Below the pieces are notes generated by a model, which made no database searches, was not told the DNA's origin, and saw nothing but the letters and a program-made list of their open reading frames with translations. Below, piece by piece: positions 1-64,000 of a DNA stretch of 64,000 nt. Source of the stretch: Snodgrassella communis (GTDB lineage: Bacteria; Pseudomonadota; Gammaproteobacteria; Burkholderiales; Neisseriaceae); NCBI RefSeq assembly GCF_914768045.1, contig NZ_CAJZCD010000002.1:372001-436000 (forward strand). The letters run 5' to 3'. Within the stretch, counting starts at the first letter, position 1. Every line of letters starts with the position of its first letter. The position numbers were made by a program, and so were the translations under genes.

Positions 1-90
1 CTAGAAGAAAGTGCATCATTTCAGCAAAGCATTTACCTTGATGAATTTGCAACTACTCTTCAAGTTATAACAGTTGGTGCAGCCTTATGA
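1..90 (+). CDS. C-terminal end of an unidentified protein (cut by window edge)
   Basis: Frame 1 is open from the first base and ends at TGA 88–90, giving a 29-residue tail ending VITVGAAL. Its stop overlaps an ATG at 87 (ATGA), but the short frame opened there (56 codons, to 257) has no recognisable features and runs under the signal-peptide gene that starts at 163. Too little sequence is present to name the family. Confidence 0.5.
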   Translation, partial: LEESASFQQSIYLDEFATTLQVITVGAAL

Positions 91-162
91 AAAAAGCTAT
101 ATTCAAACGTGTTGTTTCAAGAAAGCAATTAAATTTCTCACCAGAAAATAAAGAGCAGACAT

Positions 163-591
163 ATGGATATGCTGAAATTTATCTTGTTAATATCAACTAC
201 ATTAACACTGACCAATTCCGCAATGGCGGCCAGCAATCAGCATTCGGCAGACAATGATGGGTTTGATGATGCCGAAAGAATCATTGTTCGGCTGTACAAT
301 CAGCAACAACAAATTGAAAAAGAAATCGACAAATTAACTGCTTCGTTTTTTCAGGATAATAATCAGATTGGGCGGTTTAACAGCTGTAAACTGCCAGATT
401 GTCATCAATACAGTGAAACTACATCTTTCCGTCTTGACCCGAATCAAAATTTTACATATCAGAATCAGGTTAGCAGAGATGGTCTGAGTAAATCTATCAG
501 CCGTAGTGGCAAATTTAACCAGCATAAAGGCAAACAGACACTAATACTGAATAATGCAGATGGCCAGCCAGAACTGTATCTGTATCATTAA
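163..591 (+). CDS. Hypothetical exported protein, 142 aa
   Basis: The N-terminus is a clear Sec signal peptide: a hydrophobic stretch at residues 4–19 followed by an AMA-A cleavage site near residue 22. The mature part is polar, begins with a glutamine-rich segment likely to be helical (about 45–65), has two cysteines that could pair (CKLPDC) and ends in a probable beta-rich region. I do not recognise the family. ATG 163 is preceded by AAAGAGC; ATG 169 is an alternative. It is followed by a strong hairpin terminator. It could be co-transcribed with the truncated upstream gene. Confidence 0.6.
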   Translation: MDMLKFILLISTTLTLTNSAMAASNQHSADNDGFDDAERIIVRLYNQQQQIEKEIDKLTASFFQDNNQIGRFNSCKLPDCHQYSETTSFRLDPNQNFTYQNQVSRDGLSKSISRSGKFNQHKGKQTLILNNADGQPELYLYH

Positions 592-640
592 ATTCCCAGA
601 AACTCAGCATGACATTTATCAATAAATAGCTGATTAAATA

Positions 641-670
641 AAAAGGCAATGAAAACATCATTGCCTTTTT
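641..670. terminator. Bidirectional rho-independent terminator
   Basis: Stem AAAAGGCAATG / CATTGCCTTTT with a 7-nt loop, A-run before and T-run after. It lies between the convergent genes 163–591 (+) and 695–1513 (–) and can serve both. Confidence 0.85.
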
Positions 671-694
671 ATTTAAGTCCTTATCAGGTAAATT

Positions 695-1513
695 TTATTT
701 ATGCTTATGTTTGGACGAATTCACATCTGAGCGTTCAATTATCTGATCTAATTTATAAACATACTCAGTGGCAGTGGTATCATCTGTAGCACCAGCCGGT
801 TTTACCTCATACACGTTCAAACGTAATACCTGACTTTCTGCCGGATTGAACTGCCAGCCGTCAATCGTACCGGAGAAATTACGCCATACACCGGTTTTAA
901 CCTTCACACCCTGATCATTGTAAGAAACTTCACGAACTTTAAGGCATTGAACTGCGCCATTATCCGTCTGACAGGTCTGTGTTTTCGGATTTATTTCCCA
1001 GAATACCACCGTAGGTTGACCATACTGAGCAGTAGCAGTAGGCACACCACGCCAGAGCAGATGTTCACCGCGCCGGTTTTCTATCCACAACTGTGGCTGT
1101 GCATTCTGGGCATTTTCTGTATTAAGCAATCCGGCATGCAATTGCTGGCCATTCATAAAAGCAATCAGTGCAGTATCCTGTGCCATTACATCAGGAGCAC
1201 AGGCTTTCATAGTACTCATTGGTGCCCGAATCTGCATATCCTGTCCGCTTAACTGGTAAGCAGAACCAATATTATTACAACCACCGGAAACATTCAGTTG
1301 CTGGCCAGTAAAACTCAGCTTTAAGGCTGAATTCGACTTAAAATTGGCTAATGGCCGGCCATGCCGGTCAGCAGCTTCTACCAGCTGCCAGTCATAAGCA
1401 CCTAATTGCTGCACACTGGCAGTACGCATATTAACTTTATGGTTAGATGTATGTGCACAGGCAGCAAGACCACCGGCAATCAGGGCAGTTACCACCATTT
1501 TTTTAATACTCAT
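695..1513 (-). CDS. META and DUF4377 domain lipoprotein, 272 aa
   Basis: Lipoprotein signal peptide with lipobox LAAC, cysteine at residue 19, so probably anchored in a membrane facing the periplasm. Residues about 38–140 match the META/HslJ pattern (YDWQLVEA, then SGGCNNIGSAYQ and the MSTMKAC segment), and residues about 165–262 match DUF4377 (CLKVREV, WRNFSGTIDGW). META proteins such as HslJ are linked to stress or drug tolerance, but the biochemical role is unknown. The last residues are Lys/His-rich (KHKHK). It stands alone between a bidirectional terminator and a divergent gene. Confidence 0.8.
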   Translation of the reverse strand: MSIKKMVVTALIAGGLAACAHTSNHKVNMRTASVQQLGAYDWQLVEAADRHGRPLANFKSNSALKLSFTGQQLNVSGGCNNIGSAYQLSGQDMQIRAPMSTMKACAPDVMAQDTALIAFMNGQQLHAGLLNTENAQNAQPQLWIENRRGEHLLWRGVPTATAQYGQPTVVFWEINPKTQTCQTDNGAVQCLKVREVSYNDQGVKVKTGVWRNFSGTIDGWQFNPAESQVLRLNVYEVKPAGATDDTTATEYVYKLDQIIERSDVNSSKHKHK

Positions 1514-1645
1514 AATTATATCCTTGCTTTAACGACGCAACACTTGCACATTAAAATAAATCTACGCATAAAACAACTATCATGTTTTATATAAATGGAA
1601 GATTAGCTATTATGCAACAACCACCGCAAATTTAGGAGAATCAGT

Positions 1646-2461
1646 ATGCAAATCGGCATCATCATTGTCGGCGATGAAATTGTAAATGGTTCGCGTCAGG
1701 ACAGTCATTTTGTTTTTTTCAGACAATTACTTCAGCAGCATGGTCTATACATGGCCTGGGCACAGTATTTACCTGATGACCGCGCGATCATCAGCCGGCA
1801 GTTAGTGCAGTCATTTAAAGAAAAAATACCTGTTTTTGTCACTGGCGGGATAGGAGCCACACCAGACGATCACACTCGTCAGGCGTGTGCTGATGCTTTA
1901 AACCTCCCATTAGTACCTCACCTCGAAGCCTTGAAAACGATTGAAGTTATCTCAGCAGAACATGGCGACAAACTAGACAGTCCTGCTCATTTACAACGGG
2001 CAAAAATGGCCGATTTTCCTCTAGGAGCAGCACTGATTCCGAATCCATTTAACAACATCGCCGGTTTTTCAATTCAAGAACATTACTTTTTACCCGGCTT
2101 CCCCAAAATGGCACATCCAATGGCTCAGTGGGTATTAGACCAATATTACCGGCAGAACTTTTTTCAGCATAAACTGGAGACTAAAGCCGCATTAGTTGAC
2201 GGCATACCTGAATCGCGAATTGTGCCACTGATGGAACAGATTGAACAATACTGGCCGGGTATCAAAACTTTCAGCTTACCCACCATCCGTGAGGATTTAC
2301 CAGCTAATGAACAAATACATCAATACCGGCTGGAATTTGGTTTGAAAGCCTGGGGTAAAGACTGCGCTATGCTACCAGAAGTCTGGGAAGACGCAGTACA
2401 GAAACTAAAACAGCTTGGAGCCACAAATATTATCTTACTGAATAAAAGCAGTGAAGGCTAA
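1646..2461 (+). CDS. CinA-like MoaB/Mog-domain protein, 271 aa
   Basis: Residues 1–170 carry the molybdopterin-binding fold of the CinA N-terminal family: IIVGDEIVNG near the start and TGGIGATPDDHTRQA at about 66–80. The C-terminal nicotinamide-nucleotide deamidase domain of full CinA (about 410 aa) is absent, as in the short competence/damage-inducible A proteins of Neisseriaceae. The substrate is not known for the short form. The start ATG follows AGGAGAATCAGT, a good ribosome binding site. Probably monocistronic. Confidence 0.8.
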   Translation: MQIGIIIVGDEIVNGSRQDSHFVFFRQLLQQHGLYMAWAQYLPDDRAIISRQLVQSFKEKIPVFVTGGIGATPDDHTRQACADALNLPLVPHLEALKTIEVISAEHGDKLDSPAHLQRAKMADFPLGAALIPNPFNNIAGFSIQEHYFLPGFPKMAHPMAQWVLDQYYRQNFFQHKLETKAALVDGIPESRIVPLMEQIEQYWPGIKTFSLPTIREDLPANEQIHQYRLEFGLKAWGKDCAMLPEVWEDAVQKLKQLGATNIILLNKSSEG

Positions 2462-2765
2462 AGTAGACAACACATAGACTCTGCATCGGGATAAATCCTG
2501 TAATTTATAGAAAAATTACCTGTTCAAATGCTAAAAAAAAGGGTTTAAAACTATGTCTATCGCGCTGACAGGCTGAAAAAACCATACTTTTACCTCTTTA
2601 CATGCAAAATGGTTTTTTATTTGCGTTTCATTTGGCAAACAACTAGAATTTCAGCACCTTAAAGCAGTATCTGATTTTGCGGTTAGAGGGATACCAGTAT
2701 ATAACCGGCCGATAGCATACCGATTCCATTAACCGCGCACCTTAGCAACAGGTATAAATTTATTC
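2462..2765. other. Intergenic region with probable terminator
   Basis: No convincing gene. A long-loop hairpin AAAAACCAT … ATGGTTTTTT at about 2576–2619 could end transcription of the CinA-like gene. The remainder is presumably the serC leader; a weak AACAGGT precedes the serC ATG. Confidence 0.5.
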
Positions 2766-3869
2766 ATGATAACACTGAACAAATACAATTTTTCTGCCGG
2801 TCCTGCAATATTGCCAGAGGCCGTATTACAAACAGCTCAGGCTGAAATGCTGGATTATAACGGTATCGGTAGCTCAGTCATGACCATGAGCCACCGCTCA
2901 GATGCTTTCATCAGTATTCTGTACCATGCCGAACAGGATTTGCGTCAGCTGCTGCATATTCCGGACAATTATAAAATATTGTTTATGCAGGGCGGAGCAA
3001 GCGCTCAATTTAACATGGTAGTCATGAATCTGGCCAATGGCTTTAAACGAGTTGATTCAGTGGTTTCCGGCAACTGGAGTCGGATTGCACACAGCCAGAT
3101 GGGCAAACTTTCCAATGCGCAGATACATTTAGCAGCACATGGTGGTGATTTATATAACTACACCGACGTGCCCGCTCCCGAAAACTGGGACGTTGACCCA
3201 AATTCAGCCTTTGTCCACTATTGCATTAATGAAACTGTACATGGTCTGCAATACCGCAATATTCCTAAACCGGACGGAATGCCACCGATAGTATGTGATA
3301 TGTCGAGTGAAATTCTTTCACGGCCGATTAATGTTGCCGATTTTGGTGTTATCTATGCCGGTGCTCAGAAAAATATCGGCCCCTCCGGAGCAACCATCGT
3401 TATAATTCGCGAAGATTTACTGGAACGCTGCTCCGACCGAATACCTGATGTATGGAATTATCAAAGTCATATCAGCCGTCAAGGAATGTATAACACTCCC
3501 GCTACCTATCCGATTTATATTTCCGGTCTGGTTTTCCGCTGGCTACAGGCTCATGGCGGAGTGGAACAGATGCAGGCACTCAATACCATGAAAGCAGAAA
3601 CCCTGTATTCTGCTATAGATAGCAGCAATGGCTTTTATATCAATCATGTGAAACAGCAAGCCCGTTCACATATGAATGTCATTTTCCATACCCCAGAAAA
3701 AGAACTGGACAAAATGTTTGTGCAGCAGGCTAATGCTCATGGATTATGTGCACTCCAAGGCTATAAATCGATTGGTGGAATGCGTGCTAGCATTTACAAT
3801 GCCATGCCTATTCAGGGTGTCGAAGCACTGGTAAATTTCATGCGTGAATTTCAACGCCGTTACGGCTGA
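2766..3869 (+). CDS. serC: Phosphoserine aminotransferase SerC, 367 aa
   Basis: Catalyses 3-phosphohydroxypyruvate + glutamate to phosphoserine + 2-oxoglutarate in serine synthesis, and the analogous step in pyridoxal phosphate synthesis; cytosolic, PLP-dependent. Signatures seen: NFSAGPAILPE at the N-terminus, QGGASAQFNMV, and GAQKNIGPSG holding the PLP lysine near residue 196. Length fits the family (about 360). Followed at once by a terminator. Confidence 0.96.
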   Translation: MITLNKYNFSAGPAILPEAVLQTAQAEMLDYNGIGSSVMTMSHRSDAFISILYHAEQDLRQLLHIPDNYKILFMQGGASAQFNMVVMNLANGFKRVDSVVSGNWSRIAHSQMGKLSNAQIHLAAHGGDLYNYTDVPAPENWDVDPNSAFVHYCINETVHGLQYRNIPKPDGMPPIVCDMSSEILSRPINVADFGVIYAGAQKNIGPSGATIVIIREDLLERCSDRIPDVWNYQSHISRQGMYNTPATYPIYISGLVFRWLQAHGGVEQMQALNTMKAETLYSAIDSSNGFYINHVKQQARSHMNVIFHTPEKELDKMFVQQANAHGLCALQGYKSIGGMRASIYNAMPIQGVEALVNFMREFQRRYG

Positions 3870-3889
3870 TTTATCTGATTTGCCTTTCT

Positions 3890-3922
3890 ACCGGTATAGC
3901 AGCAATCTGTTATACCGGTTTT
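3890..3922 (+). terminator. serC terminator
   Basis: Stem ACCGGTATA / TATACCGGT, 12-nt loop, followed by TTTT; 20 bases after the serC stop. Confidence 0.85.
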
Positions 3923-4009
3923 CTGTTCAGCCTTAAAAAAAATCGTATTGTCTACGACAAAGCCATTAACAAATTATTTTTTCAATATAAGATGAAATTT
4001 CGGCCTTAA

Positions 4010-5413
4010 CTACTGTACTGTTTCAGGTCGATATCGCTCCAGCAACATATTACTGAATTTATTCTCCGGGTCTATTCGTGCCTTAAGCTTAAAAAACTGT
4101 GCTGCTTGCGGATATGCCTGCTGAAATTGCTCAGAAGTTGCATGTAATTGATAAGGCAAGAAATAACTGCCACCGTTTGCTAGTACTGCATCGATTAATT
4201 CTCGAGTCCAGACTCCCACTTGCTCTTTACTGCGCTCATCAGTAGACTGCTGATAATAAATAACAAAAGCAAATACCTCAGTTCTCGCCCAAGCCAGCAG
4301 TGAACCACTGTCCCGATTCGCATGACGAACAGAAATATTCATAACATTAACCCGATGTTTTTTCAAAATAGCAATCAATTCCGGATAAAAATTATCAAAC
4401 CGCTCTACCGGTATAAAAAACTCTTCCAGAACAAAACTTTTATTTTTATAAGCAATAGGTTTTAAGTTGGCTACATTAAAACTGGCTTCATAATTACGCC
4501 ACATCACTGGTCGGCGGGCATAATTGACATAATCATGCAATTTGCGCAACTGTTTGCCGAAAGCAGATGAAGCTATAATTTTCGGTTTTTGTTTTTGCCA
4601 GAGAGTGGGTTTAACCAGCGGTCGTAATCTGCTGGCAATAGTCACTGGTTCTTGTGTCTGTTCAAATGTAATCGAACGGACTTTTTTGAAATCAGGGGGG
4701 TATATTATTGCATTGTGAAATATTGCGGTCTTATCCGAACGAATATGCTGAGAAAAGTACCGGTAGTATTCTGAAATTGGCATAACCTCATTAACACGTT
4801 TAACTTTAACATTATCAGCAAGACACAAAATCACTTCTGTAATCACACCCAAGCCTCCATAACCGCCAATAGCACCATAAAATATATCCTGATTTTCTTT
4901 CGGACTAGCTACTACTACTGAGCCATCAGCAAGCACAATTTTAAACTCTTCCACAGACAGAATAATTGGTCCTTCACCAAAATAGCGGCCATGCACATTA
5001 ACGCTTAATGAACCACCAATACTGAAATCAGCATAGCTTTGCATGATTTTTACTGATAAGCCATAAGGATCAATCAATTCTTGTACTTGACGCCAGCTTG
5101 CACCGGCTTCAATGGTTAGAAGCTTTTGTTCAGGATTAAAAGCAATCACATGATTAAGTTTTTGCGTATCAATCTGGAGCGCACCCTGTATAGCTGTTTG
5201 CCCACCCATACTGTACTTACCTCCAGCGATACTGATTGAACCAGAAGTTTGTTTAATTAGTTCGGCGACCTGTTGGGTAGATTCCGGTTGCACAACAGCA
5301 GCTACCTGTACCGGCGTCATACCTGTCACATCATTGACAATCACCGCCTGTGTTTCTATCGATAGCAACAGGCACAGACAGCAGAACAAAAAATTTATTT
5401 TTTTCATTATCAT
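4010..5413 (-). CDS. Exported FAD-linked oxidoreductase, 467 aa
   Basis: Sec signal peptide at residues 1–23 (IETQA cleavage), so periplasmic or surface. Residues about 35–205 form an FAD_binding_4 (VAO/PCMH) domain: VVQPESTQQVAELIKQ, then SIAGGKYSMGGQ, then SIGGSLSVNVHGR. The C-terminus (KARIDPENKFSNMLLERY) resembles the end of D-arabinono-1,4-lactone/sugar oxidases. It probably oxidises an alcohol or lactone-type substrate with flavin, but the substrate cannot be read. Monocistronic. The HGR motif is where some relatives carry covalent flavin. Confidence 0.8.
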   Translation of the reverse strand: MIMKKINFLFCCLCLLLSIETQAVIVNDVTGMTPVQVAAVVQPESTQQVAELIKQTSGSISIAGGKYSMGGQTAIQGALQIDTQKLNHVIAFNPEQKLLTIEAGASWRQVQELIDPYGLSVKIMQSYADFSIGGSLSVNVHGRYFGEGPIILSVEEFKIVLADGSVVVASPKENQDIFYGAIGGYGGLGVITEVILCLADNVKVKRVNEVMPISEYYRYFSQHIRSDKTAIFHNAIIYPPDFKKVRSITFEQTQEPVTIASRLRPLVKPTLWQKQKPKIIASSAFGKQLRKLHDYVNYARRPVMWRNYEASFNVANLKPIAYKNKSFVLEEFFIPVERFDNFYPELIAILKKHRVNVMNISVRHANRDSGSLLAWARTEVFAFVIYYQQSTDERSKEQVGVWTRELIDAVLANGGSYFLPYQLHATSEQFQQAYPQAAQFFKLKARIDPENKFSNMLLERYRPETVQ

Positions 5414-5826
5414 GTTATATATTTGTTATAACCAACAGCAATTAGCAATTTTATTGGTACAAACAAATCAATAAAAGATATACATTATTAATATTTAACG
5501 AGCATCAAATACCTTATTCAATCCAAAAACCTTGATTACTTTCGTTTGACTCAATAAACGGATTACCGCCTAATCCAGACCACTATTTAAATAGTAAAGG
5601 TGGGTAATCAGCAGGATAGCAGTAAACTGCAAGCCATGTCTGGCAACACTGGTTGCGAATATTAGCTATCTTCAACAATCCGTACCACATAGAAAAGCGC
5701 TTAAATGTGCAACCAGAAGAAAAACGATTTATATTGTAATATGATAAATGCACTCAAGTGGCTCGCATTGAATTATCGCGCATACCATTGCTCAATAGAT
5801 ATATTACTTACATAAAACCAATAATT
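5414..5826. other. AT-rich intergenic stretch, no intact gene seen
   Basis: Separates the FAD oxidase from the decayed gene at 5827. The ORF-track start at 5758 (GTG) lies in this stretch and lacks a ribosome binding site. I see no hairpin or repeat of note. Confidence 0.4.
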
Positions 5827-6664
5827 ATGAAATTCTTGCAGCTGTTAATATTTATATCTATATCATTTTATTCATTAGCAAACATTCATATTTATCAAGG
5901 AATATTTAATAATAAAAAAATACAACTTTATATAGATGATACTTTAGATCTCAATATAGCAACGTTTTATCTATCCGGTGATAATACACCACCTGTTGCA
6001 CTTGATCTTTTTTAACAGAGAAAACGAGTGGTTTTTCCGTGAAAGCAACTGCTCTAAAACAGGTTCGTGCAATTATTTAAAAACTAATAATATAAAGCTG
6101 GATTCAGATGATGAAAAATAAACAACAAAGTCCTTACAGCTTATTTGACTAATGACAGAACAAATAACAAACATCATCAGCATTTAAATAAAATAAAAGA
6201 ACTCAAGCTTTTTGACAATAAAGCTGAATTCAGAAATGAACTTATCTGGTAATTTACTTAATTATTTAATAGTATTTCCGCTGGTGATTATAATTTTGAT
6301 GATATAGAAGATTTTTCTAGACTTAAAAGCGGATCACCCGATTGGCTATTTTCAAACAATACATATGCTTATTATATATATGATAACAAAAAGAATAAAT
6401 TTATAAACTTGCCATTGTCCGGTGCTGATATTACTTTCAATCCACAAACACGTACTGCTAGCAATCAAAAAATTGCATTGAATATCTAGGCTCAGATACT
6501 AGCCATAAAATAACGACCATACAAAATATTTATCGTTTCCACAATAACCGGTTTATAAACTCACCAACCGAAATTCATGTTCAATCTATTATGAATATTT
6601 CTATCAAGCTGACTCTACAAATAATTGTGATGAAGAAAGCTACTTCAGATGTCTATCTGAATAA
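5827..6664 (+). pseudogene. Decayed gene for an exported protein (several frameshifts and stops)
   Basis: ATG 5827 opens a signal peptide (MKFLQLLIFISISFYSLA) followed by HIYQGIFNNKKIQLYID. At about 6015 the sense continues in another frame (FNRENEWFFRESNCSKTGSC), is interrupted by stops near 6120 and 6250, resumes as AGDYNFDDIEDFSRL … YAYYIYDNKKNKF, shifts again near 6487 (YLGSDTSHK) and ends YFRCLSE at TAA 6664. Joined together this would be a protein of roughly 270 residues. I do not recognise the family. The region is clearly more AT-rich than its neighbours, which suggests a transferred gene now degrading. The 85-aa ORF of the track is only its first fragment. Confidence 0.7.
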
Positions 6665-6845
6665 TTGACTAGTTCATAAAATTTGAAACAATTTAGAATA
6701 TTTCAAAATAATAGTTAAAACACCCAAAGATCTGAATAATATGATCATTACGTTTTAGTGTTAGGAATAACAAAAAAACTTTTCCAAGCTAATCGATTCA
6801 GCAGCTAAACAAACAACCGTTTATAACCCAAATCTGCAAGAGAAT

Positions 6846-7364
6846 TTATAAGCGCACTTTACGTTCAGCACATCGTCGCTTCGCAGCTGCAATTGCCTGA
6901 TTAAGTTTAGCCTCGGTAAGTGTACCTAGTAACGATTGCCGAAACCCGCACTTAGATGCCTGCACCTGTGTATATGGTATACCACCAATCTCATTGCCTA
7001 ACCGCCTCATCCAGGCACGGCTATCCGTACCGGTATACCGAAACAGTGGATAGCGTACAGATACCTGACGGGTAAAGCGTTGTAAATTAGCTTCACTATC
7101 CAGCGCTACCCCCACCACAGCAACCGTTCCTTTACCAGAACGCAGTTGCTGCTGATACCAGCGCGACAACATGGGCATTTCTTTGCGGCAAGGTGCACAC
7201 CATGTTGCCCAGACATTGATAACAAGTATCGGATTATTCGTTGGTAAAACTGTAGCTTTACCTTGAGGCCAGCTCTGTAACTCTGCTGCCTGTAAGCGAA
7301 TGCAACCGAAAAACAACAAACTAAATAAATATATTTTTTTTAAAAGCTCAGCAGACTGAAACAT
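6846..7364 (-). CDS. TlpA-family periplasmic thioredoxin-like protein, 172 aa
   Basis: A signal sequence or anchor at about 8–26 (ending LQAA) is followed by a thioredoxin fold with the redox motif WCAPC at 55–59 and the cis-proline segment GGIPYTQV. The family reduces disulfides outside the cytoplasm, for example during cytochrome c maturation or protection of copper sites; the partner here is unknown. A further cysteine pair late in the protein (SKCGF, RRCAE) is unusual and might form a structural disulfide. Divergent from arsC. Confidence 0.85.
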   Translation of the reverse strand: MFQSAELLKKIYLFSLLFFGCIRLQAAELQSWPQGKATVLPTNNPILVINVWATWCAPCRKEMPMLSRWYQQQLRSGKGTVAVVGVALDSEANLQRFTRQVSVRYPLFRYTGTDSRAWMRRLGNEIGGIPYTQVQASKCGFRQSLLGTLTEAKLNQAIAAAKRRCAERKVRL

Positions 7365-7633
7365 TTCCTTACCCGAATATTACATTCTAATAGCCTTAAT
7401 TATAAAACATTTGATATATAATTTCTGGGCGCCAGTCATACGTGGTGCCGTTTCCCTATCTTTTCTGTATCAAACTGCTTAAATATGTAACTGAAATCAA
7501 ATAATTAACAATCATCAAATATAAAATCCGCTTAACATTTAGAATAATTAATAATACTTGTCAAAATTTGAAGTTTCGTCCACACTTCCAATTCAGATTT
7601 TTCATTTCTTTAGAAAGAAGTTCAGAGATAATC

Positions 7634-7990
7634 ATGGCCAATACCGTCATACTCTATCACAATCCAAACTGCTCCAAATCACGAGCTGCATTGTCTTTAC
7701 TTCAGGTACGCAATGTTAATACCAAAGTCATTCCTTACTTAACGGAGCCATTAACTGAGTCGCAAATACGCGTACTGAAACAAAAACTGGCAATTAGTTC
7801 AGCACGGGAAATGATGCGCAGCAAGGATAATCTATTTACACAACTGAATTTGTGTGAAGCTGATGAAGATACATTGATAGCTGCCATGGCAGCACATCCG
7901 ATACTGATTGAACGACCAATAGCTGTAATTGGCGAACACGCCGCGATAGGTCGCCCTTTAACCAATATTGAAGCACTACTTGAAAAGTAA
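7634..7990 (+). CDS. arsC: ArsC-type arsenate reductase (glutaredoxin-dependent), 118 aa
   Basis: The ORF track begins at 7568, but ATG 7634 fits the family: MANTVILYHNPNCSKSR puts the catalytic Cys at residue 13 and gives the usual 115–120 residue length. The family reduces arsenate to arsenite with glutaredoxin. Conserved arginines are present in the C-terminal half (IERPIAV, IGRPLTN). No ars transporter or regulator adjoins it, so it may be a general ArsC/YffB-like thiol protein rather than part of an arsenic operon. The next gene starts directly after its stop. Confidence 0.85.
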   Translation: MANTVILYHNPNCSKSRAALSLLQVRNVNTKVIPYLTEPLTESQIRVLKQKLAISSAREMMRSKDNLFTQLNLCEADEDTLIAAMAAHPILIERPIAVIGEHAAIGRPLTNIEALLEK

Positions 7991-8647
7991 ATGACCGCTG
8001 ATACCCATCTTGGTTTCTGGCGCTGTTTGCGAAGCGTTATTATTGCTGGCAGTCTGTTTGTCGGCACCAATTATATCATTAGTGTTGCTACGGTTTATCA
8101 GTACAGCCATCCGCGCGTACTTTGCGAGGCTGATGCTGCGATCGTACTTGGCGCAGCTGCATGGGATAAACGCCCTTCTCCGGTTTTTCGTGAACGCATC
8201 AATCATGCCATCCATCTTTACCGTACAGGCATTGTAAAAAAAATCCTGTTCACTGGTGGCAGCCCCAAAAGTGGTTTTATGACTGAAGCAGCAGTCGGGC
8301 GGCGTTATGCAATTCGCAATGGCGTTGATGCCAATGATATTATTTATGAAAACCATTCGCGCGATACTTGGCAGAATTTAGTTAATGCGAAAGCTGTTGC
8401 CGATGATAATGATTTAGATAGTTTTATCATTGTCAGCGATCCCTACCATCTGGCTCGCGCTAGCTTGATGGCACATGATTTGGGTTTGAATGCTCAGGTT
8501 TCTCCTACCCCTACCACCCGTTATAGCGCCACCCAGTCCAAATTGCGTTTTCTGGCACAAGAAAGCTATACCCTTATGGTATATCAATGGATAAAACATC
8601 TTGCGCTTTTCCCTCAATTTATTCATATGCTACGCAGCAAATTTTAG
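7991..8647 (+). CDS. YdcF/ElyC-type DUF218 membrane protein, 218 aa
   Basis: One N-terminal transmembrane segment (about 14–36), then a DUF218 domain: DAAIVLGAAAWDKRPSPVFRERI, FTGGSPKSGF, ENHSRDTWQN and IIVSDPYHLARA. Members such as SanA and ElyC act in envelope integrity, possibly on lipid carriers; the exact reaction is not settled. ATG abuts the arsC stop, so the two are translationally coupled. Confidence 0.85.
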   Translation: MTADTHLGFWRCLRSVIIAGSLFVGTNYIISVATVYQYSHPRVLCEADAAIVLGAAAWDKRPSPVFRERINHAIHLYRTGIVKKILFTGGSPKSGFMTEAAVGRRYAIRNGVDANDIIYENHSRDTWQNLVNAKAVADDNDLDSFIIVSDPYHLARASLMAHDLGLNAQVSPTPTTRYSATQSKLRFLAQESYTLMVYQWIKHLALFPQFIHMLRSKF

Positions 8648-8921
8648 TAATTATTGCCAATTTACCAGCTAATAGCATTTGATTATTCTTATCGACAGCA
8701 TCCAAACACTCAAGCCTGTTATAGCAGCTTTCACAATACTGAATCTATTCACTATTATTTTTATGACATATTATAAAAATAACGGTAGGCATAGTCTGCT
8801 AATGACCTTCGATATTCATTTTTCCGGCTAAAAAAATCTCAAGACCATTAACCCTATCGGGCAATCGATAGTATGATTAAACTTTTAAATCCAATCATTC
8901 GCGATAGCATAGGATCAAATC

Positions 8922-10211
8922 ATGGATCGAAACCAGCAACTTTTCGAACAAGCAAAAACCATCATTCCGGGCGGAGTGAATTCTCCAGTACGCGCTTTTG
9001 GCAGCGTAGGTGGCACTCCTCGCTTCATTAACAAGGCACAGGGTGCGTATGTATGGGATGAAAACTGTAACCGCTATATCGATTATGTTGGTTCATGGGG
9101 ACCGGCTATTGTCGGGCATGCACATCCAGAAGTAGTTGAAGCAGTCTGCCATGCCACCGAAAATGGCCTGTCCTTCGGTGCTCCTACAGAAAATGAAATC
9201 CGCATAGCTGAAGAAATTCGCCATATTATGCCAAGCATAGAGCAAATCCGTCTGGTCAGCTCCGGTACTGAAGCCACAATGAGCGCAATTCGTCTGGCCA
9301 GAGGTTTTACCGGACGCGACAATATCATCAAATTCGAAGGCTGTTATCATGGTCATTCCGATAGCCTGCTAGTTAAAGCCGGTTCCGGCTTGCTAACCTT
9401 TGGCCATCCCAGTTCCGCCGGTGTACCTGAAGATTTCAGCCGTCATACACTGGTTTTACCTTATAACGATGTTGAGGCTTTGCAACAGACTTTTGCCAGC
9501 AAAGGCGACAGTATTGCCTGCGTGATTGTTGAACCAATTGCTGGCAATATGAACATGATTCCGGCTACAACAGAATTTGTTCAGGCTTTGCGTGCCCTGA
9601 CTGAAAAGCATGGCAGTGTTCTGATTTACGATGAAGTGATGACCGGTTTCCGCGTTGCATTAGGCGGTGCACAGTCTATTCATGGCATTAAGCCAGATTT
9701 GACCACAATTGGCAAAGTCATTGGCGGTGGCATGCCCGTAGCTGCTTTCGGTGGCCGCGCAGATATTATGGCTTGTATTTCACCATTAGGCGCAGTTTAT
9801 CAGGCTGGTACATTATCCGGCAATCCAGTATGCGTAGCTGCCGGAATGAAAACACTGGAAATCATACAGCGCCCCGACTTCTACACCAATCTCAACACAC
9901 ATACTCAAGAACTCAGTAATGGCCTGACTGCCATCGCCCGTCAGGCTAATATTCCATTCTGTAGTCGCAGTATCGGTGGCATGTTTGGCTTTTACTTTAC
10001 CCCAGATCTGCCAAATTGTTTTACAGATATGCAGAACAGCAATCTAATATTGTTTAAAGCGTTTTTCCATGCCATGCTCTCACGTGGCGTAGCATTTGCA
10101 CCATCTGCATATGAAGCCTGTTTTGTTTCTGCCGCACATAACAGCGAAATCATTGCCGATACTCTTGGTTTGGCTACAGAAGCATTTACCGAAATTGCAC
10201 GCACCATCTGA
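8922..10211 (+). CDS. hemL: Glutamate-1-semialdehyde 2,1-aminomutase HemL, 429 aa
   Basis: Converts glutamate-1-semialdehyde to 5-aminolevulinate, the C5 route to haem; PLP enzyme in the cytosol. Signatures: [59 protein letters not shown] and the PLP lysine in [11 protein letters not shown]. Full family length. It is monocistronic with its own terminator. Haem supply fits the nitrate respiration and cytochrome demand elsewhere in the window. Confidence 0.97.
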
Positions 10212-10224
10212 CATTAAAATTATT

Positions 10225-10263
10225 ACCGGCGAATACGCCATCTGAGGCATACGCCGGTTTTAT
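10225..10263 (+). terminator. hemL terminator
   Basis: Stem ACCGGCG / CGCCGGT with a long partly paired loop and a following TTTTATTAT; 14 bases after the hemL stop. Confidence 0.75.
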
Positions 10264-10703
10264 TATCCGCTCAGCAAACCTACTTTTACCACTTGGCCTG
10301 TATCCAAATTAACCCTTTGCTGCTCAGGCATATCAAATAAATTTTTTTATATTGTTGAATTTATAAACGATAAAGCCATGTTTTATTGCCTGTCTTTTTA
10401 AAAATTGTAATCTACAACATATTTGCTATGTAGCGCGCTTGTCTTTATTTTGTCCAATTAGTATCCGTGTTTTTAGTATCTTTTACTTAGTAGCATAAAG
10501 TCCGCTACTAGCAAAATCCTAAAAGATAACAATAAAAATTAATTGAAGCCTAACCGTATAAATTTTTTATTAACATATAATTACAACTATTTAACAATAA
10601 AAAATAATTTACTAAGTCTGGCCTAAGTATTCAACGCCATACTGTGCATTAACAAGAACCAAGAAGGTTATTGTCTTAAACCAATTTTTAATGGAGATCT
10701 GTC
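10264..10703 (+). promoter_or_regulatory. AT-rich leader of the Asr-like gene, candidate activator site
   Basis: No gene is visible in these 440 bases. AACATATAATTACA at 10572–10585 matches 10 of 12 fixed positions of the E. coli RstA box (TACATNTNGTTACA), which in E. coli lies before asr. In such AT-rich DNA a chance match is quite possible. The gene ATG is preceded by ATGGAGATCTGTC, a good ribosome binding site. Confidence 0.3.
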
Positions 10704-10973
10704 ATGAAAAAAATCACTACTGCTGTTGTAAGCGCTATTTTCGGTTTAACTGCTGCTGCTTCTTTTGCCGCTCCTGTTGCCGCAACAACTACAACCAACA
10801 CTACTACTGCTACCACCTCTGTTAAACCTGCTGCTAAAGTTGTTAAACCAGCTGCTAAGAAAACTCAGGTTAAACAGGTAAGAAAAGTACATGCTAAAAA
10901 AGCTCATGCTAACAAAGCAGCTGCCAGCAGCACCACTACCAAACAAACCACTACCACTACTGAAACCAATTAA
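10704..10973 (+). CDS. Asr-like basic low-complexity periplasmic protein, 89 aa
   Basis: Signal peptide at residues 1–22 (AAASFAA). The mature protein is made almost only of Ala, Thr, Lys, Val and His: a Thr tract, then KPAAK repeats, then HAKKAHANK, then a second Thr tract. There are no cysteines or catalytic residues. The layout and composition resemble acid-shock protein Asr of enterobacteria, an intrinsically disordered periplasmic protein. The function here is not established; alternatives are a nucleic-acid- or wall-binding polycation. It is followed by a terminator and then a two-component system on the same strand. Confidence 0.6.
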   Translation: MKKITTAVVSAIFGLTAAASFAAPVAATTTTNTTTATTSVKPAAKVVKPAAKKTQVKQVRKVHAKKAHANKAAASSTTTKQTTTTTETN

Positions 10974-10999
10974 TCAGCCAGCTGGTTAACGTTTGAATA

Positions 11000-11032
11000 A
11001 AAACCGTTTCAGGAATCCTGAAGCGGTTTTTG
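11000..11032 (+). terminator. Terminator after the Asr-like gene
   Basis: Near-perfect stem AAAACCGTTTCAGGA / TCCTGAAGCGGTTTT with a run of T. It separates the small gene from the response regulator. Confidence 0.9.
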
Positions 11033-11104
11033 TTATCATAGATAACTCTCAGCCTGATTACTGACAGGCTGCTCATTGGTAGTCTATGTGGAAAATGTTA
11101 ACCC

Positions 11105-11767
11105 ATGCGAATTCTACTTCTTGAAGACGACAAAATGATTGCAGAGGCATTAAGCGATATGCTGCATGTTGCCGGTTTTGCTGTCGATTGTGTTTCAGAC
11201 GGTCTGGCAGCAGAAAGTGCATTACAGCCAGATATCTACGATATCGCCCTGCTGGATATCGGCGTACCCAAACAGGACGGCCTGAGTGTACTACGTCACC
11301 TGCGTGCCAAAAACAGTGATTTACCTGTTATCCTGATTACTGCCCGAGATACTGTGGAAGAACGCATTAATGGTCTGGACAGTGGCGCCGACGACTACGT
11401 AATCAAACCATTTGCACCATCTGAATTACTGGCTCGTATTCGGGCTTTATTGCGCCGGCGTAGCGGACATGCCTGCCCAGTACTGAGCAATGGTATTATC
11501 ACATTGAATCCGGCTACCAGAGAAGTGAGCGCCAATGGTTTAGTTACCCGCCTGTCCGCCCGGGAATATGCTCTGCTTTACAGTTTATTGCTACAGCCGG
11601 GCACCATATTGTCACGGCAGGAATTAGAAGAAAAAATTTATGGCTGGAATGAAGAAGTGGAAAGCAACGCCGTTGAAGTGGTAATTCATGGAATTCGCAA
11701 AAAGCTCGGCAGTAACGTCATTAAAAATGTTCGAGGACTGGGATGGCTAGTGGATCGACGCGGATAG
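11105..11767 (+). CDS. OmpR/PhoB-family response regulator, 220 aa
   Basis: The receiver domain spans residues 1–115 with acidic pocket EDD at 7–9, phospho-acceptor Asp51 (LLDIGVP), the ITA threonine and the lysine in IKPF. A winged-helix DNA-binding domain (about 125–218) contains LSAREYALLYSLL and the recognition-helix region EVVIHGIRKKLG. Closest in feel to the QseB/PmrA branch. The gene overlaps the kinase by 25 bases, so the pair is translationally coupled. The adjoining Asr-like gene is a plausible target. Confidence 0.9.
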   Translation: MRILLLEDDKMIAEALSDMLHVAGFAVDCVSDGLAAESALQPDIYDIALLDIGVPKQDGLSVLRHLRAKNSDLPVILITARDTVEERINGLDSGADDYVIKPFAPSELLARIRALLRRRSGHACPVLSNGIITLNPATREVSANGLVTRLSAREYALLYSLLLQPGTILSRQELEEKIYGWNEEVESNAVEVVIHGIRKKLGSNVIKNVRGLGWLVDRRG

Positions 11768-13134
11768 TCTCATCGCTACAGTGGCGTTTATTACTGGTAT
11801 TAACCATTGTGGTAACCTTTATCGCCATTATTGGCGACATTCTTGCCTACCAGACTGCTTTTCGGGAAACTCAGGATTTACAGGATGCCCAATTAGAGCA
11901 GATTGCGCATTTACTTGACCCGCGCAGTGCCATACTGCGCAGAGATACACAGGAAGACCTCAACTTTCCCGAAAGCGCCAGAACACTGCCCAAACCACGC
12001 ATACTGGCACAAACTCTTGACTCGCCCTATCTCAATATACTGATGGGTGATGACAACGCAGTAAAGAACTTGCAACAATTACATGATGGCTTTCACAATT
12101 TTACAACCGTAGCCCGTCATTGGCGCGTCTACATTCTCACCCGTGAACGCGAACGCATAATTGTAGCCCAACGCACAGCCTACCGTAATCATATCGCCAA
12201 AGATAGCGCGCTGAGTGTGGTCTGGCCATTTCTTATCCTCATGCCCATCTTATGGCTGTTTACCGCCATCTGGATTCGCCGTTTGTTCCGGGCAACACAG
12301 GAAATGAGTACAGAATTAACTGCCCGCAGTGCCAACGATCTATCTCCACTGGATACCAGACACGTACCCACTGAAATCCGTCCTTTTATCACCGCACTAA
12401 ACCGCCTTTTCAGCCAGTTACAGGCTGCCATAGAGCATGACAAAAAATTTATCAGTCATGCAGCACACGAATTACGTACGCCTATCACTGCACTAACCAT
12501 ACAGATAGCCCGATTTGACGAACCAGATTTAAGCATTCAGGAGCAACGCAAACTTATCGGACAAATCAAAGCCGGTATAGCTCGCACCAAGCAACTGCTT
12601 ACCCAGTTGTTATCGATGGCCAGAGCGCAACATCAGCTCCAGCAGCACCTTATGCCAAATAATGTCAGTACCGCCTTGATGCCGCTGTTACGCGACCTGA
12701 TTGCAGAATTATTACCTCTGGCAGAACAGAAACAGCAAATTCTGAGTGTTGACATTAACGAAGATATCAACCTGCCTATCAGCAGTAATGACTTACAAAC
12801 CATTCTCAAGAATATTCTGGCCAATGCCATCAAATACACCCCCGCTCACGGACAGATCTGTATTCAGACCAAGCAACCCACAGATAACCAGTTAGCACTA
12901 TGGATAGAAGACAATGGCCATGGTATTTCGGAAGCTGAGCGAAAGCTCGTATTCGAACCGTTTTACCGCATTCTAGGTAATAACGAATGCGGTAGCGGAT
13001 TGGGACTGGCCATCGTTAAAACCCTGTGCGAACAATGGCATATCACCATTCAGCTCACCGATTCGAGCCTGCAAAATAATGAGCACCAGCCGGGACTAGC
13101 CGTTGGTTTAACATTCAGTATTAATAATCAATAA
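11743..13134 (+). CDS. Sensor histidine kinase, 463 aa
   Basis: Partner of the preceding regulator. Transmembrane helix 1 at about 13–34, a periplasmic sensor region to about 155, helix 2 at about 158–180, then a linker/HAMP. The dimerisation box HAAHELRTPITAL carries the phospho-histidine; the ATPase has the N box NILANAIKYTP, G1 DNGHGIS and G2 GSGLGLAIV. The architecture matches QseC/PmrB-type kinases. The signal sensed cannot be read. An internal start is possible, given the 25-base overlap with the regulator. Confidence 0.9.
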   Translation: MASGSTRIVSSLQWRLLLVLTIVVTFIAIIGDILAYQTAFRETQDLQDAQLEQIAHLLDPRSAILRRDTQEDLNFPESARTLPKPRILAQTLDSPYLNILMGDDNAVKNLQQLHDGFHNFTTVARHWRVYILTRERERIIVAQRTAYRNHIAKDSALSVVWPFLILMPILWLFTAIWIRRLFRATQEMSTELTARSANDLSPLDTRHVPTEIRPFITALNRLFSQLQAAIEHDKKFISHAAHELRTPITALTIQIARFDEPDLSIQEQRKLIGQIKAGIARTKQLLTQLLSMARAQHQLQQHLMPNNVSTALMPLLRDLIAELLPLAEQKQQILSVDINEDINLPISSNDLQTILKNILANAIKYTPAHGQICIQTKQPTDNQLALWIEDNGHGISEAERKLVFEPFYRILGNNECGSGLGLAIVKTLCEQWHITIQLTDSSLQNNEHQPGLAVGLTFSINNQ

Positions 13135-13341
13135 ACTTAGCCAGCACATTGCCGCTGATGTACGTGTACAGACATTAAAAGCCGATAGTATCAATAATAA
13201 CCATCACTTTAGAAATAAATATTAAGTGGCCAAAACAATATACAAAGTCGTTATATACAACGCTAATGGCAATCAGATTTGAGACAAGATTTGTTCACAA
13301 CATAACACATGCCTGATTGATCGCATTTAAGATAAATAAAA

Positions 13342-13375
13342 AAAACAGAACGCTCACCCAGAGCATTCTGTTTTT
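13342..13375. terminator. Bidirectional terminator between kinase and upp
   Basis: Stem AAAACAGAACGCTC / GAGCATTCTGTTTT with an internal mismatch, A-run on one side and T-run on the other; it sits between convergent genes. The rest of the 13135–13433 gap shows no gene. Confidence 0.85.
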
Positions 13376-13433
13376 AAAATTGGTATATTTCTTACAGCTC
13401 ACCAACAGATTAATTTAAAGACCTGTCTGTAGC

Positions 13434-14066
13434 TTACCAGTGTTTAGTACCGAAAATTTTGTCACCGGCATCACCCAGCCCGGGGATAATATAACCATTA
13501 TCGTCCAGATGGTCATCTAAAGCTGCAGCATATATAGTCACATCGGGATGAGCTTCATTAACAGCTTTGACGCCTTCCGGAGCCGCAACCAATACCAGTG
13601 CCTTAATATCTTTGCAGCCTTTTTTCTTAAGCAGGTCAATGGTGGCAATCATTGAACCGCCGGTTGCCAGCATAGGATCAATAATCAGCGCCGGACGCTT
13701 ATCCATCTGACTGACAAATTTTTCAAAATAAGGTACCGGTTCCAGCGTCTCTTCATCACGCTGTAAACCTACCACGCTGATTTTAGCTGTAGGAATTAAA
13801 TCCAGCACCCCATCCAACATACCAAGCCCGGCACGCAGAATAGGCACAACAGTAACAGTCTTGCCCTTAATCTGGAATGCATCAATCTCACCACACCAGC
13901 CCTGCATTTTGACAATCTCAACATCAAAATCACGACTAGCCTCATAAGCCATTAAGCGCGCCAGCTCTTTTGTCAACGTGCGGAAACGATAAGTACTGCA
14001 ATCCTCTTCCCGCATCAATGACAGTTTGTGCTTCACCAACGGATGGTCAATCACATTAATATTCAT
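13434..14066 (-). CDS. upp: Uracil phosphoribosyltransferase Upp, 210 aa
   Basis: Makes UMP from uracil and PRPP in pyrimidine salvage. The ORF track starts at 14105, but ATG 14066 ([15 protein letters not shown]) gives the family length and has GGAACAGG in front of it. PRPP-binding loop [15 protein letters not shown]-terminal [15 protein letters not shown]. It is the last gene of a leftward cluster, 73 bases after grxD, and ends at a terminator. Confidence 0.96.
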
Positions 14067-14139
14067 CGCCTGTTCCAAAAAAATTCCTTTAACACCTAAA
14101 TCCAAACAGCCACCGGGAAACGTCCCGAATAAAATTTAG

Positions 14140-14457
14140 TCAAACAGAAGCCAGCAAAGTCTGCAATTCACCTGCTTCATACATTTCCAGCATAATATCA
14201 GAACCGCCGACAAATTCACCTTTTACATACAACTGCGGAATGGTTGGCCAGTTTGCATATTCCTTGATACCCTGACGGATATCATCATCTTCAAGCACAT
14301 TAACAGTATAAAAATCTTTCAAGCCAGCTGCCTGTAAAATCTGCACAGCACGAGATGAAAAACCACACTGTGGAAACTGTTTTGTCCCTTTCATGAACAA
14401 TACAACCGGATGATCGGTTACAAGCGCTTTAATTCTTTCCTGAGTACTCATGTACAT
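14140..14457 (-). CDS. grxD: Monothiol glutaredoxin GrxD, 105 aa
   Basis: CGFS-type glutaredoxin: [18 protein letters not shown] contains the single active cysteine, with [19 protein letters not shown] as the glutathione-binding part. It acts in iron–sulfur cluster transfer in the cytosol. A second possible start is the Met at residue 3. Twelve bases separate it from rsmB upstream. Confidence 0.95.
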
Positions 14458-14469
14458 TCCTTATTTCAT

Positions 14470-15735
14470 TTACTTAATGCGTGTTAGCACAGCAGCAAAA
14501 AAGCCGTCTGTATGATGTTCACTGGTATTCAACTGCAAATAATCACCCTGCATAGCTGGCAAAGCATGACTCTTTAGCAAAGTATGTACCGGTTCAATAT
14601 GCCAGCCTGTGTTGGCGGCCAGAAAATCATTTAATTGCTGCTGATTTTCAGCCTCCAGAATACTACATGTGGCATATATCAGTCTGCCACCCGAGCGTAC
14701 CAACGCAGAAGCTGCCTGCAAAATCGACCGCTGTTGCTGCTGCAATGCCTCAACATTGTCACCACTCTGGCGATATTTTAAATCAGGATTGCGGCGCAAA
14801 GTACCTAGCCCGGAACAAGGCGCATCTACCAGCACACAATCCGCTTTACCTTTTAAACGAGCAATACGGGCATCGTGCTCATTATCTATGCGCTGCGGAT
14901 GAATATTAGTCAAACCTGCACGTACCATCCGCGGCTTCAGATTAGCCAGACGTTTTTCCGCCACATCCAACGCATACAGGCGTCCACAGCCAGCCATCAT
15001 CGCGCCCATTGCCAGCGTTTTACCGCCTGCACCCGCACAGAAGTCAACAGCAATCTGCCCGCGTTTTACACCTGTTAACAGTGCCAGCAACTGACTGCCC
15101 TCATCTTGTACTTCCAGCACACCGTCCAGAAACAGCGGATGTCGGTTTAATGCCGGCTTATCATACAACCGGATTCCCCAAGGTGAATAAGGAGTAGCTT
15201 CTGCGCGCAAGCCTTCTGCCTGCAACACAGCCAGAATCTTATCACGCTTACCTTTCAAAGTATTGACCCGCACATCCAGCGGTGCTGCCTGCATCACACT
15301 GCGACCAAAAGCAATAATCTGATTCTCATCCCAGCCCTGCTGCTGCAAACAGTCAGTCATCCATTCAGGCAGCTCGGCAGCAGTTGCCAGCGTAGCAGCA
15401 AAATCAGATTTATGCTCCTTTAATTCAACCAGCCACTGCTTCTCTTCAGCATCACACAGACTTTCTACAGCATGAATACTTAAACCGCGTCCTAAAACCA
15501 GTGCCGCCAAAGCTGCACGACGCGGTTTGTTATGCGGTCTTTGCAACATCTTCTGGATTTTCTGCAAGTGACGAATGGTCGCAAATACGGTTTCTGCAAT
15601 TTCCTGCCGGTCACGCACACCCAGCTTGCGCTGGCGCCGGAAGAAAGCCGACAACACAACATCTGCCGGCTGTCTGAACGTTAACACCTGAGCCAGAGCA
15701 GCAGCTGTCAAATCAAGTTGTTGTGCATTTATCAT
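14470..15735 (-). CDS. rsmB: RsmB/NOP-family rRNA cytosine methyltransferase, 421 aa
   Basis: SAM-dependent m5C methyltransferase. An N-terminal NusB-like helical region (1–140) is followed by the Rossmann catalytic domain: VDFCAGAGGKTLAMGA (SAM site), VDAPCSGLGTLRRNPDLK (motif IV with PC) and YATCSILEAEN (motif VI with catalytic TC). The likely target is 16S rRNA C967 by analogy with RsmB. It starts 6 bases after the DUF3108 gene. Confidence 0.88.
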   Translation of the reverse strand: MINAQQLDLTAAALAQVLTFRQPADVVLSAFFRRQRKLGVRDRQEIAETVFATIRHLQKIQKMLQRPHNKPRRAALAALVLGRGLSIHAVESLCDAEEKQWLVELKEHKSDFAATLATAAELPEWMTDCLQQQGWDENQIIAFGRSVMQAAPLDVRVNTLKGKRDKILAVLQAEGLRAEATPYSPWGIRLYDKPALNRHPLFLDGVLEVQDEGSQLLALLTGVKRGQIAVDFCAGAGGKTLAMGAMMAGCGRLYALDVAEKRLANLKPRMVRAGLTNIHPQRIDNEHDARIARLKGKADCVLVDAPCSGLGTLRRNPDLKYRQSGDNVEALQQQQRSILQAASALVRSGGRLIYATCSILEAENQQQLNDFLAANTGWHIEPVHTLLKSHALPAMQGDYLQLNTSEHHTDGFFAAVLTRIK

Positions 15736-15741
15736 AATTAC

Positions 15742-16419
15742 TTAAATAGCCTTCCCATCAATCTGGCCGCCTTTCAGCTGCAAGGTATAAACCTTACCAT
15801 TATCCATATAGCTAATCCGTACCGGAACATTCCCAAACTGCGGTGCAAAAGCATATTCCACCACATAATCACCACGACTGATACTGTACTGGCTGATATC
15901 GATTTGCTGGCCATTAATCACCAGCTGAGTATTGCCGAGGCTACGAACCGTATCCAGCGGATAAACTTTTTTACCATTAGTCAAATAGGTATTTGCGGGC
16001 AAATTTCCGTGATTAAAGCCCAATTGCCAGCCCAGTGCAAACATATCGTATACCGGCCCGTTTACCACCATATGCTTACCAGCCTCAGAAATCTTGCCAT
16101 AATCAACCCCCTGCTCAGTAAAGTGCGCCTGTGCATAAGGCTTACCAAAGCGGCTATCCACATAGGAAAGCGGATTCAGACCAGAACCGTTTACCGTGCC
16201 CGCAGAAACAAACTGCATTTGGTAAAAAATCACATTAATTTGAGTATTAATCCGGTACTGGTTACCTTTCTGTACAAAATCCATACTTACCGGCAAACCA
16301 TAACTGTCTACAAACTGTAATTGTGCCTGTTGTGGCAAATCGGCTGCCCGTACTACTACCGGTAATAACAGTAAACTTATCCATGTCAGCAACACACCCG
16401 GCGAAAATTTTATTTTCAT
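15742..16419 (-). CDS. DUF3108 exported protein, 225 aa
   Basis: Signal peptide at 1–25 (VVVRAA). The mature part is a beta-rich DUF3108 domain (QLQFVDSYGLPVSMDFVQKG, FQYEL-type strands, FAPQFGNVPVRISYMDNGKVY). Function unknown; the family is thought to be envelope-associated. It lies 17 bases after purN and before rsmB, an order also typical of Neisseria as far as I know. Confidence 0.8.
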   Translation of the reverse strand: MKIKFSPGVLLTWISLLLLPVVVRAADLPQQAQLQFVDSYGLPVSMDFVQKGNQYRINTQINVIFYQMQFVSAGTVNGSGLNPLSYVDSRFGKPYAQAHFTEQGVDYGKISEAGKHMVVNGPVYDMFALGWQLGFNHGNLPANTYLTNGKKVYPLDTVRSLGNTQLVINGQQIDISQYSISRGDYVVEYAFAPQFGNVPVRISYMDNGKVYTLQLKGGQIDGKAI

Positions 16420-16436
16420 ACTTCTCTCATAGCATA

Positions 16437-17069
16437 CTAATTTTTCAGACAGACCGAACCATTCTCATTGACTAAAGACAGATTATTTACTCGATTACCC
16501 TCTACAACCAGATTGCCAGCAACAAAATCAGCCACTACCTGAGGCAATAATTCATGCTCAACGCACAAAACCCGTTGTGCCAGAGTATCGGCTGTATCAC
16601 CATTCACAACAGGTACAACCCCCTGAGCAATAATCGGGCCGCAATCCAATTGAGCCGTCACAAAATGAATAGTACATCCAGCCACCCTACAGCCACTGTC
16701 CAGTGCCCGCTGATGCGTATGCAGTCCGGGGAATGCCGGCAATAAAGACGGATGAATATTAATCAGCCTGCCGGCATAATGTTCGCAGAATTCAGGGGTT
16801 AAAATACGCATAAAACCTGCAAGCAACACCAGATCCGGCTGATAGGCATCAATTCGCGCCATAAGAGCAGCATCAAACGCTTCACGACCAACGTAATCCT
16901 GATGGCAGATTGCCTCAGTTGCCAGACCACGCTGTGCCGCCCATTGTAAACCGGCTGCATCAGCCCGATTACTGATTACCGCCACCACTTCTGCCTGCGC
17001 AATATTTGCCTGCACCACAGCCTGCATATTACTGCCACGCCCTGAAATCAGAATCACAATTCTTTTCAT
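16437..17069 (-). CDS. purN: Phosphoribosylglycinamide formyltransferase PurN, 210 aa
   Basis: Third step of purine synthesis, using 10-formyl-THF. Signatures: VILISGRGSNMQAVVQA at the N-terminus, LAGFMRILTPEFCEHYAGRLINIHPSLLPAFPG (catalytic Asn and His) and GCTIHFVTAQLDCGPII with the catalytic Asp. Length is typical. Thirty bases after murI in the same cluster. Confidence 0.96.
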   Translation of the reverse strand: MKRIVILISGRGSNMQAVVQANIAQAEVVAVISNRADAAGLQWAAQRGLATEAICHQDYVGREAFDAALMARIDAYQPDLVLLAGFMRILTPEFCEHYAGRLINIHPSLLPAFPGLHTHQRALDSGCRVAGCTIHFVTAQLDCGPIIAQGVVPVVNGDTADTLAQRVLCVEHELLPQVVADFVAGNLVVEGNRVNNLSLVNENGSVCLKN

Positions 17070-17099
17070 ACTGCTTATCTTCCATCAGTCAACAAAAGC

Positions 17100-17909
17100 C
17101 TAGCCCAAAGACACCATTTCCAACTGCTCAAGACTACGTCCCAGAAACCGCTCCCCGATTGTCTGAAAGCGCAGAGGAATATCACTCACATAGAAACGAT
17201 ATTGCGCCCCCGAATGATCCGGATTAACAAGCTGCTGCTGTTTCAATGCCAGTGCCGTTACTTCTGCCGTCGTAATAGCCGAATCAACAAGTTTCAATTG
17301 TGGTGCTTCCTGCCGAATTAAAGATTTGAGTAACGGGTAATGAGTACAGCCCAAGACCAGAGTATCCACATCTTCCGCCAGAATAGGCTTTAAATATTCT
17401 CTAGCTGTTAATCGTGTCACCTCATGATCCAGCCAGCCTTCTTCTACCAGCGGCACCAGCAATGGACAGGCTTGTGAAAATACGCGGGTTTGTGCATTCT
17501 GTTTGTGAATCGCCCGCGCATAAGCATTGCTATTGACCGTAGTACTGGTAGCAATCACACCAATGTGATTATTTCGTGTTGTTTCCAGTGCAGCCTTAGC
17601 TCCAGCAGAAATCACATCTAATACCGGCATACCGCCTGCCAGCTGCCGTATCTTATCCCGTGCCACCGCTGCTATGGTATTACAGGCCACAACCAGAGCC
17701 TTAACATCATGTTCCAGCAGAAACGACACAATCTGCTCAGTATAAACCTCAATCGTATGTCTGGACTTCACCCCATACGGAACCCGTGCCGTATCTCCAA
17801 AATAAATAATATTTTCATTAGGCAGCCGTTCCATCAAAGCCCTTACTACAGTCAGGCCACCAACTCCGGAATCAAATACACCTATTGGGCGTTGTTGTAT
17901 TGCAGTCAT
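17100..17909 (-). CDS. murI: Glutamate racemase MurI, 269 aa
   Basis: Supplies D-glutamate for peptidoglycan. The two catalytic cysteines are in VACNTIAAVARD and GCTHYPLL; the N-terminus QRPIGVFDSGVGGLTV is characteristic. The track start at 17936 adds nine residues; ATG 17909 (MTAIQQRPIG) with GAAGAG before it gives the usual length and is preferred. First gene of the leftward cluster, divergent from tsaE across about 230 bases. Confidence 0.94.
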   Translation of the reverse strand: MTAIQQRPIGVFDSGVGGLTVVRALMERLPNENIIYFGDTARVPYGVKSRHTIEVYTEQIVSFLLEHDVKALVVACNTIAAVARDKIRQLAGGMPVLDVISAGAKAALETTRNNHIGVIATSTTVNSNAYARAIHKQNAQTRVFSQACPLLVPLVEEGWLDHEVTRLTAREYLKPILAEDVDTLVLGCTHYPLLKSLIRQEAPQLKLVDSAITTAEVTALALKQQQLVNPDHSGAQYRFYVSDIPLRFQTIGERFLGRSLEQLEMVSLG

Positions 17910-18143
17910 TTGTCTCTTCATCTGTAGCCATGACAATTCAGCACACCGCGCACCGAATCAATAACAGGCCAGTCATCATCGCAATTATAACATTGACCCA
18001 AAATTATACTCATAGTACAAATCCGGCCGTACAGGCTTAAAAGCGGCTTTTGCCAGATCAATTGGCCTGCCGGCACAACTTTACTACTTTCACTCTTACA
18101 AACTTTATCGCATAATAAACCCGTTTTGTTAATTAAACATACC

Positions 18144-18614
18144 ATGTCTGCATCTCAAATCCGTGAACTAGTTCTGGCCAGCGAAAATGATACCCTGAAT
18201 CTGGGTGCTCTTTTTGCCCAGTATATCAGCCCGCCTTTAATCATCTGGTTAGTAGGTGATTTAGGCGCGGGGAAAACAACCTTTACCCGTGGCTTACTAA
18301 ATGCCCTAGGCTATCATGGTGCAGTTAAAAGTCCCACATACAATATAGTTGAAACCTATCCTTTTAACGGATTTCAGCTACATCATTTTGACTTATACCG
18401 CTTTCAAAGCCCTGAAGAATGGCTGGATGCAGGACTGGATGAACTCATCAACTCAGATAGCATTATCCTGATTGAATGGCCGCAACTGGGTGGAGACCTA
18501 GCGCCGCCGGCTGACATAATACTGAATATCACTTTTCATGGCAGTAGCCGCACAATCCAGATCAGTGCCACTACAGCCAATGGCACACACATACTAGATA
18601 AGATTACAGAATAA
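18144..18614 (+). CDS. tsaE: TsaE, ATPase for t6A tRNA modification, 156 aa
   Basis: Partner of TsaB/TsaD in threonylcarbamoylation of tRNA position 37. Walker A GDLGAGKTTFTRG at about 40, then KSPTYNIVETY and HHFDLYRF. The ORF track starts at a TTG (18126); ATG 18144 (MSASQIRELV) is the more likely start, though no strong ribosome binding site is visible for either. Followed 3 bases later by the amidase gene, a common pairing. Confidence 0.93.
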   Translation: MSASQIRELVLASENDTLNLGALFAQYISPPLIIWLVGDLGAGKTTFTRGLLNALGYHGAVKSPTYNIVETYPFNGFQLHHFDLYRFQSPEEWLDAGLDELINSDSIILIEWPQLGGDLAPPADIILNITFHGSSRTIQISATTANGTHILDKITE

Positions 18615-18617
18615 ACC

Positions 18618-19937
18618 ATGCCTAACCATATCAGCCGCCGAAAATTATTAATTGCTTCTACCGGCACACTATTAATCAGCCTTACCCCGTTTGCGCGCGC
18701 CGCCAATGCTGGCGCAGACATCGTGGCTTCGCGTATCTGGCCGGCCACAGCCTATACCAGAATGACTTTAGAATCCACAACACCAATTCAGTTTAAATAT
18801 TTTCAGCTAAAAAATCCCGACAGATTAGTTATTGACATTCAAGGCTCAGTCACCAATCAAGCTTTGCGCCAACTGAGCAGCAAAGTCATCCCAATGGATC
18901 CGTATATTGCCAGTATCCGCATCGGGCAATTCAATCCTGAAACCATACGTATCGTGATGGATTTAAAAACTACCGTTAATCCGCAGGTATTTTCACTTGC
19001 TCCGGTAGCCAATTTCAAAAACCGTCTGGTAGTGGACTTATACCCCACCGCCACAGTAGCCATGGAAGAGGAAAAAAACGACCCATTAATGGCACTCTTA
19101 CAAGACTATAGCCACGGCAAAGTCAACAGCGACGGCACCACCCGCCCACAGGCCACCGCATCCACGCCTCCTGTACAAAAAACACCTGAAAACAAACCAC
19201 CTGTCACTAACCGGCCACCGATATCAGGTATGCCAAATAAACTCAGCCGCCAGCCAGTTATCATGATTGATCCGGGACATGGCGGTGAAGACCCCGGTGC
19301 CACAGGTCCATCCGGCCTGCATGAAAAAGATGTAGTACTGGCTATTGGACGTGAAGTAAAAAAAATACTGGACTCCTATGGCTACAAAACTTACATGACT
19401 CGGAACGAAGATATATTTATACCGCTTGGCGTTCGGGTAGCCAAAGCACGTAAACTCAGAGCCGATGTATTCGTTTCCATCCATGCTGATGCATTTACCA
19501 ATCCATCGGCCAAAGGTACAGGCGTATATGCCCTTAATCCCAAAGGTGCCACCAGTGCAGCAGCCAAATATCTGGCACAGACCCAGAACGCGGCCGATTC
19601 AATTGGCGGCGTAAGTTACTCTACCGATAAAAATGTCAACAACACTCTGTTTGACCTTACCCAGACAGCAACCATTAACGATAGCCTGAAACTAGGCAGA
19701 GATGTTTTAAATCAATTAAGTAAAATTAATAATCTGCATAAAGGCAGTGTCGATCAGGCTAATTTCGCCGTTCTGAAAGCACCGGATGTCCCATCCATAC
19801 TGGTTGAAACCGCTTTTATTTCCAATCCGATTGAAGAACGATTATTATCAAGTAGTGATTTCCGCCAGAAAATGGCCACTTCCATTGCCAGCGGTATTAA
19901 AGATTATTTATCGACGGCAGTACTTGCACGTCGTTGA
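18618..19937 (+). CDS. amiC: N-acetylmuramoyl-L-alanine amidase AmiC, 439 aa
   Basis: Cleaves septal peptidoglycan during daughter cell separation. The N-terminus has a twin-arginine signal (SRRKLLIAS at 6–14, cleaved after PFARA), so Tat export. An AMIN domain (about 40–150) targets the septum; a Pro/Thr-rich linker (175–210) follows; the Amidase_3 domain has the zinc ligands in IDPGHGGEDPGA, LHEKDVV and VSIHADAF. Coupled to tsaE. Confidence 0.95.
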   Translation: MPNHISRRKLLIASTGTLLISLTPFARAANAGADIVASRIWPATAYTRMTLESTTPIQFKYFQLKNPDRLVIDIQGSVTNQALRQLSSKVIPMDPYIASIRIGQFNPETIRIVMDLKTTVNPQVFSLAPVANFKNRLVVDLYPTATVAMEEEKNDPLMALLQDYSHGKVNSDGTTRPQATASTPPVQKTPENKPPVTNRPPISGMPNKLSRQPVIMIDPGHGGEDPGATGPSGLHEKDVVLAIGREVKKILDSYGYKTYMTRNEDIFIPLGVRVAKARKLRADVFVSIHADAFTNPSAKGTGVYALNPKGATSAAAKYLAQTQNAADSIGGVSYSTDKNVNNTLFDLTQTATINDSLKLGRDVLNQLSKINNLHKGSVDQANFAVLKAPDVPSILVETAFISNPIEERLLSSSDFRQKMATSIASGIKDYLSTAVLARR

Positions 19938-20475
19938 TAGCAATGAATCATTTATTCCTTATCCATTAATCAATACAGCAGTTCTGGTATAAATGGCAAA
20001 TGAAATGACACTTTTACAGCCAGAAAATCAATTTTGCGATAACTATTAAACTTCCTTTTCGATATTCAATAACAGGACTGACTGAAAATCGTTAGTATTT
20101 TTATTACAGTACAAAATGGCGTTTTTATTAAATGATAATTTAATTTATCGCACTTTGGTGCTCCGAGAAATTAAATATTATTGATTTAAGCTGCAACACA
20201 AATTACAGCTTAATAATTGAAGTAGATTGAAAATAATCTAACATTGAACTCAAGACAGAAATATTGAATACCGATTGCAGAATGTATCTCAGCCTGCAAT
20301 CGGTAATTCGCAGATAAAAATATAAAGATTAATTGCTACTCAGAAATTAAGACTAACAAAAGGCTGCTAGACTTATTTCCTTTATCAAAAATTATGTCCC
20401 ATTTGGTTCATTCCTTTATACCGCGATACCGCGCCAGTAAAATTACTGGCGCTTTTTTTTACACTCAAACTACTG
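19938..20475. other. 538-base junction between amiC and the tail island
   Basis: No gene supported. It contains a hairpin CCGATTGCAG / CTGCAATCGG at 20271–20303 without a T-run, and a strong rightward terminator at 20431–20460. I looked for a copy of the tRNA-Ser 3' end (a possible att site) and did not find one. Confidence 0.5.
20431..20460 (+). terminator. Strong rightward terminator at the island edge
   Basis: Stem GCGCCAGTA / TACTGGCGC then eight T on the + strand. The nearest rightward gene, amiC, ends about 500 bases earlier, so either amiC has a long 3' tail or an unannotated rightward transcript exists. It has no T-run for the leftward tail genes. Confidence 0.8.
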
Positions 20476-20919
20476 CTAATATTCCCGCGCTTCTTCCCAC
20501 ATGCGGAACAATTTGTCATGCTCAATTTTTAAGATAGTAGTTAAAAGCAGCCATAACTCTTCAAAATCTAAACTGAATGATGGGCTTTCGAGTATGTAAT
20601 TGCGTAGCTTGACTAATGATTTACCTTTAAAATTTACTGTAACAGCTTCGATCAATGCATCTTTATTTTTTTCCAGTGAAAGCTCTGTCATTGTTAAAAA
20701 TTGATGGCGCTCTAGGTAAGCAGCATCTTTACGCCTCAATGCTAGCTTTTCTGTATCCGTCATATAATTTTCAGGATGAAGATGCCGGTCTATTTCATCA
20801 TCTGTCATTACCCTGAATGCTTCTTGCCCACCTGATGATTGCTTAATCCATTCATTGGCCAGCTCAACCGTATCAAATGCATATACTCGACCATCTTTGT
20901 TATTAAAATAATATTTCAT
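20476..20919 (-). CDS. Tail fibre assembly chaperone, cluster A, 147 aa
   Basis: The C-terminal 75 residues (KKDALIEAV-like KNKDALIEAV, LRNYILESPSFSL, MWEEAREY) are homologous to the last part of the cluster B chaperone (33284–33925), with ALIEAV, RNYILE and WEEAR shared. The N-terminus differs (YYFNNKDGRVYAFDTVELANEW). It lies 1 base after the fibre gene, the standard place for a Tfa-type protein that helps fibre trimers fold. Last gene of the operon. Confidence 0.7.
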   Translation of the reverse strand: MKYYFNNKDGRVYAFDTVELANEWIKQSSGGQEAFRVMTDDEIDRHLHPENYMTDTEKLALRRKDAAYLERHQFLTMTELSLEKNKDALIEAVTVNFKGKSLVKLRNYILESPSFSLDFEELWLLLTTILKIEHDKLFRMWEEAREY

Positions 20920-20920
20920 C

Positions 20921-21787
20921 TTAACCTCTTCTTAGTTCTGACCACGCTCTAATATCCATATTGCCATTTAGATAATACCCATGACCGGGCGGTATGATGC
21001 CATATAAAGCTTTACGCTGTGAGTCTTGATTACTTGTATTGACTTCACCCAACAGTACACCATTAACAGCAAGCTCAGCTCTTCTTTCGTTTGTTTGATA
21101 AAAACTAATGGCCACTGCAATAGGTGAAGCTGTCTGATTGGTGTAGACAGTGCCATATGCCCGCCATGGTGTTACATTCACCCAATCCTGATTGAAGCCT
21201 AATGAATGAACTTGACGTACATGAATAACTGCATTCCCATCTCCGTTAAACCAGCAATTACCTGTTACATCGCCGTTTAAAACAAATTGACGAGAATGTC
21301 TTAATACGTTTGCATAATTTGCAGAATTCGCATTGCCTGTTGTATTCTGATTCCCAGGTCTGTTCACCCCTGGTAAATCGATATCGCTAGTCCCATCAAA
21401 ACTCATCCCACCAATTTTGCATGGCTTGTATAATTTAGATGCAGTAACCGCATTACCACCCTTATCCAACTTGCTGTCATTCAGTGCTTTACCCTGTCGT
21501 GCAGATAATGCTGAAAGTTTGTCATTAGAATTCAGCGTATCAATTATCTTGGTTACGCCGGCAACATCGGCAGTTGCGGCTGCTGGCGTACTTGATGCTA
21601 TTAACATTTTGATTGCTGTTATTACCTGATTCTGTGTGGCCTTTTCCGGCTTGATGCCAGCTGCGGCCAGAATGGCAATTAATTCAGCCTGTACCTGATT
21701 CAGCCAGCTGGCTGGCAATACAGTGCCCAGTTCATTTATACCGTTACCATCATGGAACAGTCCATCTTGCGTATCAATTGGATACAT
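20921..21787 (-). CDS. Tail fibre protein, cluster A, 288 aa
   Basis: Receptor-binding fibre. The N-terminal region (residues 1–60, LPASWLNQVQAELIAILAAAG) is of the baseplate-attaching type found in short phage fibres. Middle repeats include FDGTSDIDLPGVNRPGNQNTTGNA, a motif also present in the cluster B fibre. The C-terminal third (FNQDWVNVTPWRAYG … GHGYYLNGN) should be the tip and is unlike that of cluster B, so the two particles probably recognise different receptors. Good ribosome binding site AAGGA before the ATG. Confidence 0.8.
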   Translation of the reverse strand: MYPIDTQDGLFHDGNGINELGTVLPASWLNQVQAELIAILAAAGIKPEKATQNQVITAIKMLIASSTPAAATADVAGVTKIIDTLNSNDKLSALSARQGKALNDSKLDKGGNAVTASKLYKPCKIGGMSFDGTSDIDLPGVNRPGNQNTTGNANSANYANVLRHSRQFVLNGDVTGNCWFNGDGNAVIHVRQVHSLGFNQDWVNVTPWRAYGTVYTNQTASPIAVAISFYQTNERRAELAVNGVLLGEVNTSNQDSQRKALYGIIPPGHGYYLNGNMDIRAWSELRRG

Positions 21788-21789
21788 TT

Positions 21790-22356
21790 TTATTTGTCCT
21801 TATAAGTAAATCGTATATCAGTAAATGCTGGTTTCAGCTCTTTTAATACACTTTCAATAATTACATCACCATATGCTGTCAATCTGTCGCCGGCTGTTGA
21901 CATTCCGGAACGAAAGCGGGTTGCGCGACTATCAGCATTCCTGATGTTTACCCACCACACCCACATAATATCTTCACGCGCTAACCTATCACCTGCGCGG
22001 TTAACACCAGCGCGGAATGGCTGTGGTTCTGTTATGGTGATGTCGTAGCCAATTGAGGCAGCCATCTGCATAAAATAAGGAATACTCAAGCCACCGGTTT
22101 CATTAATTTTAGTGATCACTGCCAGTATTCTTTGCTGGCCATTTTTACCGGAGCTATCCAGATTGAGTAGCTCCTCCCAGCGGGCGATATAATTTCCCGA
22201 AGCGCGTGGGTCAATAACGCCCAGTTTACGACGGGCTGCATTCTGTATTTCATCCAGACAGTTGCCATCAATTATGGCGGCATTTCTTACTGCCGGTGCC
22301 GTGCGGTTGTATGCAACGGCTGGTAATAATCCCAATAAGGTATTAACATAACTCAT
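21790..22356 (-). CDS. Baseplate protein, Mu gp48/YmfQ (DUF2313) family, 188 aa
   Basis: Length, position after gp47 and the sequence SYVNTLLGLLPAVAYNRTAP fit Mu gp48, the protein linking wedge and fibre. The ORF track starts at 22392, but ATG 22356 overlaps the gp47 stop as ATGA, indicating coupled translation, and gives the family-like N-terminus MSYVNTLLGLLP. Confidence 0.85.
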   Translation of the reverse strand: MSYVNTLLGLLPAVAYNRTAPAVRNAAIIDGNCLDEIQNAARRKLGVIDPRASGNYIARWEELLNLDSSGKNGQQRILAVITKINETGGLSIPYFMQMAASIGYDITITEPQPFRAGVNRAGDRLAREDIMWVWWVNIRNADSRATRFRSGMSTAGDRLTAYGDVIIESVLKELKPAFTDIRFTYKDK

Positions 22357-23411
22357 AGCATACTCACATCCACCGTACCCAGCATAAACCATTCAATTTT
22401 CTCTTTTATCTCAGCCGTCAGATTAGCTGCCGGCTGAATCATTTTGCGGTCAATAACGCCAGATACGTCACTGATTACGGCTTCCAATTGAGATGCAATC
22501 ACGCTATCACCAGGCTTTAAGGCACTGAAATGCTCCTGCAAGGCCTGTCTGATGTCCGCTGTCGCCCTTTCAAGGTTCCCATCGGACAAACGCACCTTTA
22601 CTTTAATATCAACTCTGGTGACATCTGGTTTAATAACAAAGCTGTTTTTAGCAGTTACCGGACGCACTGAATCAATGTAAGCCTGTACTTTGCTGACTAT
22701 CTCATCACTGGGTAAATTATTATTGCTGGTAATAACAATATCTACCGTTCCAAGCCCACGGCGTAATGGGTATACATATGCGCTGGTAACACCGTCCACA
22801 CTCAATGCCCAAGCCCGATAATCATATTTATTGCCTCCGGCAGGTGGGCGACGCAATAAATCCAGCAAACGGTTCAATAACGAAGTATCGCTTTCAACAT
22901 CAGTGCCACCGGTTGTATGTACGATTTCGACATCACTGGATACGCCTATCGGTGCAGCCATAAATTGTGCTGCTTTATTATGCTGATTTGATGCAGAACC
23001 AGCTTCATCCGCCTGTATGGATAAAACAGCAGTACCCTCCTTACCGATTACAGCCTCTTGCTGAACCGCATATAAATACTCACCACATTTAATTTGTAGT
23101 TTTGCTTTTATTAATGATCCTTCAATACCATGCGCAATGGCTGTTCCATTGGCTGAAGTAGCATTCTTGCGGCGTATGCCACGCAGATTACAATGCCTTT
23201 CTAAAAATTCTGTATCTGCAGTATCTGGAAAAAATTGTCTTAATATCCATGCCTGATGGGCATATTGTCCTGTGGCACAACTGGCCAGACTGCTCGCCCG
23301 GATAAAATTATCACTATCTGAAGAAATATCAGCTTCGGGATTTAATGAAACCATATCACGCAAAATAGCCTGACGTATTTCCTCAAATGTTGGAATATTA
23401 TGCATTTTCAA
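22353..23411 (-). CDS. Baseplate wedge protein, Mu gp47 / baseplate J family, 352 aa
   Basis: Baseplate_J family: IPTFEEIRQAILRDM at the start, TEFLERHCNLRGIRRKNATSANG in the first third, GTDVESDTSLLNRLLDLLRRPPAGGNKYDYRAWAL in the middle. Forms the wedge of the contractile baseplate. A homologue (gpJ) occurs in cluster B at 36491–37636, with EWD/VESD-type motif shared. Coupled to gp48 by an ATGA overlap. Confidence 0.9.
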   Translation of the reverse strand: MKMHNIPTFEEIRQAILRDMVSLNPEADISSDSDNFIRASSLASCATGQYAHQAWILRQFFPDTADTEFLERHCNLRGIRRKNATSANGTAIAHGIEGSLIKAKLQIKCGEYLYAVQQEAVIGKEGTAVLSIQADEAGSASNQHNKAAQFMAAPIGVSSDVEIVHTTGGTDVESDTSLLNRLLDLLRRPPAGGNKYDYRAWALSVDGVTSAYVYPLRRGLGTVDIVITSNNNLPSDEIVSKVQAYIDSVRPVTAKNSFVIKPDVTRVDIKVKVRLSDGNLERATADIRQALQEHFSALKPGDSVIASQLEAVISDVSGVIDRKMIQPAANLTAEIKEKIEWFMLGTVDVSML

Positions 23412-23429
23412 AATCCATTTAATTATTTT

Positions 23430-23780
23430 TTAAATTACTTTAACCGGACATTCAAATATAAATTTTTCTCCAGTTAATTGCGTTACCTGTATATTCAGAT
23501 TCAGCATGCCATTATGTGCTTGCATGGTGGCAACAGAAATATCTGCCGCACGCCCATCATCAATAATTGGCTGTAACGCTTGTTGCGCATACTGTTTGGC
23601 TAGCAAACTAACTGATTGCAAATCTTTTTCCCGCTCAAGCGTATACAACAGTGAACCCAGCTTTTTATCCGCCCAATAGCTACCCAGCGGTGTTATCAGA
23701 CGCAAATAAACTGCGTTTTGTAAATGATTTATGATTTGTCCGGTATAATCACCTGTTCTGGTATCAATTTCTCTGTCCAT
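23430..23780 (-). CDS. Baseplate wedge protein, Mu gp46 family, 116 aa
   Basis: GP46 family pattern DREIDTRTGDYTGQI, then RLITPLGSYWADKKLGSLLYTL. It takes the role of gp25/gpW-like wedge proteins that bind sheath to baseplate. Eighteen bases before gp47. Length is slightly shorter than Mu gp46. Confidence 0.85.
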   Translation of the reverse strand: MDREIDTRTGDYTGQIINHLQNAVYLRLITPLGSYWADKKLGSLLYTLEREKDLQSVSLLAKQYAQQALQPIIDDGRAADISVATMQAHNGMLNLNIQVTQLTGEKFIFECPVKVI

Positions 23781-23857
23781 AAACTATCCCGTTGTGTTAT
23801 TTCTGTAGTTTATAAAAATAACAATATTTATCTGAAACTGAAGTACTTCAACAGCTA

Positions 23858-24550
23858 TCAAACAGGCTTGCCTACGCTGACACTGTGATCATGGTCTGCC
23901 AGACTGATGCCTTTGGCTTTAACATCGCCAACAGTGGTATAGCTGCCATTAGTCTGAACAATATTGCCTGAAAATATCGCCCCCTGCCCGCCTTTAATAT
24001 TCATGCCGCCATTACCATTAATTTGGCCTGCAGCTGTGATTTCCTGTGAACAATTAACATTTTGAGCACTGATATTTACGCCAGACTGAGCATCGATATT
24101 AATACCAGCTGCAGCCTCGATTTTTACTCCTGACGGTGCTTTTATATTTAAAGTTTCACAATCAATTTCAATCAGTTTGCCATTTTTTAAGGTAATCGAA
24201 GCACCAGATTGGTTATAAACAGCTACTTCACCGGCTGCCAGTGCTTTAATACGATATTCACCGTGTTCAGTGGCAATAATAATTCCATGACTAGTCTGAC
24301 CACTTAATGGCAAAACAATAGCTTCCGAACCTACGGGCGGATTGCTGGTGAAACCAAATTGCTGTATCTGCTCAACATCCTGTAGAAATTCATCGGCCAG
24401 AGCGGCTATCTGAGCAGATTGAATCGGCTGAGAGGCGTTTACCCGTGTCAACCTGCCACGGAAAGCCTGCCGGACTGAGCTGGTAGTATTATTAATTGTC
24501 GTTCTGGTTTTATTTACCAACTTCGCAACATAACTCATCTGACTCTCCAA
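23858..24550 (-). CDS. Central spike / baseplate protein V, Mu gp45 family, 230 aa
   Basis: Phage_Mu_Gp45 domain at about 25–150 (FGFTSNPPVGSEAIVLPLSGQ) followed by beta-helix repeats of the spike (IEAAAGINIDAQSGVNISAQNV). The C-terminus ADHDHSVSVGKPV holds the HxH motif that binds iron at the tip of P2 and Mu-type spikes. This is the membrane-piercing tip of the particle. The alternative Met at residue 5 (MSYVAKL) could be the real start. Confidence 0.9.
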   Translation of the reverse strand: MESQMSYVAKLVNKTRTTINNTTSSVRQAFRGRLTRVNASQPIQSAQIAALADEFLQDVEQIQQFGFTSNPPVGSEAIVLPLSGQTSHGIIIATEHGEYRIKALAAGEVAVYNQSGASITLKNGKLIEIDCETLNIKAPSGVKIEAAAGINIDAQSGVNISAQNVNCSQEITAAGQINGNGGMNIKGGQGAIFSGNIVQTNGSYTTVGDVKAKGISLADHDHSVSVGKPV

Positions 24551-24586
24551 TTAATTAAAATATATTGTAATTAAATATATACCTTG

Positions 24587-25744
24587 TTAAATTTTTGCCT
24601 GTTTATTCTGCCGGTTAGTCACACCTTTCCGTTTACCTTTGCGGGATCGTGCTGCTGCCGATTTTTTAACATAAGCATCCGGCGTCCATATTCCATCCTC
24701 CTTCAAGCGCAGTTCAGTCAGCGTGCCACCACTTCGACTCAGTAAGAACCGGCGTCCCATCAGAAAAAAAATGGCATCAATTTGCTGATCTTCATCAATG
24801 ACATGCACTCGTTGACCAGGTTGCCATAAGACACCATCCTGAGTTTTATGATCTGCAACCGTAATGGTTAAAGTGAAACCTTCCAGACGCCAGTCCGAAA
24901 GCATTTTTTTTGCCTGCACCTTCAATTGTTCCAGATTTTCTGCATCACCGATTACGACTGTTTTCGGTTTGTACAAAAGCATTGTTTCGTCTTTATATAC
25001 CCATTTCAAATCATGCTTTGATGAATTGGCATAACGGGTGTGGCTCTGGCCAAGAAAGGTAACTTCCGAGTAACGATTCTCAGTACTATATTCGATATGA
25101 ATACTTTGAATATTACGTCTGCGATCATACTTACTATGACAAAGAGTTGCCACAGGCGGGCTGGCATAATCAGCACCGCCAATTACCAACGTACCATCTG
25201 GCTCCAGCCACACATGCAGGCCTGCCTTATAGGCAACTTTGCTCAATGCCTGCCATGCAGTTTCCCCAGGTTCAATGTCTACTTTGTCCAGAACTGGATT
25301 TTTTTCCGCCTTTAATATCACCTTTTTAATTTGTGGCCATGGTTCAACTATCTTCTGAGCCGCGGCTAAAACATTCATTCCTTTAACATTAATTTGCTTC
25401 ACACTGCAATCTACCAGCAAACCGGCAAGGTCACGACCATTAAAACTGATACTATGGTTATTTTTATCAACCATTTCATTCTGGTGCCCAACAATCCCCG
25501 TCATAACCAACTGATTATTAATTAAAACCTCACATTGTAAAGAGCTATAATCAGCCAAAACACCCTGATTTCGGGAAACATTAGTTTCAAAACTGAAAGC
25601 ATCAGCAGGAATCAAAAAATCACTGTCAATATCATAGCTAAGCCAGTCTTTATGCTCTTTTCCGCCTATACGTACCACCACTTCATTAGCATAAGGATAC
25701 GGTAATACTTCAGTCTCATTTAACATAATAATTAATCCACTCAT
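24587..25744 (-). CDS. Baseplate hub protein, Mu gp44 (P) family, 385 aa
   Basis: Similar in length to Mu P (379 aa) and in the expected place between gp43 and gp45. SISFNGRDLAGLLVDCSV and GETAWQALSKVAYKAGLHVWLEPDGTLVIGG match the hub fold shared with P2 D and T4 gp27. The C-terminus is basic (RSRKGKRKGVTNRQNKQAK), unusual but perhaps flexible. It overlaps gp43 by 29 bases. Confidence 0.88.
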   Translation of the reverse strand: MSGLIIMLNETEVLPYPYANEVVVRIGGKEHKDWLSYDIDSDFLIPADAFSFETNVSRNQGVLADYSSLQCEVLINNQLVMTGIVGHQNEMVDKNNHSISFNGRDLAGLLVDCSVKQINVKGMNVLAAAQKIVEPWPQIKKVILKAEKNPVLDKVDIEPGETAWQALSKVAYKAGLHVWLEPDGTLVIGGADYASPPVATLCHSKYDRRRNIQSIHIEYSTENRYSEVTFLGQSHTRYANSSKHDLKWVYKDETMLLYKPKTVVIGDAENLEQLKVQAKKMLSDWRLEGFTLTITVADHKTQDGVLWQPGQRVHVIDEDQQIDAIFFLMGRRFLLSRSGGTLTELRLKEDGIWTPDAYVKKSAAARSRKGKRKGVTNRQNKQAKI

Positions 25745-27041
25745 TACGCTGAATAAATGATGGATGGCATAAATGAGGATTCAGACGCATTAATTCATTC
25801 GCCCGTTTAATATCCTGATAAAGCAAATATGCCAGTTGGTGAATAGTGCCGCTAATATCTGCTTTTCTGGTTCGTATTGGCGGTTTCTGATTAATGACAG
25901 CCAGAATATAATTATTAAATTGTGCAGCGATATTAGCCAGCAACTGAACCATTATCGTCGTTTGCGTATATATATTGGCAGCATTTATGCTTTTAACATT
26001 ATCAGCATAATCATAAGTTTCACGTAAAATATCTATTAATTTCTGAATACGCAGACGCAGATTATTATTGATATACAACAATTCATTTGCCGTAACTATG
26101 TCACTATTCACCTCAATTATAGTCACTGTATTCTGAATCAAAGCACCAATACTTATAATTTGCAGAATCTGGGCAATGGGTTGCATCTGAATACCCGCAA
26201 TCTTTTGCACATGATTAATGGCTTCTTCAGATTCCTGAATATCCTGACTATGCAAAACATAATCAGGCAAATTATTCAAACTATCTACACGGTTACTGAT
26301 AGAATCAAAAGTCTGTCTGCTACTTAAACTACCAGTAGCAAACTGTGCATCATTCGTCAGGCCTGTTGTCACCATTGTGGCCACAGAATGAATCAGCTTA
26401 CTGACGTCCTGATTGTAAGATGCAGAAGAAAAAGCTTTACTGGTCAAATATTTTATGGGATCAAGATCGAAAAAGCGGCGAACACTGCCAGCTACACCAC
26501 ATAATGCAGCAAATACACCATTTGTACTGCCCCATAAAGATGAAATACCCTCCCGAACACTTAACAGCGTTTCAGAATAACCCAGTAATTGCTGTGTATA
26601 CTTTTCAAGAGTATTGTGTATCTGCTCTAATTTAGCTAACCATTGATTTTCAAATAAAAATATCGGGGCAGACTCTTTCGCCTCAAAAAAGGTTATATCC
26701 AGTGCAACATAATTAACTGAATCAGCTTCAGTACGAAACGACCAGCTTGCAGCAATCATATTTTGTAATAGACCTAAAACCGGATGAACTAATGTGCCAG
26801 CACCTGGTTCCTCCAGCACCGCCAATAACTGTGATAACTTTGTATCAAATCCAGCACCAAAATAGACAGCAGCAATCTGACATTGCCGTCCCTGCGTACC
26901 CAAATCCTCAATATCAGTTCCATTTGCAAACGGACGACCATGCCTAACTAGCGCTTTCTCATTTTTATCACTAATAGAAATGACATCAAAGGCAACATTT
27001 TTATAACTGGCCTTTTGCAGATTATTCTTCCACATAGTCAT
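25716..27041 (-). CDS. Tail/DNA circularisation protein N, Mu gp43 family, 441 aa
   Basis: The N-terminal 95 residues (MWKNNLQKASYKNVAFDVISISDKNEKALVRHG and GTLVHPVLGLLQ) are the DNA_circ_N domain of Mu N-like proteins. The remainder is helical and unassigned. In Mu the protein is part of the tail end; despite the domain name a DNA role is not required. The gene begins at the tape-measure stop. Confidence 0.85.
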   Translation of the reverse strand: MTMWKNNLQKASYKNVAFDVISISDKNEKALVRHGRPFANGTDIEDLGTQGRQCQIAAVYFGAGFDTKLSQLLAVLEEPGAGTLVHPVLGLLQNMIAASWSFRTEADSVNYVALDITFFEAKESAPIFLFENQWLAKLEQIHNTLEKYTQQLLGYSETLLSVREGISSLWGSTNGVFAALCGVAGSVRRFFDLDPIKYLTSKAFSSASYNQDVSKLIHSVATMVTTGLTNDAQFATGSLSSRQTFDSISNRVDSLNNLPDYVLHSQDIQESEEAINHVQKIAGIQMQPIAQILQIISIGALIQNTVTIIEVNSDIVTANELLYINNNLRLRIQKLIDILRETYDYADNVKSINAANIYTQTTIMVQLLANIAAQFNNYILAVINQKPPIRTRKADISGTIHQLAYLLYQDIKRANELMRLNPHLCHPSFIQRNEWINYYVK

Positions 27042-29563
27042 TATTGTGCACCTCCACGGTTATACATTTCCATTTGATTGCGTGAAACCAGATTACTAAT
27101 CACTCTGCCATCAAGCGTTACCGTAAGATTATTCTGAATAACCTGCTGCTGGTTCGACAGAATAGTAGCTATTTTGTCTAAACGTATACCCAACTCCTGT
27201 ACAATAGACTGAAAAGCATTTTGAAATTCAGCACTTTGCTGCACAAGCATAGACTGCCCAGCACCAGACTGGCTTTCTATAGCAGGTAAATCAGCCAGAG
27301 CATTTCTGTATGAAAGCATCATTACAGCAGACGGTGTCATATTCGCACCCGTTATCAGCTCATCCCTTTCACAGGCAAACATTGATTGCCCATATAATGC
27401 AGGATTGAGTCCGTAGGCATTGCGAAAATCTGATGTGATTGGCTGGTTCCCCTCTACATCAGTTGTAGCTGTTATTTCCTCAGTATCCTTATTTTGCGTA
27501 ACAGCATCGCCTACCTTATCGCCCATAAAGCTGCCGCCGATTCCGCCAAGTAAACCGCCAACCAGCCCGCCCAGCGCAGTACCTATACCAGGTAATATTA
27601 ATGTTCCGATTGCAGCGCCAACCTGACCTCCTGCCCAGGCACCTGCCAGACCACCAGCGGTACTGGTTGCATTTTTTATCTGAGCCGTCTTCTTTTCTTC
27701 ATAGGTTAAACTGTCATCATTCTGAATTGCATATACATTATAGGCACCACCAAGGACAGCCAATGCCGAATTACCCCGTCCTAACATTTTACCAGACACT
27801 CTAGCTGGAATTTTTCTACTTTTTATGCCAGTTTTACCACCGACTGACGTTTTTTTACCGTTGCTTCTGCGTGATTTTCTTCTTTCTCTATCAAAATCAC
27901 CTGCTGAATCAATATCACCTCCTTGACCAGACAAAGCCCCCAATACCTTCAGTGCAGTTGCAGCACTGCCAGCAGCTGCGGCCAAAGCGGTTACAGCAAG
28001 CGTAAGAGCAGGAAATTCCGCTGATAACTCGGTCAACTTCGTTTGAAAATTAACTAATGGTTCTACTACATCACTTCTGCCCAAAGTAGTCAAAGCACGA
28101 TTTTTTTCCTGCTGCCGCTCCGGATCCGAGGATAATACGGCCAACTGTTTGGCAGCCAAACCACCAGCATCTTTCTGCAACGCGTTTATTTGTGGCAGCA
28201 GCAGATTATTATTCAAATTAGCATTAATAGCATCTCTAGCATCTACAGGAATAAAAGATAACAGCTTATCCTGACGAGCCTCCATCTGTTGCTGTGCCTG
28301 TACATCGCCTGCATCAGCTTTTTGCTTTAAGTTCTGGTAACTCTTATCTTTGGCCAGAATATCACTACAAACTTTAATCAGAGATTGAGCATCATTTAAT
28401 CCCTGCTTATTGCCCTGTTCCCTGATTTTATCCCAATCAAGATATTTGCCAGAAGCATTAGGATCTTTAATTTTACGCAGATTACTGCCCAATTCCGGAT
28501 TAGCCAATGTTTCCAGAAAAGCTTTAATGCTTTTACTTGCCTCATCATTGGATTCTGAATTTTTTGATGTGGTCTGTAAGGCTGAAATTAAATAATCGAT
28601 ACCTCCAGTATCCGTTAGCCCCGCCTTTTTGGCAGAAGACAGTAAATCCGGTAATTCACCCTGCAATTGGGCAATAGTAAATTTACCCTGACTGCTTGAT
28701 CCAATAATATGATCAGAAACCGAATTATAATCTTTAGCCTGCAGACCATAGTCTGCCAATGATTTGTACAATCTGGCTGTATTTTCATGGTCATATTCAC
28801 CAGCATTGGCAGAGGATCCGACCATGGTGCGATGAGCATAAGGAATTGTTGCCTTCACCTGATCCAGAGTCATGTTCTGCTGTAACATATCAGTAAACAG
28901 ATTCAGAGCAGCCTGTGATGTACCGCCATTTTTAGCAACTAACCCCTGAACCAAACCCTGAATTTCTTTAACACCCTGAGTTTTAATCCAATCCGCAGAT
29001 TTACTCTTATCTGTACCAAATGCCTTTGCAGCCGCTTGAATCACACCTGAACGTAATTTTTTTTCATCATCTATTGCGGGTTTAACTGCGCCGTAAGCCG
29101 CCTTTCCGCCCCTGATAAGTTCACTGCCAACAGTTTTGGCTACGCCCCATTTAGATGAATTTTTTTGTTGTTCAGCAAAATTTTTTTGTATTTTAGAACT
29201 TTTTTCTAATTCCTTATTTAACTCACGAATACTGTTACGAGAAGCCTTGGTTGCATGCTGAATCTGTTTTTGAGCCGCAGTAGCAGTAGCAGTAAAATTC
29301 TTATATGCATTCTTGCTCTTACCAATTTCCCGTTGTATTTCCCGCTCAGACCGTATTTCCTTCCGTAATCGCATATCCGCGGCACGCTGTTGCTCTCGCT
29401 GAATCTGCTGAATAATTCGGATTTGGGATTTACCGGCTTTCTCACTTTCCCTGACTGCAACGGCAGCTGTACGCTTGATTTGCTGTTCTAATTTTTTTAC
29501 CTCCTCAGTCATTCTGGTAATAGAGGCCTCCTGTTTTGCTAGCGACTCCTGATTTGAAGACAT
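27041..29563 (-). CDS. Tail tape measure protein, cluster A, 840 aa
   Basis: Sets tail length and lies in the tube lumen. Long coiled-coil N-terminus (residues 1–130, Lys/Glu/Gln/Arg-rich), a helical core, then a hydrophobic Gly/Ala-rich segment near residues 625–690 (AGAWAGGQVGAAIGTLILPG, GGLLGGIGGSFMG) that could insert in a target membrane. I prefer ATG 29563, preceded by GACGAGAG, over the track start at 29623. Largest cluster A gene, as expected. A terminator lies just upstream. Confidence 0.9.
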   Translation of the reverse strand: MSSNQESLAKQEASITRMTEEVKKLEQQIKRTAAVAVRESEKAGKSQIRIIQQIQREQQRAADMRLRKEIRSEREIQREIGKSKNAYKNFTATATAAQKQIQHATKASRNSIRELNKELEKSSKIQKNFAEQQKNSSKWGVAKTVGSELIRGGKAAYGAVKPAIDDEKKLRSGVIQAAAKAFGTDKSKSADWIKTQGVKEIQGLVQGLVAKNGGTSQAALNLFTDMLQQNMTLDQVKATIPYAHRTMVGSSANAGEYDHENTARLYKSLADYGLQAKDYNSVSDHIIGSSSQGKFTIAQLQGELPDLLSSAKKAGLTDTGGIDYLISALQTTSKNSESNDEASKSIKAFLETLANPELGSNLRKIKDPNASGKYLDWDKIREQGNKQGLNDAQSLIKVCSDILAKDKSYQNLKQKADAGDVQAQQQMEARQDKLLSFIPVDARDAINANLNNNLLLPQINALQKDAGGLAAKQLAVLSSDPERQQEKNRALTTLGRSDVVEPLVNFQTKLTELSAEFPALTLAVTALAAAAGSAATALKVLGALSGQGGDIDSAGDFDRERRKSRRSNGKKTSVGGKTGIKSRKIPARVSGKMLGRGNSALAVLGGAYNVYAIQNDDSLTYEEKKTAQIKNATSTAGGLAGAWAGGQVGAAIGTLILPGIGTALGGLVGGLLGGIGGSFMGDKVGDAVTQNKDTEEITATTDVEGNQPITSDFRNAYGLNPALYGQSMFACERDELITGANMTPSAVMMLSYRNALADLPAIESQSGAGQSMLVQQSAEFQNAFQSIVQELGIRLDKIATILSNQQQVIQNNLTVTLDGRVISNLVSRNQMEMYNRGGAQ

Positions 29564-29653
29564 GTCAATACTCTCGTCTAATTGTTGATTATATTTATTC
29601 TGACTGATTAAAAATAATTGCAAGCAATGAATATGCCCTAGCAGCCCCCATGC

Positions 29654-29682
29654 AAAAAGCCCTGCTGTAGAGCAGGGCTTTT
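29654..29682 (-). terminator. Leftward terminator between tail chaperone and tape measure
   Basis: Perfect stem AAAGCCCTGCT / AGCAGGGCTTT, 4-base loop, T-run on the – strand. It starts one base after the stop of the chaperone extension and lies inside the tail operon. Confidence 0.9.
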
Positions 29683-29683
29683 A

Positions 29684-29866
29684 TCAGTCAGGCTGATTAG
29701 CTACCAAACTATCTTTAACCGGCTGGAATGGTTTTGGCTTTCTTTGGCGTAAAGAAATAATAACATTCTCATCATCATTTTTTATGCCCATACTCTCCAG
29801 AACAGTCTCAATCCAGACAGATACTTCAGCATGGCACATTGTGCTAACCATAGCTGGCGTGATCAT
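29684..29866 (-). CDS. Frameshift extension of the tail assembly chaperone (GT-like), cluster A
   Basis: The track shows a 60-aa ORF from ATG 29866, but its frame is open upstream to about 30052, overlapping the end of the preceding gene by about 140 bases in the –1 frame, and it reads sensibly there (AIAHKNYRQACILLAKSM). Position between tail tube and tape measure is where many tailed phages make a second chaperone by programmed frameshift. A slip near TCA AAA TCG (29985–29977) would give a fusion of about 200 residues. Independent translation from 29866 is the alternative. Confidence 0.65.
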   Translation of the reverse strand: MITPAMVSTMCHAEVSVWIETVLESMGIKNDDENVIISLRQRKPKPFQPVKDSLVANQPD

Positions 29867-29910
29867 CGATTTAGCCAGCAGAATACACGCCTGTCGATAA
29901 TTTTTATGTG

Positions 29911-30288
29911 CTATTGCATAATTACGGTGCTGTCCGCTTCCTCTGATGCCGCTGGGTCTGACTGGCCAGCGGCAATCGATTTTGAACGTAGAGCTTCCAT
30001 ACTGGTTAAAATTGACTGATAATCTTCTGAGGCAAGGTTGTGCAACAGAAATTCAACACTCAGGTTTTCGGCATCAATACCAGAAACTTCTAATTGTTGT
30101 GCCCAATAAGCCAGTGTGGTTAAAATGGCTTTTTTAGCCCCTGATACCTCTTCAATCAAACCAGTTTCTTCCAGTACTTCCAGTGCTTTGAGTTCATCTG
30201 CCAAAGTCAATGGCTTAACAGTATAATCAAAATACATCTGGCCATTGTACGCCAGACCATAAACCAGTTTTCCAGTCTCTTTTAACAT
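29911..30288 (-). CDS. Tail assembly chaperone, Mu gp41 position, cluster A, 125 aa
   Basis: Small acidic protein directly after the tube gene (start overlaps its stop). The size and place fit the first tail chaperone, which coats the tape measure before the tube polymerises. LADELKALEVLEETGLIEEV and LAYWAQQLEVSGIDAENL are likely helices. Read with the –1 extension above. Confidence 0.75.
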   Translation of the reverse strand: MLKETGKLVYGLAYNGQMYFDYTVKPLTLADELKALEVLEETGLIEEVSGAKKAILTTLAYWAQQLEVSGIDAENLSVEFLLHNLASEDYQSILTSMEALRSKSIAAGQSDPAASEEADSTVIMQ

Positions 30289-30674
30289 TATTCTACCACT
30301 TTATCCAGTGCAAACATTTCAATATCACGACGTGCTTCATTTTCTACACTGTATTCTTCCGAGCATTTAGTGCTGGTGCAACCTATATAGCTGATGCGTG
30401 CTTCATCGGCATTACGGGGATAAATAGTAATTTTTGCATTAGTAATATTGTCCCAGTCAATGCCACTTTCATCCAGTGGAATGGCTGCACTCACACTCAT
30501 CGTATATTCGGTTACGCCATCTGCATAACCACGTACCTTGCCGGATTTATTCATGGTTTTAACCACCTTACGTCCGGTAGTTACTTCCGGTTTGAAGCTG
30601 ATGATTTCAACCTCACGACCATTTACTTCCATTATTACCGCACCGGCATATTTAGCGCCTGTTTTATTTGCCAT
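30288..30674 (-). CDS. Tail tube protein, Mu gpM family, cluster A, 128 aa
   Basis: Inner tube subunit. MANKTGAKYAGAVIMEVNGREVEIISFKPEVTTGRKVV resembles Mu M-type tubes, and the length is close to Mu M. The track start at 30689 adds MKGKN; ATG 30674 has AAAGGA 7 bases upstream and is preferred. It is preceded by a hairpin between sheath and tube. Confidence 0.85.
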   Translation of the reverse strand: MANKTGAKYAGAVIMEVNGREVEIISFKPEVTTGRKVVKTMNKSGKVRGYADGVTEYTMSVSAAIPLDESGIDWDNITNAKITIYPRNADEARISYIGCTSTKCSEEYSVENEARRDIEMFALDKVVE

Positions 30675-30694
30675 ATTTTTTCCTTTCAATAGAC

Positions 30695-30721
30695 AAGGTG
30701 TTAACCTTAAACTAACACCTT
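30695..30721 (-). promoter_or_regulatory. Stem-loop between sheath and tube genes
   Basis: Arms AAGGTGTTA / TAACACCTT with a 9-base spacer just upstream of the tube ribosome binding site. It lacks a good T-run, so it is more likely an RNA processing or stability element, or a weak attenuator, than a full terminator. Confidence 0.5.
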
Positions 30722-30732
30722 ATATGATTAAT

Positions 30733-32166
30733 TTATAAATACAGATCCACACGCGCAGCCAACACATGCAATCCGTTGACTACATCAGCAGGAATAACCG
30801 CATCCAAGCGGTTTGGATCATTTGGATTTCGCTGTACAATCAGTTTGTCTTTATTTTCCAGAACTGCTTCAAGAATCTCAGCATTTTCACACTGATACAA
30901 TACATCCAGAATTTCTGAGCGTACTTTTAGCGGAGTACGTTCTGAGAGCTTCTCACGCGGAAAACGCAGGGCAATGCGCTGATTAACAGCATCGCGTACA
31001 TAGTCAAGTGTGCGAATTGTTGTGATATCCAGTAAAGCCGGATCATCTGTACCCGTAGCATTTTTCACATAGGTAGATACAGCACGCATAATCTGCACAC
31101 GATTGTTTACAATCTGCAAAGGCGTTAGCCCGTTATATAGCGCACTATTAAACTCAGCAAACAACGGCCAATTGGCATCAGTTGTTTTTCTCAGCCCTTT
31201 GATTTCCAGTGTATTGAGTGGACGAGCCGGGTCAGTTTCACCAGCAATTACTGCCGCATAGCCTGCTGCAATAATGGCATTGCCTTCCATAGCATTTTTA
31301 TACCAGGCTATGGTAATGCGGCCACTATTGATATCTTTAGCAAAGGCAGTGCCTGTACTGAGCGTACCGCGCCAGCCCATTACACCGATACAACCACGTT
31401 TTTCAATTGCATTAGATACCAGATCAATATGATCAGACAATTTTCTGGCATTTAAACTATCGGTAAAAGCATTACAGATAATATGGTAATGTTTGCCAGC
31501 TACCTGCTCAAGAGCAGGACCGATATCCTGATCCCCATAACCACCTTGAAATGGCTTGATATCCAGAGAAACGTCGGCCAGACTAACATTTTCTGCACTA
31601 AAAGATGCCAATAAGGCAATTTCATTACCAATCGATCCAGAATTTCTGGCTGTGAGTTTGATTGTATAACCATCAGCCTCAGCTACTGCCAGCGTATTTG
31701 CGCTATTGATAATATCAACCATTCTATCGATAATATTTAAAGTATCATCATTACTGCTTACTGTAATTTGGCAGTCAATTCCACCAATAGTTATGGTTAG
31801 AATACCAGAATTATTAAGCGAATTTGCAAAGACTACAGATACACTTGCGGTGGCAGCAGTACTTTGTCCTACATCATTAACACCAATTATGGTTAAATCC
31901 AGATAGGGATTATTCACAAATGCCTGTTTGACACAATGATAAGCCCAAGAACCATGCCCAAACAAAGTAGCGGCATCAGCATCACTGAATAATTGTACTG
32001 GTGTCAGTGCTGGCTGCTTACCCTCAGGCAACATAGGTGCAATCAGCAACATTTTTTGGGGATTAGCTGGCAAGCCTCTTACGGCAGTACGCGTATTGAA
32101 TTCAATATACCGGCCTGGTACACGAATATCATTGCGCACAGTATCAAACTGAATATTATCAATCAT
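30733..32166 (-). CDS. Contractile tail sheath, Mu gpL family, cluster A, 477 aa
   Basis: Length near Mu L (495). VRNDIRVPGRYIEFNTRTAVRGLPANPQKMLLI at the N-terminus and the C-terminal segment PREKLSERTPLKVRSEILDVL are typical of the sheath family. Sheath subunits contract and drive the tube through the envelope. Start overlaps the gp38-like stop by 4 bases (ATGA). Confidence 0.93.
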   Translation of the reverse strand: MIDNIQFDTVRNDIRVPGRYIEFNTRTAVRGLPANPQKMLLIAPMLPEGKQPALTPVQLFSDADAATLFGHGSWAYHCVKQAFVNNPYLDLTIIGVNDVGQSTAATASVSVVFANSLNNSGILTITIGGIDCQITVSSNDDTLNIIDRMVDIINSANTLAVAEADGYTIKLTARNSGSIGNEIALLASFSAENVSLADVSLDIKPFQGGYGDQDIGPALEQVAGKHYHIICNAFTDSLNARKLSDHIDLVSNAIEKRGCIGVMGWRGTLSTGTAFAKDINSGRITIAWYKNAMEGNAIIAAGYAAVIAGETDPARPLNTLEIKGLRKTTDANWPLFAEFNSALYNGLTPLQIVNNRVQIMRAVSTYVKNATGTDDPALLDITTIRTLDYVRDAVNQRIALRFPREKLSERTPLKVRSEILDVLYQCENAEILEAVLENKDKLIVQRNPNDPNRLDAVIPADVVNGLHVLAARVDLYL

Positions 32167-32351
32167 TCCTTTACTCCTGTTTCATTATTTAAATTTTCTG
32201 CGACCATGGTTAAGTCACCATCAGTTACCGAACAGTGGTAATAAAGACTGTCTGGAACCTTAACCGTGTTATTAGTTATATAAGAATTAGCGCGATTTTC
32301 CTTTGGCACGCGTAAACCATCTGCTACTTGAACTAGCATTTTCTCTTTCAT
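32163..32351 (-). CDS. DUF2635 protein, Mu gp38 family, 62 aa
   Basis: Short protein at the Mu gp38 position between gp37 and sheath; MLVQVADGLRVPKENR matches the DUF2635 start and makes the Met at residue 5 (32339) a likely real start. Role in the tail is unknown. ATGA overlap with the sheath gene. Confidence 0.75.
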   Translation of the reverse strand: MKEKMLVQVADGLRVPKENRANSYITNNTVKVPDSLYYHCSVTDGDLTMVAENLNNETGVKE

Positions 32352-32382
32352 ATTCGATGGTTACGAATCAGTCTTGTATATT

Positions 32383-32955
32383 TTATTTTTTATATTCAAT
32401 ACTCAAAGAATCAAATTGTGCTGGCACTTCAGATTGCTTGCCTTTAAACAGACTGAATAAATAATCTGGATTATCTACATCAGTGGTGTATTCTGGATAA
32501 TGATCACTTTCAAGCCCATAAATATCACACGCGGCTTCAAATTCAACCACGACTATATCTAAATTATCTGGTGGAGAGATAAACAGAGGACGTACTGTCT
32601 TAGGCTGTAAACCAAAACTGTTTAATTCTTCATGTAACCTCTGACCAGCAAGCAGACGTAAAACCGCATAAACCAGATTATTTATATCCGCATTTGGATT
32701 AGACGGCACATCTGTAAGACGATTACATATACAAACCACATAGAGTCCGGCACTCAGTTCGAATCGTAGCCGTTCAGAACCTTTGGCTTTTACCTGTGCC
32801 TGATTAAAGGTTAATAAAATAGCCGGTTTTTTTCTTATTTTGGTTAAGACCTCTTTATTTTCCAGCCCACCGAAATACAAACTAACCTCATTAACCATCG
32901 AGCCCAGCCCTTGTTTCAGGCGTGTGATGATTTCACTTTGGATTTTGTTTAGCAC
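32383..32955 (-). CDS. Tail terminator-type protein, Mu gp37 (DUF1834) family, 190 aa
   Basis: First gene of cluster A. LNKIQSEIITRLKQGL and PAILLTFNQAQVKAKGSERLRFELSAGLYVVCI fit DUF1834/Gp37, a protein thought to close the tail tube. In the absence of a head it would cap the particle. The start in the track is GTG; an AAAGGAG lies about 14 bases upstream, longer than normal, so the exact start is unsure. Confidence 0.8.
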   Translation of the reverse strand: MLNKIQSEIITRLKQGLGSMVNEVSLYFGGLENKEVLTKIRKKPAILLTFNQAQVKAKGSERLRFELSAGLYVVCICNRLTDVPSNPNADINNLVYAVLRLLAGQRLHEELNSFGLQPKTVRPLFISPPDNLDIVVVEFEAACDIYGLESDHYPEYTTDVDNPDYLFSLFKGKQSEVPAQFDSLSIEYKK

Positions 32956-33283
32956 AGCTAATTTATTTACTCCTTTCTTTAAATTATTTATTTAATATAA
33001 TTTGTATAAATGTAATTTATTTTTGTTTTACCCTGATTTATATTGTTTTAATACAGACTAATCTGAGTAATTGCTTATAATAAGTTACGTAGTTATACAA
33101 TTTCACTTTAACGAAAAATAAATTTCTCTGGCTGCCCAGATATCTATTTAAATACTTAAATTCGGATGTAAACTGCACTGTAATAACAGATTCTCAATAA
33201 CAGGAACCTGCCTTCCTGAGACTTTAATACACTAAGGCAAGCAATAGGTGCTTGCCTGTAAATGATGATTTATTATTTAAATA
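32956..33283. promoter_or_regulatory. Leader of cluster A / end of cluster B
   Basis: AT-rich, no gene seen. It holds a hairpin AGGCAAGC / GCTTGCCT at about 33235–33257 after the cluster B chaperone, without a T-run on the – strand. A promoter for cluster A must lie here if the operons are transcribed separately; I cannot name a convincing –35/–10 pair. Confidence 0.4.
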
Positions 33284-33925
33284 TTAAATTGTGCGTGCTT
33301 CTTCCCATATTTCAAATACATGATCTGGTTGAATTTGTAAAATGCCGGTCAGAAAATTCCACCATAATTCATTTGCCAATGAAAAAGCTTGCGTTTCCAG
33401 AATGTAATTACGAATTTTGATTGATTCTATACCTGTCATGGCCTTTTCAACAGCTTCAATCAAGGCGTCTTTCTTTGTACCCAAGCTGATTTCCAGCTGA
33501 GAAAGCATTTGCATGCGAGACAAAGTACCGGTAGTACTGCGTTTATTCTGTAAGCGTAACTGTGCAGCATCAGCTTTTTCTACCCAGCTATTCGCTTTCT
33601 CTGACCATTGATGATAAATATCAGGGCAAGGCATGGTGGTCACAGTAGCAGGTAATACGCCCGGTTCATCGATTGTTACTACTTCGCCTGTTTCCTTGCT
33701 GTATACCGTTTCGCCTCGATGGTCTTCGATATACTGCCAGTTATCGCCAGCCCACTGTGCAATAAAGCCTTTTTTAGACACCGGTTCTTCAGCCTGAATA
33801 CACAGTCTGGGAATCAGATAATGGCCGTTATTTTCCAGAGGATCCAAATCTGCTGTAGTCATACCAACAAAGTAGTTGTTTTCATCTAGTTGGCATACAG
33901 GGATAGAGGGAGCGTATTTTTTCAT
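33284..33925 (-). CDS. Tail fibre assembly chaperone, cluster B, 213 aa
   Basis: The N-terminal half is Tfa-like (PRLCIQAEEPVSKKGFIAQWAGDNWQYIEDHRGE), and the C-terminal half (KKDALIEAVEKAM, IRNYILETQAFSL, IWEEART) is homologous to the cluster A chaperone. It lies 9 bases after the fibre gene. Assists fibre folding and may stay bound at the tip. Confidence 0.85.
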   Translation of the reverse strand: MKKYAPSIPVCQLDENNYFVGMTTADLDPLENNGHYLIPRLCIQAEEPVSKKGFIAQWAGDNWQYIEDHRGETVYSKETGEVVTIDEPGVLPATVTTMPCPDIYHQWSEKANSWVEKADAAQLRLQNKRSTTGTLSRMQMLSQLEISLGTKKDALIEAVEKAMTGIESIKIRNYILETQAFSLANELWWNFLTGILQIQPDHVFEIWEEARTI

Positions 33926-33934
33926 TTTTAATCC

Positions 33935-34792
33935 TTAAATTTTAATACAGGCTAATAATGCAATATTGCGTGGACGATTTTCGTTTGCCGTAGGTACAAC
34001 CCTACTGGCATCAAAACCAAAGTCATCCGTCATATTTATTTTACCATCCGCCCTAGCGTCCACTGCATCCCGCGTACCATTATCAAAAAATGGACCACTA
34101 AAGCTATCAAAATACACTTGCCCACCACTACAATAACCTTTAATATTTCTAATCGCATCTCCTTGTTCACTACCAAATATTCTTCCAGAATCTATATTTT
34201 TTCCGTCATCCCAAGCCCTAAGAAAATAACCTCTTAAATCTGGTAAATTAAATGTGGTTTTACCATCTCCTGCACCAAATCTAGTGCCAATGCTTGCAAA
34301 TAGATTGGCATATAGTGTACGGGATACAGCTGCACCATTGGCTTTTAACCAGCCGACCGGAGCAGAAGTCATGGCAAAATACTGTACTGCACCAGCAGGA
34401 GTAGCGTTAATATCCGTACTACCATCAAATGGCACACCATTGATTGTACGTACTGTTTTCAATCTCGATGCTGTTTCAGCATTGCCGGACGTATCCTGAT
34501 TCCCGCGCTTGTTCACTCCAGGTAAATCAATATCTGCCGAACCATCGAATTCTACACCACCCACTTTTCTGGCATCGCTTAGTCTATCAGCAGTGTTTGC
34601 TCTTTTAGCCAGCTCCGCATTTGCAGCCGTAGCTGATTTATCCAGTTTATTGTCCTTTAACCATTTAGTTCGGTTGGCCAGCTGGCGAGTGGGTACATTA
34701 TCGATACCATTTTCACCCCCCAATACCGGATCGGATGTTTCCCATTGATAAATGCCCTCTTCCCAGAACGAAGTTTCTTTTAAATTTGCCAT
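33935..34792 (-). CDS. Tail fibre protein with collar domain, cluster B, 285 aa
   Basis: N-terminus MANLKETSFWEEGIYQWE attaches to the baseplate; the middle repeats FDGSADIDLPGVNKRGNQDTSGNA resemble those of cluster A; residues about 145–205 are a Tail_Collar domain (TSAPVGWLKANGAAVSRTLYANLF, FNLPDLRGYFLRAWDDG). The short C-terminal part after it forms the tip. Two broken copies of the fibre start lie upstream, so the cassette has been recombined. Confidence 0.9.
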   Translation of the reverse strand: MANLKETSFWEEGIYQWETSDPVLGGENGIDNVPTRQLANRTKWLKDNKLDKSATAANAELAKRANTADRLSDARKVGGVEFDGSADIDLPGVNKRGNQDTSGNAETASRLKTVRTINGVPFDGSTDINATPAGAVQYFAMTSAPVGWLKANGAAVSRTLYANLFASIGTRFGAGDGKTTFNLPDLRGYFLRAWDDGKNIDSGRIFGSEQGDAIRNIKGYCSGGQVYFDSFSGPFFDNGTRDAVDARADGKINMTDDFGFDASRVVPTANENRPRNIALLACIKI

Positions 34793-34804
34793 TAAATCAT
34801 TCCT

Positions 34805-34910
34805 TTGTTAAACAAAGTTTCTTTTAAATCTGCCATTAAGCAGTTCCTTTAGTAAATGAGTCATCACACTCCACCACTTCATTGTGCTGCAATAGCACCT
34901 AGCTGGATTT
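34805..34910 (-). pseudogene. Remnant of a second gpI 3' end plus a fibre start
   Basis: The – strand reads VLLQHNEVVECDDSFTKGTA then a stop, homologous to the gpI C-terminus (LQHNGLAQRDGSFNKGTA), followed by ATGGCAGATTTAAAAGAAAC, a fibre-gene start (MADLKETLF) that ends after a few codons. Compare the same junction at 35899–35985. This is a duplicated and decayed gpI/fibre junction. Confidence 0.8.
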
Positions 34911-34954
34911 GATGATATGCTTTCACTATCAACAACAAAGAAAGATAGTAAAAT

Positions 34955-35305
34955 ATGAAACAAGTTCTATTTATTTTATGTTGCTGTATGTCTTTATCTG
35001 CTTGTGGAAGCAGTACAAGTGGTCTTCCACAAAACTGTCAGGATGTATTTAAGCGCTGGGATGAATTAATTGTTAAGCTTGAAGCTAACAGTAATATTCC
35101 CTCTTCCTATGTGCAGCAGGAAAAAGAGGAACGCTTACGTATGCTGAAGTTAGCTCGAAAAATTGAAACCCAAAAACAAGCAGGAATTTGCGAGTTTGCC
35201 AGACGTGCTGTTGATGAAAAATTGCAGGCATTAGCTTCGGGTCCTGATGGTCTTAACGAGCATATTAAAAAAATGGAAATAATGTATAACCGTAAATATG
35301 AATAA
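34955..35305 (+). CDS. Small lipoprotein inside the fibre cassette, 116 aa
   Basis: The only rightward gene in the tail island. Lipoprotein signal MKQVLFILCCCMSLSAC with lipobox LSAC (Cys17). The mature part is charged and helical with two further cysteines (NCQDVF, GICEFA). I do not recognise it with certainty; it resembles small DUF5339-like lipoproteins. It has its own terminator and sits between the two scarred fibre junctions, so it looks like a cargo (moron) gene expressed by the lysogen. A role in protecting the producer from its own particles is possible but unproven. Confidence 0.7.
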   Translation: MKQVLFILCCCMSLSACGSSTSGLPQNCQDVFKRWDELIVKLEANSNIPSSYVQQEKEERLRMLKLARKIETQKQAGICEFARRAVDEKLQALASGPDGLNEHIKKMEIMYNRKYE

Positions 35306-35311
35306 ATTTAA

Positions 35312-35345
35312 AAGCACTCAATCTAATCTTTATTGAGTGCTCAAA
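35312..35345. terminator. Terminator after the small lipoprotein
   Basis: Stem AGCACTCAAT / ATTGAGTGCT with a 9-base loop, A-rich before and a mixed T/A tail after. It lies between convergent genes 34955–35305 (+) and 35350–35724 (–). Confidence 0.75.
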
Positions 35346-35349
35346 TTTA

Positions 35350-35724
35350 TCACATAAATCCTGCTGCTTCATAAAGCGCAATTTGTACAGGAGACTTATA
35401 ACCTACGGCTGCACTATTAACTACAGCACTGTACTGTCTATTGCCACGCAGAACGCCAATCCAGTCTGAGGCATGTGCATCAGCCGTATCTAATGCGACT
35501 TTTATAAGCTCAGCCCATGAACTATAAATTTTACTATAAAAAATCTCAAAAACTGCATGAACGCCGATCATAGCTGTAGAACCATCTCGGATTTTGGTGA
35601 GCACCTCATCCATCAGGCGAATTACATCATCGCTTATATTCTCGATACTGTTACACTGCATCGAACCACTCCACAGCGTATTAATTATCATGACATATTC
35701 GGATTTCAATTGATTATTAATCAT
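35350..35724 (-). CDS. Unknown protein in the fibre cassette, 124 aa
   Basis: No family recognised. ATG 35724 is preceded by AAAAGGAGTTAAATT, an excellent ribosome binding site, which argues for a real gene. Predicted mostly helical, without signal peptide or obvious membrane segment; DDVIRLMDEVLTKIRDGS and AVFEIFYSKIYSSWAELIKVAL are amphipathic. It lies between the gpI/fibre-remnant junction and the + strand lipoprotein. Cargo or immunity-type function is a guess only. Confidence 0.55.
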   Translation of the reverse strand: MINNQLKSEYVMIINTLWSGSMQCNSIENISDDVIRLMDEVLTKIRDGSTAMIGVHAVFEIFYSKIYSSWAELIKVALDTADAHASDWIGVLRGNRQYSAVVNSAAVGYKSPVQIALYEAAGFM

Positions 35725-35811
35725 AATTTAACTCCTTTTCATTGTCTTGTAGAATTGAGCGAAAAACATTGTTTTCAAAAAAGAATTTAACGTACAGGAT
35801 TTGTGTGTACT

Positions 35812-35919
35812 ATTGGTTTTTAAGCTGCCTACCGAAGTAGAAGTCATTGCAAAACACTGTACTGCTTTCCCATTGATAAACGCCTTTGTCACAGAACAAA
35901 GTTTCTTTTAAACTTGCCA
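35812..35919 (-). pseudogene. Deleted tail fibre gene remnant
   Basis: Begins MASLKETLFCDKGVYQWE, homologous to the intact fibre start, then jumps to DNA matching the internal AVQYFAMTSAPVGW region of the intact fibre in a shifted frame, and stops at TAG after 36 codons. It is an internally deleted older fibre copy directly after gpI. Confidence 0.85.
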
Positions 35920-36498
35920 TTAAGCAGTTCCTTTGTTAAACGAGCCATCGCGCTGTGCCAGTCCATTGTGTTGCAGCGGTACGGCGGTATAGTCCAGACT
36001 AGCCAGCACGCAGCGCGCCGGCGCAAAAGCAGCCAGCGTATGCCGCAATAAAGCGGCCTGTTGATTGGTAATCGGTCTATTCAGCAAAATACGGTAATGT
36101 GCCCAGTAAGTATTATGTCCATGCACATATAAACCGGAGCGCAGAATATTACCGTTGTGCTGTTGATGATTGAGTCCTTCAATAATGGTGATTTCACCAA
36201 AGCCGAGACGGCGAACAATTTCTCTGAGTGACCAAGGCGTGCCCTTGCTGCGATGCAGTTCGTATGCCCCTTTTATCAGTTTGCGTTTGGCCTGATCGCT
36301 TTCTGCCAACCAGTAACCATTTACACCAAGAATACAGTGGCTTTCAGCCTGCAGCTCAAGATGATCTGCTAGCACTAAATTTACCAGCCGTGGCATCAGC
36401 TGTGGCGTACTGATCAGTTCCAGACGCAAGCCCAGAGCAGCCAATGCCTGCATGCGCTGGTCTCGCTCAATTACTGTGGCATAAGTCAGCTTAGCCAT
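35920..36498 (-). CDS. Tail protein I, P2 gpI family, cluster B, 192 aa
   Basis: RDQRMQALAALGLRLELISTPQLMPRLVNLVLADHLELQ and GTPWSLREIVRRLGFGEITIIEG are gpI signatures. It connects wedge and fibre in the P2 baseplate. It overlaps gpJ by 8 bases. Its 3' end is duplicated in decayed form at about 34840–34905. Confidence 0.9.
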   Translation of the reverse strand: MAKLTYATVIERDQRMQALAALGLRLELISTPQLMPRLVNLVLADHLELQAESHCILGVNGYWLAESDQAKRKLIKGAYELHRSKGTPWSLREIVRRLGFGEITIIEGLNHQQHNGNILRSGLYVHGHNTYWAHYRILLNRPITNQQAALLRHTLAAFAPARCVLASLDYTAVPLQHNGLAQRDGSFNKGTA

Positions 36499-37636
36499 CC
36501 ACAGCCTCCTCTGCTATGGTGAGGTCTAAGTTAGTGCAGTGCGCCCATGTACCGGCTGCAACCGTAGTCAGTTCAAGTCCTGGCGTCGACACGTTATAGA
36601 CACCATCAACCTTCAATAAAGACTGAATTACCAGTGGTACTACATCTACCCCTAACCGCTGCTCCCGACTGCTTTGATATTGCTGCCATGCAGCTTTAGC
36701 CGCAGCCAGTACCGCCTGAGCATCAGCACCAACAAACAAAGTTAATGTTGCCGCAACCTGATAATTGAAAATTTTTGGTGCACGTACAACTACCTGATCA
36801 CATAACGGGCGTACACGCTCATTCGATAGTGCTGTCTGTACCTGATGAATCAGCTCCATTGAAGGCAGCCCGGTTTTAGTAAGTATGGTTACTGCCACTA
36901 CACCACCTAAGGGCTTGCCCTCTTTATCCGTATCGTTAGTCACATAAACATCAATAATGTCCTGACTGACCTGACGGGTAAAATACTCATAAGCACCAAC
37001 CGGACCGGCCACTGAAAACGATTCTGGTGCCAGTAGAATGCGTATCCGATAGGCATCATCACTTTCAACATCCACACCACCACTTGAAGTGGTGATATTG
37101 CTAACTTTGACCTCAGCAATATCAGACAGATGGTCTGCTAAAGTATTAATCTGCCCAGCTGACCAGCCATTTCCCACCACCCCAGTTGACTGACAGACAG
37201 CAACCAGCTCAATGCTGCTATTGGTAGCAGTAAGCAAACCTGCTTCAACAGTGGCAAATATCAGTGAATCTACAGTGACTCTGGTTCCTTTTGGAATCAC
37301 CACCTGTTCTTTGCCGGCCAGTTTGGCCTGAAAACGCAACGTTGTTTGTGCCGGCTGTGCCTGCAAACGCGGGGTATGAACATCATCTCCGCATAAATCC
37401 AGCATCAGCCCAGTAGCGAAGCGCACATGCTGCTGCCGGTAAGCTTCATTGACCTGCTGCCGGGTGAGTGCCTCACGATAGGCATAGGTATTAATCAGCA
37501 AACGCTCAATATGCGCCGGCTGTAATACCTTGCCAGTACGATTTTGATAATCTGTTATCGTATCGGCCAGAATGGTTGCCAGATCATCTTCAACTATTTT
37601 TACATCCGCCCGCGCGAGCTTAGTTAAATCTGTCAT
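36491..37636 (-). CDS. Baseplate wedge protein J, P2 gpJ family, cluster B, 381 aa
   Basis: Baseplate_J domain: VEDDLATILADTITDYQNRTGKVLQPAHIERLLINTYAYREALTRQQVNEAYRQ, LMLDLCGDDV and SGGVDVESDDAYRIRILLAPESFSVAGPVGAYEYF. Longer than P2 J (302) because the C-terminal part is extended. ATGA overlap with gpW upstream. Confidence 0.92.
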   Translation of the reverse strand: MTDLTKLARADVKIVEDDLATILADTITDYQNRTGKVLQPAHIERLLINTYAYREALTRQQVNEAYRQQHVRFATGLMLDLCGDDVHTPRLQAQPAQTTLRFQAKLAGKEQVVIPKGTRVTVDSLIFATVEAGLLTATNSSIELVAVCQSTGVVGNGWSAGQINTLADHLSDIAEVKVSNITTSSGGVDVESDDAYRIRILLAPESFSVAGPVGAYEYFTRQVSQDIIDVYVTNDTDKEGKPLGGVVAVTILTKTGLPSMELIHQVQTALSNERVRPLCDQVVVRAPKIFNYQVAATLTLFVGADAQAVLAAAKAAWQQYQSSREQRLGVDVVPLVIQSLLKVDGVYNVSTPGLELTTVAAGTWAHCTNLDLTIAEEAVDG

Positions 37637-38004
37637 TTACGTACCAATCCAATATCTGTTTGATAAATTTCACCAGCTACCTCCTCAGCTATACGCCAGT
37701 AGACTGTTATCGTTAAATTAGGTGCATGACCCGCAAAGCCAACTCTTTCCACTACCACACGCTTTTCCCATGTTTGAATGGCCAGAATCACCTCTCGCGT
37801 CACCCCGGGAATAAATACATCTTCGGGCATATCCAGATAATCCAGATGGCTGGAACCAAAAGTCGGGCGGGTTACATCGCTTCCCTTACGTGTCATCAGA
37901 ATATTCAAAATACATTGATTTATATCATCAATGCCAGTCACAATATCGCAGCCACATTCCAGTGGTGCTAACTGCCAGTGGCGAGTGCGCGGTGTAATTG
38001 TCAT
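37633..38004 (-). CDS. Baseplate wedge protein W, gp25-like, cluster B, 123 aa
   Basis: GPW_gp25 family: DDINQCILNILMTRKGSDVTRPTFGSSHLDYLD, then IQTWEKRVVVERV. The track start at 38109 runs through a terminator; ATG 38004 (MTITPRTRHWQLAPL) is the natural start, with GGAAAAG before it. Confidence 0.88.
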   Translation of the reverse strand: MTITPRTRHWQLAPLECGCDIVTGIDDINQCILNILMTRKGSDVTRPTFGSSHLDYLDMPEDVFIPGVTREVILAIQTWEKRVVVERVGFAGHAPNLTITVYWRIAEEVAGEIYQTDIGLVRK

Positions 38005-38021
38005 AACGCTTTTCCAGTAAT

Positions 38022-38055
38022 AAAAAATCCCTGCCATCAATGACAGGGATAAAAA
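38022..38055 (-). terminator. Leftward terminator between gpV and gpW
   Basis: Stem ATCCCTGTCAT / ATGGCAGGGAT then TTTTTTATT on the – strand. It is inside the cluster B operon, so full expression of W, J, I and fibre needs read-through or a promoter downstream. Confidence 0.88.
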
Positions 38056-38083
38056 TAGGTTTGAATAAGCTGTTAGCAGAACA

Positions 38084-38713
38084 TCAGTCTGGTGTACCAG
38101 TATGACCACCCGAAGTCAGGTCAGGATGAGTATGACTCTTAAGACTTTTACCATCTGCCACCACATCGCCACCTTTAACCTTAATCGTGCCAGCAATCGA
38201 TGCGGCAGCACTGCCTCCGCCAGAACCAGCCATACCACCTTGATAGGTTAACTTTCCCTGTACCAGTAAACTGCCTGTAGCTGTAGTAGATGGAGCATCC
38301 AGCGTAATATCACTGGCTTTAACCAATACCGTATCTGCTTCAACCACCACGGTACCGCTGGTCTGAACACAAACCTCGCCACTTTTACGATCATGACTGA
38401 TTACCGTACCATTACTAAACTGTTTCACCCACATATCATTGCTCTGTGCCGGTGCGGTATCACTCTGATTATACAAAGCACCCAGTACCACCCCACTCTC
38501 ACCGCGGGCATCCAGAATACACGCTACCAGTTCACCCACATCTGGCAAAGAATAAAAACAATTCCCGCCAGCGGCAGCAGTGAGCATCGGCAACCAGTCT
38601 GTATGCATATTCTCCAGTGCCGGAATATTCACTTTAAGCATATGCCTGCCGGCATCAATGGCTTCCACAAGACCAAACTGTAAAGTTGCCCCAAATTCAT
38701 ACAGTTTCTGCAT
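38084..38713 (-). CDS. Central spike protein V, P2 gpV family, cluster B, 209 aa
   Basis: OB-fold N-terminal domain (residues 1–80) and beta-helix spike with a Gly/Ser-rich stretch (GGMAGSGGGSAAASIAGT). The C-terminus KSLKSHTHPDLTSGGHTGTPD carries the HxH iron-binding tip motif of P2 V. ATG 38713 (MQKLYEFGATLQFG), after GGGGGAAA, is preferred to the track start at 38752. Overlaps the end of gpD. Confidence 0.9.
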   Translation of the reverse strand: MQKLYEFGATLQFGLVEAIDAGRHMLKVNIPALENMHTDWLPMLTAAAGGNCFYSLPDVGELVACILDARGESGVVLGALYNQSDTAPAQSNDMWVKQFSNGTVISHDRKSGEVCVQTSGTVVVEADTVLVKASDITLDAPSTTATGSLLVQGKLTYQGGMAGSGGGSAAASIAGTIKVKGGDVVADGKSLKSHTHPDLTSGGHTGTPD

Positions 38714-39797
38714 ATTTTTCCCCCGTATCTGCATCATCAGCAATGTATTCAATCATGTTAATTTCCAGAGACGTGGTATAACCAGAACTACGGCTTAAGT
38801 TGTGGCCTGCCTGCTTAATCTGATAATTTCCCGACATTTTGCCATAACCGCTCAAGCGGATAATCTGGCCAGCCACCAGCTTCACATTGCCAAACAACTC
38901 CAGACTACCCGTTACCTGACACTGGCGCGCATCAGTAAGTGCAGCATCTGCACGTGCAGTGAGCTGCTGTTGTGATTCCCCTTTATTGGCCACAATTTTC
39001 AACATATCACCACTTGCGCTCAGCTTACTTTGTGCCCGCAATGGCTGCCCCTTTCGCTTGACCGTACGTACCTGTTTGGCTTTAGTATCATAACCACAAG
39101 CCATTACCTCGTCTGGAACACCTTTAAGCTGATCACGAAAACATGCAGACTCCACATCTTCCGGCAGCAATACCAGTACAGGTTCCTGTGCCGTTAATTC
39201 CGTATTGGCAATAAAGGCTAAAGTCTGGTCAACAATCTTAAAAGTATAGCCAAACTGCTTTGCCAACCGTGCCAGAAATTCCACATCACTTTCCTGATAC
39301 TGAGTAATACGTTCAATCTCCAAATTGGCAATCGAATTTTTCAGCACCAGCTGCAATCTTGCCGCCACCTGCTGCACAACTTTTTCCAGAGTTGTTTTCT
39401 CATATGCTCTTGGCTGTAAAGTGCGGCTGGCACGGGTAATTCCCGTGGAAAGGGCTTTCAAAGTGATCACATTAGGTTTGAACGCATAATCAATATCAGC
39501 AATCTCAAAATTGCCCAGATTTACCATACCGGTAAACTGATCTCCCAGCATAAACGACAGCATATCGCCCTGATCCGGATACCAGCTTCGTAGCCATTTG
39601 CCATCGGTATCCTCAATCGATACCGACAGTTCATCCGACTGCTCGCCCAGATAATCCGTATAATTAATACTGAGCAAATAAGGCTTGATGGCCAGAGTAA
39701 TATCTTTCTTTTCATAACCTATAGTGAAATCCGGCATCGTAACTGGATGAGTTCGCCCCAAACTGGACACCCCTGTCAGTAGGCTCAACGCATCCAT
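38697..39797 (-). CDS. Baseplate hub protein D, P2 gpD family, cluster B, 366 aa
   Basis: Phage_GPD family (late control protein D): TMPDFTIGYEKKDITLAIKPYLLSINYTDYLGEQSDELSVSIEDTDGKWLRSWYPDQG and ITQYQESDVEFLARLAKQFGYTFKI. Despite the old name it is the hub that holds the spike, equal to gp44 of cluster A. Strong AGGAGGAT before the ATG, which lies within the end of gpX. Confidence 0.93.
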   Translation of the reverse strand: MDALSLLTGVSSLGRTHPVTMPDFTIGYEKKDITLAIKPYLLSINYTDYLGEQSDELSVSIEDTDGKWLRSWYPDQGDMLSFMLGDQFTGMVNLGNFEIADIDYAFKPNVITLKALSTGITRASRTLQPRAYEKTTLEKVVQQVAARLQLVLKNSIANLEIERITQYQESDVEFLARLAKQFGYTFKIVDQTLAFIANTELTAQEPVLVLLPEDVESACFRDQLKGVPDEVMACGYDTKAKQVRTVKRKGQPLRAQSKLSASGDMLKIVANKGESQQQLTARADAALTDARQCQVTGSLELFGNVKLVAGQIIRLSGYGKMSGNYQIKQAGHNLSRSSGYTTSLEINMIEYIADDADTGEKYAETV

Positions 39798-40006
39798 GGT
39801 GGCATATCCTCCTGCGCTGTATGAGTATCCGATTGTATGACGGGGATCAGTACCGTCAGATTGGCAGCAAACTGTTCAGCCAGTGGTAAATGCGGATTAG
39901 CAGCAATCAGCCGGTCAAGCATCGTGGCATCACCATAATATTTCTGTGCAATCAAATCCCAGCGATCCCCTTCACAGGTCTGGTATTGCAAAACTGAATC
40001 AACCAT
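39785..40006 (-). CDS. Tail protein X, P2 gpX family, LysM-like, cluster B, 73 aa
   Basis: YQTCEGDRWDLIAQKYYGDATMLDRLIAANP is the LysM-like gpX pattern. A small essential tail protein in P2, at the tube–hub interface. Sits between U and D and overlaps D by 13 bases. Confidence 0.9.
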   Translation of the reverse strand: MVDSVLQYQTCEGDRWDLIAQKYYGDATMLDRLIAANPHLPLAEQFAANLTVLIPVIQSDTHTAQEDMPPWMR

Positions 40007-40008
40007 AA

Positions 40009-40905
40009 TCAGGCCTCATCCTTTCTGGCAGCCAGCCATGCCGTTAACGACTGAGCACCGGTAGTTGCATTGCTAATACTGTCCTCTACCATGGATAACA
40101 GTTTTTCACTATTATCCAGCCAGTCTCCCCACTCACCACTGTCATAGCCACTTTGTATCAAATTCACACATTCTGTCAGCTGATGCGCAGCCTGACCGGT
40201 ATATGACAGAAAATCTGCCGCACCGGACAGATCACCAAACCATGCACCAACCTCGGGCAAAGTATTCAGCTTACTTAGCGTTTGTCCGCCAACAGACAGC
40301 GCATCGGCAATCATACCCAGCCAGCCAGAAGTATCATGTTGCACAGTACGCGCACGCGTGATCAGGTTCTGAATCTCAGTAACATTTTCTTCTACGGCAT
40401 GATAAATACGTACCCCTGTCTGTACCGCCGCCGCAACCTTGTTAACAACCCCTTTAATCGAATCCGGCATAAAAGAAAGCAGCGGATTCTGACCCTTCAT
40501 GATGCCCGGCGTTGGTAACGGATTATTCGGATCACCTACAAACTCAAGCAGCTCAACACTGATTTCACGCGCGGCAGTACGTCCCTGTGCATCCTGAATC
40601 AAAGTAGTACTACTCAACTGCTGAATCACAAACCAGCCAACAAAACGACCCGAGCCAAACACCAGCGCCAGAGCCTGCTGTGCTTCCTTGGCCTGAATCA
40701 ATGCAGTATAGGCACTATCCGGATTACTCAGCTTCCAGTGCAGCAACATACCAAAACGGATGGTAGTCAAATCATTGCCGGTAGCCTGTAGGCGCGGACG
40801 ACCGGCCAATACATCATGTTTAGCAAAAACAGCACCATGCGTTTCTTCATAACTGTTGAAACTATCCAACACTTCAAAGCGAATATCTCCTAGCATTGCA
40901 TACAT
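40009..40905 (-). CDS. Tail protein U, P2 gpU family with a long C-terminal extension, cluster B, 298 aa
   Basis: The first about 130 residues are gpU (MLGDIRFEVLDSFNSYEETHGAVFAKHDVLAGRPRLQATG and LALVFGSGRFVGWFVIQQL). P2 U is about 160 residues; here an extra helical region of about 150 residues follows (QTGVRIYHAVEENVTEIQNLI … SLTAWLAARKDEA), as in some other P2-like tails. Start overlaps the tape-measure stop by one base. Confidence 0.88.
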   Translation of the reverse strand: MYAMLGDIRFEVLDSFNSYEETHGAVFAKHDVLAGRPRLQATGNDLTTIRFGMLLHWKLSNPDSAYTALIQAKEAQQALALVFGSGRFVGWFVIQQLSSTTLIQDAQGRTAAREISVELLEFVGDPNNPLPTPGIMKGQNPLLSFMPDSIKGVVNKVAAAVQTGVRIYHAVEENVTEIQNLITRARTVQHDTSGWLGMIADALSVGGQTLSKLNTLPEVGAWFGDLSGAADFLSYTGQAAHQLTECVNLIQSGYDSGEWGDWLDNSEKLLSMVEDSISNATTGAQSLTAWLAARKDEA

Positions 40906-43484
40906 CAGTAACTCCTTAACTCTTTTGCCTGCATCATGCGCCGGTACATCTGTTCAAATTCGCGCTGACTCAATGCCAAAGCCTGCTGAATCACCGAACG
41001 GTCTGCGTTGCCGTTAACCTGAATAGTCGGATTAAAATTAATGGTTACTGCACTGGAATCATGTCCTGCCGGATAGCGATTCTGGGCAAATTCTGCTGCA
41101 TTTAGCTGCATTTTTTCATTAAGCTGAGCAGTCAACGTACCAGAACGACTTTTGAATTTCTGCTGTAAGCGCTCAGCAACCAGACCGATTGCTGTAACCG
41201 GTTTATCTGCCCCGAGATCAAGCCCCAGATGCATACCTTCCATCAGCGAACCGCCTATGCTTTTAAATACACGGCTAGGTGAATTAATCCCCAATACAGA
41301 TTTAGCCTTATTAATAATCTTACTGGCGAACTCACCTACTGCATTAACTGCCCTACTGATACCCTCAGTAAAACTTTTAACCAGACTATCAATAATATTG
41401 CGTCCAAACTCACTGAATTTTGCAGGTAAATCCTTAAAAAATTTCATTCCTGCTTCAAATTTAGTTTTAACGGTATCCCATAAACCAATAAAAAAACTTT
41501 TAATTGGTTTCCAGTACTTATAAATCAGAAAAGCAGCTGCACCAATTGCCAGTGCAACCAGCCCTATAGGCGTCATCAGAAAAGCCCGTCCTACAGCTAT
41601 AATTCCCTGACGTAGCAGATTCAACACAATACGGCCTTTACCCAATGCACTGAAACCCCTGCCCAGACTGGAAAAAACCCTAAACAAAGGTTTTACTACC
41701 TTGGTAATCAGGCCAAATGACTGCACAATTTTCTTAATTGGCGCAATGGCAGTACGCCCTATAGTGGAAAATGCCTTTTGCAATAAACCCAGTGCAGAGC
41801 GCCCCTTATTGAACACCTTAAAATTCTTGCCCACACCAGCCAGCCTGCTGCCAAAAGACAACAGCTTCTGGCGCAATGAACCGGCAGATTTTCCCACAGA
41901 GGTAATAGCAGAACGTAAACGCTGAAATACCGAACCACCCTGCTTCAGGTCACGCGCAAGCTGAAAACGGGCAAAAATAGTACGCAATAGCGCCAGCGGA
42001 CCAGTAACCATGGTAATAGCATAACGAACCAACAGCAGCGTCATCCGTAACCCAGTCAAACTTACACCGAAAGCCACCACAGATTTAATCAGCGTGGGAT
42101 GCTTCTGAATAAAAGGCAATACCGTATTGAGCAGCACATCTTTGGCTACCTGAGCAAAAGTATTAATATCAGGTGCCAGCGTGGCACCAAAAGCATTGCC
42201 TACCTCAATCACTGCATCGTGTAAATTATCCATACTGACAGCAAGTGTATTAACCTGAAGCTGAGCTCGCTGATCCAGCGAAGGCTGATTACCCATTCGG
42301 GTTTGCATAGTGACAAAACCGGCACCTCCTCCCTGAGCTGCGGCAGTGGCAATCTGTCCACCTTGCTTACCGAATACCGCATCCATCATATTCAATGCAG
42401 CACGGTCACCATATTTAGCCTTAACTTTATTAAAATTCGCTTCCAGCTCACCTACAACCACATGCATATCTTTAAGTGAGCCGTCTTTATCAAATAAATT
42501 AAACACCACACCAGATTTTTGCATCATCTGGCGCATTTCAATACTCATTGCAGCAGTAGCCTGCTGCATGGCTTTTGGCCCCTGTGCCAGCCTGTCCAGA
42601 AATTCCCCCATACCGTCAGCCGCCGCAGACTTACCGACACCGCCGTGTATTGCCATCCCCTCCAGAGCATATATTTTCTGCTGATTCTGTAAACCGGTCA
42701 GATGCAACCTTTGTAAAGGTGAAGCCATAGCAGCCTGAGATTTTTCAATATCTTCCAGACTCAAACCCACAGAATGCGCAACCTTCTGCACAGCATCCAG
42801 ACCAGCGGACAATTCCGTATCTTTCAGCTTATAAGTCTGCATCAACCCCTTGGCTACCGAAATATCCTCAATTTTCTTGCCAAATAACACATTAAAACTG
42901 GCAATTGTCCTCATCCCCCCCTGCAATACCGCATCATCAGACATATTGGCCAGCTTCATATTAGTAGCAAGGCGAGTATAATCATTTGTATTACCCTGCT
43001 GCTCAAGACCCAGTTGCATAGCGTGGGCATTAATCTGATTAAACCTGCCCATGCTGCCATCTTTCTGCATCATAGCCTGTTTCAGCCCAGTTTCCGCCGT
43101 TTCCCGTTCCATATGAATTTTCACCGATTTCTCAACCGGCTTCATCCAAGTTTTAAGGGTACTTTTGGTTTTCGCTAATTCCTCACCAATTTTCTTGCGC
43201 TGCCCCAGAATTTTGTTATGCCTGTCTACTGCCTCAGATAACCTATTCTGAGCACTAATTGCTTTCGCAGTTGCTGCAGACAAATTATCCAGAGATTGGA
43301 TTTTCACAAGTAAACCCTGTACAGACCGCCCCATCTCCTCTATTTTTCTGGTTGCCACATCAATAGCAGAACCAAAGGCCTTAACAGAACGTTGTACCTC
43401 ACCAAAATCAGAAACAAATCCACTATCCATAACGGCACCAATGTATTTCATCCAATAACTCAAGAGATACTGGAATTCACCCAC
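40905..43484 (-). CDS. Tail tape measure protein T, P2 gpT family, cluster B, up to 859 aa
   Basis: Phage_related/TP901-type tape measure: N-terminal coiled coil (residues 20–130), the conserved core SDDAVLQGGMRTIASFNVLFG … GVGKSAAADGMGEFLDRLAQGPKAMQQA, hydrophobic helix near 665–690 (VALAIGAAAFLIYKYWKP), and NSPSRVFKSIGGSLMEGMHLG. The track start is GTG without a ribosome binding site; ATG 43451 or ATG 43430 (MDSGFVSDFGEVQ) is more likely, the latter giving 841 residues. Confidence 0.9.
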   Translation of the reverse strand: MGEFQYLLSYWMKYIGAVMDSGFVSDFGEVQRSVKAFGSAIDVATRKIEEMGRSVQGLLVKIQSLDNLSAATAKAISAQNRLSEAVDRHNKILGQRKKIGEELAKTKSTLKTWMKPVEKSVKIHMERETAETGLKQAMMQKDGSMGRFNQINAHAMQLGLEQQGNTNDYTRLATNMKLANMSDDAVLQGGMRTIASFNVLFGKKIEDISVAKGLMQTYKLKDTELSAGLDAVQKVAHSVGLSLEDIEKSQAAMASPLQRLHLTGLQNQQKIYALEGMAIHGGVGKSAAADGMGEFLDRLAQGPKAMQQATAAMSIEMRQMMQKSGVVFNLFDKDGSLKDMHVVVGELEANFNKVKAKYGDRAALNMMDAVFGKQGGQIATAAAQGGGAGFVTMQTRMGNQPSLDQRAQLQVNTLAVSMDNLHDAVIEVGNAFGATLAPDINTFAQVAKDVLLNTVLPFIQKHPTLIKSVVAFGVSLTGLRMTLLLVRYAITMVTGPLALLRTIFARFQLARDLKQGGSVFQRLRSAITSVGKSAGSLRQKLLSFGSRLAGVGKNFKVFNKGRSALGLLQKAFSTIGRTAIAPIKKIVQSFGLITKVVKPLFRVFSSLGRGFSALGKGRIVLNLLRQGIIAVGRAFLMTPIGLVALAIGAAAFLIYKYWKPIKSFFIGLWDTVKTKFEAGMKFFKDLPAKFSEFGRNIIDSLVKSFTEGISRAVNAVGEFASKIINKAKSVLGINSPSRVFKSIGGSLMEGMHLGLDLGADKPVTAIGLVAERLQQKFKSRSGTLTAQLNEKMQLNAAEFAQNRYPAGHDSSAVTINFNPTIQVNGNADRSVIQQALALSQREFEQMYRRMMQAKELRSY

Positions 43485-43594
43485 TTATTATTTATTATTC
43501 ATATAAACCATAACCGTTAACCCATCACCAGTTCACAGCGTCTGCTGCAAACCAATACTGAATTAACGGTACTGTCACAACGGGCAGCAACCGC

Positions 43595-43753
43595 TTACAA
43601 CTTACTGTATTTAGCCTTAATCTGTCGGTTAGCCTGTTGCTGCCATTGTAAAATTTCATCCAGAGACATCTCATCAATATCTGCCGGAGAAAAACCAAAC
43701 CACCACGCTAAATCCGCAGCAGCCTGATAAAAACCATCCCAATCAGTGAGCAC
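43595..43753 (-). CDS. Tail chaperone E', P2 GpE family, cluster B
   Basis: The conserved part is DWDGFYQAAADLAWWFGFSPADIDEMSLDEILQWQQQ, a clear GpE family match. It overlaps gpE in another frame. Relative to gpE the shift needed is +1 or –2, not the –1 of P2 itself. A GTG at 43753 could allow separate initiation (52 aa). The upstream part of the track ORF (to 43888) is not GpE-like and is only the open alternative frame. Confidence 0.75.
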   Translation of the reverse strand: MLTDWDGFYQAAADLAWWFGFSPADIDEMSLDEILQWQQQANRQIKAKYSKL

Positions 43754-44027
43754 CCAGACAAAACTGACGCACCAGCGTGTAGTCCTCCCACGACAGCTCA
43801 TCAAAATCTTCACTTTGCAGGCCTGAAGCCATAGCCAAACAATGAGCTTCCTGCAATACCGCATTATCCGGATACTGCTCAGCAGCACGTTTAAAATCCT
43901 TAACCCGTACCCGGCGCAGCGTTAGTTCCGTTACCACACCATTCGGCGTTTGCAGCGGTTCTGCCAGCTTAATAACCTTACCCGTACCTAATTGTTCTTG
44001 CAGCTGTTGCGCTTCAGTTTGTGCCAT
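43743..44027 (-). CDS. Tail assembly chaperone E, P2-like, cluster B, 94 aa
   Basis: LAEPLQTPNGVVTELTLRRVRVKDFKRAAEQ is typical of phage tail assembly chaperone proteins next to FII. ATG 44027 (MAQTEAQQLQ) follows AAGGAATAG and is preferred to the track start at 44048. It lies between tube and tape measure and is preceded by a terminator. Confidence 0.85.
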   Translation of the reverse strand: MAQTEAQQLQEQLGTGKVIKLAEPLQTPNGVVTELTLRRVRVKDFKRAAEQYPDNAVLQEAHCLAMASGLQSEDFDELSWEDYTLVRQFCLGAH

Positions 44028-44091
44028 ATCTATTCCTTGAATCATCAATAAATGCCGAAATCATTCAGCGTAAAAAAAGCATTTCAACCAT

Positions 44092-44122
44092 AAAAAACGC
44101 CCACCCTGATCAACAGAGTGAG
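44092..44122 (-). terminator. Leftward terminator between tube FII and chaperone E
   Basis: – strand stem GCTCACTCTG / CAGGGTGGGC (with G·U pairs), 5-base loop, then GTTTTTTAT. It lies inside the cluster B operon directly after the tube gene, as expected if sheath and tube are made in excess. Confidence 0.8.
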
Positions 44123-44154
44123 CATTTAACAACATCATCACCAATTGCAAATAA

Positions 44155-44670
44155 CTACATACCGATATTTGCGCGCATCTGCGCCAGCATGTCCACACCA
44201 TTTACCCGATACTGATTAGTAAACGCGTTGTAATACAAAACTTCACGGCCGGAAACCGTCTGATGAATTTCCGTAGCCTGAAAAGTACTGGCAAACTCAG
44301 CTTTTTCTTTTGGTTTATAAGTCCCTAAAGGATTCTTGCTGAACGTAGCCATCACCATCACCACCATCGGTACTTCCGCGGCCAGACCTGAGGCATTAAA
44401 TGCCTGTACATTGGCACGTACCATCAACTGGCACGCCTTAAACGGGTTATAAACCTTAGTGAACACATCCGGATAAAAACTGTTCCAAGTAATTTCCCCT
44501 TCCAGCGCCTCAATACCGCTGGGCAGCTTTACCGAACCTACCAGCCCCAAACCCTTAGTTTCTGTCTGTCCAACAGAAATATCCGGTAATTTAAACTGAC
44601 TGGCACGGCCTAACTGACTATTACCATTAACATAAACATTGGCATTATAAATTGCATTAAATTCTGTCAT
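44155..44670 (-). CDS. Tail tube protein FII, P2 family, cluster B, 171 aa
   Basis: Same length as P2 FII (172). FNAIYNANVYVNGNSQLGRASQFKLPDI and TFQATEIHQTVSGREVLYYNAFTNQYRVNGVDMLAQMRANIGM are strong family signatures. Forms the inner tube. Nine bases after the sheath gene. Confidence 0.96.
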   Translation of the reverse strand: MTEFNAIYNANVYVNGNSQLGRASQFKLPDISVGQTETKGLGLVGSVKLPSGIEALEGEITWNSFYPDVFTKVYNPFKACQLMVRANVQAFNASGLAAEVPMVVMVMATFSKNPLGTYKPKEKAEFASTFQATEIHQTVSGREVLYYNAFTNQYRVNGVDMLAQMRANIGM

Positions 44671-44679
44671 AACTGATTC

Positions 44680-46083
44680 CTAAGCGGCAGACTGATTACT
44701 AATCAAATTAGCCAGATAAGTACGGGTCATCACACTAGTATTAGTGATACGTTCTGCTGGCAGTTTAGGTGTATAGTCATACTTGATTGGTACCTGCCCT
44801 TTACTGAAAGCATCAGCCAGATCATAGTCATAATCCAGACTCACACTAAAACCAACAATACTCTTAAGCGTACCCAAATAAGTACGTACCGTACCTAGCA
44901 GACTGTCAATCAACGCATCATCAATAGGCAAATCAATATACTGCAACTGCGCACGTCGAATTGACTCATCAATCAAGTCACCAGTACGCTGAGCGGTTTC
45001 AAAATTCTTAATGTGCGTTACTGTCGGAAAACAGGCCAGACGGTTACCCCATAAGCGAAAGCCCGTACCATAGCTGTTAAATACCGTAGTAATCCCCTTC
45101 TCATTCAAGCGATTGGTTTCCGCCTGCGGGTCATCAATCCGTGCTGTCAGCGACACTTCCATACCGGTTACGCCCAAAAGCTCACGGTTGGAAATACTGA
45201 ACCAGTAGCCCTGATTCACATCAGTTTTCATACGCAAACCGGCAGCATGCGTAGCCAAACTTTCCAGTTCGCCGCTGGAACCAGTAACATATGGATAAAA
45301 TAACTGCGCGCGATCTGAAGAAGTCTGGAAATTAATATTTCCAAGCGAACCGCGTCCCTGAATTGCCTGCGCCAGTGTAGTGCCTTTCGGAGCCGCAATG
45401 TAGGCAATTGCTTCCAGCTTATCAGCCAGCGTTACCATCGCTGCGGCAACAGCCGCATCTGCATCATATTGCGGCACGATCACAATCTTCGCATCCGCAC
45501 CCAGACGGGTAAAACCTTCAGTAAGCAGTTCCATGCCTTTGCGCTTACCGGTTGCCGCTTCATAGCCACCGATAATATCCGCTACCGTTACCTTGCTTGG
45601 ATCAAGATAAGTATAGGAAATCGACACTTCCGCACGCGGCTGCGCAAAAGAAAACTCACCTGTTTCCTGATTCAGCGTGTAATCAGTGCCTTCAGACAAA
45701 GTCTGATTACCTGCCTGTACCGTAAAACCAGCCTGTATCGCCGGATGCGCTGTTTTTGCCATCAACGTATCACTGTCGATAACCAGAGCTTCAGAATCAA
45801 CAACCGTTTTATGTTTGGCCGGATCCAGCACATTGACCACATAGGCCACACCAGACTGATAACGCGTCCAGATATTAGCCGCATCAGGCAAAGTAAAACC
45901 AGCTCCCGTTACCGAACCAAACTGACTAAAATCCTTAACTGTCTGACACACCGTCAATTCATTTACTGCACCAGACATACCCGTACCGACAATCGCCGTA
46001 ATCGCCCCGTCCACGGTATAGACCGGACTACTGCCGCCATCAATACGGATTGTTTCAACACCATGCAAATAAGCTGCTGCCAT
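44680..46083 (-). CDS. Contractile tail sheath FI, P2 family, cluster B, 467 aa
   Basis: N-terminus YLHGVETIRIDGGSSPVYTVDGAITAIVGT and C-terminus FSVSLDYDYDLADAFSKGQVPIKYDYTPKLPAERIT are diagnostic of FI sheaths. It is longer than P2 FI (396), with an inserted surface domain near residues 95–170 (ALVIDSDTLMAKTAHPAIQAG … EVSISYTYLDPSKVT). Confidence 0.96.
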   Translation of the reverse strand: MAAAYLHGVETIRIDGGSSPVYTVDGAITAIVGTGMSGAVNELTVCQTVKDFSQFGSVTGAGFTLPDAANIWTRYQSGVAYVVNVLDPAKHKTVVDSEALVIDSDTLMAKTAHPAIQAGFTVQAGNQTLSEGTDYTLNQETGEFSFAQPRAEVSISYTYLDPSKVTVADIIGGYEAATGKRKGMELLTEGFTRLGADAKIVIVPQYDADAAVAAAMVTLADKLEAIAYIAAPKGTTLAQAIQGRGSLGNINFQTSSDRAQLFYPYVTGSSGELESLATHAAGLRMKTDVNQGYWFSISNRELLGVTGMEVSLTARIDDPQAETNRLNEKGITTVFNSYGTGFRLWGNRLACFPTVTHIKNFETAQRTGDLIDESIRRAQLQYIDLPIDDALIDSLLGTVRTYLGTLKSIVGFSVSLDYDYDLADAFSKGQVPIKYDYTPKLPAERITNTSVMTRTYLANLISNQSAA

Positions 46084-46091
46084 GATGATTT

Positions 46092-46598
46092 TTACTCCTT
46101 CGAAGTTACAGATTGTGAAATAGCTTTGGCCTTAATCTCACCACGAGTTGGTATCGATTTGACCAGATTTTGCTGATTAACCACCGGACGCCGTTCCACC
46201 TGAAGCGTCTCAGTGCGAGCGCATAACCGATAGCGCCAAACTCCATCGGCCTCCCCCAGAAAGCGCTCACTCAACAACCGGATTTGCTGGCAATGGTCAG
46301 GCTGAAAGCCCACCAGAGCCAAGCGTAAAGAATCAAGTAAATCCAGCGCACCCTGTTCGCCACCCAGAGCACGTGTAAAAACAGTAAACCGTAACTGCAA
46401 ACGCCGCTCCTGCGTAATCAGGTCAGTAGTACATGGGTTGCTGAATTTACTGCGCTGATAACCAATCAGCACTGCACCCAACGGATGAACAAACTGATAA
46501 TTCTTAAAATTATTTGGCATCAGCTGCACTGAATAATCCGGCAGAGCCTGCTGAATATGCGCCAGCACATTGTCTAGAACCGAACGGGTTAAACTCAT
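46092..46598 (-). CDS. Gp37-like tail terminator protein, cluster B, 168 aa
   Basis: First gene of cluster B. Belongs to the Gp37 family: VLDNVLAHIQQALPDYSVQLMP, VHPLGAVLIGYQRSKF and RRLQLRFTVFTRALGGEQGALDLLDSLRLALVGFQP. It should cap the tube, as the gp37-like protein does in cluster A. ATG 46598 follows GGAGTGGAGG and is preferred to the track start at 46628. Confidence 0.82.
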   Translation of the reverse strand: MSLTRSVLDNVLAHIQQALPDYSVQLMPNNFKNYQFVHPLGAVLIGYQRSKFSNPCTTDLITQERRLQLRFTVFTRALGGEQGALDLLDSLRLALVGFQPDHCQQIRLLSERFLGEADGVWRYRLCARTETLQVERRPVVNQQNLVKSIPTRGEIKAKAISQSVTSKE

Positions 46599-46633
46599 CC
46601 TCCACTCCTCATACAATACCGCAGGCACAAAAA

Positions 46634-46662
46634 AACCCTCACAACCAAAATTGTGAGGGCAA
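46634..46662 (-). terminator. Leftward terminator just upstream of cluster B
   Basis: Stem CCCTCACAA / TTGTGAGGG followed by seven T on the – strand. It lies between the small hydrophobic ORF (46685–46861) and the first tail gene, so transcripts coming from the right would stop here unless antiterminated. Confidence 0.88.
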
Positions 46663-46684
46663 AATTTTTAGCGGCTAAAATTAA

Positions 46685-46861
46685 CTACAACTTAAGCCTG
46701 CCAGCAAAAATAAATAAAATAATCAAATAAATCAGAATATCGACTCTGACAAACCAAACATAAAACCAATACGGCCAACCCAAATACCAGAATATCAATA
46801 AAAAGTAGTCTGGAGTAAATACAAAACATTTAATGCCAAAAGCATTAAATGTAACATTCAC
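46685..46861 (-). CDS. Possible small hydrophobic protein, 58 aa
   Basis: Not in the track because it begins with GTG. The – strand reads MNVTFNAFGIKCFVF then a strongly hydrophobic tract (FLLIFWYLGWPYWFYVWF and ILIYLIILFIFAG) to a TAG, followed by a terminator. There is no clear ribosome binding site and the GTG abuts the terminator of tRNA-Ser, so it may be a chance frame or a fragment of a longer lost gene. If real it is a two-helix membrane protein. Confidence 0.3.
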   Translation of the reverse strand: MNVTFNAFGIKCFVFTPDYFLLIFWYLGWPYWFYVWFVRVDILIYLIILFIFAGRLKL

Positions 46862-46887
46862 AAAAAAAGCTGCTTTAGGCAGCTTTA
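46862..46887 (-). terminator. tRNA-Ser terminator
   Basis: – strand stem AAAGCTGC / GCAGCTTT, 5-base loop, then a T-run; starts 12 bases after the tRNA CCA end. Confidence 0.88.
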
Positions 46888-46898
46888 AATAATCAATC

Positions 46899-46990
46899 TG
46901 GCGGAGAGGAAGGGATTCGAACCCTCGATACGCTATTCACGTATACACGCTTTCCAGGCGTGCGACTTCAACCACTCATCCACCTCTCCG
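46899..46990 (-). tRNA. tRNA-Ser (anticodon GGA)
   Basis: – strand: acceptor CGGAGAG…CTCTCCG, D arm with GGATGAGTGGTTGAAG, anticodon loop CTGGAAA giving GGA, long variable arm typical of serine tRNAs, TψC GGTTCGAATCC, encoded CCA. Its 3' end faces the phage-tail island, a classic integration position. Confidence 0.95.
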
Positions 46991-47058
46991 TGAGAATGGA
47001 ATTGCGCGCATTATAACGAGAGCGTAACTTTCTGGCAAGAGCTTCAGCAACAGAGCAC

Positions 47059-47508
47059 TTATAAAATCAGCGATAGCAATCCTGCCGCAATCAGTGGCCC
47101 CACCGGCACACCGCGTAAAAAAGCCACCCCGATAATGGTACCAATCATCAAACCAGTTACAATTGTCGGATTGACCTGCATCAATTGCACCCCACGTCCA
47201 CCAAGCCAGGCAACAACTGTACCCACTACCACAGCAGCAATAGTTTTCCAGCTAGTTACCAGCGCAGCAATCTGTGCCGGCTGCACCTTGCCCGTAATCA
47301 ACGGTGCCAGCACACCTATCATCAGCAGCATAATACCCAGTTGCAGCCCATACTTTTCCAGTACCGGCGCATATTTAAGTAACGGCGTTTGCTGTACCAG
47401 CAAAATAATTAACGCCGAAATGGTTACTGAAGGATTATTTCCCACAATACCCAAAGCCACAAACAGCAACAGCAACAAAGCATTTGCATTACTTGCCCAG
47501 AAAGACAT
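47059..47508 (-). CDS. DUF441 membrane protein, 149 aa
   Basis: Four or more hydrophobic helices: LLLLLFVALGIVGNN, ISALIILLVQQ, LGIMLLMIGVLAPLITG, TIAAVVVGTVVAWLGG, IVTGLMIGTIIGVAFLRGVPVGPLIAAGLL. The C-terminal GVPVGPLIAAG is the family hallmark. Function unknown. ATG 47508 (MSFWASNANA), preceded by AGGGGAT, fits the family length; the track start at 47598 is too long. Confidence 0.85.
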   Translation of the reverse strand: MSFWASNANALLLLLFVALGIVGNNPSVTISALIILLVQQTPLLKYAPVLEKYGLQLGIMLLMIGVLAPLITGKVQPAQIAALVTSWKTIAAVVVGTVVAWLGGRGVQLMQVNPTIVTGLMIGTIIGVAFLRGVPVGPLIAAGLLSLIL

Positions 47509-47625
47509 ATCTATCCCCTGCTTAAAGATTATTGAAAATAGTTCCCACATGCGTATCCAGTCAACATCACAGCTGACCGACACAAAGGTGTCAAACAATA
47601 AACCATAATCAAAGCATGAGCAAAC

Positions 47626-48144
47626 TCAAACATCTTTGCTTGAAGCCTGTCCCACTTCATGAGGATTTAAACGCGCCTCATCTTCCTGCCCCAACCCCAC
47701 CAGACTGCGCAAACGCGTCATATAAGCATTCACATCCAGTCCCTGTCCATAGCGTTGCACCTGCCAGATCGTTTCTGCCAGCGCCTCAATCATATCGTGT
47801 TCTGCTTTCACCCAGTCACCCGCATATCGCTCACACAAGCGCTGATGAATAGCTGCAATCCCAAACGGCTGATCAATCGCAACCTGTTCCTGTACCGATA
47901 AATGCAGCGACAAATGCAAAAAAGGATTTGTTTCTCCCTCTTCCGGCCGCCATGTTCGAGTGAGAAACTGTTCAACATTTTCCAGATAGGGCGCATATTC
48001 AGTATGCGCAGCAATAATCCGCAAAGCCTTCTGCTGCAACGCATCCAGCAACTGTGGCTGTTGACGCTTACGCCATACATCCGCAAAAAAAAGGCGCACA
48101 TCATCCGTATTGACATCGTACATAACAGCATTCATTCCAAACAA
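47626..48144 (-). CDS. DUF1841 protein, 172 aa
   Basis: DUF1841: DVRLFFADVWRKRQQPQLLDALQQKALRIIAAHTEY, NPFLHLSLHLSVQEQVAIDQPFGI, HDMIEALAETIWQVQRYGQGLD. Function unknown, common in beta-proteobacteria. The start could be the Met at residue 8 (48123, MYDVNTDDVRLFF), which looks more family-like. 27 bases from the DUF441 track start, same strand. Confidence 0.85.
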   Translation of the reverse strand: MFGMNAVMYDVNTDDVRLFFADVWRKRQQPQLLDALQQKALRIIAAHTEYAPYLENVEQFLTRTWRPEEGETNPFLHLSLHLSVQEQVAIDQPFGIAAIHQRLCERYAGDWVKAEHDMIEALAETIWQVQRYGQGLDVNAYMTRLRSLVGLGQEDEARLNPHEVGQASSKDV

Positions 48145-48321
48145 AATAATGCAAATTATAAATCAATACTGCCAACACCGATAACATCCCATCAGCTAAT
48201 CAGATAGTATAAAATCAGCATGAATCTGCTTTATCCGTAATGACAAATTCATATATCAACAAATTGCCAGAGTAAGATTTAATCATTTTTATATAACTAT
48301 GCATATACACCAAAAATAAAG

Positions 48322-48327
48322 TATAAT
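48322..48327 (+). promoter_or_regulatory. –10 element of ssrA
   Basis: A perfect TATAAT 13 bases before the mature 5' end of tmRNA. No strong –35 is visible at the right distance. Confidence 0.6.
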
Positions 48328-48340
48328 TGGCAGACCATCT

Positions 48341-48701
48341 GGGGGCGACCTTGGTTTCGACGGGGGTTGCAAAGCAGATGCGTGCATACCGGGGTCTCAG
48401 ATTCCCGTAAAACACTGAATTTATATAGTCGCAAACGACGAATCTTACGCTTTAGCCGCTTAAGGCTAAACGTTGCAACGGTTGGCCAATGGGCCGTGTG
48501 AGGTAACTCACCGCAACGACATTTACATTGGCTGGTTCAATGCCGTGTTGTCTGGCATTGAACAAGATTTATGGCAACTGGTTTACAAACAGCCTGTCTG
48601 TCGGCGGTTTGTGAATAAGATTCGAAGTTGGCAAGACTAAGTATGTAGATCGCTCTGTAGAGGACTTTCGGACGGGGGTTCGATTCCCCCCGCCTCCACC
48701 A
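48341..48701 (+). ncRNA. ssrA: tmRNA
   Basis: Rescues stalled ribosomes. The 5' end GGGGGCGACCTTGGTTTCGAC and 3' end GGTTCGATTCCCCCCGCCTCCACCA pair in a 7-bp tRNA-like acceptor with T-arm and encoded CCA. The tag frame at 48431–48463 (after the resume GCA) reads ANDESYALAA then TAA, close to the neisserial ANDETYALAA. The 3' end is a frequent phage integration site; a phage-derived block begins about 700 bases downstream. Confidence 0.97.
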
Positions 48702-49376
48702 TATATCCAGTCTATTGTTTTAGACACGATATCTAAATTCATTAACCGCTTTACTGCTCTAGCGATTTGGTCTGCGTATACGGCAAAGTAAAAGACACGA
48801 TAAACAACTTATCTTTTCCAGAACGCAAAAAAGCTCCCAATTAGGGAACTTTTTAATCAGCTGTTTAAGGTGAAGCATACCTATTAATTGAACTAATCAT
48901 AATTTATTTCTTAGCTTAAGTCAATAAACAAATTATAACATTTTGAAATTAAAATAAATTATTTATATTAGTATCAATTAATACTATATTAAATATATTA
49001 TCATACTCAAAATCTTATTATCAGCTCACTTAACAGATACACATCATAGCAAATCAGTCTTTACAAACCAAAATACAACATATTCGCATAAAAAATAAAT
49101 AGGGAAAGCTAATTACAGAATCATCTGGTAAATCAACTATCATATTGGTAAATTATCTGCTTAAATGAATCACGTATCAGACAGAATATTTTCCATACTG
49201 AGCCTCTCACTCTATCAAAATCAACCTGTGTAAAAATTTAGTTTTACTGATGGATCAAGCAAATCATTCTGATATATCTAAATTCAGATCCATAACAAAT
49301 TTATGCAACGGAAAATTTAACAGACTTACATATCAACCGATACAAACAGTATACAGATATACCCCAAACCGGCCTG
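48702..49376. other. 675-base AT-rich stretch after ssrA
   Basis: No gene I can support; the 60-aa + frame at 49250 overlaps the endolysin 3' end and has no features. A terminator-bearing repeat lies at about 48824–48888 (see repeat entry). The segment directly after ssrA could be integration-site debris, but no integrase fragment is recognisable. Confidence 0.5.
48824..48888 (-). repeat. Repeat copy 1 with leftward terminator
   Basis: Shares ACGCAAAAAAGCTCCC, GGGAACTTT and ATCAGCTGTTTAAGGTNAAG with copy 2 at 53455–53520. The core is a – strand terminator: AAGTTCCC, 5-base loop, GGGAGCTTTTTT. It lies beyond the 3' end of the leftward endolysin operon. Confidence 0.8.
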
Positions 49377-49808
49377 TTATATCTCAAAATGCGGGTAATC
49401 CTTACTTTTTTTCCAGTCACCACCCCACTTAACTCTCACACCCAATTCAGTAGCAGCTTGTTTCATGGCTGCGGCAATCATGTGGAATTTTTTTAAATCA
49501 TTCCAATCAACCGGATAAGGAATCAAATCTATCGCCTTACCAGTAACATGTTTACTTGCAAATGGATTATTTAACCATGTTACCTTACTCAAGCTTGGCT
49601 GTGCATATTTGACAGGCACTCCTTTCACGCTACATTGCTGTGCTGTGCGCCCTTTGCCATAATTAATACAACACTGCTCACGCGTGCGCACACCTTCAGT
49701 GACCATAAAATCCTGATTAGTCAGCTCAATTGCCCGTTTCACTACACTAACCAGACCAGCATCTACCCCATATAAACGTTGCAATGATCGATTACTCAAT
49801 TTATACAT
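49377..49808 (-). CDS. M15-family peptidoglycan endopeptidase (endolysin), 143 aa
   Basis: Peptidase M15 zinc motifs: SKHVTGKAIDL (SxHxxGxAxD) and DYPHFEI. The start MYKLSNRSLQRLYGVDAGLVSVVKRAIELT is typical of phage L-alanyl-D-glutamate endopeptidases such as those of T5 type and CwlK. It cuts peptide bridges of the wall to release particles. No signal peptide, so a holin is needed. Two to three cysteines near CCINYG are notable. Confidence 0.88.
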   Translation of the reverse strand: MYKLSNRSLQRLYGVDAGLVSVVKRAIELTNQDFMVTEGVRTREQCCINYGKGRTAQQCSVKGVPVKYAQPSLSKVTWLNNPFASKHVTGKAIDLIPYPVDWNDLKKFHMIAAAMKQAATELGVRVKWGGDWKKSKDYPHFEI

Positions 49809-49819
49809 TTTTATTATCC

Positions 49820-49843
49820 AAAAAAAAGCAGCCCTCAGGCTGC
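49820..49843 (-). terminator. Leftward terminator between holin candidate and endolysin
   Basis: Stem GCAGCC / GGCTGC with a 4-base loop and eight T on the – strand, ending 12 bases before the endolysin ATG. It would block endolysin expression unless read through. Confidence 0.88.
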
Positions 49844-49860
49844 AAGATACTTACTTATAA

Positions 49861-50202
49861 TTATTCCTTTGTTGAATCATTACTATCAACAAACCGCTCT
49901 GCTTTTTTACTTACAATATTAATTATGCGCTGTGCCAGTGTTGGTGCAGCAGCCTTGAACGCATCCAGAAATGACGTTGTTGACATGCCTGCAAATACGC
50001 CGACACCAGCAAAAAGCCATGGACGGTTTTGCGGGAAAAAATAATCAGTTACTGCAGCAGCCAATATCATTCCCAATATGACAAACAAAATCGTCATAAA
50101 CCAGCCATAGCGTTTGTAATCGGTAACCAGTAAAGAACCAGCCAGCCCACCCATTAGCGCAAATAAAATACAGACCGAAAAAGCATCTTTTACTAACTCC
50201 AT
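49861..50202 (-). CDS. Small membrane protein, holin candidate, 113 aa
   Basis: Three hydrophobic segments: residues 8–26 (FSVCILFALMGGLAGSLLV), 34–54 (WFMTILFVILGMILAAAVT) and 62–75 (WLFAGVGVFAGMST), then a charged C-terminus (SKKAERFVDSNDSTKE). Size, topology and place between endolysin and another membrane protein fit a holin that opens the inner membrane. No family signature is strong enough to be sure. Confidence 0.6.
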   Translation of the reverse strand: MELVKDAFSVCILFALMGGLAGSLLVTDYKRYGWFMTILFVILGMILAAAVTDYFFPQNRPWLFAGVGVFAGMSTTSFLDAFKAAAPTLAQRIINIVSKKAERFVDSNDSTKE

Positions 50203-50205
50203 ACT

Positions 50206-50694
50206 TTATCGTCCTTTATGTTTCAAATCTTCAACCCGTTTTGTATAGTTGATCAGATTACGTCCCGCCAGTGCACACACCACGGTTAACACAGGATAAG
50301 TAGTCATGCCTGTTGTCAAAGGTGGATATGATGCCCAGAACGTAGCGGATATTACAGCCCATATCAGCGCAGATAAAATCAGTAAATAGCCAGAAAGTAC
50401 GCTACAACGATTTGATTTAAATATCGCTATAATTAACTGTAACAATGCTACCCCAATCAATAATACCGCCAAAGTATACGGATGTAATAACAGAAAACCT
50501 TTATATAGTTTCAGATTAAAAACCTCACTGCCACCCAATAAAAATACGCCGGCAAAACCTATCATAATCAGTGCACTTGTAACGGTAATCACACGTGTAC
50601 CTGTATAAAATAACCATTTTTGCAATTTATCCGGCAAAAATCTTAAATCCAGAAGTGAATGAAGTAACTTTAATACCAATTCCACATTTTTCAT
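50206..50694 (-). CDS. Membrane protein of the lysis block, 162 aa
   Basis: Four hydrophobic segments (about 33–55, 70–90, 100–118, 135–150); the N-terminal 28 residues are amphipathic (VELVLKLLHSLLDLRFL). Lies 3 bases from the holin candidate, so co-translated. It may be a holin partner or antiholin, or a second holin; nothing in the sequence decides. C-terminus charged (RVEDLKHKGR). Confidence 0.55.
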   Translation of the reverse strand: MKNVELVLKLLHSLLDLRFLPDKLQKWLFYTGTRVITVTSALIMIGFAGVFLLGGSEVFNLKLYKGFLLLHPYTLAVLLIGVALLQLIIAIFKSNRCSVLSGYLLILSALIWAVISATFWASYPPLTTGMTTYPVLTVVCALAGRNLINYTKRVEDLKHKGR

Positions 50695-51021
50695 AAATCA
50701 ACCATTTAACCCTCAAAAACAAAAAAACTGGCTAAAAACCAGTTTTAATATTTATAAATATTAGAATATTCATTTTTAGTACACTTTTTCAAACTTGTTA
50801 TCTGAATTTTCCTTTCATTTCTTGTCTGGATAATAATTATTTTTTTACTAAATAATCATTATCAATTAACATAATCTTTTATATTTAATATATAAATAAT
50901 TCTAGTATATTCATAGTTAAATTGCAGAAACATAATAGCCATACCCTCAAGCATCCTGATTTTAGATGCGTTCACAGTATGGCTAGAACTCAAAAAACCA
51001 TTTTCCGAGTTAATCAGATCT
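50695..51021. other. Spacer with terminator and nested hairpin
   Basis: A leftward terminator at 50721–50746 (AAACTGG / CCAGTTTTTTT) precedes the membrane-protein genes. At 50938–50987, after the antirepressor stop, a nested hairpin has outer arms AGCCATAC / GTATGGCT and inner arms GCATC / GATGC. The centre (50750–50930) is very AT-rich with no gene. Confidence 0.6.
50721..50746 (-). terminator. Leftward terminator before the lysis genes
   Basis: – strand stem AAAACTGG / CCAGTTTT, 7-base loop, then TTTTT; 27 bases upstream of the 162-aa membrane protein start. Confidence 0.82.
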
Positions 51022-51927
51022 TTACATCAACTTAGCCAGATAAGTACGTGCCGAATCCTTGGCTTCAGATTCAGGCATTTTTTCAAACAATGGTAAAAAG
51101 GCCTTATGACATTTATTAAATATCTGATCCATTTCATATGCAAATTCATGAATTTGTGCTTCATATTTGCTACCGAGAATACGAAAAGCTGGAAATAAAT
51201 GCTCATACATCAGGCGCATCTTCTGGGAACAAGCGAATGATTCATACAGATTAACCAGCGCGGTAGACGGAACATTAAGCTCATCATTGCACGTTTTATC
51301 TGATTCCGAGCTGCTTATGCTGGCTTTTTTAACTGCAACGCGGCTTAACAAACAAATAACATCTACAAATTTAGATGAAGGTACTTTCTCATAACTTACA
51401 CCAAAGCGTGTTTGCACAGCCTGCCATAAGGTCATCGCCAGCTCAGCCTGTTTTTCTTTAGCAACAGCTAAAACAAGCTGTCTATGTAAAGCCTTGATAA
51501 TAGAAATCTGGTTAGGTAGTAAACTCGGACAATCTTTTTTATCAGCAATTTCTGCACCACAATGTGGTTTTTTGATAGTTCGTGGCTTGTGCCAGTGAGC
51601 CTGAATAGTCTCAGCACATTCATTCTGATAAGCTAGTACCAGCTCTTTCAGGCTATCTTTGACTTTTTTTGGATTGATACTCTGTAGCCAATTAGTCAGT
51701 TTCTTTAAAGGAATCACCAAAATTTTTTTAGTGCCGTTTTTAACTGGAATAGACAAAAATCCACATCCATATTTTTGATAGCACCCCCTTAATTTGCGGT
51801 GCTGAGTTGACCAGTCCAGACCAATACCGTTAACAACTGATTTCATGCATACGTAAATTGTATTTTTAACTTTAACTGTAGCGAGGCTACTCCCTAAAAA
51901 AGAAACAAATGTGATACTATTATTCAT
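51022..51927 (-). CDS. Phage antirepressor with P22_AR_N and ORF6C-like domains, 301 aa
   Basis: Residues 5–120 match the P22 antirepressor N-terminal domain (VKNTIYVCMKSVVNGIGLDWSTQHRKL, ILVIPLKKLTNWLQSINPKKV, LVLAYQNECAETI). Residues about 145–200 resemble ORF6C (LHRQLVLAVAKEKQAELAMTLWQAVQTRFGVSYEKVPSSKF). Such proteins bind phage repressors and relieve repression, so it may be the induction switch. It is divergent from the first S24 repressor across a region rich in repeats. Confidence 0.8.
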   Translation of the reverse strand: MNNSITFVSFLGSSLATVKVKNTIYVCMKSVVNGIGLDWSTQHRKLRGCYQKYGCGFLSIPVKNGTKKILVIPLKKLTNWLQSINPKKVKDSLKELVLAYQNECAETIQAHWHKPRTIKKPHCGAEIADKKDCPSLLPNQISIIKALHRQLVLAVAKEKQAELAMTLWQAVQTRFGVSYEKVPSSKFVDVICLLSRVAVKKASISSSESDKTCNDELNVPSTALVNLYESFACSQKMRLMYEHLFPAFRILGSKYEAQIHEFAYEMDQIFNKCHKAFLPLFEKMPESEAKDSARTYLAKLM

Positions 51928-52291
51928 TCAAAACTCCTAATTTTAACCTTGGGATTTTTGTTTACCTAATACCTCAAAGGTGGCAGCCTTTGAGGTATTA
52001 CCATTTCAGATACTAAAATTGTTAAATATATTTACAAATTTTATTTTGACCTTATATCAATTAATCGTTAATTTAAGTTGAGTTTATTTACAAATACTTT
52101 CAGTTAAATAAGTGATAGTTTTGACCCTATATCATTTCAGGTAATATACTCCTACGTGGTTATCCACTATAGCCATATTTGGCTATATTAAAATTTATAA
52201 AAGATAATTACAAGTATTTTATGGCTATTTATGACCTTTTTCTTTTCATTTAGGTATTAAATTTTATTTCTTAACATCATATTTTTTTATC
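51928..52291. promoter_or_regulatory. Divergent control region between antirepressor and repressor 1
   Basis: Contains a perfect 13-bp inverted repeat AATACCTCAAAGG / CCTTTGAGGTATT (51968–51999), two copies of TTTTGACCYTATATCA (52044–52059 and 52119–52134), each preceded by TATTTACAAAT, and a palindrome TATAGCCA-TATT-TGGCTATA (52168–52187) with a half site at 52220–52228. These are good candidates for operators. No ribosome binding site precedes the repressor ATG, so its mRNA may be leaderless. Confidence 0.65.
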
Positions 52292-52882
52292 ATGAAATTC
52301 GCATATCAACTCAAAGCAGCCAGACTGGCAGCCGGACTTTCTCAAAAAGAACTAGCCCAGAAAACCAGTATCACCCCATCCCTAATATCCAGATATGAGC
52401 TGGGCAAAGTAACCCCCAGATTAGAGACAGTTAATAAAATTATGAAAATACTTAATTTTAAACAAACTGATTCCATATCCAATATCTATGGCAATGGTGA
52501 TGCTTTTATTAATATTCCTCCTCTGTTTAATCAGAATACCTCGCTAGTAACTACACAATTATCAATTTCTAAAACAGATTTAAAGCTACATAATTTGCAA
52601 ATAGATAATCTAATTTGTGCCACCATGAGTGGCAATTCCATGCAAAATCTATTAAACGATGGTGATAAATTCATCATTGATATTTCCCAGAAAAGTCTGA
52701 TTGATGGCAAAATCTACGCATTCAACCAAGGAGAACTGTTTAGAATCAAAATTCTGCAAAATTTACCAAATCAGCAAATACGATTAAAAAGCTATAACAA
52801 TTACGAATATCCAGATGAAATAGTAGCCATAAGTGATATTGAGCTTATAGGTCGAATCGTTTACAAAACGGGATTTTTATAA
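52292..52882 (+). CDS. XRE–S24 (CI/LexA-like) repressor 1, 196 aa
   Basis: HTH_3 domain at residues 5–58 (LKAARLAAGLSQKELAQKTSITPSLISRYELGKVTP). S24 peptidase-like domain at about 100–190, with serine in MSGNSM and lysine 37 residues later in FRIKIL, the normal spacing of the Ser-Lys pair. I see no Ala-Gly or Cys-Gly cleavage site in the linker. It should bind the divergent region. It ends at a hairpin terminator. Confidence 0.85.
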   Translation: MKFAYQLKAARLAAGLSQKELAQKTSITPSLISRYELGKVTPRLETVNKIMKILNFKQTDSISNIYGNGDAFINIPPLFNQNTSLVTTQLSISKTDLKLHNLQIDNLICATMSGNSMQNLLNDGDKFIIDISQKSLIDGKIYAFNQGELFRIKILQNLPNQQIRLKSYNNYEYPDEIVAISDIELIGRIVYKTGFL

Positions 52883-52938
52883 GTACATTAATGCCAATCA
52901 ATAATTTTAGCAGTCTTTACTTTATTGCCCATGATTAG

Positions 52939-52966
52939 CTGGATACTGAATCAGGTATCCAGTTTA
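52939..52966 (+). terminator. Repressor 1 terminator
   Basis: Stem CTGGATAC / GTATCCAG, 8-base loop, then TTTATT. Confidence 0.75.
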
Positions 52967-53357
52967 TTCCTACTTTGAATTCAATCATAAACAATCATTA
53001 ATCACGCTACATTTCATAATACCTTTATGATAATTTATGCCTAAATCAGGTAAGCAACTAAATTTAAACCAACCTCCGACGATATTTACTACTGAAGTTT
53101 GTTTGTGAATTTCACTATTCAATGTATGAATAAACATATATGCTTTAAAAACCTTAATCTCAAATTTTCAATTAAAAATAGATTACATGTCTCATGCTAT
53201 TGCCAGTTGAAAGTTCTCCTACCTCATTATTAACCTGTAATCAGGTCAGAACCAAATCACCTGCTTACAAAACACATCATATCATTAAATTTGTGTAAAA
53301 TAAAGTTAATTTAACAACCCACTTATTGGGTGTTTTAATGTTGAGTGGAAATCTAAT

Positions 53358-53388
53358 AAAAAACCGGTTTCTTTAATAGAAACCGGTT
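53358..53388 (-). terminator. Leftward terminator
   Basis: Perfect 11-bp stem AACCGGTTTCT / AGAAACCGGTT, 5-base loop, then TTTTTTATT on the – strand. It faces transcription from the 53554–53982 gene. Confidence 0.88.
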
Positions 53389-53454
53389 AAAAAAATAGTT
53401 AATTACTTCAGACGTATAAATGATTGGTAGTATTAACATGCTCAAAATACCCAA

Positions 53455-53520
53455 GACGCAAAAAAGCTCCCTTTCGGGAACTTTATCTATCAGCTGTTTA
53501 AGGTTAAGCATACCTATAAT
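53455..53520 (-). repeat. Repeat copy 2 with leftward terminator
   Basis: Direct repeat of 48824–48888. Core AAGTTCCC, GAAA tetraloop, GGGAGCTTTTTT on the – strand, then the shared flank with CAGCTG and AGGT…ACCT. It lies directly after the stop of the 53554–53982 gene. The two copies bracket the endolysin-to-repressor segment. Confidence 0.8.
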
Positions 53521-53553
53521 GTTTTACACATTATAAAGTGTGTAGATAATGTG

Positions 53554-53982
53554 TCAAGAGGTATAACGAAAATATTTTTCAAACTGAGGCTGAAGTTTCA
53601 TTTCTTGCCAGAAAAGCCACAGACTTTGTTCAATAGCCTGATTCCAGTCTTTACTGGAATAGCGCCTGCGCTGGTTGCGTTTAACGGTATTCTGATTCTG
53701 ACGTTTATATAATGGACTGATTTTGCAATATTTGCTTGATAATGTAGAAAATGCTTCACGATTTTTGTGAAACAGGTTTCCCAGTGTGATTTTTACCATA
53801 TCATATACCTCTGGCTGATAGCTCGGATAAAGTGGCTGTTGAGTATTACTGGCTGGCTTTGTAGCCTGATATTTCCATTCAATACTGCGACAATGCCCTT
53901 TTTTAATGGTATCTCTCATACAGTATTCATATGCACGCAATACAGTTTCTGCCAGATCAACTTCTATTTTATAATTTGTCAT
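53554..53982 (-). CDS. Unknown small basic protein of the control block, 142 aa
   Basis: I do not recognise the family. N-terminal DLAETVLRAYEYCMRDT, a Pro/Gln/Tyr-rich middle (NTQQPLYPSYQPEVYD), a basic stretch (YKRQNQNTVKRNQRRRYSSKDW) and a tryptophan-rich end (AIEQSLWLFWQEM). The size, basic centre and place divergent from repressor 2 suggest a nucleic-acid-binding phage regulator, for example a late activator, but there is no motif proof. AAGGTG precedes its ATG. Confidence 0.5.
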   Translation of the reverse strand: MTNYKIEVDLAETVLRAYEYCMRDTIKKGHCRSIEWKYQATKPASNTQQPLYPSYQPEVYDMVKITLGNLFHKNREAFSTLSSKYCKISPLYKRQNQNTVKRNQRRRYSSKDWNQAIEQSLWLFWQEMKLQPQFEKYFRYTS

Positions 53983-54370
53983 AAATACACCTTAACTAAG
54001 TGATGTACTAAAAATAATTAAGTTATACTTAACACATAATGCAGTATTTGACCTAATGTGGATTTATCTCCGGTTCATTACTGCCTTAGACACATAATGA
54101 AATCAGATTTCCATTTAACAAAAATTTAATAAGTTCATAAATTTCTCTATTCTTTGATTTCTATGATTTATTCTGAATAAATCTTTTAACAGTTATCATA
54201 TTACAGCTTTATATCTATTACAATTTGCCTTATAAAATAGGTATTAATTAACTAAAAATTATGTTCATTAATCGAAATAAGCGTAATAATAAGCCAATAA
54301 CTAATATAATGCAATTCATTGCCTAATTAGATATACACTAAATATGATTAGGCAAAAACTAAGGAAGATT
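53983..54370. promoter_or_regulatory. Divergent control region for repressor 2
   Basis: Palindrome TTAAGT-TAT-ACTTAA at 54018–54032 close to the start of the leftward gene, and inverted repeat TTGCCTAAT … ATTAGGCAA at 54319–54355 just before the repressor 2 ribosome binding site. A further GCCTAATTA half site occurs at about 55097. These are candidate operators for repressor 2. Confidence 0.55.
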
Positions 54371-54988
54371 ATGTATACGGGCAAAAAATTAGGTGAAGCA
54401 ATCAAATCTGCAATTGAGCTCAAAGGCGTACGCAAAGCTGATGTTGCTCGTGCTTTCTCAATTAAACCACCGTCTGTAACCAGTTGGATTCAGACTGGTC
54501 GTGTAGATAAAGCACATATTGACAAGCTGGTCTCATATTTCGCTGACGTGGTAACGCCAGAACATTTTGGTATTGGTTCATTTGAAACTAGTGAAATTTT
54601 GTTCAATGGCTACAAGGTGCCTTTGCTATCGTGGATAGATGCAGTAAAACAGTCAGACAATGATACTTTAGCTGCAATCAGTAATATCTGGGTACCGACT
54701 CTACGGAAGCCAGGAGTACAGACATTTGCACTGGAAGTTAAAGGCGATAGTATGGAACCTGAATTTACGGCAGGTGACAGAATTATTGTTGAACCCCAAC
54801 AACCTGTAGTGCATGGCTGTTTTGTTGTAGTACGTGAAAATAACGCTGAGGCCATGTTCAAGCAGTACATTAATGATGGCAGCTACCACTATTTAAAACC
54901 GTTGAATAACCGCTATCCGATTATAAAAATGTCCGAACACTTTCAGATATGCGGTGTGGTGGTAGAAAAATTTAAAATATATATTTAA
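54371..54988 (+). CDS. HTH–S24 repressor 2, 205 aa
   Basis: Helix-turn-helix at about 10–55 (GEAIKSAIELKGVRKADVARAFSIKPPSVTSWI). C-terminal S24 domain with serine in KGDSMEPEF and lysine 37 residues later in AMFKQY. At the place where many relatives have an SW–(x)–AG cleavage segment this protein has LLSWIDAVKQ, that is Ala-Val. ATG 54371 (MYTGKKLGEA), after AAGGAAG, is preferred to the track start at 54344. Confidence 0.87.
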   Translation: MYTGKKLGEAIKSAIELKGVRKADVARAFSIKPPSVTSWIQTGRVDKAHIDKLVSYFADVVTPEHFGIGSFETSEILFNGYKVPLLSWIDAVKQSDNDTLAAISNIWVPTLRKPGVQTFALEVKGDSMEPEFTAGDRIIVEPQQPVVHGCFVVVRENNAEAMFKQYINDGSYHYLKPLNNRYPIIKMSEHFQICGVVVEKFKIYI

Positions 54989-55193
54989 TCTGCAATATCC
55001 GGTTTTATTTGAGTGATGAACCGATATAAAGAAATTACAACGCCGATTAGATTTAGTAACCATCTGGCAGGTATTAGCATCATTATGCTATGAAATTAGC
55101 CTAATTATGCTTGATAAGGTTGTATAAAATCAATAGTGATTAAATAATATTTGTTTAGTTACTTGATTGCTTTATAAAGATTATGAATATTTT

Positions 55194-55225
55194 AAAAGGC
55201 AGTACTGGATACCAGTACTGCCTTT
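55194..55225 (-). terminator. nar operon terminator
   Basis: Perfect stem AAAGGCAGTACTGG / CCAGTACTGCCTTT with a 3-base loop and T-run on the – strand, 20 bases after the narI stop. Confidence 0.92.
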
Positions 55226-55245
55226 GCGGTCATTTGCAGTGTATA

Positions 55246-55935
55246 TTAATAACGTCTGCTTCTAACCAATTGTGCTTTGCGTTTCAGATATACTAAAGCA
55301 CCAAAACCACTCCAAATATGCACCAGACGGGTAAATGGAAAGATTACAAATACACTCATCCCCATAAACAGGTGTAATTTGAATATCGGGTCAACATGAG
55401 CAATGATATTTGCTGCACCACTTCTAAAAGTAACAATGTGCTGCGCCCACTGCATCAGGCTAATCATCTCTTCACCATCCAGATGATGAGCGGATACATG
55501 AATTGTGCCTAAACCCAGACAAAGTGTTATCAGCAGCCAGATTAAAACCAGCTTATCACGCCAGGTGCTATTAGCCAGCAAGCGCGTACAGCTGAAACGG
55601 CGATATATAAGCATTAACAGGCCAATCAAAGCCAAAGTACCCATAATACCGCCGGCAATCATGGCTGTAAGTTGTTTGGTTTCATGGCTGATTCCAAGAG
55701 TATCCCAGACGATCACCGGGGTCAGCAATCCGACCAGATGACCGAAAAACAGTCCTAGTACTCCAAGGTGAAACAAAATGTTACCAATGCGCAATAAGCG
55801 CGGATACAGCAGCTGGCTGGATTCGGATTTCCATGAATACTGGTTGGTATCAAAACGAATCAGGCTGCCCAGAAAAAAAATACTGGCGGCAATATACGGA
55901 TAAATGCCGAAAATAAATTGATTGAGATAATACAT
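55246..55935 (-). CDS. narI: Respiratory nitrate reductase gamma subunit NarI, 229 aa
   Basis: Membrane cytochrome b that takes electrons from quinol and passes them to NarH. Five hydrophobic helices (about 5–22, 50–70, 88–112, 126–146, 184–203). Haem-ligand histidines fit HLGVLGLFFGHLVG and HLFMGMSVFVIFPFTRLVHIW. Starts YYLNQFIFGIYPYIA as usual. Last gene of the operon. Confidence 0.95.
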   Translation of the reverse strand: MYYLNQFIFGIYPYIAASIFFLGSLIRFDTNQYSWKSESSQLLYPRLLRIGNILFHLGVLGLFFGHLVGLLTPVIVWDTLGISHETKQLTAMIAGGIMGTLALIGLLMLIYRRFSCTRLLANSTWRDKLVLIWLLITLCLGLGTIHVSAHHLDGEEMISLMQWAQHIVTFRSGAANIIAHVDPIFKLHLFMGMSVFVIFPFTRLVHIWSGFGALVYLKRKAQLVRSRRY

Positions 55936-55948
55936 GCTGTCTCCCGGC

Positions 55949-56584
55949 TTAACTGAGTTTTTTATTGCGGAAAAATTGCACTTCCTGCACGGATGGCTGG
56001 TTTAATAGAGGTTCCAGTCCTTCTGTGGTAGGGCCAAATTTTTCCAGTGCTTCATCCATATTACGCACCGGCGCTGCCTGTAACGGCTTTGGAGCCACAG
56101 GTGACAAAGCCACCACGGCATCCATTACCGGTGCATAAACAGACTGGCTTTTATGCAGATTTTCTGCAATATAGCCGATTACATGCACAGCATCAGCTAG
56201 CAGATTCTCAGCCTCCTGCGTATCAATACTGGACAAAAACTCCAGAAACAAGGGCAGATAATCCGGCAGTTCGTTATTTTCCGGCTCTAATCCGCGTGAC
56301 TGATATTCAGTTAGCAGATCCACCATTGCCTGTCCGCGGGCTCGATCTTCGCCATGCAGATGTTCAAACAGGTGAAGAGCATGGCTGCGACTGCGATCGA
56401 AGGTATCGACATACACTTCTTGCAGACTGATTTCATCGTGGGCACGCAAATGAGCAAAGAATGGTTTTAAAGCAGCAGTCTGCTCAGCTGTCGCGAGCCT
56501 ATTAACAGCATCAGACAACTCTTCAGTATGCTTCAGCCATTCCTGCCGCGGATAGCTAAGTAAAATGGATAAAATCTTATACAT
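55949..56584 (-). CDS. narJ: Nitrate reductase assembly chaperone NarJ, 211 aa
   Basis: Binds apo-NarG during Mo-cofactor insertion; not part of the final enzyme. MYKILSILLSYPRQEWLKHTEEL and SLQEVYVDTFDRSRSHALHLFEHLHGEDRARGQAMVDL are the family signature. The track start at 56707 runs back into narH; ATG 56584 with AGAGGAT before it is correct. Confidence 0.95.
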   Translation of the reverse strand: MYKILSILLSYPRQEWLKHTEELSDAVNRLATAEQTAALKPFFAHLRAHDEISLQEVYVDTFDRSRSHALHLFEHLHGEDRARGQAMVDLLTEYQSRGLEPENNELPDYLPLFLEFLSSIDTQEAENLLADAVHVIGYIAENLHKSQSVYAPVMDAVVALSPVAPKPLQAAPVRNMDEALEKFGPTTEGLEPLLNQPSVQEVQFFRNKKLS

Positions 56585-56594
56585 TTCTATCCTC

Positions 56595-58145
56595 TTAAAT
56601 TGACTGGCGGTCATTTTTCTTGCGCAGACCATGAAAAACAATCGGCGCAGCTTTGCGGGTACCAAACAGACTTTCTTTACTATGGCCATTGTGGCAGCCA
56701 TCGCCAAAGGAGAAGCCGCAGCTGGCTTTTTCTTCGAAGGTATTGCTCACCAGTTCTTTATGCGCACTTGGAATGACAAAACGATCTTCATAATTGGCAA
56801 TGGCCATAATTTGATACATTTCTTCAATCTGTGTGGCACTGAGTCGATGGCCAGATAATTCCTGTAAAGCCTGCTCATCTGAATAAATAGATTTACTGCG
56901 CATGTATTTACGCATATCAATCATGGTTTGTAGCGCATTCACAATCGGTTCAGTCTTACCGGCAGTCAACAGATTAGCCAGATATTCAAGCGGAATACGC
57001 ATATCCTTGATTTCCGGAATCAAACCATTTTGTCCGATTACACCGGATTCAACTGCTGATTGAATGGGTGATAAGGGCGGGATATACCATACCATCGGCA
57101 AGGTACGGTATTCAGGATGTAGCGGAAACGCTACTTTCCATTCAACCGCCATTTTGTAAACCGGTGAATTTTGCGCAGCCTGTATCCAGTCGGCCGGAAT
57201 ACCCTGTGCCAGTGCTTCTTTAGCAATTTCTGGGTCATTCGGGTCAAGGAAAATATTCAGTTGCTGCTCATATAAATCCTGCGGATTTTCTACTGCTGCG
57301 CTCTCACTGATACGATCAGCATCATAGAGCAGTACACCAAGATAGCGGATTCGACCAACACAGGTTTCTGAGCAGATGGTTGGCTGCCCGCCTTCAATGC
57401 GCGGATAACAGAAAATACATTTTTCTGCTTTGCCAGATACCCAGTTGTAATATATCTTCTTATACGGACAACCGGATACACACATACGCCAGCCACGACA
57501 TTTGTCCTGATCTATCAGCACAATGCCATCTTCTTCACGCTTATAAATCGAACCGGAAGGACAGCTTGCCACGCAGGCCGGATTCAAACAATGCTCACAC
57601 AAACGTGGCAGATACATCATAAAGGTGTTTTCAAAAGCGGCATAAATGTCCTTTTGAATCCCATCGAAAAGCTTATCTTTCGAACGTTTCGCAAACTCAC
57701 CACCCAGATCATCTTCCCAGTTTGGTCCCCATTCGATTTTGTCCATTTTCTGCCCAGTTAATACCGAAACCGGTCGCGCCGTGGGCGGCGTCTGCATCAA
57801 TGGCGCTTTTTGCAGATGTTCATAATCATAGGTGAATGGTTCGTAATATTGATCAATAGCTGGCATATTCGGATTAGCAAAGATATTAGCCAGTATTTTT
57901 AATCTATTACCCTGTTTCAGTTTTAGCTTGCCAGAACGTTCGCGTACCCAGCCACCCTTATACTGTTCTTGATCTTCCCAGTTTTTCGGATAGCCTATAC
58001 CCGGCTTGGTTTCCACATTATTAAACCAGGCATATTCCACCCCATCGCGGCTGGTCCAGACATTTTTACAGGTAACAGAACAGGTATGGCAGCCAATACA
58101 CTTGTCCAGATTCAACACCATTCCAATTTGTGCACGTATTCTCAT
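56595..58145 (-). CDS. narH: Nitrate reductase beta subunit NarH, 516 aa
   Basis: Iron–sulfur electron relay. Cysteine groups CIGCHTCSVTCKNVW, CEHCLNPACVASCP, CRGWRMCVSGCPYKK (Trp replaces one Cys, as in the 3Fe-4S site) and CIFCYPRIEGGQPTICSETC. Length matches E. coli NarH (512). Starts 15 bases after narG. Confidence 0.97.
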   Translation of the reverse strand: MRIRAQIGMVLNLDKCIGCHTCSVTCKNVWTSRDGVEYAWFNNVETKPGIGYPKNWEDQEQYKGGWVRERSGKLKLKQGNRLKILANIFANPNMPAIDQYYEPFTYDYEHLQKAPLMQTPPTARPVSVLTGQKMDKIEWGPNWEDDLGGEFAKRSKDKLFDGIQKDIYAAFENTFMMYLPRLCEHCLNPACVASCPSGSIYKREEDGIVLIDQDKCRGWRMCVSGCPYKKIYYNWVSGKAEKCIFCYPRIEGGQPTICSETCVGRIRYLGVLLYDADRISESAAVENPQDLYEQQLNIFLDPNDPEIAKEALAQGIPADWIQAAQNSPVYKMAVEWKVAFPLHPEYRTLPMVWYIPPLSPIQSAVESGVIGQNGLIPEIKDMRIPLEYLANLLTAGKTEPIVNALQTMIDMRKYMRSKSIYSDEQALQELSGHRLSATQIEEMYQIMAIANYEDRFVIPSAHKELVSNTFEEKASCGFSFGDGCHNGHSKESLFGTRKAAPIVFHGLRKKNDRQSI

Positions 58146-58160
58146 GTTTGTGTTCCTTAC

Positions 58161-61100
58161 TTATTCTGCCACCGGCGTTTTAGCTGGTTGATCCAGCCAG
58201 TCCACCTTGTTCATTTTGCGTACCACTACCAGCTCGTCTCGGTTAGTACCTACCGTACCGTAATAGTTAAAACCCCATGAAAGTTGCGCATAGCCACCAA
58301 TCATATGAGTTGGCTTCATCACTACTTTAGTAACGGAATTATGAATACCACCACGTTTACCAGACAGTTCCGAACCAGGCACATTAACGATTTTTTCCTG
58401 TGCGTGATACATCAGAATCATGGTTTCCGGTACGCGCTGGCTCACTACCACACGAGCGGTTAAAGTACCATTCACATTGAATACTTCTACCCAGTCGTTG
58501 TCCTGCAAACCTGCACGTTTAGCATCAATTTCAGATACCCAGACATGCGGACCACCGCGAGACAAAGTTAGCATTCGCAGATTGTCAGAATAGGTACTGT
58601 GAATGCCCCATTTCTGGTGCGGAGTAATGAAATTGAGCACAATTTCTGGATTGCCATTACTGTGATGGCCTTTCACATTCAGCGTTGTTTTCAGATCAAC
58701 TGCTGGACGATAGGAAACCAATCCTTCACCAAACAGGCGCATCCATTGATGATCCTGATAAAACTGCTGACGGCCGGTAAGCGTACGCCACGGAATCAAT
58801 TCATGCACGTTAGTATAACCAGCGTTGTAGCTTACTTTTTCACTTTCCAGACCAGACCATGTAGGCGAAGAAATAATCTTACGTGGCTGCGCCTGCACAT
58901 CGCGGAAGCGGATAGCATCATCCTCGCGCGCAATCGCCAGATGAGTATGGTCGATACCCGTATTTTTGGATAAAGCCTCCCATGCTTTAACTGCTACATG
59001 GCCATTAGTTTCCGGTGCCAGCGTCAGAATCATTTCTGCTGCATCAATGGCACTGTGCAATTTTGGCTGCCCTTTAGCTACGCCCTCATGCTGAGTGTTG
59101 TTAAGCTTGCGCAACAAATCCACTTCCGCAGCTGTCTGCCAACTAATGCCTTTACCCCCATTGCCGATTTTTTCCAATAATGGACCAACAGAAGTAAATT
59201 TATCGTAAATTGCGCCATAGTCACGTTCCACTACCGTCATTTTGGGCATAGTTTTACCCGGTACAGGTTCACACTCACCCAGTTTCCAGTCTTTCGGGTC
59301 AAACGGTTGTGCCAGTTCTTCCGGACTATCGTGCATCAATGGCGTTAAAACCAAATCCTTGCGTACACCCAGATACTCTTTAGCGGTTTCCGAAAAAGCT
59401 TTGGCCAGACCACGGTAGATATCCCAGTCAGTTCTGCTTTCCCATAATGGCTTCACAGCTTCGCTCAAAGGATGAATAAACGGATGCATATCCGAAGTAT
59501 TCAAATCATCTTTTTCATACCACGTAGCTGTTGGCAACACAATATCAGCATACAAACAGGTCGTGGACATACGGAAATCCAACACAGTAAGCAAATCCAG
59601 CTTACCTTCTGCAGCCGGACGTACTTTTACGTCAATTGGCTTAATGGCGTTGGTTTCATCACTCATCAACGCATTTTGGGTACCCAGCAGATATTTAAGG
59701 AAATACTCATGCCCCTTGCCGGAAGAACCAAGAATATTTGAACGCCATACAAACAGATTGCGCGGGAAATTCTGCGGATTGTCCGGATCATTACACGCCA
59801 TATCCAGTACGCCAGACTTCATCTGCTCTACAGCAAAAGCAATCGGATCTTTACCTTGCGCCTCTGCTTCACGTGTTACATCCAACGGATTGCGTGCCAG
59901 CTGTGGTGCTGACGGTAACCAGCCCATACGTTCAGCTTTAACATTAAAGTCCAACTGGCTCATATTAGCCATCTGGCCAGCATGAGTCGGCGCAATCACT
60001 TCTGCCATACTCAGTTTTTCATGTCGCCACTGACTGGTGTGCGCATAGAAAAATGATGTACCATTCATCTGCCGTGATGGCCGGTTCCAGTCGGCTGCAA
60101 ATGCCAGTGGTGCCCAGCCGGTTTGCGGACGCAGTTTTTCCTGTCCCACATAGTGACACCAGCCACCACCACTCTGACCGATACAGCCACACATCATCAG
60201 CATATTGATAATGCCGCGGTAAGCCATATCCATGTGATACCAGTGATTTAGACCGGCACCCACAATTACCATACTGCGACCGTGAGTTTCATGCGCATTC
60301 TGTGCAAACTCGCGTGCAACCTGAATCACCAGTTCCGGTTTCACACCCGTATGTTTCTGCTGCCACAACGGGGTATACGGCACATCGGCCATATAATCAT
60401 CAGTAACGCCATCACCACCAAAACCGCGGTCGATACCATAATTGGCGCACATCAAATCAAATACTGTTGTCACCAGCATCTGTTCACCAGCAGCATTGGT
60501 TATCTGCTTAACTGGAATGTTTTTCACCAGCACTTCAGCCGCATCTTCACCACCAAAGTAGTCAAAAGACACGCCCATAATCGCATCGTGATTCTTTTCC
60601 AGTGAAATCAGTGCTTTGATTTCTGTACTATCAGATTTTTCCGCACGCAGATTCCATTTGCCCTGCTCTCCCCAGCGGAAACCAATCGAGCCTTTCGGAG
60701 CCACAATATCGCCAGTATTTTCATCAATAACCAGCGTTTTCCATTCCGGATGATTGCTCTCATCCAGCTCACCGGCAATCTGACTGGCTCGCAGGAAATA
60801 ACCGGGCAACAAACGGCCATTATCCTGATTCAGTACCACCAGATTAGGCATATCAGTTAAACGGCGACAATAATCAACAAAATAAGCCGATGGATTTTGC
60901 AGATGGAATTCTTTCAGAATCACATGCCCCATCGCCATTGCCAGCGCCGCATCCGTACCTTGCTTCGGAGCCATCCAGATATCACTGAATTTCACCATTT
61001 CGCCATAATCGGAAGACACCGCTACGGTTTTTGTCCCCTTATAGCGTACTTCAGTATAAAAGTGCGCATCAGGCGTACGCGTCATCGGTACGTTCGAACC

Positions 61101-61856
61101 CCATACCATCAGATAATTGGCGTTATACCAATCAGCAGATTCTGCCACATCGGTCTGTTCACCCCAAGTTTGTGGACTAGACGGCGGCAAATCACAATAC
61201 CAATCATAAAACGACAGCGGTACACCACCAATCAAACTCAGATAGCGCGAACCAGCGGCATAACTCACCATCGACATTGCCGGAATCGGTGAGAAGCCCA
61301 TCACCCGATCAGGGCCAAACTCTTTAATCGTAAATGCATTGGCAGCAGCAATAATTTCATAAGCCTCGTTCCAGTCCAGACGGACAAAACCACCCAGACC
61401 ACGCTGAGACTTATATTTCTTGGCGGATTCCGGATTCTGAGTGATACTTTGCCATGCCTCAATTGCCCCCATACTCTGGCGCTTTTCACGCCACATACGC
61501 AGCAAAGATGCACGAATCATCGGATATTTCACCCGCTGAGCCGAATAAACATACCAGCTATAAGAGGCTCCGCGTGGACAACCGCGTGGCTCATGATTGG
61601 GTAAATCAGCCCGAGTACGCGGATAATCAGTTTGCTGCATTTCCCACGTAATCAGCCCGTTTTTCACAAAAACACGCCAGCTGCACGAACCGGTACAATT
61701 TACACCGTGAGTAGAACGTACTATCTTGTCATGCTGCCAACGCTGCCGGTAAGCATCTTCCCATTCACGCCCTTCTGCCACCACCGCACCATGACCGGCA
61801 GAAAAGGTTTCTTTGGTTTTACGTAAAAAATTCAGTCTGTCTAAAAAATGGCTCAT
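58161..61856 (-). CDS. narG: Nitrate reductase alpha subunit NarG, 1231 aa
   Basis: Catalytic Mo-bisMGD subunit reducing nitrate to nitrite on the cytoplasmic face. The FS0 cluster region is THGVNCTGSCSWRVFVKNGLITWE. Cofactor-binding segments include GFSPIPAMSMVSYAAGSRYL and NYLMVWGSNVPMTRTPDAHF. The length fits the family (about 1240). ATG 61856 (MSHFLDRLNF), after GGAG, is preferred to 61871. Together with NarK it gives anaerobic nitrate respiration. Confidence 0.97.
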   Translation of the reverse strand: MSHFLDRLNFLRKTKETFSAGHGAVVAEGREWEDAYRQRWQHDKIVRSTHGVNCTGSCSWRVFVKNGLITWEMQQTDYPRTRADLPNHEPRGCPRGASYSWYVYSAQRVKYPMIRASLLRMWREKRQSMGAIEAWQSITQNPESAKKYKSQRGLGGFVRLDWNEAYEIIAAANAFTIKEFGPDRVMGFSPIPAMSMVSYAAGSRYLSLIGGVPLSFYDWYCDLPPSSPQTWGEQTDVAESADWYNANYLMVWGSNVPMTRTPDAHFYTEVRYKGTKTVAVSSDYGEMVKFSDIWMAPKQGTDAALAMAMGHVILKEFHLQNPSAYFVDYCRRLTDMPNLVVLNQDNGRLLPGYFLRASQIAGELDESNHPEWKTLVIDENTGDIVAPKGSIGFRWGEQGKWNLRAEKSDSTEIKALISLEKNHDAIMGVSFDYFGGEDAAEVLVKNIPVKQITNAAGEQMLVTTVFDLMCANYGIDRGFGGDGVTDDYMADVPYTPLWQQKHTGVKPELVIQVAREFAQNAHETHGRSMVIVGAGLNHWYHMDMAYRGIINMLMMCGCIGQSGGGWCHYVGQEKLRPQTGWAPLAFAADWNRPSRQMNGTSFFYAHTSQWRHEKLSMAEVIAPTHAGQMANMSQLDFNVKAERMGWLPSAPQLARNPLDVTREAEAQGKDPIAFAVEQMKSGVLDMACNDPDNPQNFPRNLFVWRSNILGSSGKGHEYFLKYLLGTQNALMSDETNAIKPIDVKVRPAAEGKLDLLTVLDFRMSTTCLYADIVLPTATWYEKDDLNTSDMHPFIHPLSEAVKPLWESRTDWDIYRGLAKAFSETAKEYLGVRKDLVLTPLMHDSPEELAQPFDPKDWKLGECEPVPGKTMPKMTVVERDYGAIYDKFTSVGPLLEKIGNGGKGISWQTAAEVDLLRKLNNTQHEGVAKGQPKLHSAIDAAEMILTLAPETNGHVAVKAWEALSKNTGIDHTHLAIAREDDAIRFRDVQAQPRKIISSPTWSGLESEKVSYNAGYTNVHELIPWRTLTGRQQFYQDHQWMRLFGEGLVSYRPAVDLKTTLNVKGHHSNGNPEIVLNFITPHQKWGIHSTYSDNLRMLTLSRGGPHVWVSEIDAKRAGLQDNDWVEVFNVNGTLTARVVVSQRVPETMILMYHAQEKIVNVPGSELSGKRGGIHNSVTKVVMKPTHMIGGYAQLSWGFNYYGTVGTNRDELVVVRKMNKVDWLDQPAKTPVAE

Positions 61857-61954
61857 GAATTTGTGCTCCATAGAGGCCGCAGCCTCAAACAGTTTCTTAT
61901 TAATTTATATTTCTTTAGCGCCATCATCAGTGACAATGGCGTAGTCACAGCAAG

Positions 61955-63325
61955 CTAGCAACAAGTTACTGATTGTTTACGTACATAGAACCAGTAATTA
62001 ATCAGCAAACAGCTCACATAGAAAATAATAAAACCATACAACGCTATTGATGCACTGCCGGTCGCCTCAATTGAAGAACCAAAACTTTTTGGAATCAGAA
62101 AACCACCATAAGCACCAATTGCACCCATAAAGCCAAGCACCGTAGCGGATTCTTTGGTTGCATGCATTTCAGCAGACTTAGCATCACCCTGATGCAGTTC
62201 ACGATGATAGAGCGAGAAAATTCTCGGAGCCTGCGCATAAGTCGAACCATTACCAATACCACTGAACGCAAACAGCAATATAAAACTACAGAAGAAGCCT
62301 ACAAAATTGCCAGCATTACCGCCCATTGGTTGGAACACCAATACACCGATCACCCCAACAATCATCATTACATAGCTAATTTCCGTTAACTTCGCAGCCG
62401 ACATACGATCAGACAGCCAGCCACCCACCACACGCAGCACAGCACCTACAAATGGCCCCAGAAATGCCAGCTTGATTGCATCAATATGCGGGAAAGAACG
62501 CGTAATCAGCAAAGGAAAAGCAGCAGAAAAACCAATAAATGAACCAAACGTACCCACATACAACCAGCACAAAATCCAGTTATGCATACGTTTAAAAATA
62601 ACTGACTGCTCTTTCAGTGAAGAATGCAGGCTGCCAATATCATCCATACCAAACCACGCAGCCAGCGTGCTCAGCACAATAAACGGCACCCAGATAAAGC
62701 CAGCATTTTGCAGCCATACCTGCGTACTGCCTTGTGGTGTAGTAATTGTCTGTGCTTCACCGCCAAGCGCACCAAATAAACAGGTAGTAATTGCCAGTGG
62801 CACCGCAATCTGCACTGCTGAAACGCCCAGATTACCCAAACCAGCATTAACTCCCATCGCCTGCCCTTTTTCGGCTTTCGGGAAAAACAGACTGATATTC
62901 GACATAGACGAACTGAAATTCGCGCCACCAAAGCCGCACAACAGTGCCAGCACAAACATCGTACTATAAGCAGTATTTGGATTCTGTACCGCAAAACCCA
63001 ATCCTAGCGCTGGAATCAGCAAACTGGCCGTAGAAATTGTCGTCCACTTGCGACCACCAAAAATTGGAATCACAAATGAATAGAAAATTCGCAGAGTTGC
63101 TCCAGACAGTGCTGGTAATGCCGCTAGCCAAAACAGCTCATTACTACTGTATTTAAAGCCAACTAACGGCAACTTCACTACCGTCACACTCCACACCTGC
63201 CAGATAGCAAATGCCAGCAGCAGAGCAGGAACCGAAATCCACAAATTCCTGCGTGCCACCGCATGACCGCCAGCCTGCCAGAACTGCTTATCCTCCGGCC
63301 GCCAGTCTTTCAAAACTTTACCCAT
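61955..63325 (-). CDS. narK: Nitrate/nitrite transporter NarK, 456 aa
   Basis: MFS transporter of the NarK/NarU type with the N-terminal extension WRPEDKQFWQAGGHAVARRNLWISVPALLLAFAIWQVWS and the nitrate signature FGGANFSSSMSNISLFFPKAEKGQAMGVNAGLGN. A second signature copy is near residue 405. It probably exchanges nitrate for nitrite across the inner membrane. Followed by narG after about 100 bases containing hairpins. Confidence 0.95.
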   Translation of the reverse strand: MGKVLKDWRPEDKQFWQAGGHAVARRNLWISVPALLLAFAIWQVWSVTVVKLPLVGFKYSSNELFWLAALPALSGATLRIFYSFVIPIFGGRKWTTISTASLLIPALGLGFAVQNPNTAYSTMFVLALLCGFGGANFSSSMSNISLFFPKAEKGQAMGVNAGLGNLGVSAVQIAVPLAITTCLFGALGGEAQTITTPQGSTQVWLQNAGFIWVPFIVLSTLAAWFGMDDIGSLHSSLKEQSVIFKRMHNWILCWLYVGTFGSFIGFSAAFPLLITRSFPHIDAIKLAFLGPFVGAVLRVVGGWLSDRMSAAKLTEISYVMMIVGVIGVLVFQPMGGNAGNFVGFFCSFILLFAFSGIGNGSTYAQAPRIFSLYHRELHQGDAKSAEMHATKESATVLGFMGAIGAYGGFLIPKSFGSSIEATGSASIALYGFIIFYVSCLLINYWFYVRKQSVTCC

Positions 63326-63337
63326 ACAAACCTCACA

Positions 63338-64000
63338 TTATTGATGCTTCTGACTTTTTAATGAAAAATGCATCCATATTAAACTGATACATACCGTACC
63401 AAACATCAGCATAAACGAGCTGGAACGTATTCCTGTCCAGTCCACCAATACCCCAAACATAATCGGCAACAGAAAACCACCCAGACCGCCGGCCAGACCG
63501 ACCACACCCGATACCGTGCCCATGTCCTCCGGAAACTCATCGGAAATAAACTTAAATACTGAAGCCTTACCAATTGCCAGTGCCACCCCTACTACAAACA
63601 GCAGCACTGTAAATACAATCGCATTTAAACCAATATGCATATCCAGATGGCCACTTACCGTGCGAATAGACATCTGCGTCTGCGGATAGGACAATAGAAA
63701 AAATGCTACCCAACATACCCACATCACCGCCCAAGTCACTTTATAAGCACCGTATTTATCAGACAGCCAGCCACCAAAAGCACGCAGTACACCTCCAGGC
63801 AACGAAAAACATGCCGCCAGTAAGGCTGCCTGCTTTAATGCAAACTGATATTCATTAACGTAATAGCTCACCATCCATAGCGAAATACCTACATAGCCAC
63901 CAAACACCACCGAATACAATTGACTGTATTTCAACACCTGCGGATTTTTCATCAGCAGCAGCTGCGCTTTCAAGCTTGGCTGTTTAACATTAGCTGCCTT
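63338..64000 (-). CDS. narK: Second NarK-type nitrate transporter, C-terminal half (runs off window)
   Basis: The frame is open to the window edge past the TTG at 63973 that the track uses as start, so the gene is truncated by the window, not in the genome. GGYVGISLWMVSYYVNEYQFALKQAALLAACFSLPGGVLRAFGGWLSDKYG and EFPEDMGTVSGVVGLAGGLGGFLLP match the NarK1 (proton symport) branch. Twelve bases before the NarK2-type gene, as in other narK1K2GHJI operons. Confidence 0.93.
   Translation of the reverse strand, partial: KAANVKQPSLKAQLLLMKNPQVLKYSQLYSVVFGGYVGISLWMVSYYVNEYQFALKQAALLAACFSLPGGVLRAFGGWLSDKYGAYKVTWAVMWVCWVAFFLLSYPQTQMSIRTVSGHLDMHIGLNAIVFTVLLFVVGVALAIGKASVFKFISDEFPEDMGTVSGVVGLAGGLGGFLLPIMFGVLVDWTGIRSSSFMLMFGTVCISLIWMHFSLKSQKHQ

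Follow-up and report, generated by a model that had tools for sequence, protein, structure and literature searches.

Tandem headless contractile tails at a fixed Snodgrassella locus as a probable pair of R-type tailocins derived from Mu-like phages

Tandem contractile tailocins originating from independent phages have been described in Pseudomonas. In Pseudomonas protegens CHA0, R-tailocins #1 and #2 are located at mutS-cinA/recA and are attributed to independent prophages, each possessing its own tape measure and fibres while the lysis set and the regulator are shared (PMC7815802). Two R-tailocins in one strain are also recorded for Pseudomonas chlororaphis (Dorosky 2017, as cited in PMC7815802). 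Thus, the principle is not new, a point on which a preliminary description of the DNA analysed here, naming paired R and F pyocins but no Mu-type plus P2-type contractile pair in this family, needs correction. For carotovoricin of Pectobacterium, tail-fibre recombination is reported to maintain tailocin diversity (PMC13195805). No report of a Snodgrassella tailocin was found in the literature searched, and the Snodgrassella region has likely been counted as prophage in surveys.

In Snodgrassella, two headless contractile tails, A and B, stand in tandem at one fixed chromosomal spot, described here from a window of 64,000 nucleotides, which is the whole stretch of DNA analysed. As judged from its genes, the locus very probably encodes two separate R-type tailocins derived from Mu-like phages, with a shared lysis cassette and a common pool of fibre tips. 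Five species assemblies carry the tandem between amiB and tRNA-Ser/tmRNA, three further assemblies have a single cluster, A or B, at the amiB-tRNA-Ser site, and two sister-clade genomes have the site empty; one orientation of the tails is displayed throughout all cases. Having both clusters is not essential, since some species retain just one of them. The A|B junction is found again in five species assemblies and eight IMG/VR contigs, and this recurrence in independent assemblies shows that it is not an assembly error joining two prophages. No att-like repeat pair was detected in 19800-20600 or 46600-47100, each stretch being searched separately for repeats, Rfam returned nothing beyond tRNA and tmRNA, and sigma-70-like promoters in 19900-36000 show no excess (47 against 47.1 in shuffles).

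The minus-strand cluster A (20476-32955) encodes a contractile tail of Mu/SuMu type in complete form. The PHROGs scan recognises the gp37 tail completion protein (32383..32955; phrog_490), the sheath L (30733..32166; phrog_165, 1.7e-149), the tube M (30288..30689; phrog_185), the gp41 tail assembly chaperone (29911..30288; phrog_508), the tape measure (27041..29623; phrog_794, 3e-97; 860 aa as called, start probably MSSNQ), two baseplate hubs, namely the DNA-circulation-like gp43 (25716..27041; phrog_184, 2e-81) and gp44 (24587..25744; phrog_177, 2.2e-125), and the three baseplate wedges gp46 (23430..23780; phrog_180), gp47 (22353..23411; phrog_6, 3.7e-73) and gp48 (21790..22392; phrog_203, 1.7e-58; start probably MSYVN), followed by the fibre (20921..21787) and its assembly chaperone (20476..20919; 147 aa; phrog_14311). 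A gp38-like small protein (32163..32351), conserved in relatives, is assigned by position (cf. the DUF2635 protein of Mannheimia phage 3927AP2), and a 60-aa ORF (29684..29866; phrog_2768) is placed between the chaperone and the tape measure, where SuMu also has a small ORF. The probable gp45 spike (23858..24550), with H-x-H near its C-terminus, is assigned from synteny with SuMu gp45, its PHROG matches being weak only. The fibre combines an A-typical N-terminus with a swapped tip that displays 69% identity to the B-fibre tip of genome G001, and the fibre chaperone is 66% identical to the B-tail chaperone of the same genome.

Cluster B (33284-46628), also on the minus strand, is a complete tail built of P2-family proteins. 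The scan recovers the gp37-type tail completion protein (46092..46628; phrog_209), the sheath FI (44680..46083; phrog_23, 7.8e-103), the tube FII (44155..44670; phrog_55), in the same place as the tube gene of Pasteurella phage AFS-2018a, the tail chaperone E (43743..44048; phrog_166) with E' overlapping it in another frame (43595..43888; phrog_10636, phrog_6416), the tape measure T (40905..43484; phrog_28, 1.9e-54; 859 aa as called), U (40009..40905; phrog_788, 1.1e-78), X (39785..40006; phrog_46), the hub D (38697..39797; phrog_52, 1.5e-91), the baseplate spike V (38084..38752; phrog_9992), the baseplate wedges W (37633..38109; phrog_43) and J (36491..37636; phrog_6, 6e-78), the baseplate protein I (35920..36498; phrog_48), the fibre with a collar-type tip (33935..34792; phrog_523 and others) and its assembly chaperone (33284..33925; phrog_105). 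Two variable accessory ORFs are found between I and the fibre, one on the minus strand (35350..35724; phrog_4513) and one on the plus strand (34955..35305), the latter lipoprotein-like, small, with one N-terminal hydrophobic segment, present in two copies in genome G008 and missing from G002 and G004. Just upstream of the cluster, a terminator-like hairpin (46629..46658, minus strand) is present in 13 headless B loci and in none of the head-bearing relatives; the DNA upstream of it is replaced in G002 and L091. The called tape-measure lengths of A and B are nearly equal, and no weight is given to this as a sign of matched tails because the alignment of B in G001 and G004 extends over 847 aa and the start calls are not secure.

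Both clusters therefore hold the complete contractile tail gene set of an R-type tailocin with every core ORF open, as the preliminary description had stated. It had also placed cluster A in the Mu tail order, which the gene order of Haemophilus phage SuMu reproduces, and cluster B in the P2 order; here the P2-family proteins are confirmed, while the gene order is that of the transposable phage AFS-2018a and the ancestry is not that of a P2 phage. Descent of B from a P2 phage (Peduovirus) is rejected on this gene order, on the Mu-type neighbours of its relatives and on the P2-type capsid PF05125, found in 0/14 genomes. The nearest relatives of B are Mu-like transposable prophages with P2-family tails, namely Snodgrassella prophages and AFS-2018a (sheath identity 61%), and within the genus they adjoin a Mu-type portal and transposition-like genes. 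Sheaths of the headless B tails group in a single clade (100/100) adjoining head-bearing Snodgrassella prophages, and those of the headless A tails at this site likewise group in one clade (97/100). Homologues of cluster A are carried by the Mu-like phages SuMu and Mannheimia vB_MhM_3927AP2 (sheath identity 47-49%). The two tails are thus of different ancestry, as proposed: A would derive from a Mu/SuMu-type tail, whereas the source of B would be a Mu-like phage whose tail is of P2 type, Mu-like transposable phages of this kind being still resident in the genus, and both tails would have been domesticated, lacking head and transposition genes, by the split of the tail-bearing Snodgrassella species. 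One genus displays the whole series of complete Mu-like prophages, headless single and dual tails, and empty sites.

The absence of head genes from both clusters, claimed earlier, is borne out by tblastn, which revealed within the window no head, terminase, portal or transposase genes related to those of neighbouring prophages. Head genes are likewise lacking at this site in all tail-bearing relatives (0/8 assemblies, 0/13 IMG/VR contigs). By the PHROGs scan and tblastn, no capsid, portal, terminase, transposase or integrase stands beside the tails, either here or in those relatives. The two PHROG matches labelled portal both land on gp37-type genes: the phrog_490 gene of A is rejected as a portal because it corresponds to the DUF1834 gp37 of SuMu and 3927AP2, and the phrog_209 gene of B because it stands among the tail genes, immediately preceding the sheath. 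Elsewhere in the genome, the check for head genes covered two families, the Mu portal and the P2 capsid. Another contig (C3) in the genome of the window bears a Mu-like prophage that includes portal and capsid genes, and this would suit a role of A and B as tail donors completing heads made by a prophage or satellite at another genomic position. This prophage, however, brings its own A-type tail, and the Mu-type portal is absent from the other seven tail-bearing genomes, making such a role very unlikely.

The reading as two decaying prophages that chanced to keep their tails could draw on the complete Mu-like relatives occurring in the genus and on the listing of the region as a provirus in IMG/VR. 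In contrast, omega is 0.09-0.14 for A and 0.075-0.094 for B (flanking genes 0.047-0.080), values of about 0.1 hold over a dS range of 0.1-1.3, the core ORFs are intact, and the identical headless state recurs in eight species assemblies. Apparent stops in the tail genes of relatives are rejected as decay since they are located in over-extended 5' ends, the single exception being at the antepenultimate codon of a 60-aa ORF. The dS of A and B is mostly comparable to that of flanking genes (equal or below), which, together with intact tail genes and omega of about 0.08-0.14, points to mainly vertical inheritance under purifying selection at a conserved chromosomal locus. Decay is thus highly unlikely, in line with the preliminary description, and its proposal of a dual R-type tailocin gains support from the three tests that could be run: no head genes adjoin in other strains, dN/dS is far from 1, and the junction is genuine.

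Lysis genes and a repressor-type regulator are present in a cassette (49377-53982) confined to tail-bearing genomes. On the minus strand it includes an M15 peptidase endolysin (49377..49808; phrog_465, 3.4e-49; PF13539), two small membrane proteins with hydrophobic segments as holin candidates (49861..50202, phrog_17925; 50206..50694, phrog_16843), the antirepressor Ant (51022..51927; PF10547; phrog_524) and an ORF co-distributed with the tails (53554..53982), and on the plus strand a CI-type repressor with HTH and S24 peptidase domains (52292..52882; PF00717, PF01381). Four core genes (tRNA-Ser, DUF441, DUF1841 and tmRNA) part the cassette from the tails, so that its role, a putative functional link, rests on co-distribution; at a threshold of at least 74% identity the antirepressor occurs in exactly the eight genomes with tails at this site. 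The CI-S24 repressor, antirepressor, holin-like proteins and endolysin probably control expression and lyse the producer, which would release both particle types.

By homology, each cluster encodes a separate set of sheath, tube, tape measure, baseplate, spike, fibre and fibre chaperone. The fibres unite a conserved base with a diversified receptor-binding tip and a chaperone. Their N-termini are tail-specific, with 82-100% identity within a tail and 20-27% between tails, and the C-terminal tips are common to both tails, reaching 89% identity across A and B and differing between near-identical strains whose loci are otherwise 98% identical. The receptor-binding tips would thus be drawn from a pool common to both chassis. 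It is about evenly balanced whether A and B are two chassis supplied from one exchangeable pool of tips and cognate chaperones, either being re-aimed by recombination between clusters and within or between Snodgrassella strains; if so, the tandem would be a standing targeting system and not two independent bacteriocins. Purifying selection by itself is insufficient to show a bacteriocin role; two tails that selection has preserved intact in several species and that share tips are most likely protein syringes, weapons against rival bacteria. Following the known tailocin mechanism, a released particle would attach through its fibre tip to a receptor on the surface of related bacteria, and contraction and membrane puncture would kill. 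The least plausible alternative, an eCIS-type contractile injection system (Afp, PVC, MAC) directed against the bee, would suit an animal-associated host with contractile tail genes, but no AAA+ ATPase or cargo gene is recognised among the cluster genes, two variable accessory ORFs aside, the collar fibres are of phage type with Tfa-type chaperones, and the closest named relatives are phages. Strains of Snodgrassella, a core symbiont of the bee gut, compete inside one gut, and a conserved particle pair with strain-specific killing would, if confirmed, provide strain exclusion with a molecular explanation that can be tested.

Among the phages, SuMu has head genes directly upstream of its tail, unlike cluster A, and AFS-2018a is a complete transposable phage, whose head and transposition genes are lacking from cluster B. 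Like CHA0, Snodgrassella holds two distinct contractile tails, here probable tailocins, in one fixed locus with their own tape measures and fibres, and both have a regulator and a lysis set, in Snodgrassella probably serving the two tails jointly. The two loci differ in position, amiB to tRNA-Ser versus mutS-cinA/recA, and in the bacterial class of the host; the CHA0 tape measures are markedly unequal in length, whereas those of Snodgrassella are 860 and 859 aa, and the Snodgrassella lysis cassette lies beyond core genes, unlike that of CHA0. The carotovoricin work (PMC13195805) appears to concern one tailocin, whereas the Snodgrassella tips are common to two different chassis.

Two complete contractile tails lie in tandem on the minus strand, cluster A (20476-32955), of the Mu/SuMu type, and cluster B (33284-46628), built of P2-family proteins. 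Both contain sheath, tube, chaperone, tape measure, hub, wedges, fibre and fibre chaperone as recognised by PHROGs profiles, and the cluster A spike was assigned through synteny with SuMu gp45 and a His-x-His motif close to the protein end. These assignments confirm the two tails of different ancestry proposed in the preliminary description. PHROGs labels both gp37-type genes, one per cluster, as portal protein; since gp37 (DUF1834) precedes the sheath gene in SuMu and Mannheimia phage 3927AP2, the label is no evidence for a head. The Mu-like prophages resident in the genus encode a portal, terminase, capsid, protease and transposase, none of which has a relative anywhere in the window, and by this comparison the proposed absence of head genes is upheld.

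The tails occupy a site bounded by amiB on one side and by tRNA-Ser/DUF441/DUF1841/tmRNA on the other. The tandem is found there in five of 14 Snodgrassella genomes (G000, G002, G003, G004 and G008), B alone in G001 and A alone in G005 and G006, with identical orientation in all eight; in G007 and G010 amiB is followed by tRNA-Ser with zero tail genes in between, the site states being counted apart from G009, G011, G012 and G013, where contig ends or rearrangement intervene. An assembly error joining two prophages is contradicted by the recurrence of the tandem in these five genomes and in IMG/VR contig 2617271188, whose B sheath is 93% identical to that of the window, the same level as G001. 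A tree built from eight flanking proteins places all eight tail-bearing genomes in a single 100/100 group and the empty-site G007 and G010 in a separate one, also at 100/100, with G012 and G013. The simplest history would be an ancestral A+B pair with later loss of A or B.

Between amiB and the A tail, G006 carries an operon that by inspection is TetR/HlyD/ABC-transporter-like (C1:124310-131369). G001 has four related small secreted-protein-like ORFs in tandem between DUF1841 and tmRNA (C1:1044248-1046019). In G010 (C75:58733-65590, locus L060) amiB is 84% identical to the window, against 98-100% for DUF441, DUF1841, tmRNA and the counterpart of w55246, which suggests that the right flank recombined recently between species. 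At a different site in G011 (C24:173695-186896, locus L034), flanked by ppk-like and dut/coaBC-like genes, lies an A-type (Mu-type) tail that is headless, has open ORFs and is possibly an independent tailocin.

The tail genes are under purifying selection, as opposed to a dN/dS near 1, with Nei-Gojobori omega of 0.09-0.14 in cluster A, 0.075-0.094 in cluster B and 0.047-0.080 in flanking genes. Cluster A dS is close to flanking dS in pairs with the window (e.g. 0.44 vs 0.50) and lower in some other pairs; that of cluster B falls below flanking dS in several pairs (0.25 vs 0.50), suggesting some recombination added to vertical descent. Stops flagged in tail ORFs of relatives fall within the first 3-17 codons of over-extended starts, except in one 60-aa ORF (codon 58 of 60).

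The first 60 fibre residues are 82-100% identical within A, 93-100% within B and 20-27% between A and B. Unlike these N-termini, the tips (last 100 residues) are not sorted by tail type. The G008 A tip is 89% identical to the G002 B tip and the window A tip 69% identical to the G001 B tip, and many same-tail pairs are <45% identical. The A tip of the G008-A/G002-B type, unlike that of the window, also occurs in an IMG/VR contig that is ~98% identical to the window over the locus. Tips thus vary between near-identical strains and are common to both chassis, and a tip would presumably function on either. Separately, G008 carries a tandem pair of A-type fibre genes with unlike tips (C11:55604-58499); the chaperone gene behind one of them is shortened.

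Past the tmRNA lies a lysis and control cassette (49377-53982) of M15 endolysin, two small membrane proteins, antirepressor, CI-S24 repressor and an ORF of no assigned function. It is found in 8/8 tail-bearing genomes and is absent from G007, G010 and G012; the antirepressor at at least 74% identity marks exactly the eight. The cassette is a candidate controller of both tails. Tail-less genomes also have the other S24 gene, at 54344, which is probably core. The stretch between the antirepressor and CI genes (51928-52291) holds an inverted repeat that is long and conserved, TAATACCTCAAAGG...CCTTTGAGGTATTA, with no adjacent T-run. Immediately upstream of cluster B lies a terminator-like hairpin with T-run (46629-46658), which 13 headless B loci carry and none of the head-bearing relatives compared; G002 and its matching contig L091 have different DNA there. 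This hairpin may point to attenuation or antitermination.

On contig C3 of the window's genome there is also a Mu-like prophage. It encodes a MuA-type transposase, Mu portal, Mu I protease and gpT capsid, and has its own A-type tail, whose sheath is ~70% identical. Homologues of B in G012 and G009 adjoin Mu-type portal, terminase, capsid and transposition-like genes, and the closest named phage to B, Pasteurella phage AFS-2018a, is transposable; B is thus a P2-family tail from a Mu-like phage. The P2 type first proposed for B holds for its proteins, and its gene order is that of AFS-2018a. Headless B sheaths form one 100/100 clade, to which two head-bearing sequences, G012 and IMG/VR 3300000333, are nearest, the headed label in this tree being backed by head matches in G012 and most IMG/VR rows, the short 4.4-kb loci L074-L085 excepted.

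The A+B pair is a putative dual tailocin, for which killing, induction and particle formation are predictions from sequence. A single locus of P. protegens CHA0 encodes two distinct R-tailocins, whose origin is ascribed to two independent infections by prophages, along with endolysins, spanins, a holin and a regulator resembling PrtR (PMC7815802). The Snodgrassella tandem, known here from its genes, is of the same kind; as far as the literature searched shows, it is new in its host, in where the two tails come from and in the sharing of tips between chassis.
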